A model generated the notes under the pieces. The model ran no database searches and had not been told where the DNA came from. It worked only from the letters and a program-made list of their open reading frames with translations. The position numbers and the translations under genes are program-made. Below, one piece after another: positions 1-41,901 of a DNA stretch of 41,901 nucleotides. Position 1 is the stretch's first letter, and each line of letters opens with the position of its first letter. Origin of the DNA: Spirogloea muscicola (taxonomy: Eukaryota; Streptophyta; Zygnematophyceae; Spirogloeales; Spirogloeaceae); NCBI GenBank assembly GCA_009602725.1, contig WELB01000281.1:96459-138359 (forward strand), in the 5' to 3' direction.

Positions 1-220
1 ATGCTCTGCATCAGAAAGCTGGTCGAGCCTTAGCTGCTGGCACAAGAGCTAGTCAATTGCCGTCCGGTATTCGAGCGTCAGCTAGCGACCTCTATGTGCT
101 GACTCGTGGTTACTGAGCGGGTCAGCTTAGCAGCAGGTGACGTACATTTGTCCAATGTGCTTGCCTTTGTACTTGGCCACACATGGCCTCCCCATCTCTT
201 AATATACACGCATTTTCCCT
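1..220 (+). mobile_element. 3' end of a truncated retroelement copy (LYVLTRGY-stop subfamily)
   Basis: Reading from base 3, the frame encodes LHQKAGRALAAG, then a short linker, then SDLYVLTRGY and a TGA stop at 114-116. This matches the C-terminus shared by all retroelement copies in the window. The following tail (GTGCTTGCCTTTGTACTTGGCC at about 158-180, then an ATATACACGC stretch) recurs near 4618-4680 and 5300-5360. The copy is cut by the window edge, so its 5' limit is unknown. Confidence 0.7.
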
Positions 221-641
221 ACCAAGCGCCTCCTGTCTTCACGGGCAGCGACGGCCTGAACACGAGCGAGGTTCTGTCCCTTCGGCCACCCAACTCTTGG
301 CGGCCGCGGCACCACCGGCCCTCCTCCCCCCCCCCGCCATCCCCCCTGCCATTGCTGCTTCCTCACCGTCCTCTAGCAGCTCCACAAGCGGTACAGGTCG
401 AGTCGTCATGGCCCCCCTCGGCACGGCTCCCCCCGCTCTGTGGCACCTCCGGCCCTCCTAGTATAGGGCGTCATTCGATGGAGCCAAATTCTTTGCGCTG
501 CATTCTTTGCACTTTCTGCATTTTCTGCCTGTACAATGTAGTGGCTTGAATTGGCCTCGCTTCGATTTCATGTGCACCGCGCGCCTTCTCTCTTTTGGCA
601 CCTCCAGTTAGTCTGACTTGCACTTGACTGACTAGAGGTTA
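221..641. other. Spacer with a C-rich tract and a retroelement tail remnant
   Basis: No gene is recognised. The stretch contains C/CT-rich low-complexity sequence (about 317-420). Near 533-600 lies a copy of the GGCTTGAATTGGCCTC ... CCGCGCGCCTTCTCTC tail, which also occurs at about 31752-31800, 27485-27525 and, reversed, 33380-33430. The overlapping ORFs in three frames are proline- and serine-rich and look like by-products of base composition. Confidence 0.5.
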
Positions 642-699
642 TTGAGCAACCACTTGCTGACGTCTTGGAGACTAGTCCTCCTTTTTGCGCCATTGGCCC

Positions 700-1165
700 T
701 TTTCAGAGGTGAGCAGGCTGACCTCAATGCCGCTGGCTCGCTAGCTCAGGTCTATCGTATGCGCCTCTCTATCTCCCTCCAGCGGTCCATAGCCCACGCC
801 TTGCACCTACGTGCTGGCCGTGCTCTGGCTGCTGCCTCCGGCTTTTGTCAGCGGAATTGCCATCCAGCTGCTAATCTTTCGGATCTGCGGCTCCGCACTC
901 GTGGTTACTAAGTGATCCATCCTACTTCAGCTCTGCGACAGCGCTTTTGGCCCATTGGGACCTTGTCAATTCTTCTCGGGCTGGCTGCTCAAAGCCCTTG
1001 CCCCCTTTGAGAGAGCCACTTCTGTCAGACCTTGTCTGTTCCTTTGGGCTGGCTCTCACAACCATTGCTGTCAACTTGTCCTGTTTTCTTTTCGTTTTGG
1101 CCCGTTGAACCTTGTCCATTCTTTCTGGGCTGGCTTTTCACAGCCCCCGCCCCTTCGGAAGAAGA
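700..1165 (+). mobile_element. Truncated retroelement C-terminus with hairpin-type 3' tail
   Basis: The frame ending at 911 reads NAAGSLAQVYRMRLS, LQRSIAHALHLRAGRAL and ends SDLRLRTRGY-stop (TAA), the conserved end of the element protein. About 60 bp further on the tail begins, with imperfect repeats of the TCCATTCTTT...GGGCTGGC...AGCCC hairpin module at about 966-1010, 1035-1070 and 1110-1160. The finger and endonuclease-like parts are missing. Confidence 0.72.
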
Positions 1166-2124
1166 AGCTGAAGAGCTCACTTCTTCGGCCAGGGGCCCCG
1201 GCCCTTGCCTCTGACATGCGCGAGGGCGTCGATTGCTGGCCACTCTCGGCCTGTCCACCTGGGCGGAGAAGTGTGTAGCGCGGTCCCCTGCGGCCTCTCA
1301 GTCCCCTTGGCGCTGCCACCCGAGTGCCTGACTCCTGCAGACGGCCTCACCCTCCTGGGGGTCCCCCTTGGCACGCCAATGTTCGTGAAGGGGCAGCTGC
1401 GAGCCCAGCTCAAGGAGCACCTACAGCCTGCGGCCCGCCTCTTAGAGCTCCAAAATATGCAGCTGGCTTTGGCCATGCTGTCCAAGAGCCTTACGCAGCG
1501 GCTGCAGTACCTGGCGTGGTCCACTCGCCATCCCCGGAGGCGCTGGCAGCATACACGGTGGTCGGCGCAGGTGTGATGGCGAGCCTGGCGGCTCTGGTCC
1601 GTCACCAGGGCTTCCTCCAATAGGCAGCTGCTCTGCACCAGGCATCACTGCCCCTCGGCTATGGCGGCTTCAGCTTCCGCCCGCTCGTCTGGTCATGCAG
1701 GGCAGCGTACCTGAGCAGCTGGGCGCAGGCCGCCGCTTCGATGTCTCAGCGATTCTCGTCCACGGACAGCGTGCGCTGGAGCAGGCGGTGGTGGAGGTGG
1801 GTACGATTAAGCTGCCTTTCCAGGTGTTGCTCCGCTCGCCCCACCAGGAGATGCTGGCGGAGCACCCAGACCTGGCCGGACAGGCGGTCTCCTTTGGGCA
1901 CCTCGCGCTCACCGCCGACCTGCGCCTCCAAGCGCGCTTCACGACCGAGGTGGGTAAGGCGGCTTTGCCACCACCCTGCAGATGCTCTTGGAGCCGACCT
2001 GCGTGGGCGCGCACGACTGCGTTCGGCCTCTTCCTCTGGGGCAGCGGCGCCTGGGGCAGCGGCGTGGCTGATGGCCCTCCCCCTCACCGACGCGCTCACC
2101 ATTCCCGATGAGGCCTTCCGTATA

Positions 2125-2186
2125 AGAAGAAAGTGCTCGCCCATTGAGAATAGGGGCTGGAACAACCAGCCCGAAAAAGAATGAAC
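2125..2186 (-). mobile_element. 62 bp hairpin tail insertion with CGTATA target-site duplication
   Basis: The insert is flanked by CGTATA at 2119-2124 and 2187-2192. It contains the reverse-oriented hairpin module: GTGCTCGCCCATTG, then GGGGCTGG-(AACAA)-CCAGCCC, then an A-rich end. Removing the insert plus one CGTATA copy joins the frame of copy A as AFRIGVHRLL, matching AFRIAVHRLL in the inverted copy B. Confidence 0.85.
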
Positions 2187-2440
2187 CGTATAGGCGTCCA
2201 CCGGCTCCTCAGTCTGCCGCCGCCCTTCCTCCAGGGAGTGGTCCACTGTGAATGTAGCGAGCGGGGGCCCGAGACTTCGGAGCTGGCCGGACACGTCCTA
2301 CAGTGTGCCCACGGTGGTGAGCGGACGGCGGTGCACGACCTCTTCCGCGACGCCACAAATGGCAACCTCGTGGAGGCGGCTTCTCGGTGGCCGCCGAGAA
2401 CTCCGCTGTCATGCCGCTAAAGCAGAGAACGGACGGTCTC

Positions 2441-2648
2441 CACGCCAGACGCGTCGATTGGGCATTCACTGGCTGGCGGGCCGCGTCTTATCCTGGACGT
2501 GGTGACCACCGACTCATTCGACCAAAGTCACCCCACGCAATCCACGCCAGACGCGTCGACCTCCTTGGGCATTCACTGGCTGGCGGGCCGCGTTCTATCC
2601 TGGACGTGGTGACCACCGACTCATTCGACCAAAGTCACCCCACGCAAT
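2441..2648 (+). repeat. Tandem duplication of about 104 bp inside copy A
   Basis: Unit 1 (2441-2542) and unit 2 (2543-2648) both run from CACGCCAGACGCGTCGA through TTCACTGGCTGGCGGGCCGCG to CACCCCACGCAAT. Unit 2 has a few extra bases (CCTCC) after CGTCGA. The duplication covers the R-x-D...DVV part of the endonuclease-like region and breaks the frame in unit 1. Confidence 0.9.
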
Positions 2649-2770
2649 CTGCCTCCAAGGCTGGGTATTCGGTGGCCTACGCCGCCCAGACCAAGGAGAT
2701 GAAGTATGCGGACCACCCGTGGGGGGACGAGTTCTTCCCGCTCGCCATTGACTACGGGGCGTTTAGTCCG

Positions 2771-3425
2771 CGTACTTCAACGCCTTGACCCGAGCGGCGC
2801 AGGCCATCGCATGCCCACGCTTGGAGGCAGATTGGGTGGCGTGGGTACAGTTGAAGGAGTCAATGATCACCACGGCCAGGATGAGGCGCGGCCCGCTAGC
2901 CAGTGGAGGGGCCAGGAGGTCGACCCGTGTGGCGTGGAGACCGTCCGCCTTCTATTGTAGCAGCATGACCGAGGAGTTCTCGGCGGCCACCGAGAAGCCG
3001 GCCTCCACGAGGATGCCATGCATGGCGTCAAGGAGGAGGTCGTGAGCCGCCGTCTGCTCGCCACCGTGTGCACATCAGAGGACGCGCGCAGCCAGCTCCG
3101 CAGCCTCGGCCCCCCCACTCGCCACACTTGCACTTACCCACCTTCTGGAGGCAGGTTGGCGGCAGACCCAGGAGCCGGTGGACTGCTATCCGAAAGGCCT
3201 CATCATGGATGGTGAGCGCGTCGTTGAGAAGGAGGGCCATCAGCCACGCCGCTGCGTCAGGGGAGGAGGCCGACCGCAGTCGAGCGCGCCTCTCAGTCGC
3301 GCTCCGGGAGGCACTGCAGGGCGGTGGCGAAGGCCGCCTTGTCCAACTCGGTCGTGACGCTCGCCTGGACGCGCAGGTCGGTGGTGAGGGCTTCTCTCGA
3401 GGTGCTCAAGAGCCGTGTCTGCCCA
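2771..3425 (-). mobile_element. Inverted retroelement fragment, copy B
   Basis: On the reverse strand, frames read MALLLNDALTIHDEAFRIAVH, then LLGLPPTCLQKVGKCKCGEW (finger start, about 3150-3110), HDLL-DAMHGILVEAGFSVAAENSSVM (about 3055-2950) and GPRLILAVVIIDSF (about 2900-2860), ending at KALKYAD near 2771. It is homologous to copy A and meets it tail to tail, forming a large imperfect inverted repeat. Frameshifts and an in-frame stop show decay. Confidence 0.75.
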
Positions 3426-3810
3426 GCCTGTGGCTCCGCTAACGTACATGTAGTTATGAACACCCTCTGTCTGCACCTGGCTGGCTTTTACACCCGCTCC
3501 TTCAATATCCAACAGCCGCACTTCTCTTCTTGCTGTCCACCGCACCCTGCGTACCCTGCTGCAAGCCACACCCACAGCTGCGCCTGTAGCTGTGTAGCTG
3601 TGTAGCTTTCCTTTTCGGAACCTTTTTTTGGCTCTTTGAATTCTGTCCATTGTTTTTGGGCTGGCTTTGCCACCTCCTCTTCTTTATGGGCGAGCAGCTT
3701 CTTCCTTGTCCACTTTCCAGTGTCCTCAATGGGCGAGGACTTTCTTCTTTCCAGTGGGCCAGCCCTCTTCTCTATGGGCGAGCACTGCTCTCGCTGGCTT
3801 CTCACCTGTC
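3405..3810 (+). repeat. Retroelement tails: MNTLCLHLAGFYTRSFNI type and hairpin type
   Basis: 3412-3525 contains the tail beginning GTCTGCCCAGCCTGTGGCTC, then ATGAACACCCTCTGTCTGCACC, ending near AACAGCCGC. Sister copies lie at 11220-11305, 11425-11530 and 40470-40560, and within LDAH exon 1 on the other strand. 3640-3790 holds several degenerate hairpin-tail units (GGGCTGGC plus ATGGGCGAG). Confidence 0.7.
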
Positions 3811-3821
3811 CATCACTTTCC

Positions 3822-4620
3822 TTCGGCATCAGCTCCGAGGCCTTTCGAACGTCGCTTCAACTCTTCCTCGGCCTCCCACGTAACTGCCTGGTTGGGGTGC
3901 GCCAGTGTGAGTGCGGCTTTCGTGCAGAGAGTGCTGAGCTCGCCACTCACATGCTGCGATGCCCCACTCGACCAGAAGTGGTGGGCATCCACAACCTCCT
4001 CCGTGATGCCCTGGCGGGGTTGATGCACGACGCCGGGTACCATGCGGTCGTGGAAGAAAACATCATGCCTATCACCACGGATGCCCAGGGACGTCATCAT
4101 CGCCGCACACTTCGCATTGTGGGCGTGCAACCTGGTGGAGGACCACGGGCCCTGGTCGATGTCGTGGTTACGGAGGCGTATAGAGGTCCAGCATCGACAC
4201 ACATCGCTGGCCACGCAGTGGACAGTGCAGAACAAAGAAATCTGCAGCACTACTCTGATTACCCTCAATGTGATCAGCTCCTGCCAGCGGCAGGCGACAT
4301 CTTTGGCTGCTCAGGCCCTCGTTTCCTTACTCTCCTTCAAAAGATAGCCAATCTAGGCTACACACGACATGCAAATGTGTTCCCGTCTGAGATGGGCTTG
4401 CCAGCTGCATATCTGTCGTTCTTGCGACGACAAGTTTCGGCCGTTTGCAGCGTGCTCAGGCCAATGCCTTGCAACAGAAGGCTGGGCGAGCTCTAGTTGG
4501 TGGCAGAAGGGCTTCGTATCTGCCATCTAGTATTCAGGCGTCGATTAGCGACCTTCCAGAGTGACCCGTGATTACTGAGCGGGGCAGTCTGCTGCAGGGT
4601 TTTGTAGGGCTTCAGATGTG
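3822..4620 (+). mobile_element. Retroelement C-terminal ORF with C-x-C...H-x3-C finger
   Basis: An open frame (3636-4496, 286 codons) contains FLGLPRNCLVGVRQCECGF, an H-x3-C pair (THMLRC), IHNLLRDALAGLMHDAGYH, then GPRALVDVVVTEAYRG. These are the finger and the endonuclease-like DVV element, in the same order as copies A, C and D. The spacing C-x1-C-x12-H-x3-C equals that of the other copies. Here the R-x-D position reads RTLRIV, so the first acidic residue seems lost. The frame stops at 4496 and a degenerate ending (SDLPE) follows; the expected LTRGY is corrupted. Confidence 0.72.
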
Positions 4621-4900
4621 CTTGCCTTTGTACTTGGCCGTTTGGCCTTCGTTTGTTTCAAATACACGCAATCCCCTTCTGGCTATGCACGATGCGCAGA
4701 TGTGCTTCCGGCTGAGATGGCTTGCCAGCTGCATATCTGTCATTCTTGCGCCGGTCGGTTTGCAGCGTGCTCAGGCTCATGCTTTGCACCAGAAGCTGGG
4801 CGAACTCTAGTTGTTGGAAGAAGGGTTGGAATTTGACATCTGGTATTCAGGCATCAATTAGTGACCTTCATGTGTTGACCTGTGGTTATTGAGCGGATCG
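4618..4900 (+). repeat. Second direct copy of the retroelement C-terminal end
   Basis: 4690-4800 repeats 4370-4495 (CTGAGATGG-CTTGCCAGCTGCATATCTGTC and GTTTGCAGCGTGCTCAGGC), then continues to SDLHVLTCGY and TGA near 4892. It appears to be a second truncated copy inserted directly behind the previous one. Its own tail (GTGCTTGCCTTTGTACTTGGCC type) precedes it at 4618-4680. Confidence 0.65.
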
Positions 4901-4919
4901 ATTTGCAGTGGGTGATGTA

Positions 4920-5265
4920 ACGTCATCAAATGAGAAGTGGCTCTCCTTAAAGAGAAGTGGCTCTCTCAATGGGGGCAAGCCTAAAGGGCTATGTCCAACA
5001 CTTTGGGCTGGCCTCTCACAACCACCAGTCAATCTGGCCGCGCTTTTCTAAAGGGCTGTGAATATCCAGCCCGACAAGAATGGACAAGGTTCGAAGGGAC
5101 CAGAAAAAGAAGAAGAATAGAATAAAGAGAAGAGAGCGCTTCCGAAATTAGTTGGTGCCAAAGAGCGCTGTCTCAGAGCTTGCCCGGTAGGATGAACGAC
5201 TAAGTAACCACGAGTAAGGAGCCGCAGATCCGTAAGACTGGCAGCCGGAAAGCAATTTCCCTGAG
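4920..5265 (-). repeat. Reverse-oriented hairpin tails and LTRGY end
   Basis: Reverse-oriented remnants: AGAAGTGGCTCTC-type hairpin modules at 4932-5100, the AGCGCTTCCGAAA region, and on the reverse strand DLRLLTRGY at about 5240-5198. No intact frame is present. Confidence 0.55.
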
Positions 5266-5284
5266 GAATGCCAGAGGCTGCAGC

Positions 5285-5640
5285 TAGAGCACGGCCGGCA
5301 TGCAGGTGTACTTCATTTTGTACTTGGCCAATCTGGCCTTCGTTTGTGTCAAATATACGGAAATCTCCCTTGGAACAATTTCGGAGCCTTTTGCGGGTCG
5401 CAAGATGCGTGTCGGCAGCATGGCGAGCGAACCTGACTTCAATGCCGCTGGCTCGCTAGCCCAGGTGTGTCACGTGCAGCTCTCCACTTACCTGCAGCAG
5501 TCCATGGCCCATGCTTTGCATCTGCGAGCTAGCTGTCTAGCTGGCGCAACTGGCTATCGACAGGGGGACTGCTTCCAGGGCTAGTATCTCTGACTTGCGG
5601 CTGCTGACTAGGTTTGAGCGACCATCCTTCGTGGTACTTG
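5285..5640 (+). mobile_element. Truncated retroelement end (NAAGSLAQVCHV...LRLLTRF)
   Basis: The frame holds DFNAAGSLAQVCHVQLS, LQQSMAHALHLRA and the degenerate end SDLRLLTRFE-stop near 5620. It is preceded by the CTTGGCCAATCTGGCCTTCG tail (5325-5345), suggesting nested insertion of one truncated copy behind another. Confidence 0.65.
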
Positions 5641-5689
5641 CATAGCTGTGGAGTTTAGTGCTTCCGGCCCCTTTGAACCAAGTCCATTC

Positions 5690-7236
5690 TATCCAGGCTG
5701 GCCTTTCACAGCGGCGGTGAAGGCGGCGTTCGCGGCTTTTGACTCTGGCATTCTGGCGGGCGCTGCCACTCTCCTCCAACACCCCGGCTTCCTCACCACG
5801 TCAGCCGCGCTGCTCCAGGCTAGCCTGCCTGTCAGTCGCGGCGGTCTAGGCTGCCGCCCAGTCGTCCGCGCCTGCGAGGCCGCCTACCTGGGCAGCTGGG
5901 CACAGGTGGCCGCACCCATCAGCCAGCGTTTCCAAGCTCACGGCATCCGCACCTTGGAGCGTGTGGTGGCTAAGGTGGAGAACGGCTCGCTGCCCTTCCA
6001 GGCTGCTCTCCGCGCTGCCCGCGACGGGCTCCTGGCGGCCCACCCCGACATGTCGAAGCAGGTTGTTCCGTTCATCCACCTCGCGCACACCCCCGACCTG
6101 CGGGCCCAGGCCCGCTACTCTGCGCGATCCATGAGTGATCCATCCTCCCCCTGTTTTACCATTGCATCCTCAGGCCCCTTTGTAGCTGCTCACCGCTCTT
6201 AGGCCCCTCTGAACCTTTGTGAATTCTTTTTGGGCTGGCTTTTCGCAGCCCTTGCCCCCATTGGGAGTGCCACTTCATCTTTGCGCTTGTGGACAAAGCG
6301 GCCTATGACCGGGTGGTGGAGCTCCTTCCGCCGCAAGACATTCGAGGGCGCGCCCGGCTCCTCTTCTCTATGGCGAGCTCTTCTCTCTCAGCCTCCTCCC
6401 AGGGGCGGCGGCGTGGGTATCCGCGCGCGCCATCTACGCGGCTCTCACCATGCCTGACGCAGTCTACAGGATGGCGGCCCACCGGCTTCTGGGCCTCCTC
6501 CCCCCCTGCCTCGTTGGAGTCATGCAATGCGAGTGCGGTGCCCGCCACGCCGACCCTGCGGAGCTGGCGGCCCACATGCTCCGTTGTGCCCACGGCGGCG
6601 AGAGGACCGGATCCCATGACCTTCTCAGGGACGGCATGCAGGGTGTTTTCATCGAGGCGGGCTACAAGGTGGCCGTGGAGCACAAGTCGATAATGCCCAC
6701 CGAGCGCGGCGCCGATGGTCAGCTCCACACCCGGCGCGCCGACCTAGTCGTCATACGCGGACCGCCCAGCGGCGGTCTGCGTATCATCGCGGACGTGGTG
6801 ACCTCCGACTGTGTGGACTCCGCCAAACCCCCCAAGACGGCGGCGACCGCTGGGCATGCGGTCGCTTTGGCGGCCTGGAGCAAGGAGCGGAAGTATGCAG
6901 ATCACCCCCCAGGAGGTGAATTCGCGGCCCTTGCCATCGACGTCCACGGGGCTTATGGGCAGCGGCTTGGCTGGATCTCCTCCAGCGGCTTGCCCGGCAG
7001 GCCATCGAGCGGCGGCCGGGTCCGCCAGGGGGGGGGCTGTGCCCGGCTTCAACGCGGCCGGCTCCCTGGCCCAGGTCTTCCGGATGCGGCTCTTCGTGTG
7101 CCTTCAACGCTCCCTCGCTCATGCCGTCCACTCGCGCGCGGGCCGTGCTATTGTTGCTGCTTCCTGGTCTCGTCTGCCTGCTTCTTTTCCAGCTTCGAGC
7201 TACTCTGACCTGATGTTGCTCACCCGCGGGGATTGA
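5690..7236 (+). mobile_element. Retroelement copy C (post-RT region, finger, endonuclease-like domain, C-terminus)
   Basis: This is the most complete forward copy. 5725-6130 encodes LLQASLPVSRGGLGCRPVV and AAYLGSWAQVAAPISQRFQ, a helical region that follows the RT core in related copies. A hairpin-tail segment (about 6205-6255) breaks it. 6450-7060 then encodes MAAHRLLGLLPPCLVGVMQC, the finger C-x1-C-x12-H-x3-C, SHDLLRDGMQGVFIEAGYK, the R-x-D-L-V-V motif, and GLRIIADVVTSD. A frameshift in a G-run (7028-7036) separates the last part, FNAAGSLAQVFRMRLFV to SDLMLLTRGD and TGA (7234-7236). No RT catalytic core is present. Confidence 0.78.
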
Positions 7237-7740
7237 GCTTCCTGTGGCTCCATCATGTCTGCTTGTCTAGATGCCTAGCTGTGTATTTCCCTTCTTTCCG
7301 GCACCTGTTGTGGCTCTTTGGTTGTTGTGCATTCTTTTTGGGCTGGCTTCTGCCAGCCCCTGTCTTCTATGGGCGAGCTCATTCTTCTTTCACAGCCTTC
7401 GCCCCCTTCAGAAGAGCTTCTTGCTTGGAACAATACTTCATACGCTTGGCCAGCGTATGAGGATGCTAGGATGCTTTTCGGAGGGCTTGCAGGCAGCCCT
7501 ACCTCGTTCTTGTGCCGCTGAGTGTCAGTAGCCTACAGCGAGTCCAAGCCATGCTCTGCACCAGCTGGGCGAGTGTTAGTCGGTGGCAGCGGGGCTTGGA
7601 GACTGCCGTCCGTATTCGGGCATCGGTTGGCGACCTCTACGTTCTGACCAGCAATGTGGGGGCAAGTCAGTATAGCAGCAGGCCGGCCACAGTCGTGCAT
7701 GAGCTTGTCGTAGTACTTGCCGCTCTGTCATAGGACTTGC
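7237..7740 (+). mobile_element. Hairpin tail plus another truncated C-terminal end
   Basis: 7325-7390 is a hairpin-tail unit (CATTCTTTTTGGGCTGGC ... GGGCGAGCTCATTCTTC). 7490-7660 encodes the end of an element (VSSLQRVQAMLCTSWAS, then ASVGDLYVLTSN), belonging to the same subfamily as 1-116. All of it is fragmentary. Confidence 0.6.
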
Positions 7741-8480
7741 GCTCTGTTGCTCTACACATCCCGTTCTCGAGGGCGTGCAGTAGCTCTCTCTGACCTCTCC
7801 CTATCTCATTGGCATCTCTTCTGAACGCAATGCGGACAGCAGAGGACCAATGCGGTTGAGCTGGCTGCGGAGCGCCCCCTCTCTGCTATGCGAGGCAGCC
7901 GCCCACGACCTCCCCAGGGACGGCACACACGGCATCTTGAGGTGGGCCCCTCCAGAGGTGGGCCCCTCGCTAATACGTCCGTCATGCCCATCTAAGTCCA
8001 GCTTGTCGCCCTGGTCGCGATCATGCCTGGCAGCGGGCCGCATACCGTCACTGATGTGATGAATGACGCTGTCGACCACAGCAAAGCAGTCCCTCAGCCG
8101 TATAGGCGGGCCACGCGTTAAACAAAAGTGCATGGCCAAAGGAGCTCCAGTATGCCGACCATCCTGCGAGAGATGAGCTTGTCAGACTAAGCTGACCCTC
8201 ACGGAACGTTCGGGGCACGTGGCTTGACCTCCTGCAGCTGCTGCGCAAACGAGCAGTGGCCTGAAGGTAGGAGCAGCAAGATGAGCAGCTAGAAATTGAT
8301 GTCGCAGGCTCGCCGACCCTGGCGGGTATCTATATTGCTGCAGCAGTACCAGGCGTTCGCCTTGCATCTGCGTGCTGACAGTGCTTACCCGCCACCTCAG
8401 GGATATTAGCGGGGCAACTCGGTTCCGGCTGCTGCTCATCTCGACGTGCTGCCTTTGACCAGGGTTACGTGAGTGGCATT
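7741..8480 (+). mobile_element. Heavily degraded retroelement remnants
   Basis: Short recognisable pieces only: AAHDLPRDGTHGIL near 7888-7935 (finger-distal motif) and LQQYQAFALHLRAD with a degenerate DVLPLTRVT-stop at about 8335-8471. A reverse 112-codon frame here is an antisense by-product. Nothing else is supported between 7990 and 8300. Confidence 0.5.
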
Positions 8481-8519
8481 CATAGTAGCCACTTGTTTTG
8501 CTGAGTGATTCAAGCTTTT

Positions 8520-8593
8520 TGATTTTCCCCATTGACATTGTCCATCCTTTTTGGGCTGGGCCCCTCAATGGGCGAGCACTTTCTTCACAGCCA
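8520..8593 (+). repeat. Hairpin tail unit in the 3' flank of the LDAH gene
   Basis: CATTGTCCATCCTTTTTGGG followed by CTGGGCCCC and CAATGGGCGAGCACTTTCTT: the standard module with a shortened stem. It ends about 43 bp beyond the LDAH stop, antisense to that gene, so it may be part of its 3' UTR. Confidence 0.75.
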
Positions 8594-8635
8594 CCGCCTC
8601 CTTCTCGAATGGCTACTCTCTTCCCTGCCCATTGC

Positions 8636-10384
8636 TCACTGGAAGCCCGCAGCCACCCCACGCCCTTGCAGCAGGCGCGCTGCTTCGCGCGCCACCCACT
8701 GTGAGCCCTCCCGTGTGCAGCAGAAGGCGTGCAGGTGCCCCTTGCGCTCCACCACCGTCTCCACCTCCGGCGCCGCCTCCTCCAGCTGCTCGCCCCCCCG
8801 CCCCACACGCACCCGCTCGCCGTTGCTCTCAGCTCCTTGGCGAGGAGGCCGCCGCTGCCACGAGCAACAGTACGCGCGCACTGCCAGGACAAGCACAACA
8901 TGTGGCCGCCCATCCATGGCCCCACCTCCCGGCACAGGTTTAAAGGGCCCCAGTGGTCGTCCACCCCGAAAAGGAAGGCAATACGGGCGCCGTAATGTCG
9001 GAGGAAGCTCCAGTCCGGCTTCCTCTGGAGCTGCACAGCAGCACTGCCGAAGCTATGTCATCCTCGGCTTGCACGACGAGAAGCCCTGTGCTCTGCCTGC
9101 TCCTGGGCATGACAGGTTGCCAACCAGGCTGCCACAAAGGTGCCCTGCACTCGCACCTATGGGACACCGTGCCAGGCTGATCAAGTGGAGATCACATTGC
9201 ACATGCCACATTGCCGACACTGCCAACCCCTCAAATGTTGCTTACCGTGTCAAACTCGGTCATGCCCATGTACGAAAAGTTGCCCATGACATGGAACTGC
9301 AAGGCCAACGAGCCCCACTTGTAATTAAGCTCTCCACAGCATCGGCGCAAGATTCGCATATTAGAGGGAAGAGACTCTGATCACTGCAGCAGCTTTGAGA
9401 GGTGAGAGAGCTGGGGTGTATGGCAGCCGTATTCGAGCTAATAGGGCTGTGGCAGAAGTGCATCTCAGCCGCACCTTGAGGATGTGTTGGGAGCCAATGC
9501 TCACACTTCTGGAACCCCATGTCCGGCCGTAGAGGACCTGCATGAATGTCAGGGGCAAGCCCCACGGAAGCTGGCCCAAGGCCCCCGCCAGTGTGGCCAG
9601 CAGCCCTCGAGCAAAGCGGCTATGAGCCAGCCGGTTGAGCATGGCCTGCTGTCGCGACGTCTGGTTCAGGGCAATGAATGGGTAGAGACCCACCACAGCC
9701 TTGACGTGCTCTGGGAACTCGCGCAAGAGCTCCAGGCACATATACGCGCCGATGGAGTGCCCGACGAGGACAACGGACACGCTCTGCTGTTTCCGGACCA
9801 AGTCGCGGATGAAGCTGGCCTGCAGTGGTCATCGACCGCACGGCGCGGGAATGAGGACCAAGACCACCGGCTTGTGGCGCCGTTGCACGCGGACAGGCGT
9901 CTGCACTGATGACCAGCCATCGCTGTGCACTGGAGTCGTCGGACACGCCGGTGGCAGGCTGGGCATGGAGGCGGACCTTGTGAGCGAGCTGGTCGGCGAG
10001 GGAGAAGAGGCGGCCGCCCTCCCAGTCGGCCTCCGTGTGGCCCACGTGGCCCAGGGCCGTCACGGCCGCGGCGCCGCCCAGGCGCTGCGCCAGGTCGGCC
10101 ACGAAGTCGGCGTAGAGCGGGCAGATGCCCGGGTTGCCGGGGAGGACGACGACGTGCAGCGGCGCGGGCGCCTCGGGCGCCACCTCCAGCAGCTCGGTGC
10201 AGTGCCCGCCCACGGTGCGCAGGAGGGCCAGCGGCTGCGGCGCCGGGCGGGGCGCCATGGGCGGCGGCGGGGGGCGGCGGGCCGCAACCCCGGTGCTCCC
10301 GGCGGCCTGAATGCGGCTGCTGATGATGTTGATGTTGACAGAGCGGCTGGAAAAGCCAGGCAGGTGCGTGCAGAGGGTGCTCAT
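8636..10384 (-). CDS. LDAH: LDAH-like lipid-droplet-associated serine hydrolase
   Basis: Alpha/beta hydrolase of the LDAH (C2orf43, DUF2305) family, which acts on lipid droplets; the substrate is not settled. Five exons: 10384-9977, 9819-9475, 9296-9246, 9030-8926, 8785-8636, all GT-AG and in phase, giving 352 residues (human family members are about 325). Visible landmarks are the oxyanion/loop motif LPGNPG in exon 1, the nucleophile elbow GHSIGAY (Ser158), YMGMTEF in exon 3, FLFGVDDHWGP carrying the acid (Asp292/293), and GHLHAFC with the catalytic His near 322. All triad positions are intact. The start used is the ATG at 10384. An in-frame ATG lies upstream (10459), and a later one (MAPRPAPQP) would exclude the N-terminal part, which derives from a repeat. 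Stop is TGA. Confidence 0.9.
10313..10384 (-). repeat. Retroelement tail fragment inside LDAH exon 1
   Basis: The first 24 codons read MSTLCTHLPGFSSRSVNI and onward. At DNA level this follows the dispersed tail seen at 3456-3525 (ATGAACACCCTCTGTCTGCA...), 11240-11305 and 40497-40556, and ends at the same AGCAGCCGC terminus. It therefore looks like an exonised element end, contributing coding sequence or 5' UTR. Confidence 0.75.
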
Positions 10385-10399
10385 GAGCACGGCGGGGGC

Positions 10400-10828
10400 G
10401 GGGGGCCGCCCGCTGCGCCCCCGGCTCCTGTTGGTCTCCTGCTGCTGGAGGACAGGCATCCGGGTCCACCTTCAAAGCGCCTGCTCTGCTTGGGAGGTGG
10501 CACCGTGGAGCCGGGGGCGCCCTCGCAGGAGTCTCTGGCTTGCGCAGCGGGGTTGCTCCTCCTCACCTCAGTTGGGTTGGTGGTCCTCCTTACTTGCGCT
10601 GCTGGCCTCTCTTTAGTGCCGCTTCTCCTGCTCCGAGTTACTCTGATCTGCTGTTGCTCACACGTGGATACTGAGCAGCCATCTGCATCTCCCTCTGCAC
10701 CATCTTGCACTTTGTAGTGTAGTCCTTTTTCAGCACCTCTTTCTTTGGCTTTGAACATTGTCCATTCTTTTTGGTTGGCTTTGCCAGCCCCTCTTCTCAA
10801 TGGGCGAGCACCTTCTTCTCAAGCTGAC
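10400..10828 (+). mobile_element. Truncated retroelement end with full hairpin 3' tail
   Basis: 10620-10674 encodes PLLLLRVTLICC/SYSDLLLLTRGY-stop in adjacent frames (TGA 10672-10674). The tail follows: GCATCTCCCTCTGCACCATC ... TTGTAGTGTAGTCCTTTTTC, then the hairpin unit (10755-10818) with GGTTGGC-TTTG-CCAGCCC and CAATGGGCGAGCACCTTCTT. The same stop-to-hairpin tail is present at 31975-32100, so this tail structure is a real element feature. Confidence 0.75.
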
Positions 10829-11340
10829 CAGCGGCGCCGGGAACAGGGTGCAGCCCTTCAGCTGCTTAGCAGGGGTTACTGAGTGTCTCGTAGCTGCTTT
10901 GTTTCTGTTTCTTAGCGCTTCCCCTGGCCCCCTTCTCGTACTCTGTTCATTCATTTTCGGGCTGGTTGTTCCAGCCCCTATTCTCAATGGGCGAGCATTT
11001 TCTTCAGCTTCCCGGTGGCTCGGCCCCTTTGGGTCTTGTTTCCTGCTACCGAATGCGTTTGTCTATGTGCCTACAGCGGTCCCAAGCGATTGCTTTGCAT
11101 CGCCGGGCTGGTCGCGCGCTCTGCAGCAGCCTCTGATTTGCGCAGCGGGGTTGCTCTTCCTCCCCTTAGCTCATCTGACTTGCTACTGCTGACACGGGGG
11201 TATTGAGGACGCCCTGTCTGCCTAGCCTTTGGCTCCGCCATGAACACCTGTATGCATCTGGCTGGCAGTTTACAGCCGATTCTTTAATATCAGCAGCCGC
11301 TTTGGCTTTTCTTTTCTTTTCTTTTTTCTCCTCAGCCCGT
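10829..11340 (+). mobile_element. Two further truncated retroelement ends and tails
   Basis: 10855-10880 carries a QLLSRGY-stop end. 10935-10993 is a hairpin tail unit (TTCATTCATTTTCGGGCTGG ... CAATGGGCGAGCATTTTCTTC). 11040-11206 encodes CYRMRLSMCLQRSQAIALHR-type sequence, then SSDLLLLTRGY-stop (TGA about 11204). The CGCCCTGTCTGCCTAGCC ... ATGAACACCTGTATGCATCT tail follows, ending near 11304 at AGCAGCCGCTTT. 11123-11304 is nearly the same sequence as the insert at 40383-40561. Confidence 0.75.
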
Positions 11341-11399
11341 CTGACTTCCTACTGCTCAGATGTATGATCTGAAGAGTTCACTTTAAAGCCTTCTTTGGA

Positions 11400-11740
11400 A
11401 GAAAGGGGGCAACTGCGACCGCCCTGTCTGTCTAGCCTGTGGCTCAACTGACATAGTCGTGAACACTCTCTGTATGCGCCTCGCGGTATTCTACAGCCGG
11501 TCCTTTTTTATCAGCAGCAGCATTCTTCCTACCTGAAGACCACTTTCTCTGACCTGCGGCTGCTCACTAGACGATATTGAGCACCCTGTGACCACTTGAG
11601 TCGCGCGCTCTGCTTCAGCACTTTCCGAACATCCTCATCCTTTTTCTGGGCTGGCCAATCACAGCCATCGCCCTGGAAGTGAGCTCTTCCAAAAGGGGGC
11701 GAGGGCTGTGAAAAGCCAGCCCCGAAAACTCCCTTACAAG
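11400..11740 (+). mobile_element. Retroelement tail and hairpin remnants
   Basis: 11425-11530 is another GTCTGTCTAGCCTGTGGCTC ... AACACTCTCTGTATGCGCCT tail. 11545-11580 ends in SDLRLLTRRY-stop. 11635-11735 carries a second hairpin subtype (GGGCTGGCCAATCACAGCCATCGC and, inverted, GGCTGTGAAAAGCCAGCCCC). The subtype recurs at about 34733-34775 on the other strand. Confidence 0.6.
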
Positions 11741-12124
11741 GTCCGATGGGATAATGCCTTGAAACACATGACTAAGCAAGTAACATGAAGGTTTGTCCTT
11801 TAATGAAAGAGTCGCACTTAATCCACTGAAAGGGTGGTTCTTCTCCGGAGGTCCCCCTTGCCCCTGCCCTTCTTTCCCCCCCAGCTAACATACACTCGGC
11901 TCTGCCCACGGGCCCAACGCGCCACTTTGCCGCCGCCGCTCCGCGCACCGACCACCCATTCTGACTTTGCGGCCGGCGGCCTGCCGCCGCTCATCCTCTT
12001 TTCTCCATTCCCGCGAGTTGCTCTCCCCCAACACCTGCCCGACGAGGCCAACGGCCAGCTCTCCACGACATCGTCACCCCACTAGCGACCACAGACAGAG
12101 ACTGTCCACCATCCATCGCGAGAC
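11741..12124. other. 3' flank of TRMT2A; no gene seen
   Basis: Presumed 3' UTR and spacer of the reverse-strand TRMT2A gene. The sequence is C-rich (11840-12110). Overlapping ORFs of about 80 codons on both strands are rich in proline, arginine and glycine and show no conserved motif. A TTACA (reverse-strand TGTAA, the common green-algal poly(A) signal) occurs at 11734-11738, within repeat sequence. Confidence 0.4.
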
Positions 12125-15100
12125 TCATCGTTGCAGCAGCAGCACCAGCTCGCAGTGTGGCGTATGGGGGAAGAGGTCTACAGCTATTGCACGCTCCGGC
12201 CGGAAGGCGTCCACCTCCGCGGACATGCCTCCAAGCCGCCGCTTGGCCGTGCCCAGTGTGTATCCCCGCTGACCAGGCGGCCTCCGACCGGTCTGCTGGC
12301 CCATCTGCTCATGATATGGCGTGCACAGCTCCAACGCGTTCATGGCCAGCGACTCGGGGTTGCATGACACGTACCTGGAGGGAGCAACTGCCTGCTCAAG
12401 TCAGGAATTGCCGGAATGGCCTGACAGGGTGCTGCAGTATGATGGTAGCAGCCAGCCTTGGCTACAGACGTTCTACTCAGGCGGAAGCACATGAGACAGT
12501 GAGTGGCTTGTGCACTCACACAAGGCGCTTCAGCTGGGGGTGGGATCTCAGACTCTTCAGGACCTGGAGCACACACTTGATCTGGATGAGACAAGCTGCA
12601 GCAGGGCTTCTCACAGCCAATGCTGCCTTCATCAGCATTTCCCTATCTAGAAGCCTTGCGCTCCAGCAAGGAGCTGCGAAATTGATTACAAAGGTCGTCA
12701 AGTGACCCACGATTACTCGGACTGCATCAAGGAACGCATAGTAGAGCAGGGCTGATCAGAGTGGTGTGGCATCACTCACAGTAGGATGAAGACCAACTCG
12801 GGGCGGGTCAACAATGGCAACAACCTCTGAGAAGCGGTGTTGTGGGCTATCACTGCAGGAGTTGTAAGGAGCTTCTTCCTTGTCCTCGACTGCAGCACCC
12901 TCTGCCCGACCTTCATCTGGCTGTGCCCGGTCCTCCTGGTCCACAGCTGCTTGAGTCTTCAACTTTTTGTTGCTGGGATCAGCTGTCACATCACAGGCCT
13001 CACCTTTGCCTGGAGCAGTTTCCAGCTGTTCACTGTACTCCATGAGCAGCTCTTGCATCACATCCTCAGCCTGCAGTAGACACAAATTGCACACGGCTTG
13101 ATCTGAAAGGGCTTGGAACGCGGCCGCAAGTCCTGCCTGTGAGCTGATCCGCACATGACTCAAAGACTGCTGGCACCTCCGTACCTTGGCTGCGACAAAA
13201 CGGCAATTTGTGATACCATTGATGCTGGCATTCGTTCTGGCATCCATTACTGCCGCCTCGTTCATCTCAATACCAACCACCTGCAAATGCTTGGCTTCTC
13301 CGTTAGTGATGCTGTGGATCGGCAATAATTGGATAGCAAGCAAAAGGGCCGGATAAGACAGGCTGCAGGAGGCCATACCATGCCTACTTGTGCAGCAAGC
13401 GTGAGCCCAATCGTCCCTGTTCCGCAGCAGACATCAAATAGCAGGGTGTTTGGTCCAAGCTCTGCCCACTCGCCTACTAATCGGTAAAGCTTTTCTGCAG
13501 CACGCGTATTGACCTGCAACACTCCACATGTGACACGACAGGGGCATAAGATGGCACCAGCCTCAGTCTTTTGCAAATTGGTCAAGGACAAGCAGGCTGC
13601 ATCCTCCTTTCAGCGCCTCATGATGACCAACCTGGAAGAACGCCGTTGGGGAGATGCGAAAGGACAGCCCGCACAGTTGCTCCTGTATGTACAAGGGCCC
13701 CTCGATCTCCAGTACCTCCCCATTCTCTCTGCCACCGGCTGATGACTGCTTGCTAAGCTTCAAAGAGACGAGTGACGAGCTGGGAGGTGCAGCATTTGAG
13801 ACGCCTGCGTGCAGCTGCACGCAGTGGAACTGTGAGCCTGCATGTGCATCTTGCTGAGATGCTGGTAGATGCTTAAGCGGATGGGAAGCAGAGCTGCCAA
13901 TTTGAGGCCAACAGAGTTGGTAGTGACTCTCACATACCTGGCAGATGATGGTTGTGAGTGGTAAGGGTGGACATGCAGTGGCTGCCCCCTTCACAAAGGC
14001 CGCTGCCATGGAGCGCAGCTCAGCGTCTACCACCTCTTGAGGGAACTGCTCTGCTCCAATCTGCTCGATGATAACAAGGAAATGTCATCAAGCCGTCCTG
14101 ACATACTTCAAAAACTACTCGCCATGAAGGGTAGGGTTGTTTACCTTACCTGCACCAGCAACATGACATCTATTGCTTCTTCAATGGAAGGACAGCCTCC
14201 TTCTCGCACCTGTCAAGCACACTCCGTTGCATGTCAGGCAGAGAGGAATTTCAATGCACACCACACAGACGACAATGATGGCAAGCCAAAGGGAGATGGG
14301 TTGTTGAGAGTAAGAGAAGTGGTACAGTAAGCTGGCGCCAGAAGCCCTTGTTCTCCTTCTTGTCCCACACAGGCAACGCAGAGGCCTCCACAATGCTCCG
14401 CATACTGGCCGCGTACGCTTTGGCCACGCGCGAGACGTTGCGGCAGCTGCTAGGCTCCTCCACTGCTGTCACCCCCTCCCTGGAGGTCCATGCCAAGCGA
14501 TCCCGTCAATGTTGAAGACACACTGCAGGTCATGCACAGGTATCTGCTCAGGTTGCAGCAAGATACATACAGCGCCACAGTGAGATGCAAACTATGCCAC
14601 TCGCCAGCACGCACAAGTTCTCAGTGAAGTAGCAAAAAGGTACTCACAACCACTTGTTGGCAGTCTGAGCTTCTCCTCACCTGAACATGCCGAGCTGGAA
14701 GCCAACCTCAATGGCACCAGCAACAGTCCTCCCCACCGTGAACTCGCACTTGTTTCTGTACTCGTCCACTTGCGGTGATTCGAGGATGTCCAGCACCTCA
14801 CATGGCAGGCCCTCTGTGCTGACATGATTGGACCGCTCTAGCCCTGTCAGCGTTTCGTTTTTGGCGGAGCCACCAGCGAGGCCATAGACAGAACTTGAAC
14901 CACATCCATTGCCGCCGGAACAATTATGCTCAACCCATGCATGCTGGAGCCAAGGGCAGCGACAACCTCGCTCGCGAGCAGCGCACACCCAGTCGGGCAG
15001 CTTCGTCCCCCGTGGACAGCACTTGCGTGTCTTCCTCACCTGGTCGACACACAGCTCTCGCAGACGTCAACCGAGTGGCGTCCAGATCACGACAGGAGGG

Positions 15101-16101
15101 CAAAGGGACGATAAGCCATGCGATGGGGGAAGTGGACAGCGCTCACAATCTTCTTCAGGGCCTGCCGGATGGTGGCGTCCTTGAGCGCGAGCTGCTCCGC
15201 GTAAGCGAGGTGGGCCAGCGGCGTCACGGCCTCGCTGGCCGTCCGCACGGCCTTCACGGCCTTCTGGGCCCCGAGCTCGCCGCCTCCGACGCCCTCTTCG
15301 CCCCCGTCGCTGCTGTCGGCTGCGGCGTCGTCGCCAGGCTTGGCGGCAGGCGCCAGGCGCTCCCAGGCGCGCGGGAGGGCCGGCGCCACGCTCAGCCGGC
15401 GCTTCTGCACGCGCTTCCCCTCCAGCAGCTGCTCTGTGCGCCGCCACCACACCACCTCCCAACGCCATCACTACGACTGCGATGGTGCGAGGAGCAGGGA
15501 GCTCGGTGCTGGCTGATGGGGGCGCAGCGCAGGCTCACCTCCGTGGCGCGGAGCGCGTCGGCGGGCCCGGCTACCTGCAGGAACCCGTTCACCATGCCGG
15601 GCCGCTTCTTGGCCGCCACGTGCGGCACTCCCTGCAGCCCACGGGCCGTCGCAGTGAGCGCGGCAGGGGCGAGCAGCAGCAGAGGGGTGAGGGCGGGCGC
15701 GGGCGAGGCCTCACGAGCGCGGCCAGGAGGGAGGCCAGGTCCGCGGTCTTCCACGCGCTCGGCAGGTCCTTGATGCACAGCTGCGCCGAGCCCTCCGAGG
15801 CGGCCTCCGCAGCTGCGCCCGCAGCCTCCGGCGGCGGGCCAGGCGTGCCGCATTCGGCGCCGCCGCTGCCGCTCCCGGCGGCGGCCTTGGCGGACGTGGG
15901 GTCCCAGGACCCGTCGGGCCGCGGGCGGAGCTCGGCCTCGCCGTGCGCGTAGCGGCAGGCGTCGCCGTGGCGGCAGGCTCCCCGCCGGTGGTACGAGCAC
16001 AGCGTAGTCTTGGCCAGCGCCGGCGCGCCCGCGTCGTCCGCCGCCGCCGGCGCTTCCGCCGGCACTGTCGCCGCCGCCGCCGCTGTCGACGGGGCCGCCA
16101 T
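12125..16101 (-). CDS. TRMT2A: tRNA (uracil-5-)-methyltransferase, TRMT2A/TRM2 type with CCCH finger and RRM-like region
   Basis: SAM-dependent enzyme making m5U54 in tRNA. Fourteen exons (reverse strand): 16101-15715, 15631-15539, 15431-15147, 15039-14967, 14813-14681, 14479-14326, 14209-14150, 14060-13938, 13814-13632, 13513-13388, 13280-13185, 13070-12780, 12563-12520, 12374-12125; all GT-AG and in phase; 765 residues. Domains: CCCH finger C-x7-C-x5-C-x3-H (residues 35-53), as in plant TRM2 homologues; RRM-like region (about 108-190, LCIKDLPSAWKTADL to RRLSVAP); EYRNKCEFTVG; FRISPTAFFQVN; SAM motif FDVCCGTGTIGL (about 523-534); VDPPRVGLHP (658-667); catalytic Cys687 in YVSCNPES. All key residues are present. 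Divergent with NOL10, 134 bp between start codons. Stop is TGA. Confidence 0.94.
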
Positions 16102-16235
16102 GGGCCCGGCTTGAGCTCCAGGAGGGGCCAGGGTTTAAGGGAGGGGGTGGGGCCAGGGTTTAAGGGGCGGCTAGAGCACGACGGAGAAGCCCCTGTCTCC
16201 TCGCTCCTTGCCCCGCTGCACCGCGCGTCGCCGCC
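16102..16235. promoter_or_regulatory. Divergent TRMT2A/NOL10 promoter with paired telo-box-like repeats
   Basis: Only 134 bp separate the two start codons. Two near-identical units, GGGGCCAGGGTTTAAGGG, lie at 16124-16141 and 16149-16166, 25 bp apart. Each contains AAACCCT on the reverse strand, the core of the plant telo box (AAACCCTA), and a TGGGCC/GGGGCC-like site II element lies at 16100-16106. In land plants these two motifs mark ribosome-biogenesis and translation genes. Use here as a shared regulator is inferred. Confidence 0.6.
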
Positions 16236-19200
16236 ATGGCGGCGGCGGCAGGCGGAGCGTCGGGCTTCGGCTCGTTGCGCATGACGGCGCTCAACGGCGT
16301 GCGTGTGTACAGTGTGTCCGGCGGCGCCAGCGCGCCGCCGTGGCTGTCGGCCAAGCGCCGGCGCGCGCTGCGCAAGGACGACGCCTACCTGCGGCGGCTG
16401 GAGCTGGTGCAGGACATGGACTTCGACACCGCCAGCACGCGCATCAAGGCCACGCCCGACGGCGCCTTCCTCGTCGCCTCCGGTGCGCACCCATGTCCAC
16501 GTCTTTGCTTCTGCGCAGCCCTTGAGGCTGTCCAGCGCTGCCGCCGTCTCACGGGGGCGGTGCTCGCAGGCGTGTACCCCCCGCAGGTGCGCGTGTACGA
16601 GCTCTCCCAGCTGTCCCTCGAATTCGAGCGCCACCTCGACGCCGAGATCATCGACTTCCAGGCACGCTTTCCCTCACGCCTTCACTGCCCGCCCACCTGC
16701 CAGCATCGTCGGCTGCCCGCCGACCAGGCAGGAGGTCTCACAACGTCAATCCTGCTCGTGGGCCCTGCACAGATTCTGTCGGAGGACTACTCCAAGCTCG
16801 CGTTCCTGTGCGCGGACCGTAGCCTCTGCTTCCACGCCAAATTCGGCGCCTACTACCAGACTCGGATCCCCAGGCAGGCCCCTGTGCTTGCTGCTGCACC
16901 CGGGCACCTCCTTTCTGCCCCTCCGCAATGCCCACCATTGTCGAGTCTGTTGACCTCAGTCGTGGTGAGGAGTGTGTGCGGCTTGCTGGCTTACTTGTGG
17001 CCGGCTGCGGGGTCGCAGAATGGGGAGAGACCTGGCATATGATTCAGCGTCATGTGACCTGCTCGTGGCTGCTTCTTCGCCCCAAGTTTATCGCCTCAAT
17101 CTGGAGCAGGTCCTCAGCTACCTTGCATGGCTTCTCATTCTCCTCCTCTGTTGTTGCAGCAATTATGCAGAGCCTGTGACAACTCTTGCATCTCTTCTTG
17201 AGCTAAGGGCCTTTTTTGGAGCTCACATGCTGAAAGCTCAGAATCTCGCATGTGGTCGCTGTGCCCAATTCTCTGATGAAGTAGTTTTGGAGCTGAGCAA
17301 AAGCTTGTCATCAGGGCCAGCATGTGAGCAAGTGCAATAATGTGTCAAGTACGTGTCATATTGCTGACCGTTAAGCTGGGGGGCTTGCTGCTACTGTGCA
17401 CTGCTGGCCTTCAGGGGTCTTTCTTGACGCCTCTCACAACTCAGTCGCCATCGGTGAACGTTCTCGGCATAAGGTCGGTGATGCTCTTTGCAGGTTTGAC
17501 TAAGAGCTCTACAAAGTGCGGCCAGACTCACCTACTCTGACTGAACCTGCTGCTTGCTGCTGCTTCTGACGGAGGGGGCGAGTCACGTGCAGTCCGACAA
17601 ACGGTTTGGTGGTGTGCGGAGGCGAGGATGGTGCTGTGGAGTTCTTTGATCCCCGCCAGAAGCAGCACGTTGCGCGCATCAGTGCAACGGGCCCTGGTGC
17701 TGCGCCACAGGTTAGGAGTGTTGCCCTTATCCAAGTGACCTCCGGGCTACATAAGCCTTCTTTACAGCTCGGTGTTCACATGCTACAGATGTCCAGCAGT
17801 CAGCACTCGTTTGTATATGAGCTTGCACGTTTCTAAAGTCAAAGCACTGCTCTTTGACTTGCACGCAGGAGGTGACTGCACTGCGTTTTGAGGAAATTGA
17901 GTCCATGCAGCTGGCTGTGGTGACTGACGCAGGCATGGTACGAGCACATGGTAGCCTTGTCCCATTTCATTGCCGCAGCCAGCTTGCCAAGCACCTCACC
18001 CATGCAAGCCTGCCTTGGCATACAGGTGATGGTGTATGACCTGCGATCTTCGGTTCCCCTGCAATCCAAAGACCACATGTGAGCTCTAATTTGCAGGCTG
18101 CAGTCTCCTGCTGGCTGCACACCACCGGCATCCTTAGCTTGCTGAAAATTACACCGCATCATTCAGGGATTCAAGTGATGGATGCCAGGTATGGGAGGCC
18201 CATTGTGGACATCAAGTGGCATAAAGGCGTCAACTCGCTTTCACGTCACATCATCTCTGCCGATTTGAAGATCCTCAAGATCTGGAACCCTGAGTCTGTG
18301 GGTGGCTCTGCCCCTGCCACCACGTCGAGCAAGCAATCTGGATGATGGAACCGGCGGGGCATGTCAATCGTGCGTTGTAGTGATTGTTGGCAAGTTCCTT
18401 GTATCTGCGTGTCTTGCAGCCAGTAACCTTGACAAGCATAGAGCCAAGTGAGGGCGACATCAACGATGTGTGCACCGTGAAGGACAGCGGCTTGCTCCTA
18501 CTTGCCTTGGATGCACCTCTCATGCAGAACTTCTTCATTCCAGAGCTGGGCCCTGCTCCTCAGTGGTGCTCGTTCTTAGACAACCTCACTGTGAGACTCT
18601 CTCCTCCTACAATCAGATGCATGGCCTGGTGTTCTGTGCTGTCGGTCCGGTTCTGGAGCACCTGAGGCGTCGCTCATGCTTTGACACTTTTCTTCAGGAA
18701 GAGATGGAGGAAGAGAGGGAGACAGTCGTCTAAGACAACTTTAAATTCGTCACGCAAGATGAACTTGAGAGGTTGCAGCTCAGTCACCTTGTGGGAACAC
18801 CGCTGCTGCGAGCTTACATGCATGGGTACTTCCTTGATGCACGCCTTTTCCACAAGGTTGGCTTCCTTCTCATAGGCCTCTGCCAGTTCAGATGTACAGC
18901 TCTGGTGGCAGCAGGTTGTCTGCAGTAGGAGGAGGAGCCAATGCTACTATGCCGTAGGAGCATGGCTGCTTTTACAGCATGCTTATTCATCTCCATTGTT
19001 GCTCTGCCCAGGCAGAAGCAATAGTGGACCCCTTTGCATACGAGACATATCGCAAGAAACGCATTGAAGAACGTGTTGCTGCCACGCGTGCTGCTCGAAT
19101 AACGGTCGGTTGCTTAAGTCTCTCCTGGAGTGTGTTGATTCAGTCATATTTTATAAAGTAGGCCTGCTTGCTGTTGACCTCACTGGCAAGCTGCTGACGC

Positions 19201-20344
19201 TGTAGGCAGGCCTGCTTGCAGTTGACCTGACTGGCAATACAGCATCTTTGCTATCCATCTTACAGCATCTTGGCTAATGGGCTTGCAAGCTGACTATGAC
19301 AATTCGAGAGCTGCCAGTGTTCTTGAGCTTCTCTTGTGAGCTAGACAAGGGGCATGCTGCAATTTGACTGGTCTGGCCACCCTTATGTACAGGTAAAGCG
19401 GAAGCTGCCAAAGGTGAATCCTGAATATGCTGCCAGACTTCTGGCGAAAGCCTCTGGCGAGGAGGCAGAAGAGGAGGTGGAGGTTTCTAAGAGCAAGTCA
19501 CGGTCACGACCTGCAGCAGATCTGTTGGAAGACGACCGTTTTGCTGTGATGTTTGAAGATGAGGTAAGCCGCCATTGCCATGCTTTACAAATTAGGCCCT
19601 TGACCTCTAGAGCAGCATTGCAATCACAGTCTTGTGTATTTGCATCAGCTAATCAAAGAAACTTGTGGTATATGCAGGCCTTTGCAGTTGATGAGGATGC
19701 GCCAGAGTACAAGGCACTGCACCCAAATGCCGACAAGGGTCGTGGTAGTCATCTATTGCAAGAGCACTTTGACCTTGTTGACGCTCACAATGAGCTTGAT
19801 AACCTCAGTATGTCAAGAGAAGAGGACGCAGGGGAGGGTGGTGGGTCACGCCGGTCAGATGCACGAGGATCCACAAGCAGCAGAGGAGCAGCTGCACCTG
19901 GCCCCAGGTGATGTGACTGTATAACAGTTGTCCACAACAAGGTCGCAGAAATAAGTCGTCCTGCAGTGCTGGACTGAGACACATGACATTCTTGCTTGCA
20001 GGTTGTATGAAGCAAGGGATGAGGCTCATGCAGCAGCATATAGGAGTGCTATGTCCCTTGCTGGGCAGCGCAGTATGGCATTGGCCGAGCGAGTTGCACA
20101 AGCTGAGCTGGGCAGGTCAGCTGTTGCTGCTAAGGGAGGAGGAAGTCGGGAGATATCGTTTATTAGTCGCCGGAAGCATGGAAGATCCCAGGGAGAGCAA
20201 GATCAGGAAGATTCAGCGCGAAGGGCTGTCAAGCCACGGCGTGGAATTGCCGCATTGGGCTTACATAGCCGCCCTGCAGGAGGGAGAGGAGGTACAGGGA
20301 GAGGTGGAGGTGGGCATCGAGGTGGCAGGGGCACAAGGAGGTGA
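16236..20344 (+). CDS. NOL10: Nucleolar WD-repeat protein NOL10/Enp2 (small-subunit processome)
   Basis: Nucleolar beta-propeller protein needed for 18S rRNA processing. Fifteen exons: 16236-16482, 16570-16661, 16773-16873, 17019-17109, 17415-17473, 17593-17710, 17869-17937, 18026-18078, 18189-18297, 18420-18590, 18698-18856, 19012-19104, 19393-19563, 19678-19907, 20002-20344; 701 residues (human 688). Landmarks: VRVYELSQLSLEFERHLDAE, ILSEDYSKLAFLCADRS, YYQTRIPRMGRDLAYD, VVCGGEDGAVEFFDPR, DLRSSVPLQSKDHMYG, LGPAPQWCSFLDNLT, LRAYMHGYFLDARLFHK, DPFAYETYRKKRI, KRKLPKVNPEYA, DDRFAVMF, then a Gly/Arg-rich tail (GGRGGTGRGGGGHRGGRG). Introns after exons 2 and 3 need GC donors. Exon 11 carries an in-frame TAA (18731-18733) where a conserved Tyr is expected, so this allele may be broken or the base miscalled. 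Stop is TGA. Confidence 0.93.
18731..18733 (+). other. In-frame TAA inside NOL10 exon 11
   Basis: Exon 11 reads EEMEEERETVV-stop-DNFKFVTQDELERL. The NOL10 family has Tyr at this site (VYDNYKFVT). The exon is otherwise intact, both splice sites are good, and conserved sequence continues for 320 more residues. A single C or T to A change of the Tyr codon explains it. As read, the product would end after residue 381 of 701. Confidence 0.85.
19158..19275 (+). repeat. Degenerate tandem repeats in NOL10 intron 12
   Basis: GTAGGCCTGCTTGCTGTTGA and GCAGGCCTGCTTGCAGTTGA (about 19159 and 19205), each followed by CCT(C/G)ACTGGCAA, are two copies of a roughly 45 bp unit. A further pair, ATACAGCATCTTTGC and TTACAGCATCTTGGC, follows (19238-19275). 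They lie wholly within the intron between exons 12 and 13. Confidence 0.7.
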
Positions 20345-21437
20345 TTCTTCGAGAAGCAAGCAAGATTATGACATCCACAGACGCTAGTGCCTAGTGCCTA
20401 AGTGTTAGATGTTGGAACTCTACTCCTGATGGTCTCTGCAATTTTCTCAGTGCCTTCTCAGTGGCGTGAAGCTTAGGAGCATTAGTAACTTTTCCCCATG
20501 GTATCATGGCATGTCCACTATGTCACCCACAAATTCAGGCCATAGCCTGACCTGTTAGACAACCTTATCTTAGATAGACCTGGACTTCATCGAGTATGTA
20601 CAAAAATTAGCAATCTTGTCGACTGACTTGACCTTGCGGATAGGTCACTGATTCCAAGGGATGAGCTGCTTCTCACTCTGAGGAGCCCTGTGAGCTGGAG
20701 CTGCTTGCCCAACTCTATGATTCTTTTGGCTGCCTCTTCCAGCCACCGCTCTCTGGGACATCGACTTCTATGCATTCACTGTTCAGTCTGCCTAGGCAGA
20801 TCATTGTTGCTCTTTAGTCACTGTTCCATCGCATGGAAAAGCGCACAATCAGTCTAGCCAACGTGCATTAACATGGTTCTGAATTATGTCAGAAATTCAC
20901 ATTGACATCAGTCCTCTCTGCTAGCGGGCAGCCCACTACCTACAGCGTCAGCTGGGTACATAAAGGGCTTTGCATCTGCAAGATTCCTGTCATGAAGCAC
21001 TTTCCATGCTTCTCATGTGCCTGTAATGCCAGAACTTGCGGCACATGACGTAGAAGAGCTGCAATATTGCAGGTACTTGGTAGGCTGATTGTCCAGTTTC
21101 TACAGAGAGTGCATGCTTAAGCTTGCCAGCATAGCAAGGAGTGGAATAGGACCAAGCAGTGGGTCTGCTTACCATTCCATGTCCAAGGAGCCTTCTGCTT
21201 ACAATGTTGCACAACCATCTGCCTCCAGGTTATGGAAGGCGCTGACCTGCCTGTACAGACTACATGTGCAACAACCCAAAGTTGGATCCACGTGCTCTAA
21301 GCCTCCTTGATCGTCTTTGGTTGGGGAGGAAAGAGCTGCAAATAGCAGCCAACAAAGCCTTGTCATGATCGATCGGTGTTCAGATCTGAAGTACTACTTG
21401 ACAAGGAGCATGGAGAGCTTGTCTACATGGCCGACAA
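20345..21437. other. Convergent intergenic region between NOL10 and PEX11
   Basis: Both neighbours end here, so this should hold two 3' UTRs. I see no conserved protein motif in any frame and no repeat of the retroelement family. TGTAA-type poly(A) signals occur at 21022-21026 (plus strand) and as TTACA at 21199-21203 (for PEX11). Base composition is more AT-rich than in the repeat clusters. Confidence 0.5.
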
Positions 21438-22953
21438 CTACGTTCTTGTTGATGCAGACAGTTGCAACTGGCAGAGGTCCTTACTTGATACATTGAGATG
21501 AGGGAAGTGATAAACCCCAGTGCGCCAGTAACACGAGGCGTAACAGTCTTTGGGGCCAGCTGAAGTAGTCCAATAGCCACAAATACATCTAAAGAGGCCT
21601 TGACAAGGCTCAGAGTCCGTTCGCCTGACTGTGCCAACTTAGCTTTCCGCTCCTGGTTCTGCTTCACAGTGAAAGCCAATAAGCCACTCTCTGAACGCTA
21701 ATGCATGAGGGGTGCAGCGTACCAGAGCAAGCTTTCTCATTGAGGCAGCAACCACCGCAAAAAGTTCTGATGACAAAGGGACTGTACATACCAGCCTAAT
21801 CTGATCAAGTGCAGGACTTTCCCTTGCCATTCGAATCTCTCTCTCAATTCTGGCAACTGCTTTTGACAGCCTAGCCATCTCTGAGACCTGGCATAGAGCA
21901 CAAGCAAACGCAAGCTTTCTTGGAATTTGGCAAAGGCGAGATCATGCAAACTAAATCTGGAATTCGCTATTTAGGGTGAATGATCAAAATGGCAGAGCGA
22001 GGCCGGATATAGGCGCTGACATCAACACACATGTTCGATGCATACAGGTTGTTGCATGCTTGGTTTGTAGGTGATGGCACCAGCAGGTTGCTTGCAGAGG
22101 CTATGCAATGAGGCCCATTGCTTTACTACAGATCGAGGACGTGCACATACAGGCAACCAATTGGACATCAGCCTAAGCTTGCAGTAAGCAACCCTTGTCT
22201 CCGTACCTCGATCACTGACGTAGTGGCTGACCCGAACATCCAACAGTAAAGGGACAACCTCGAGCAGAGGTCCACCCTCTCTGCATTCTGGACGAGTGAG
22301 ACTGGTGGATTCAGTTGTGTGTGCACTTCTCACAGTTCGGGTCCAGAGACGCATGCTCAGGACATTCAAGGCGCTCTGAATCGGGTCCTGCTCGGTCATC
22401 GTGTCAGGCAGAGCACAGTACCTTGTAGATGCCAGAGCGGCCGAGCCACACGACTTGATCGAGTGCCAGGAAGGTGGCGAGGAGCGCACTTTTGACCTGT
22501 TCAGGCGGGCACATCCGGAATCACGCTGCAGGGGTGGCCGGCAACACGGCAGCGACCAGCTGCCGGGGCGATGTGCTCGGATGCCCGCTCTTGCCGACCG
22601 GCCTGGCTGAGAGTGGCCGTCCCAGCCAGCTGTGCGTGCGGAAGAGCTGCTCGGGCGCGGGGAGCCAGCTGCTGCTTTGAGCGAGTGGGCGAGCGAGGGG
22701 TGGGGTTTTCGCCGGGTGGGAAGGGCACCCGAGACAGGAGGGCGACGGAGAGCGGCGTGTCCTTGGGCGAGGGCGACAGCAGCGCCTGCAGCTCGTTGAC
22801 AGACTGCCGGGAGGAAGGCGGGGTGTCAGCATGGAGCCGAAGCAGAGGCCGAGGAGGGGAAGGGGCCGCGCGCGTGGGGCAGGGGCGGGGGCTGGGCGCA
22901 CCTTGAGGAGGCGGAAGACCTTGCGCGCGAGGGGGTGGGCGCGCCCCCGTCGG
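21438..22953 (-). CDS. PEX11: Peroxisomal membrane division protein PEX11 (plant type), N-terminus not found
   Basis: PEX11 elongates and divides peroxisomes. Exons recognised on the reverse strand: 22953-22902 (LARKVFRLLK), 22803-22729 (VNELQALLSPSPKDTPLSV), 22496-22422 (LDQVVWLGRSGIYK), 22287-22207 (SLYCWMFGS), 21887-21792 (VSEMARLSKAVARIE), 21658/21661-21485 (ERTLSLVKASLDVFVAIGLL, then TPRVTGALGFITSLISMYQ), 21467-21438. They are in phase and give about 193 residues. Order and spacing follow plant PEX11C/D/E (about 230 residues). The usual 45-60 N-terminal residues (amphipathic, RDKLCR...QYGSRF-like) were not found upstream as far as METTL5. The frame of the first exon stays open to an ATG at 23228, but that part is not PEX11-like and abuts a hairpin tail. 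Stop is TAG. Confidence 0.88.
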
Positions 22954-24401
22954 CTGTGGTCCCCGGGCATTCCACCTCCTCGTTCGCAATCCGCTTCGCT
23001 AGGGCTGGGCTGGCTTTCCCCGCCCTCGGCCCATTTGGGAGGACGAGGAGGCAAGGACCTTCTCTCTTCCGTGGCGATGGACGTGCACTGGCGCGCTTGG
23101 CCTTCGGTGCCTGGCCCTCCTGCACCGGCTTGCGCGGCGGGCCATCCATCGTCGTCAGCCAGAAGATCAACTGTCGTGGATTTGATAACAATCCCAGGCC
23201 GAAAATGGCCGAGTGCACAAGCAAGCACAACGCGTGGTGCGCCTGATACTTGGCGATACTCATTTCAAGAGGGCTGCCTCATTCCCAGAGAAAGTGCTCG
23301 CCCGTTGAGAATAGGCGCTGGAGAAGGGGGCCAGGGGAAGCGCTAAGAAAAACAAGCACACGAAGAACAAAGCAGCTACGGATCACTCAGTAACCCCTGC
23401 CAAGCAGCCTCAGGTCAGAGACGCAAGGGGCTGTGAGATGCGAGTGAGGACGAAGCAAGCCAGCGCATGAGTAAGAAGAACTATGGAACTATACGACAGG
23501 AGCTAAGGCAACGAAGCGTAAAGCGCAATGCAAAGGGGACTCCAGTGCAGGGGACAGCAGGAAGAGCAAGTTGAGCTGCCTAGCTTCGATGCAGCCGAGT
23601 TCCGCAAGCGGCTCACCACCTCATTCCACCTTTCCCAGGCTCATGGAGTGCACTTGCCCCCATGCCGCGCATAGCTGCTGCTCCTCCTTTTTGTCGTGGT
23701 GACTCTTTCCCAGCTGCTATGACTCTGACTTGCGGCTGCTGACTATGGATTACTGAGCAATATGCTGTAGCCACTTGCATAGCTGTGTGGTTTTAGCACC
23801 TTTCGCTCCTTTTTGGACCATGTTCATCCTACTATAAGCTGGCTTCTCACAGCCTTCGCTTCCCTCAAAAGAGCCTTCCTTGCAATAGGCTCTTCTTTGT
23901 TCCACTTGAAATCAGTGTGCTGGCTTGCTTTGGCCTCCCTCTCATTTAATACGCACCGCGCTCGACATCCTCCTCCCAGCTCTTGCCTGAACGGTGTTGT
24001 GCTGGCTCCGTCTGACCTCCCTCTCAAGCCGTGCGCACCATGTGCCTTCTGCCTTGGGCAGCTTGGGCCAACTGTACTTCTGCAAGTAGGTCGGTGCACA
24101 AGACCGCGACTACTTTTTGCACGCTACATTTGCACCGCTCTCACGCGTTGGCCCCGTAAGCGTGCTGGGCGCGCACTAAGACAGGCCACTGGCTTCCAGG
24201 GCGTGCTCCAGCTCTCATGCTTTTCGGCTCCTCAGAAGACGAGCATTTGGCTCCAGCAGATTGCCAAGCACAGACTTTCTCAGCAGAGGACAAATTTTTT
24301 TCCAGAGGATGTCCTCACCTTTGGGTGCTTCCCACCATCTTCCTCAGGTATAGATTCGCGTCTTTTGAGACAATGGAAGGCCACAGTGGCCAAAGTGGCC
24401 A
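22954..24401. mobile_element. Repeat-bearing region between PEX11 and METTL5
   Basis: 23286-23330 is a reverse hairpin-tail unit (AAAGTGCTCGCCCGTTGAGA). 23345-23440 continues as the reverse end of a copy (AGCGCTAAGAAA ... DLRLLGRGY-stop read on the reverse strand at about 23415-23388). 23715-23757 is a forward SDLRLLTMDY/LRLLTMDY-stop end. 23800-24380 contains weakly similar Ala/Ser/Leu-rich frames with no recognised gene; it may include the METTL5 3' UTR. The missing 5' part of PEX11 should lie here but is not recognisable. Confidence 0.55.
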
Positions 24402-26656
24402 TCAAGGCACCCGCTTTTCGTCTTCAGATCTGCCCTCCTCCACGGGTTCCCCTGGCCAACTCCTCACAACAGTGAACCTCCACAGGTCCACTGCCACATC
24501 CACCTGCCTCGACTTGTGGAAGGCAAATGACGCAGCAAGGTCGAATCGCAGCTGCAACCTCCTCCCCCAGTAGGTCAGAGATTTGACCTGGCCTACTAAG
24601 TACGAGCCCCTTGGCAAAGCTCCATGCCCTCTATCAAGAAGCCTTTGGCTTTCTTATGCAAGGGAACCTGCTTCAAAACAATACATGGCATGGTGGCACG
24701 CATGGCACACGAGCTGCTGTTGCCTGGCCTTCTCCATATTGCACAGCTCCTTTACGGCTCAGGAGTAATGAGAAACGGTGCATGCACTGAGCCTGTGCTG
24801 TGGAGCAATTACTGACCTCATACAACACTTCTGCAGACCTTGCGCCTAAGTCTCGTAGAACAGCCCGCCTTATGTGCTGAGCAGTGAGCAGCGAGGGAAG
24901 ACAAAACAAGGACAACTATGTTTCAAAATTTGTCGGCCATTAAGATGATGCTTCTGAATTACAAAGCAGGTACATGATGGCGCTTGTCGCTTCGCGCTTG
25001 AAATTTCAGATTTAAATACAGATGTGATACGACGGGGTTACAGTCAAGGAAATTGCAAAGTCGTTACCTCCCGTGTGGAAGACTTATGCAGCGAATATAC
25101 AGTTGCAGCAAGCTGTGGCAGGAGAGATCCAAGAAAAGAACCCCCTGATCAATTGCTAGACGTCAAGTGTCGTGCTTTTGTGCAACTTGCAAGGCATGTC
25201 CAGGCCACTTGTATCCGTGCTGACAGGGCATGTGACAATACTTTGAGAGCACTTTGCAGAAACTCCATGTCGGCACCCTTCCTCCGTGTACCAAAAGGTG
25301 GGTTCATTACGACTGTGTCGACAGGACCTGTTCAGCAAGAAAAAATACAACAATGCATGCTCCTGATATGCCTGCTACAAAGCAGCGTCCAATGCAGCAC
25401 AACACGTGGGGAGCAGTACATTCATGTCATTGTGCAACTTGCCATACTAGCACCATAGTTGCAGGACATCAGCTGTCAAGTAAGAGTAAGCTTCCAAGCT
25501 ATACAGCGGTCCATCTCTACTAGCATATAGAGATATTAACAGCAGCGGAAACACGGATGCTGGGGTACTTGAAGCAGCATGCCCACCTTGAAGTGCGATG
25601 CTACTGATGGGGCACTGGAGGAGATCCATCTGGACCTGTCATGCTCTTTGGTGTCAGGTGGACATCTCCTGATAGTCAGAAGACCTGCTATACGCCTTCA
25701 CACATCTGCCGAGCAATTGCAGCAGATTGTGTCTGAAGAAGAGCCTCACCTCAAGATCCGTACAGTTTTCTGAGCAGGTGAGTAGAGCATCTGAGTCCAC
25801 ATCCACACCGATGACGTATCTGGAAACCAGAAATATTCACCGAAAGGAGTCATGATTGACATATTTTGTGGAACACGGCCAGAGGAGTTTTGGGATGATC
25901 GTGCAGGTTGAGCGTGAGCATGGTGCAGTTCCTGTGAAAATGATTGTTCCATGAGTACCAAGCACAAATGTGTAGAGGGCATGGACACAAGCCGCCAAGA
26001 CCAATGCGTGACCTGCTGAGGCTGCACAGACCTACTCTGCGCCCATCAAGCTGGCTGCAATGCCAAGCATACCACACCCACAGCCAAGATCAACAACAAC
26101 CTTGCCCTCCACATCATTGTACAAGCTCTCCATCTGCGCAAAAGGATCACACTAGCGAGATTGAGGAACAGACTGACATACACGTAGCATGTGCAGCTTG
26201 GACTGACATACATTAGCAAGGTGTGAAGCCTATTTGCTGCTTGTCACTTGCTGCCGATTGGCACGAGCACTACGGCCAACAGTCTCCACCCTGTAGGAAG
26301 TTGATCCTTAGTACAACATGGACATCGGACACCTTGTGGAGAGGCAATCTTGCAGCAGAGCGCCGAAGGTGAGAATGGGAAGCATAACCCACCATGTGGA
26401 CCATGCGTGCAGCTATGTGTGCGCTTGTGGGATACTGCTCAAGGTCCACCTGGCTCCGCCAATCGAGAGACGAAGGGCAGACCCATATTCAAGCTCAGAC
26501 TCCAGTGACCCGTGGCCCAGGGCCGGCAGCAGGAGGCGCGCTGGATGCATAGCACTCGGAATCCCTTCCCGAGGGGCGCGGGAGGACCTTGGGATGCCGA
26601 AACGGCTGGACGGCCTGCAGCTGGCTCTCCAGCTGCTTCAGCTTGAGGAGCACCAT
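24402..26656 (-). CDS. METTL5: 18S rRNA N6-adenosine methyltransferase METTL5
   Basis: METTL5 (with TRMT112) makes the m6A near the decoding site of 18S rRNA. Nine exons on the reverse strand: 26656-26588, 26449-26393, 26133-26036, 25819-25750, 25635-25587, 25327-25242, 25112-25068, 24876-24817, 24551-24402; all GT-AG and in phase; 227 residues (human 209). Landmarks: LKLKQLESQLQAVQPF, LEQYPTSAHIAARM, SAM motif VVVDLGCGCGMLGI (D57 to G63), YVIGVDVDSDAL, the N6-methyltransferase motif NPPF (123-126) in DTVVMNPPFGTRRKGADM, VYSLHKSSTRE, and FHKSRQVDVAVDLWRF near the end. All catalytic motifs are intact. The first ATG before LKLKQLE was chosen; an in-frame ATG at 26734 would add 26 residues. A basic/acidic tail of about 20 residues follows the conserved core. 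Stop is TGA. Confidence 0.94.
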
Positions 26657-27792
26657 CCGTGCACCACAGGCAGCGTCAAACTCCTGGTCCGGTTCTGTGG
26701 AACTGCCGGATAGAGCTGCGCTTGTTGAAAGCACGCCAGCAGAGCACAGAGAGCGTTCGCGGCTGGAGCCGAGCTCCGGGTGAGGCGTGCAGGTGAAGCT
26801 GGTGGCAGCGGGGCATTGGGCTGGCGGGTGTGCCGCTTGGCCACAGCGTCAGCAGCAGCGGCAAGGGGGCGGGGAGCGGCTTGGCAGCGGCGCTCGAGGG
26901 CTGTTGGAGAGCGTGGGCGAGGCGGCCGAGGGCCGGGGCTCACCGCCACGGATGCCGCGCGCACCAGCCGGCCCCCTGGCGTCCGGCTCGCGGTGCTGGC
27001 CCTCGCCGTTTGCCTTGCCTTGCCGCGGCAGCCTCCAGACTCTCTCCCACGCCTGGTCGACAACGGCCCGGTGCCCGCTTGGTGCGCAGACGACCTGCCT
27101 GTCTGAGCCGCCGCTGCAGCAGCTGCGCCCCGGTCGATGCGCTCCCACAGTTCTGTTTCTGCCTCCAACATCCCAAGCCTGAGCCTCGAAGAGCTGATCA
27201 TCGAGTCCTACCCTTGATCCAGAAGGCGCGCCCTGGCGACCTACAAGGGTCCAGGACTCACCACCACGAGCTCTGCTCATGTCCTCTATGCCATATGGTG
27301 CTGGCGTATAGATACGAGCAGTACGTCGGGTCCATCAAACCTGCTCTCTCTGCTTGCGGCCAGTGGCCTTCTGACCTCCTTCACGTACATGCGGCTTGCT
27401 TGAAAAGTGAAGAGTGTGCACACAGGGGCACAGACAGCAGCTGGCCTGTTTGAAGCACCTTCTACCTGCTTCGCCCTCCTGCTTCGCCTCGCTTCAATTT
27501 CATGCGCACCGCGCGCCTTCTCTCCCGAGTGGGCTAGCAAGCAGAGGATGGGTGGCTAGTTGAAAGAAAAAATGATGTTGCCTTCTGCTTTGACGCACAC
27601 ATGGCGTTATCTGGGTGGTAACCAGGCATACAGGAAATGTCTTGCAGCCCACAAGTGGGCTACAAGATACCTCGGGTGCATCAGTCACAACTTGGCCAGC
27701 CTTGGCCCCCTCTGCCTTAGCTGGCCAGGTGTGCTCACATGTACGAGGTCGTAATGGACTGTAAAAATTACAAGGTCATCAGATCCTTTGCA
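26657..27792 (-). other. GC-rich upstream region of METTL5 with an unassigned open frame
   Basis: On the reverse strand an ATG at 27201 opens a frame that begins SSRLRLGMLEAETELWERID and becomes Ala/Arg/Ser-rich. A good splice donor (GTGGCG|GTGAGC) lies near 26950. It could be a 5' exon of METTL5 or of an unknown gene, but I found no acceptor that keeps phase with METTL5. 27485-27525 holds a CCGCGCGCCTTCTCTC tail remnant. 27540-27790 is presumed 3' UTR of the next gene, with TTACA (TGTAA on the reverse strand) at 27768-27772, 20 bp past its stop. Confidence 0.35.
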
Positions 27793-30700
27793 TCAAGTGC
27801 GCACAGGCTTCTCTATGATGCAGTTGAGATAAACGTGTGCACCCTCGCGCTCGCCTTTATCAGGCTTTAACGATTTGTTCCAGTAGAGCTGCTTGTACCC
27901 CAGCAGCTTTATCTCCTCCTCGTACAAAGGCATGTCATTCTCTGGCGCATAGAACATCTCAAACCACATAATGCCCCCTGCAGGACAAGCAACCAGCATG
28001 CACAACAGCCAACGTGTGTCATGCACCAACCAGTGCACAACAGCCAACATGTGTCATGCACCAGCCAACTTCTGATCTCCTCCAGCAGCAGGCATGTGCA
28101 TCCTCGGGAAGGCTCGCGACTGGTGATTCTGTCTCTCCCATTTGCCTGGTGAGAGTATGAAGACACGAACCTGGCCGGAGAACGCGATCCCACTCAAAGA
28201 TAAGCTCCTCAAAGTCCAGCAGTAGCAGGTACTTGATGCTATTGACGCTGTGGATAATATCCAGCGTTCCGTCAAAGAAAGGCAGGCGTGCCTGCATGTG
28301 TAATATTTGAGACGAGCATTAGCTGGAGATCGAGCTTGATACTTCAATCAGCTATACCACCAATTTGCAGTGCTGCGGTGATTCTTGGGCCGAACTTGGT
28401 TCTCTTTGCACAGATGCTGGACACGAGCAAGGCAGGGCTTGCCACGTCAACTTACCTTATGAGGGACATGGAGTGGGACAAGACCTCGTAAAGCAATAGT
28501 CTCCATGTAAGGAAGGCCGTGATCTCTGAACTTGACGGTCTCGATGTTCATGGCGGTTGTCATCACAGTGACGTTATACCGCGCCATGTGGGCCGCGAAG
28601 CTGCCAGTGCCACCTCCCGCATCCAAGCCCAACCTGAGGCTGCCTGCCTTCATCTCAATGACCTCTTCCATCTTCAAGCTTCCCCTGTATCGATTTTTCC
28701 ACCTTCGCTCCTCCAGTCTGGTCAACAAGGCAGTAATGATTGGGCATCAATGGATGTCACGCGCTTGGAAGTCAAGGTCACGGTCTCGAGGCTACTAGCC
28801 TGCTGTGCTTACTCTGCACGCCGCAGCATTGCTTGCCAGAGCAAGCCAACCGTCTAATGATTGGCCAAAAACATGCCATGGCATGCAGCCAGAGCACACT
28901 GCAGCAGAGGGTAGGGAGTATCACGATAGGTTGAAGCAATTGCGGCAGTCTCCTATACTCCGGGTGTTGAGGCAGTCAAATGACTTGCACTGATGATCAT
29001 CCCACCGCACATTCTCGTCTGCCAGGGCCTTTTGACTGAACAAAGACTCTGGGAAGGGTACCGTCTGCAAGAGAGATGCCACAAGTCCGCAAATAGGTCA
29101 GCGTAAGTGCGTTGGATAGAGTGCCAGGCTTCATAAGTTGTACGGCCTGGAATCAAGATGATGGGAGGACCATGAGGTAGGCCCCAAGCAGTTGCAGAGG
29201 CCTTTGCCTGTCAGGTTCTCTGTCTCCCTCAAGTAACTCCAACTTCATTGTTCCGAGTAAGTGCGAGCATTTGCAACAACAAGTCCTGCGCAACCATCTG
29301 TCAACCAGCTGCGAAGTCCTGACTCGGCCCCGCCAGTACTGACCGTCGAGAACTTTGGCGGGGTTCGTGAAAGACATCGTCGCTTTGGCAGAGCGAAGCA
29401 GTTGCGTTTGAAAATTAGTTCCTGCACGAACATCCAATCATCTGGGCACAGCTTCCTCGGTTCATATGTCAGATAGCGATGGATCTCCTCATCTGTGGCC
29501 GCGCATGCATAGCCCTGCCAATCATAGCAGGGGAGTTGGATCAGGTTCCCATGAGGCACTTGTCTAAGACCTGAACAAAGAGCCCCCTGCTCCCCTACTC
29601 ACTTGATCTGCTTGGCTTGCTCACCAGCCACAGCCCCACGCAGCTTGCGGTCTGCACACAGCGACTAACTTGCAAGTGCTTCAACACCTTACCTTCCAAA
29701 CAGTCACATTGCTATTCTTGAGGCCCATGGCTCCTGTGGATACATGTGCACCCTGTCCACACTCCTCCACTGCGCGCTTTGCTATCTTGAGGACCTGGGG
29801 TGCAACCAAGGCCAGTCCATGGCGAGAGCTCATGCAATGAAAGCTGGAAGTGGCTAATGGTGAAGAGCAGTGTCGAACAAGAGGCGGAAAGGGCAACAGC
29901 TTGCTCATGTGTGTGCATGTTGACCACGTACCTCTGCATCGTCGGCCTGGCCTATGCCAGCAACACTGCCGTCGCGGCGAATCTCGAGGGCTACCTTCTC
30001 GTCAACCAGGCGACCAATCTTCTTCTGCGAGTGGGGCAGCAGGGCCTCGGAGGCTCAGTCGGTCCGGCGCATTCAAGGGCCTTGGCGGATGTTCTGCAGT
30101 GTGCGAACGATGAGGAAGGTATGGAGAGGGCCAAGTGCACGTGTGCCACGCGCGCTGAGGTGATTGACTGCGACCGCCGGTCTGCCTAAGCGCCAGATGA
30201 GCAGTCGTGAGAGCACAGGCTTCTCACCTTGGCATCATCGAGCTCCTCGACCTTCTGTGCCAGAGCCCTCTTTAGCTCCTCCACGTCAGGCGTACCACTC
30301 AAGTCAATTGAGCCGGACTGCTGCGGTGGCGAGCTCTGCCCAGAGTCCGCTGCCACAGGGGACGGCTCAACTGTTATCCCAGTGCCACGCCTGGCGGGGG
30401 CAGCGTGGCGTCTGGCCCCGCATGAGCGCCCGCGGGCGGGAATGCGGGCAGTCACCCGTCAGAACGGAGCCATCTCCGCACGGCCGGAACTGCCGCTTCA
30501 CCTCCTCCACCAACGCCTCGCACACCAGGCTGCGCAGTCGCGGGGCGCGGCGGGTCAGCGCTGCCGCCACGCTCCACCCGCGGGCTGGGGCTCACGATGT
30601 GGGCATGGGCACGGAAGGGGGCGGGTGGCGGGGGCAAGGCGCGCCTGTGGGCGGCGGAGGCGTCGGAGTCGAGGTTGGCGGCAAAGGGCGCGAGGGAGCC

Positions 30701-30820
30701 GATGGACTCGAGGGGGAGGAGGGTCTGGACGGCGATGATGATGGCGAGGAGGAGGAAGACGGCGAGGGCGGCGTTGAGCGGGATGGTGCGCGCCTTGCCC
30801 TCGCCCGGGCCGCCGCGCAT
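27793..30820 (-). CDS. Plant-type membrane-anchored SAM methyltransferase (At1g29790-like)
   Basis: Similar to the plant SAM-dependent methyltransferase superfamily proteins typified by At1g29790; the substrate is unknown. Ten exons on the reverse strand: 30820-30596, 30529-30456, 30390-30228, 30024-29932, 29794-29688, 29563-29344, 29064-28925, 28717-28456, 28291-28171, 27977-27793; 529 residues, phases consistent. Residues about 15-37 form one hydrophobic segment (NAALAVFLLLAIIIAVQTLL), suggesting a type II, probably Golgi, anchor. A helical stretch follows (VEELKRALAQKVEELDDAK). Then YEPRKLCPDDWMFVQELIF, RRRW-like CALPKRRC region, FPESLFSQ, SAM motif LGLDAGGGTGSF (about 370-381), LPFFDGTLDIIHS, EWDRVLRPGG and WFEMFYAP. 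Exon 2 (Gly-rich) and the 29688/29563 junction are the least certain. Stop is TGA. A hairpin insertion lies about 140 bp upstream of the start. Confidence 0.86.
27992..28063 (-). repeat. Tandem duplication of about 36 bp in a methyltransferase intron
   Basis: ACCAGCATGCACAACAGCCA (27992) and ACCAGTGCACAACAGCCA (28029) each lead into AAC(G/A)TGTGTCATGCACCA, giving two adjacent copies of one unit. They lie in the last intron (27978-28170) of the methyltransferase gene. Confidence 0.85.
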
Positions 30821-30958
30821 GGTGCGCCCGCCGGCGGCAGAGGGCAGAGGGCAGGAGACTGCGGCTGCCGGGCAGGTGGGTGAGGCGAGGCTGTCTGCAT
30901 GCTCCGGGCGAGAAATGGACAAGGGCTGAAGTAGCCGGAGTGCGAAGGACAAGGACTA

Positions 30959-31016
30959 GAAGAAAGTGCTCGCCCATTGAGAATAGGGGCTGGAACAACC
31001 AGCCCGAAAAATGACT
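30959..31016 (-). mobile_element. 58 bp hairpin tail insertion with AGGACTA target-site duplication
   Basis: AGGACTA occurs at 30952-30958 and 31017-31023, immediately bracketing the module GAAGAAAGTGCTCGCCCATT ... GGGGCTGG-AACAA-CCAGCCC ... ATGACT. The insert is nearly identical to the one at 2125-2186. It sits about 140 bp upstream of the methyltransferase start, in its promoter or 5' UTR. Confidence 0.85.
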
Positions 31017-31039
31017 AGGACTAAGACATCAGCCAGGGA

Positions 31040-31305
31040 ACGCTCCGTAACCTCTGGTCAGGAGATGCAAGTCTGAGTGGCTAGCCGGCGGAACGACGCC
31101 GCCCTGACGGAAGCCGGAGGCCGCCGCCAAAGCTCGGCCTGCGCGCAAGTGAACCGCGAAGGCGAGGGACCGCTGCATACGGAAGACTTGAGCGAGGGAC
31201 CCGGCGACGTTGAAGCCGGGCTGCTCCAAATTACTCAGTAGAAGAAAGGGCTCGCCCATTGAGGATAGGGGCTGGACAAGCCAGCCCAAAAAAGAATGAA
31301 CAAAG
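31040..31305 (-). mobile_element. Reverse truncated retroelement end with hairpin unit
   Basis: On the reverse strand, FNVAGSLAQVFRMQRSLAFA, VHLRAGRALAAASGF and SDLHLLTRGYGAFPG lead to a stop near 31029; the usual stop after LTRGY is changed here (TAC-GGA). 31237-31300 is a reverse hairpin unit (GAAGAAAGGGCTCGCCCATT ... GGGGCTGGACAAGCCAGCCC). Confidence 0.7.
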
Positions 31306-31544
31306 AACGAGAAGGGGGCCAGAGGAAGCCAGAGGAAGCGCTAAGAAACCCCTGCTAAGCAGCCGCAAATCAGAGAGGCTAGGGTCCTGGAAGTGGGTCC
31401 CCTGGACAGAGCCAGAGGCAGCAGCGAGGGCTCGCCCTGCTGCCCAAGGCGGCGGGCCGCTGCGCGCCGCGCAAGGCGGTGGAGCAAGTCAAGCCATTTC
31501 GAGCCGAAGGCTCCGTGCACGTCCACTGCCAGTGGAACAAACTC

Positions 31545-31808
31545 TTCTCTCTCTCTTGGCTCTTCATCAACGTGCAGGGCGCGCTCTAAGTCAGGCCTCC
31601 GGCTTTCGTGGCGGCGCTCCAGCTCCCCAAGTTAGCTTGTCAGATTTGTTTGTGCTCACCCGTGGGTACTAATGTCATCTTAGGTACCTTAGATTAGGTC
31701 TCCGTATTATGTAGCATTGTTTAGTCTGCACTCGACTCTGCCTGAACAATGTATTGGCTTGAATTGGCCTCCCTTTCAATTCATGCGCCCCGCGCGCCTT
31801 CTCTCTCT
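31545..31808 (+). mobile_element. Truncated retroelement copy E (identical inverted partner at 33374-33626)
   Basis: The frame reads HQRAGRALSQASGFRGGA and ends SLSDLFVLTRGY-stop (TAA about 31670). The tail with GTACCTTAGATTAGGTCTCC ... CCGCGCGCCTTCTCTCTCT follows. 31556-31808 is the exact reverse complement of 33374-33626 (253 bp, no difference found by eye). Upstream, 31300-31545 is an in-frame but unrelated Arg/Ser-rich extension. Confidence 0.85.
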
Positions 31809-31974
31809 CTTCTCCCAATGGTCCGAGTACTTACTTCCGTTCCTTCTCGCCCGCCGCTTGGCCGACTGCGTAGCCCGCCTCCTCCGACGAGCGTTTGGCG
31901 CTGCTGGAAACAAAGCAGTCAGCCGTGACAACGTCGGCGATGAGCCGAGGCCCCCCGCCGAGCGCGCTGCATCT

Positions 31975-32410
31975 CCCTCGGCACCGTCTCGTGCTTTGTA
32001 GTGTAGTCCTTTTCTGGCACTTTCTCCTTTGGCTTTGGACATTGTCCATTCCTTTTGGGTTGGCTTTGCCAGCCCCTCTTCTCTGTGGGCGAGCTCTTCT
32101 CTCGCTGGCGACGAGGTCGGCGCGCCGGGTGTGGATGCGGCGGAAATTCCCCATGAGCGAGCACTTTCTTCTTTTCCAGCCCCTATTCTCAATGGGTGAG
32201 CACTTTCTTCTCGTACTTTGTTCATCCTTTTTTGGGCTGGCTTTCTCAGCCCCTATCCTTAGCACTCCGGCTCCTTCAGACCTTGTGCATTCCTTTGGGC
32301 TTTTTTGTACATTCTTTTTTGGCTGGCTTCTGCCAGCCCCTCTCTTCTATGGGCGAGCTCATTCTCTTTGGGCTGGCCTCTCCCGGCCACCAGCGCTTTC
32401 TTCTATGCTG
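31975..32410 (+). repeat. Cluster of four hairpin tail units
   Basis: 31975-32100 repeats the stop-to-hairpin tail of 10675-10818 (GCATCTCCCTC...; TTGTAGTGTAGTCCTTTTC; CCAGCCCCTCTTCTCTGTGG). Further units lie at about 32157-32222, 32222-32265 and 32310-32360, all sharing GGGCTGGC/CCAGCCC and GGGCGAGC or GGGTGAGC. Their head-to-tail crowding suggests repeated insertion into earlier tails. Confidence 0.75.
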
Positions 32411-33285
32411 AGCGGGGCTGGGGGAACAGTGCGAAAGCGGCTGAACTCCCCCACAAGTGAGCACATGCGATTCCGACGGGCTAAATTTGGGAGCTGGACC
32501 CGCCACGGAAGCCTGTGACCTAGCTCAGACGGCGTCCAGCACGCGGACGGCTAGCCAAAAGCGCCGCGGACCCAGCGAGAGCCGCAGTCTGCAACATGCA
32601 AACGAAGTAGCAAGCGAGTGGACAAGGTGACAACGAGAGCAGTGGCTCCTCCAAGGGGGCGATGGCCGTCAGAGGCCAACGCACGAGAACTTTACTCTGC
32701 GAAGTAGGGGCGATGGCTGTGAGAGGCAGCCCAAAGAGACAAAGAGTGGACCATATAAAGAGATAGAAGGCGCGCGATGCGCCTGAGATGAAGTCAAGCC
32801 AGTGCATTATCAGGCAAATAGACTTGTGCAGAGAAGGGGGCTACACGATATGAAGCCCAACGCTAAGAGGGGCTAGAATAACAGGTCGAAAGCACAGGAC
32901 TTAGGCACTCCACGAGTAAGCACATGCAAACCCGACAGGATGACCTGGGCACCCGGGGCGGAAGCTGAGTGGCCCGGCTTAGTGTGCGCCCAGCCCGATG
33001 AAGTGTGGCCAAAGCTTGGTAGGGCGATTTCAGGCGAGAGCCGCATGCGGCCAAGCAAGGGGCCGGAAAGCGCACACCCCGCACCTGCGCATGGCAAAGG
33101 CGGCGCGTGTACTGATTGTTGAAGGCCCTGAGTGGCCAAGCACAGATGTTCAGCACCTGCTGCTAATTAAGCCGACCCGCTCAACGAAAGAAAGAGAGAA
33201 GGCGCGCAGGGCGCATGAAATGAGTTGGAGGCCAATGCAAGCCAATACAATGTTCAGGCAGAGTCTGGGGCAAACTAAACAGGGC
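32411..33285 (-). mobile_element. Decayed reverse retroelement ends
   Basis: On the reverse strand, ESHVLTCGGV (about 32480-32450) and ILSGLHVLTRGVPKSC (about 32940-32895) are degenerate LTRGY ends. 32745-32800 and 33188-33235 carry AGAAGGCGCGC(G/A)GGGCGCATGA-like tails. 32640-32740 holds the second hairpin subtype. 33235-33280 resembles the start of the tail at 33415-33460 (CAATACA-TGTTCAGGCAGAGTC), so tails are stacked here. No intact gene. Confidence 0.6.
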
Positions 33286-33354
33286 GACTCTGTTCAGTTT
33301 TTTTTGGGCTGGCTTTTCCAGCCCCTATTCTCAATGGGCGAGCACTTTCTCATA
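33286..33354 (+). mobile_element. 69 bp hairpin tail insertion with AAACAGGGC direct repeats
   Basis: AAACAGGGC at 33277-33285 and 33355-33363 flanks GACTCTGTTCAG-T8-GGGCTGGCTTTTCCAGCCCC ... CAATGGGCGAGCACTTTCTC. The surrounding sequence is itself a retroelement tail, so this is an insertion into an older insertion. Confidence 0.78.
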
Positions 33355-33373
33355 AAACAGGGCTACATTGAAA

Positions 33374-34663
33374 AGAGAGAGAAGGCGCGCGGGGCGCATG
33401 AATTGAAAGGGAGGCCAATTCAAGCCAATACATTGTTCAGGCAGAGTCGAGTGCAGACTAAACAATGCTACATAATACGGAGACCTAATCTAAGGTACCT
33501 AAGATGACATTAGTACCCACGGGTGAGCACAAACAAATCTGACAAGCTAACTTGGGGAGCTGGAGCGCCGCCACGAAAGCCGGAGGCCTGACTTAGAGCG
33601 CGCCCTGCACGTTGATGAAGAGCCAATGCTTGCGAGCGCTGCAAACTAAGCGAGAGCCGCATTCTATAATATGCAACTAAGGCCTGCGGAATGCTGGAGT
33701 GGCCCAAGCTGCCCCCCCGACTTCGACGACGCGCATCAACCAGCCGGGCCAGATGCTGGATCAGGGAGGACCATTTCACGCCGTAGCCTCCATAGATATC
33801 CATGGCACACGGGTAAAGATGGTCCCCTCGAGGATGATCATGGTAGTGCCGCTCCTTCTTGCGCTCCGCGCTGGACGTGGCCCAGCCAGACACGGTTGAC
33901 GTTGGTGCGCCAGCCTTGTATGCGTCGATCAGTACCACGTCCAAGAGCAGACGAGGCCCACCGCCCCGCGGGGTAGCGACCACGTCCAGACGCCGCACGT
34001 ATGGCTTGCCGCGCCTTGAGGAGATTGGCATGATCCCAGACACCTCCATCGCCGGATGATATCCCGCCTCTCGCACAATGCCAAACATGGTATCCCTTAG
34101 TAGGTCGTGGGAGGCAATGCGCTCACCCCCCTCAACACACCTCAGCATGTGCGAAGCTAAGGCGAGCTTGTCGTCGGCAATGTGGCCACACTCGCACTGG
34201 CGGATGCCAGCCAAGCAAGGGGGGGGGAGGCCAAGGTGGTGGTGGAGTGCCGTGCGGAAAAGGTTGTCAGAAAGCCGAAGGGACTCGTAGATTGGCAGAG
34301 CGTTTAGCCACTCCGACGCGCCCGGGGAGCCGATTGAAAGGAGCCGGGTAAGGCCACGTCTATCGTCCTTCAATTCATGCGCCCCGCGCGCCTTCTCTCC
34401 TTGAGCAGTCCCTTCAAGTCGGAGGCGGCCTGCACGTCCGCAGCGTGTGTGTAGTGAGCCTGCGCTTTCCTATCGGAACAGCGTGCCCATGCCGCAAAAT
34501 CTGCATGACCCTCGGCAAGTGTTGGTAGGGAGCACGAGAGGTCATGCAGTGCTGCGGTTAGGGAAAGCTGGAAGGGCCTGGGCCCTGTTGCAACACCCGC
34601 TATAGCGGGTGCTAAAACAGCCTGGCCCCTCAGGATGAAGCGACTGGAGATGGTGGAGGCCAC
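33374..34663 (-). mobile_element. Retroelement copy D: longest intact C-terminal ORF (finger plus endonuclease-like domain)
   Basis: The open frame 34373-33510 (287 codons) covers: HHLGLPPPCLAGIRQCECGH and SHMLRC (C-x1-C-x12-H-x3-C finger, about residues 57-76); ASHDLLRDTMFGIVREAGYH; R-x-D in VRRLDVVATP; GPRLLLDVVLIDAYKA; HYHDHPRGDHLYPCAMDIYG; YRMRLSLSLQRSQALALHQR; SDLFVLTRGY-stop. Upstream, 34663-34403 continues the same protein (FQLSLTAALHDLSCSLPTLA; WARCSDRKAQAHYTHAADV) but is interrupted by a 27 bp tail insertion. The order finger, then R-x-D...DVV, resembles the CCHC plus restriction-like endonuclease of R2-type LINEs. No RT core is present. The 253 bp 3' part is identical to copy E, so this lineage moved recently. 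Confidence 0.8.
34371..34397 (+). mobile_element. 27 bp tail-only insertion with TCCTT target-site duplication
   Basis: TCCTT at 34366-34370 and 34398-34402 flanks CAATTCATGCGCCCCGCGCG followed by CCTTCTC, which is the terminal part of the copy D/E 3' tail. It is antisense to the host ORF. Removing it with one TCCTT joins the reading frame as LLKDDRRGLTRL. Confidence 0.85.
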
Positions 34664-34983
34664 TTGGGCCCAGCAACCCAGGTGAGCTGCTTGGGACAGG
34701 CGAGCCAGTGGACGGCAAGAGGAACGAAGAAAGACTCTTCCAGAAGAGCGATGGCTGTGATTGGCCAGCCCAGAAGCCCAGAAGAAGGACGAAGCAAGGG
34801 GCGTGGCGACGCCGGGCAGCTGCAGCTGCGCTGCTCATCCAGCCGCGCGCTCGGGCGCCGACGGGGCGGCGCTCGCGCCCTGCCGCAGCTCCTCCGCCTC
34901 CTCGCTTTGGCCCGGGCGGCCCACCGCCCCGCCGCTCCGCCGGCCAGCCGCAGCTTCCACCACAGCTCCCCGCCGCCCGGGCC
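34664..34983 (+). promoter_or_regulatory. Upstream region of the LIFEGUARD gene with a hairpin-like repeat
   Basis: 34733-34785 carries a second-subtype hairpin unit (CTCTTCCAGAAGAGCGATGG, then CTGTGATTGGCCAGCCCAG). 34800-34983 is very GC-rich and probably core promoter and 5' UTR. The frame of exon 1 is open upstream to 34708, but that part is Pro/Arg/Ser-rich and not conserved, so I do not count it as coding. Confidence 0.45.
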
Positions 34984-36836
34984 ATGTACGGGTCCACTGC
35001 GTACGCCAGCAAGTCCGGATATGGCGACATCGAGAGCGGCGCCTTCGGCACGCCGCCCGCCCTCTACCCCGGCGTCTCCCCTGACGAGAACCTCCTTCGC
35101 TGGGCCTTCATCCGCAAGGTGCCCCTTCCGCCCGCCCACGGACGAAGACCCACCATCGCGGCCCTGAGCTCAGCACCACCACCTGCAGCTGCATGCACGT
35201 CTCAAACAGCTGCGGCCACCAGCCCGCCACCTGTGATGCTCTGCTGCGTGGCTGTCCAGCCGCTCGGGCACCGGACTGTCTTCTTCGGCGGTAGAACCAC
35301 AGCGTCTGTCTCGAGCTCTATTGTCACTCTGCGGCTGGCGGCCAAAGCCCGCTGTCTTGTTCACCACCTAGCTGAGGAGTGCTTGCCGGCAGGCTAGTTG
35401 GTCAGGTTGAGCTCTGCAAGCCCCAGAGAGGGCACAGACCGTTCGGGCTTCTCAGTGCTTCCCGAGACCTGCTCGCTCATCTGGGCATGGCAGCGCGTGC
35501 CTGTACGGCCATCATGTTGCTCACGCACCTCCTGATGGATCAATCAACGCAGGTCTATGGGATACTGAGCACTCAATTAATCCTCACAGCAGCTGTTGCC
35601 GCCACTGTCGTGTTCTCTGAGCCTGTGAAGCACTTTGTGCTGTCCACACCCTATGCCCTCCTTTTCATCGGCATCCTTCCTCTCATCTGTGAGCCCTGAC
35701 CTGCCATCACCACTTCCATCTTTCTCTCCTCTTCCTGCTGTTGAGCTCTGAGAGTAAGCGCAGGTCAAATTCTGTGGGTTGTGCTGAATCAAAAGTGCGC
35801 CCTACACGCCTATACTTTGGTCTCTCTCATGCAAACCCCCTTGAGGTTCTGCTTGCAGCTCAGCTCCTCAGGTGCATGTCCATATTGCTAACCACCAGTC
35901 CTGTTTGCAGCCCGCGTGTGATGCGCCTAACTCTTTACGCAAGCTCTTCTTTTCTGCAGTGCTCTGTCCACTCTCGTACTACCACCAGCATCACCCACTC
36001 AATCTCATCCTTTTGGGCCTATGGACGGTGTCGTTAGCTGTTACCATTGGCTTGACTTGTGCTTTTGTTCCAGGCACAGGCAGCCTCAACACCTTTCATT
36101 CTTCTAAGAGCCTCTGGTCCAATGTCACTTGTTGGTGATTTAAGGCGTGGTGGCCTGAGAGAAGTGCCGTGCTTGTGAAAGCGCAGCGTTAAACCCTAGA
36201 TATCTCATTGCACCTGCATGCAAGCAGCTCTGTGCTGACTAGCAGGGGGTGTGCAATGTGCTGTCAATCTCAGGTGAAATTGTCCTGGAAGCCTTGATCT
36301 TGACGTCCGTAGTTGTGGTCTGCCTCACCATATACACCTACTGGGCTGTCCAGCAAGGCCATGACTTCTCATTTCTTGGGCCCTTCCTGTTTGCTGGCTT
36401 GCTTATACTTGTGGTGTGGGGTCTCATACAGGTGAGCATCTGCCTGATCACCCTCCTCTGCTTAAATCCATGTTCCTGCCTGAGATGCCATTGTTTTTCA
36501 ACTCACATGATGTCAAGCTACTACTCCAGCTTCAGCCCTTACCCCAGGAAGACGGTCATGTTTATCACTGTCATCAGTATGTAAGCCCAGCCGCTCACTC
36601 ACTGGTCCGCGTTGCAGATGTTTTTCCCCTTGGGCCAAACTGGAAGGGTGGTGTACGGTGCGCTTGGCGCTCTCCTCTTCTGCGCGTACATCATATATGA
36701 CACTGACAACCTTATTCAGCGATACAGCTATGATGAGTACATTTGGGCATCCATTGCACTGTACCTCGACATTGTCAACATCTTCCTCTATCTCCTCCAG
36801 ATACTTCGGGATCTTCAAGGCAGTGGTTCGGATTGA
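34984..36836 (+). CDS. LFG: BAX-inhibitor-1 family LIFEGUARD/TMBIM4-like membrane protein
   Basis: Multi-pass membrane protein of the BI-1/LIFEGUARD family, which modulates ER or Golgi calcium and cell death. Five exons: 34984-35118, 35553-35688, 35960-36073, 36274-36431, 36618-36836; 253 residues, all in phase (plant LIFEGUARD about 235-250). Landmarks: LLRWAFIRK|VYGILSTQL, LSYYHQHHPLNLILLG, VTIGLTCAFVPGEIVLEALI, TYWAVQQGHDFSFLGPFLF, MFFPLGQTGRVVYGALGALL, YIIYDTDNLIQRY and YLDIVNIFLYLLQILRDLQG. About seven hydrophobic segments and the conserved YDT...D near the C-terminus are intact. The start ATG fits the family's short acidic N-terminus (SGYGDIESG). The intron after exon 3 needs a GC donor (CCAG|GCACAG). 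Stop is TGA; TGTAA at 37222-37226 is a candidate poly(A) signal. Confidence 0.92.
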
Positions 36837-37799
36837 TGTCGCTAGCAACCTCTTGTACGCCTGTTCTATGGACAGTACATAGGCAAATAGATGACTGTCC
36901 TTGACACCGGCAAATGACTAGCTGATATTCTCACAGATGCAGGGCTCATCTCAATTTTTGAATTTTACTGGTAGTGCTAGATTGGCTCCCTGGTTGCCCG
37001 CTTGCAAATGGTGGCAGGTTTGATATCTGCTTCACTCAGTCAGAGCAAGTGGTGGAGGGGTGATGCTCCACCTTGTGTTGCATCACCTCATCAACAGTGG
37101 TTGCCAGCGTTGTGACATACTGGCATGCTGCTGAAGCAAAGACTTTATGGATAGTGCAGGCAGAGCAGATTAAGCCAAGCTCAGAACCAGCAAAGCCTTG
37201 TGGCATATAATGGAGGGCTATTGTAATTGTCATCACTCCAGGTCAGACAAACTTGGCCGAGGTTGAGGGGCTTTGTTGTGGACTTGCGCGTGAGGTCAGC
37301 AGTTAGACCACAGCGCAGGCAATGATGGACCATTTAGATGTCAATGCACTTGTTATCCATCATGACCAATATTGTGCACAATGTTTGGCTTGTGGCCACC
37401 ATTGAGAGAACCCATATACTTTGCTGCTCCTCAGCTTCCAACAAGAGACCACCAGGATCTGGGGCAAGAGGCTCAGATCTGGGGCTTGTGAGTTGCTGGT
37501 GGCGGTTGGTGGGTTGGGGATCGGACTTGCGCGGGGGCCACGACACAGGGCGTTGACTGCCTCATAATGTCAACAGGTCAGATCATTAGAGTACAGTCTA
37601 GGATCCACACATAACAGGCAAGCAAACCAGAATTAAGATAAAGCACGAGTATCAGGAAAGTATTGAAGAAACCAGCTTCTGCAGAGTCGTAGACGTACCA
37701 TGTATGTAAGACAGCATGAATATGGATAATCAGGCGCACATGGACAATGACGATTCGAACAAGGGATGAAATGCCTTGAATATATATCTCACCACCCTT

Positions 37800-37836
37800 T
37801 CCCCCCCAAACTCCCCCCCTNCCCCCCCCCCCCCCG
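37800..37836. other. Poly-C tract with an ambiguous base
   Basis: CCCCCCAAACTCCCCCCCT, then N at 37821, then an uninterrupted run of 15 C. The only undetermined base in the window lies here. The true length of the homopolymer is probably not resolved. Confidence 0.9.
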
Positions 37837-39093
37837 ACGAGTCCTGGCACAGGCTGAGGAGTTGGGCAAACATCCGATCAAGTATCCAATCAAGTCTGAG
37901 GAGTACTGCTGTAAGACCCCAATACGATTGGGAGGCAGCCACCACTTAATGTGATATTTCTGAAGGGCCAATGTCTTCCACAGCTTCAAACTTGGCAACA
38001 GAGACCAGGTGGTACCGTTTTGGTGGATGAAGTTTTGGCCGACTACGTCTTTGCAGCGCCGGGAATGCTTATGAGCTGGGAAGCCATCCTGGCGGCCTGT
38101 ATAAGCTTCCACCGCTTTGTACAAGAGATTCTTGTAAGTATGTCAAAGACATACCAAAATAGGCAATAAATTGACAAAGGCGCAGTGTTGATGAGGCATT
38201 ACGTCTGTAACTTATGCTGCGGATCGCCAAGCCTGGGCTGCGGGCGGAGCAAAGGGAAAGCGGGGAAGAATTGGGATGGGGCTCCATTGTCAAAGTAGCA
38301 ACGGGTACTGCAGCAAGGTCCAGGAGTCCGATGGTGCGTGAGATTTCACCGCCCTTCCCATCCGCATTCCAGCTACGTAGCCTGAATGACTGCGGGTCTG
38401 CATCACGACCATACGGGCCCGGCTGGCACGGACGGTTTCTCGTTGACGGCCAGTGTATGACAAGTCGACGGCTATCAATCGTCTACCACGGACATCAATC
38501 AATCCGTCGGCCACCACCGCCAATCCCGACGGTTCCCGTCAATGCCCCGTCATGTGCACCTAATGGGCATCCTGAGCAGTATCGTCTACGTCAATCAACT
38601 ACCGCTAGCAAGCCATTACTCCACAGAGCCGCCTTCCGACTCTGTTGTTCCAGCGCCAGCACGCTGTCTCGCGCGTCACGACTTTGGGCTGCGCCGCTTG
38701 CAGCTCTAGGTGAGGTTGTTCGATAAAAGCAAGGCAAGGAAAGATAGATGGCGTACATTTCCGGAACAAGTTGTGCATCAGATCAACGAGTCCAAAAGTC
38801 TCTGAAGTCCCTGTTGAAAATTGGTCCTATCATGGCAAGACAAACATGTGAGCAAATAGAGGTTTTATCTTGAATGCAGTAAATGGAGGATATGCTGTAG
38901 CTGTTTAGCCCTGCCACACTCAGGCGGACAATTTGCAGGTTGCTTCTCGTGCGACAAATAAGAGTAGGTATAGACGAATTGCACGTACATCTTCTGATAT
39001 TTTTTGCTCAATGCCATGACTACAAGACACCAACTTTCCAGTCGTCAACGTGGTGAAATGTCCCGTCTCCAGGCATCTGTCAAGCCTTCCCTG

Positions 39094-39162
39094 CACAATC
39101 ACAATCACAATCACAATCACAATCACAATCACAATCACAATCACAATCACAATCACAATCAC
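39094..39162. repeat. (CACAAT)n hexanucleotide microsatellite, about 11 units
   Basis: CACAAT repeats without interruption from 39094 to about 39162, ending CACTCC. It translates as His-Asn repeats forward and Val-Ile repeats in reverse, giving spurious ORFs on both strands. Confidence 0.97.
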
Positions 39163-39770
39163 TCCATTGTCAGCCTGAGGGGTGGTCTAAGTCTCCAGGC
39201 AGCTGTCGAGTCATTACTGCGCATTGACATTCCAGCCACGTGAACATTGTCGTATCTCTGCCACTGATGCAGCTGCCAGATCTCTTGTGGTGATGCTGAC
39301 GCAGTTGGAAAAGAGGCCCTCCAGATATCCCTTCCATGAGAGGTCCAATCCTTGCGCGCTGCTTGCTCTCCTTCTTTGTTTGGATCCCTGGTTAATTCCC
39401 AACTCACCCTTGTTTTGTCGTGGACACACTTTCTTTGCTGTCAAGTGCTTTCATCTTCACTACAATTTACGCTTTTCTTTGGAGATGACTGATCTGGGAG
39501 AATTATGCGATTACTAGAGATCGTGATATGAAGTTGGTGCACCTTACTCAACTCACTGCATACAGCCTGTACCTGAGAATTTCTCCATGCTCAAATTGCT
39601 AATCAGTGTGACCACCAGGATTAGACATGTATTGGCCAAGTTGACTTACAGCCACTGCTACATCTGGTGTGGCTCTTAATTTAGTGTACATCAGGCTTTC
39701 AGTAACTTGCTTTAAGGGAACTTTCACCATTCATTCTGCTCCTCTGTTCAGGGACAATCTGTCTTAGTAG

Positions 39771-40110
39771 AATGAACGCCCGTATAAAGAGGAGTAGATG
39801 CTATCGCCAGGCGCGCAAGGGGTCCTGCAACTGGGATGCGATGAGAGGACGCTTCCAGGAGAGGAACTTGCTCGCCCATAGAAAAAGAGGGGCTAGCAAA
39901 GCCAGCCCAGAAAGAAATGGACAACATCCAAAGGAGAGGGTGGCGGCTGGGAGAGGCCAGCCCCAGAATGAGAAAGAAGTGAACAAAGTTCGAAGGGGCC
40001 AGAGAAAGCGCTGAAGCACACAGGAAACCAAGGAGCTACGAAATACTCTGTGACCCCTGTTGAGCAGCCGCTGGTCGGAGGAACTGAGCGAAGCTGGCCC
40101 CTCGCCTGCG
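39771..40110 (-). mobile_element. Reverse hairpin tail and degenerate retroelement end
   Basis: 39868-39920 is a reverse hairpin unit (TTGCTCGCCCATAGAAAAAG, AGGGGCTAGCAAAGCCAGCCC). 39930-40015 is a second-subtype unit (GAGAGGCCAGCCCCAGAATG; GGGGCCAGAGAAAGCGCTGA). On the reverse strand 40085-40048 reads SSDQRLLNRGHR, a decayed LTRGY end. Confidence 0.6.
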
Positions 40111-40319
40111 GGAGGCGGACGTCGGCAGCGTCTGGGCGGCCGTCGAGCGGGGTGGGCCGGCGCCGTGTTCCCCGTGCACCGAATCCAGGATGTGGGTGTG
40201 GTGGATGAGCATGCCCATGGCGCAGGGCGGCAAAGCTTATGCGTTCACGTATTGCCAGCAATGCATGTACCTCGCCCTGAGATACAAACGGACGTGGAGG
40301 AGGGCGCCCGCCCCGGCGG

Positions 40320-41035
40320 CCTTGTGGCGGTGGGAAGGTGGCGGCGCTGCGGGAGGCTGCCAAAAAGGAGCTCAAGAAGCAGCAGCCTCTGGCTTGCGCA
40401 GCGGGGTTGCTCTTCCTCCCCTCAGCTCATCTGACTTGCTACTGCTGACACGGGGGTATTGAGGGCGCCCTGTCTGCCTAGCCTTTGGCTCCGTCATGAA
40501 CACCTGTATGCATCTGGCTGGCATTTCACAGCCGATTCTTTCATATCAGCAGCCGCTTTCTAGAAGCAGAACCCAAGTACAGGTTTAGGCAGGCAGGCAG
40601 TATCGGAAGCATCCGGCGCTCGTGCCTCTCATTACCCGCATGGTCGCCGCATGCGACTCCCGCATGGAGCGCAGGGTGTGCGACGCCATCCTCGTGCTGC
40701 TGGGGTTCGGCGCGGGGATGCCGCCGGGCTGCGTCGCCCACCTACACCTCAGCTGCTTCAGCTTCCACGTCACGTGGCCCGGGCCGTGGGGCGGCGCGGG
40801 CGGCGAGGATGAAGAGCCGCCGAGGGTGGAGATGACAGTGCGAATCCACGACACGAAATGCGACGCCCACAATCAGGCCTCCGTCGTCCCGGTGCGTTTT
40901 GCCGAGGTCCAGCCTTGGGGCCACTGCGCCATTTACTGGGTGCCGGCGCTGTTCACCAAGTTGAACGTCTAGCGGGGCGGCGACTTTTCGAGGTCCGTCC
41001 ACAAGTGTAGCCTGGCGATTGATATGCAGCGTTGG
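40320..41035 (+). repeat. Forward arm of an inverted duplication with an unrecognised coding-like module
   Basis: After the 179 bp insertion, an open frame (40622-40972) reads ITRMVAACDSRMERRVCDAI, then GFGAGMPPGCVAHLHLSCFS, VEMTVRIHDTKCDAHNQASV and CAIYWVPALFTKLNV-stop. Beyond that stop the similarity to the other arm continues (RGGDFSRSVHKCSLAIDMQR). I do not recognise the protein. The stop after LNV is a Trp codon in the partner, so this arm is probably a decayed copy. Confidence 0.7.
40383..40561 (+). mobile_element. 179 bp truncated retroelement insertion with AGAAGCAG target-site duplication
   Basis: AGAAGCAG at 40375-40382 and 40562-40569 flanks a segment encoding SSSDLLLLTRGY-stop and then the GCCCTGTCTGCCTAGCC ... 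ATGAACACCTGTATGCATCT tail, ending at AGCAGCCGCTTTCT. The segment is nearly identical to 11123-11304. The inverted arm at 41640-41700 lacks it and supplies an empty-site sequence. Confidence 0.85.
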
Positions 41036-41224
41036 GGCGACTGGTACATCATCCTGCGCTTCCACCGCGGCGAACCTCTCCGCACGGAGCTGGTGAGCGG
41101 GCGATTGCGGCACACGCGAGCGGCCGGAGCAGGCCCGTCGCGCACGCGCACACGCCCGTCATCGGCTCTGCGGAAGGGCTGGCCGCGTTGGGAGCGCGAG
41201 AGGTTGGACCAGTTGCTGTAATGC

Positions 41225-41740
41225 TCCACGTCCACGGCTGGGCTGCCCTCGTGTATAGAGCGCCAAAAGATTCTGCCTCGCCAGACATCCCATTGCGTGA
41301 AGAGGGCCAGCACCCAGTACTTTGCGGGAGGCCCCAAGGGACCACCTCTGCAATGGGCACCGGGACGACGGCCGCCTGATTGTGTGCTTCGCGCTTGAGG
41401 TCGTGGATTCGCACAATAATCTCCACGCTCGGTGGCCATTCATCCTTGCCGCCCGCAATGCCCCACGGCCAGGGCCACGTAGTGTCGAAGCTGAAGCAGC
41501 TGAGGCGTAGGTGGGCGTCGCAGCCTGGCCGCATGCCCGCGCCGAACCCAGAAGTAGCAGGACCGCATTGCAGACCCTCCATGTGGAGGTCACAAGCGGC
41601 GACCATGCGGACGATGAGGGGGCACGAGGGCCGGCTGCTTCCGAATGGCCTGTCGCATCTGTGGAGCAGGTTCTGCCTCCTGTAACCCCCCTTGGCAGCC
41701 TCCCGCAACGCCGCCACACCTCCCACCACCACGACATCGC
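41225..41740 (-). repeat. Reverse arm of the same inverted duplication
   Basis: On the reverse strand from 41737: WEVWRRCGRLPRG, IVRMVAACDLHMEGLQCG, SGFGAGMRPGCDAHLRLSCF, VEIIVRIHDLKREAHNQAAV, and in another frame KYWVLALFTQWDVWRGRIF and WRSIHEGSPAVDVEHY. It matches the forward arm residue for residue with moderate divergence and frameshifts. About 190 bp (41036-41224) separates the arms. 41741-41901 is G/C-rich with no recognised feature. Confidence 0.7.
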
Positions 41741-41901
41741 TGGGGCGTTCGCAGCGTTGCGGGTGGCCTCCTAGTACTGGGGGCAGCGGGCGGATGGGTC
41801 ACTCGTGCCGTGCGCTCGCTCCCTCAGCCGGCGACTCCGCGGCGGCGGGCTTGCGCATGCGGGCGGCAGTGGCGGACGTCCAGGGGGGGGTGGAGGGGGG
41901 G

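Follow-up and report, generated by a model that had tools for sequence, protein, structure and literature searches.

LINE relics and short 3'-tail insertions

The window, a 41,901-nucleotide stretch of a Spirogloea muscicola contig, holds many eroded pieces of LINEs. An R2-like relic on the minus strand (33513..34714) retains the C-terminal half of the protein, with a Cys/His motif, an endonuclease-like region, and the end of the open reading frame (ORF). A protein match on the plus strand (1236..2540) identifies a relic of the same LINE type that covers residues 761 to 1171; it is the most N-terminal protein match in the window and contains a 61-bp tail insertion. Protein and tail matches at 5741..7387 (plus strand) mark a relic of a related LINE (residues 871 to 1298) followed by a hairpin tail. 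The 1299-aa protein described below matches the window only from residue 761 onward, and its reverse transcriptase (RT) domain spans residues 576 to 804; the window thus holds no RT core, as a preliminary description of its sequence had stated. No tRNA gene was found in the window.

That description had listed five short insertions flanked by direct repeats. All five are present with small coordinate corrections, four of them by script and the 27-bp one by eye. The 61-bp insertion of hairpin family A (2125..2185, minus strand; script and reading of the sequence) is flanked at 2118-2124 and 2186-2192 by the 7-bp repeat TATACGG (minus strand); the 62 bp with a 6-bp duplication given earlier is an alternative cut. 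The script also placed a 58-bp insertion of family A (30959..31016, minus strand) within a 7-bp duplication, TAGTCCT, and a 69-bp hairpin-family insertion (33286..33354, plus strand) within a 9-bp duplication, AAACAGGGC. The 179-bp insertion (40383..40561, plus strand; script) belongs to another LINE family and has an 8-bp duplication, AGAAGCAG; it reads as an ORF end (LLTRGY, stop) plus 3' untranslated region (UTR) and is 96% identical to 11123-11303. A sixth insertion, absent from the earlier list, was found by script at 10864..11001 (plus strand): 138 bp of family A with an 8-bp duplication, CTTCAGCT.

The 27-bp insertion (34371..34397, plus strand) belongs to family T, whose tail ends in CGCGCGCCTTCTC, and sits between two matched blocks of the older minus-strand LINE relic. 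Here the script returned chance repeats only; the boundary was read by eye, and the 5-bp duplication TCCTT is weak evidence. The script tried 21 candidate units in the window over a search span of 51 x 25 positions, and repeats at the remaining units were short, low-complexity, misplaced, or lacking. We estimate that a 7-nt repeat would arise by chance at a rate of ∼0.08 per window candidate under this span. With so wide a search, no individual window case counts as strong evidence. Hairpin-tail units number 19 at an E value of ≤1e-3 among the 37 matches listed and lie on both strands, in agreement with the earlier count of at least 18. A similarity search of the window also located a cluster of five hairpin-tail matches from several families at 32037..32367 (plus strand).

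A full-length R2-like parent of family A

The preliminary description had looked to a full-length RT-encoding element with the same 3' tail elsewhere in the genome, and such an element exists. In the 153-Mb assembly, the source of family A is a non-LTR retrotransposon of 4.1 kb. Its single ORF encodes 1299 aa (protein P0002), and its 3' UTR ends in the hairpin-type tail. The element was found by searching the assembly with the ORF C terminus (14178 candidates, 150 scored matches). Open frames of 1271 to 1431 aa were present at 8 of the 150 scored matches, that of C33 crossing a run of N, and in 4 of these 8 loci the distance from a listed ORF start to the C terminus was exactly 3899 bp. Three of four fetched regions align as parent copies that are 99.85 to 99.90% identical over 3.9 to 4.1 kb; the 3' UTR reaches the whole tail in two of the three, and the tail is interrupted in the third. 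A Pfam RT search was rejected as a route to the parent since it returned other retroelements instead; its locus L001, on inspection, reads as a Ty3/gypsy-like LTR retrotransposon, and L001 to L008 were nearly tied in score.

The RT of P0002 matches Pfam RVT_1 at residues 576 to 804 (E = 7.9e-16), and in the PDB the protein is closest in sequence to three R2 proteins, with E values of 6.8e-7 to 1e-6. Judged by these matches, the enzyme appears to be an R2-type reverse transcriptase. A C-terminal CCHC motif is one of the defining traits of the restriction-like-endonuclease (RLE) LINEs of the R2 group. Its residues C47, C49, H62, and C66 are invariant in three window copies, as is D132 of the C-terminal domain, and the same CCHC motif can be read in P0002. 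When the C-terminal domain of a window copy was modeled (mean pLDDT, 51.6), R2 proteins topped both fold lists. Six R2 chains led the aligner list with Z scores of 6.7 to 8.3, close to Prp8 at 6.6, and Foldseek returned nothing below an E value of 0.001 for this model (best, 0.013). Two N-terminal Cys/His motifs are visible by eye in P0002, one of which appears in Pfam below the cut-off (E = 0.086 to 0.36). An apurinic-type endonuclease domain was absent among the five Pfam matches of P0002 up to an E value of 1. Insertion at the 28S rDNA site, the strict definition of R2, was not found at the sampled places on contigs C1 to C10, where the flanks differ.

Copy number, truncation, and the anchored 3' end

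A 35-nt tail pattern had 3849 matches in the assembly (a control pattern had 0) and the family A ORF start had 23, a ratio that overstates the skew because the tails are those of families A and B and the ORF start is that of A only. In a sample of 100 exact-tail places (75 of family A and 25 of family B), copy length could be measured against longer references at 85, while 11 were open and 4 were bounded by N. Lengths were ≤200 nt at 71 of the 100 places and ≤100 nt at 41. They form a continuous range from ∼25 nt up to full length, with 5' ends at many points of the LINE sequence between 35 and 476 nt, and the sampled copies read as LINE 3' UTR plus coding sequence as far as the truncation point. 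The tails occur across the sampled contigs. Ten of the 85 measured lengths fall at 74 to 79 nt, some of them nested tails.

Twelve copies (L016, L035, L046, L074, L081, L083, L086, L091, L103, L109, L122, and L133) are joined to tails of other families. We rejected template-jump fusion as a general account of them: L074, L081, and L091 read as one tail inside another, and duplications of 7 to 8 nt flank L016 and L086. L081 and L091 are family T insertions inside family A tails, which means that the 55 nt recorded for each is not a truncation length; both were kept in the length and duplication counts. At L037, one 9-nt duplication encloses two tails.

The 3' end is anchored in the sampled copies, as had been proposed from the window. 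The exact tail was present at 64 of 100 places of the 21-mer upstream of it, and 20 of the 36 other places were examined, all 20 differing in the last 9 nt only. A single-sequence fold of the hairpin is stable (z = -3.59); among 4 predicted pairs there were 0 compensatory changes in an alignment of poor register, and an Rfam comparison gave 0 matches at the gathering score.

Flanking duplications, target motif, and empty sites

Duplications were counted at 84 of the 100 places (12 open places and 4 bounded by N were dropped), with pairs of flanks from different copies as the control. These counts use earlier junctions, for which a short reference cut some family B copies at 194 to 195 nt. Repeats of ≥6 nt were observed in 34 of the 84 versus 7.2 expected, those of ≥8 nt in 25 versus 1.2, and those of ≥9 nt in 19 versus 0.5. 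This excess in the genome sample settles the question of chance, and the duplications, 6 to 18 nt long, are variable, as the preliminary description had held. The measured junction had no duplication of ≥6 nt in 50 of the 84 copies; misplaced junctions, fillers, or nested inserts account for some of the missed duplications, not all. Duplications of ≥6 nt occurred in 30 of 60 family A copies and in only 4 of 24 family B copies, and the low rate of family B may reflect age, poorer junctions, or something else. Family T had repeats of ≥7 nt in 4 of 20 copies versus 1.0 expected and of ≥8 nt in 3 of 20 versus 0.36; at ≥5 nt the count was 7 of 20 versus 6.0. A further 20 places of a 17-mer, counted without a control, gave repeats of ≥6 nt in 4. 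One copy (L108) combines a 5' inversion with a 17-nt duplication.

The duplications start with a CTTYT motif similar to the element's own end. T occupies target position +1 in 78 of 100 places, +2 in 56, +4 in 46, and +5 in 42, compared with 17 to 28 at +8 to +12. Joined flanks matched the window or another locus in 15 of 85 cases, several weakly. The window itself supplies an empty target site at 6139..6228 (plus strand), where the joined flanks of a 25-bp insertion elsewhere (L123) match at 90 of 90 positions; at 6164-6233, an 82-bp insertion (L045) likewise has joined flanks that agree at 70 of 70 positions. Another copy (L075) has a good empty site without a duplication.

Origin of the short units

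The short units, in our assessment, very probably derive by target-primed reverse transcription from several related non-LTR retrotransposons of the R2-like kind, as copies truncated at the 5' end. The preference for this process over cut-and-paste, already expressed in the preliminary description, is supported by the fixed 3' end of the copies, by the variation of their 5' ends and duplications, by empty sites, and by a full-length R2-like parent with the same tail. The separate "tail-only" insertion system proposed there is not supported: lengths run on from ∼25 nt to full length, and the supposed system is the short end of that continuous range. The pattern is striking, but in essence it is an ordinary case of truncated copying and no new system. 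Mobilization in trans was neither shown nor needed, because the same products arise when an element copies its own RNA with ordinary loss of the 5' part.

One version of mobilization in trans, in which a LINE protein copies short noncoding tail RNAs (a SINE-like or minimal parasite), is unlikely. It draws on the 71 of 100 copies of ≤200 nt, on the steep skew of 23 family A ORF starts versus 3849 A and B tails, which would fit, and on the 74- to 79-nt lengths (10 of 85, some being nested tails). Against it, 5' ends vary between 35 and 476 nt inside LINE sequence, no recurrent foreign head was noticed on reading the printed junctions, and several recurrent fusion-like junctions read as tails nested in tails.

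A reading of the units not as insertions but as fragments of old LINEs, dispersed through decay, recombination, or faulty assembly, would agree with the many eroded LINE pieces in the window and with the 50 of 84 sampled copies that lack a duplication of ≥6 nt. However, the empty sites of the 25- and 82-bp units (90/90 and 70/70) and the excess of duplications over the control make this account very improbable. Least credible of all is a family of cut-and-paste DNA transposons or MITEs; the units are indeed short, high-copy, hairpin-forming, and flanked by direct repeats, but the duplications of 6 to 18 nt and the 5' ends vary where a MITE would have fixed lengths and ends, and the units are continuous with an RT-encoding parent.

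In the truncated-copying reading, family A RNA ends in a hairpin followed by CACTTTCTTC. The element protein may bind this 3' hairpin and nick the target at a CTTYT-like site, where the pyrimidine end of the RNA could pair with the nicked strand. Reverse transcription would then begin within the last few nucleotides and mostly stop within 200 nt, and a second-strand nick at varying distance would produce the variable duplications. Judging from the sequence of tails and targets, priming is probably helped by short tail-target homology. A fuller picture, possible but somewhat doubtful, is that of an R2-type LINE freed from single-site targeting, in which the RNA pyrimidine end (CTTTCTTCT) would pair with CTTYT, very low processivity would yield insertions of 25 to 200 bp, and tails would attract tails. 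Tails may serve as landing sites for further tails because the CT-rich 3' UTRs of related families carry the target motif.

Relation to known elements

According to the portions of PMC4640811 considered here, CRE, R2, R4, and NeSL elements are mostly target-specific, and HERO includes many nonspecific elements. The likeness to R2, R4, NeSL, HERO, and Utopia lies in a single ORF, an RT, and a C-terminal Cys/His motif with an endonuclease-like region, and 5'-truncated copies are common to both; the difference is that dispersed CTTYT-like sites and variable duplications take the place of one rDNA site. Zepp LINEs, known from Coccomyxa, also occur in Chlorella. As excerpted from PMC8226300, Zepp of Coccomyxa inserts into its own copies and forms arrays of mostly 3' ends through frequent 5' truncation, a nested habit like that seen here; Zepp, however, is grouped with L1 and clusters at putative centromeres, whereas the element here has an R2-like RT and tails across the sampled contigs. 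A 3'-end stem-loop, common in stringent-type LINEs and SINEs in the relevant sections of PMC3747384, is shared with our element, but no SINE head was noticed here; truncated LINE copies there measure 100 to 1,000 bp, compared with ≤100 nt at 41 of 100 places here. For L1 at T-tracts, PMC3649969 reports that initiation is guided by how well the primer end matches the RNA tail and that 4 matching nucleotides are enough. That tail is poly(A), whereas ours is a pyrimidine tail of an R2-like element, with a pairing inferred from sequence only.

Insertions of 25 to 100 bp, in our judgment, easily escape repeat annotation, so that counts of such mutations may be too low. With thousands of tails, many clear junctions, some letter-perfect empty sites, and near-identical parents, this genome is a natural data set for target choice by R2-type elements, short-homology priming, and template fall-off.

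Parent element of the hairpin tails

The preliminary description had presumed a full-length mobilizing element elsewhere in the genome, and for the hairpin family we found one that looks autonomous. As query we used the C-terminal 41 residues encoded by the ORF; across the assembly (153 Mb, 471 contigs) they gave 150 scored matches among 14178 candidates, all at 100% identity. Open frames of 1271 to 1431 aa occurred at 8 of the 150 scored matches, while those at five further scored matches (5453 to 8617 aa) probably run through N. One of the four fetched parent regions had an N gap; the three gap-free regions were 99.85 to 99.90% identical over 3.9 to 4.1 kb, one of them without the ORF start. 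The 1299-aa product carries an RVT_1 domain, and its closest PDB relatives by sequence are R2 proteins. In two of the three regions lacking a gap, the 3' UTR of this R2-like, RT-encoding ORF continues directly as the hairpin tail, so the hairpin family has an autonomous-looking parent. The structure model of one window copy of the C-terminal region was of low confidence (mean pLDDT, 51.6). For this model, R2 chains took places 1 to 4 in Foldseek (E, 0.013 to 0.086; none below 0.001) and places 1 to 6 in a structural aligner (Z, 6.7 to 8.3); Prp8 came next in the aligner at 6.6, then Holliday junction resolvases at 6.5. The modeled region thus fits an R2-type endonuclease, short of proof.

A separate RT search returned eight loci with near-equal scores and open frames of 1172 to 1237 aa. 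The one inspected (L001) reads as a Ty3/gypsy-like LTR retrotransposon, and the pattern suggests that LTR elements were recently active too.

Tail insertions in the window

A duplication script was applied to 21 candidate units of the window. All five of the 27- to 179-bp insertions of retroelement 3' ends described previously were located: four by the script (2125-2185, 30959-31016, 33286-33354, and 40383-40561), which also measured their flanking repeats of individual length, and the 27-bp one (34371-34397) by direct reading, with TCCTT on both sides. The script added a sixth, at 10864-11001. Hairpin units had also been reported as numerous in the window, in both orientations; an HMM built on a sample of tails from other genomic regions listed 37 window matches, 19 of them at E ≤ 1e-3. 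The reported lack of an RT core held as well: the parent protein aligns only from residue 761, so that just the last part of the core (residues 576 to 804) remains.

The window contains several other features. A perfect 257-nt inverted repeat (arms 31556-31812 and 33370-33626, spacing 1557 nt) has, by reading, a LINE end of family T, another tail type, in both arms; it may reflect a pair of young insertions facing opposite ways, or else a recent duplication event. A second, 83% inverted repeat of 220 nt has arms at 40703-40922 and 41330-41549, with 407 nt between. There is a perfect CACAAT hexamer array (11.5 copies, 39094-39162), and a LINE endonuclease-like region holds a 107-bp tandem duplication (2439-2649). 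Host genes encode an NOL10-like N-terminal domain (16164-17042) and a methyltransferase domain (12756-13433, minus strand).

Copy number and length

With up to 2 mismatches, the 35-nt tail pattern was found at 1940 forward and 1909 reverse places in the assembly (control, 0), and a 35-nt pattern from the family A ORF start at 23 places, 22 of them exact. The 26-nt tail of family T had 1744 exact places. Sampled loci were the first 100 places listed per pattern and were therefore drawn from the largest contigs. The length sample comprised all 100 listed exact-tail places, which were 100 distinct copies (75 nearest family A, 25 nearest family B). The 5' end was measurable in 85 (11 extended beyond the fetched stretch and 4 were bounded by N), with a median length of 102 nt; 41 of the 100 listed copies were at most 100 nt long and 71 at most 200 nt. 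The search pattern imposes a floor of 35 nt on this sample. A second sample of 20 places, exact only over the last 17 nt, included copies of 25, 28, 28, and 32 nt and an 18-nt copy without duplication.

3' end and target motif

Since a pattern with the exact end would have presupposed that end, the 3' end was examined with an upstream 21-mer. The exact tail followed at 64 of the 100 places listed for this 21-mer; of the remaining 36, 20 were examined, and all 20 extended to GGGCGAGC and diverged only in the last 9 nt. The 3' end of the tail is thus anchored and slightly ragged.

After the tail, T was in excess among 100 copies at positions +1 (78), +2 (56), +4 (46), and +5 (42), compared with 17 to 28 at +8 to +12; the T at +1 may be the element's own letter, and the other counts are free of search-window bias. 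Among 30 copies with duplications of at least 7 nt, the duplication starts with C (20), T (21), T (22), Y (24), and T (16), letters skewed by the search window towards those of the tail itself. The resemblance of this target motif to the tail end CTTTCTTC suggests that the RNA end may pair briefly with the nicked strand. Tails land in tails because CT-rich 3' UTRs bear the target motif, as at L074, L081, L091, L016, L086, and L032, and the window cluster at 32037-32367 may be a pile of nested tails.

Flanking duplications and empty sites

We determined the longest exact repeat near both junctions of 84 copies, with flanks paired between different copies as the control. Repeats of at least 6, 8, and 9 nt were found in 34, 25, and 19 copies, versus 7.2, 1.2, and 0.5 expected, and the longest was 18 nt. 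Family A accounts for this signal: 30 of its 60 tails had a duplication of at least 6 nt, versus 4 of 24 in family B. In family T, 3 of 20 copies had at least 8 nt (0.36 expected), and 5 nt showed no clear excess. Nine of the 50 copies below 6 nt had a repeat of at least 9 nt further upstream (1.8 expected); this group takes in copies bearing an indel, short fillers, or a double tail, as well as a single 5' inversion (L108, with a 17-nt duplication). The inverted 5' part of L108 looks like L1 twin priming, here on an R2-like LINE instead. Age, deletions, misplaced junctions, or absence of duplication may account for the remaining copies.

Joined flanks had a match in 15 of 85 cases, not every one of which proves an empty site, because some matched at only 82 to 87% or within tail sequence. 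L123, minus its 25-bp unit and one 5-nt repeat, left 90 letters identical to window positions 6139-6228; the flanks of L045 (82 bp, 11-nt repeat) matched at 70 of 70 positions and those of L106 (15-nt repeat) at 96.6%. L075 is consistent with an empty site and zero duplication, which lends the simple model no support. L028, L045, and L123 (72, 82, and 25 nt) each lie next to an identical CTTTGTAG site within copies of a single repeat (window 6164-6233), a possible local insertion hot spot; the left flank of L028 differs from the shared repeat site.

Mechanism and comparison with known elements

The tails are heavily 5'-truncated products of target-primed reverse transcription. The template copied would be either a full-length RNA or a short one; because the 5' ends spread, length alone does not require a parasite moved in trans. 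LINEs with R2-type endonucleases are described as mostly site specific, with many nonspecific members in the HERO clade (PMC4640811), and R2-like elements without site specificity are named in the title of PMC7650587. Nested arrays of 5'-truncated copies are described for Zepp (PMC8226300), 3' stem-loops are given as common in stringent LINEs, with truncated copies of 100-1,000 bp (PMC3747384), and tail-target matching is reported for L1 (PMC3649969). Against this background, S. muscicola stands out by degree: copies cut down to tens of nucleotides and numbering in the thousands, at targets that resemble the tail.
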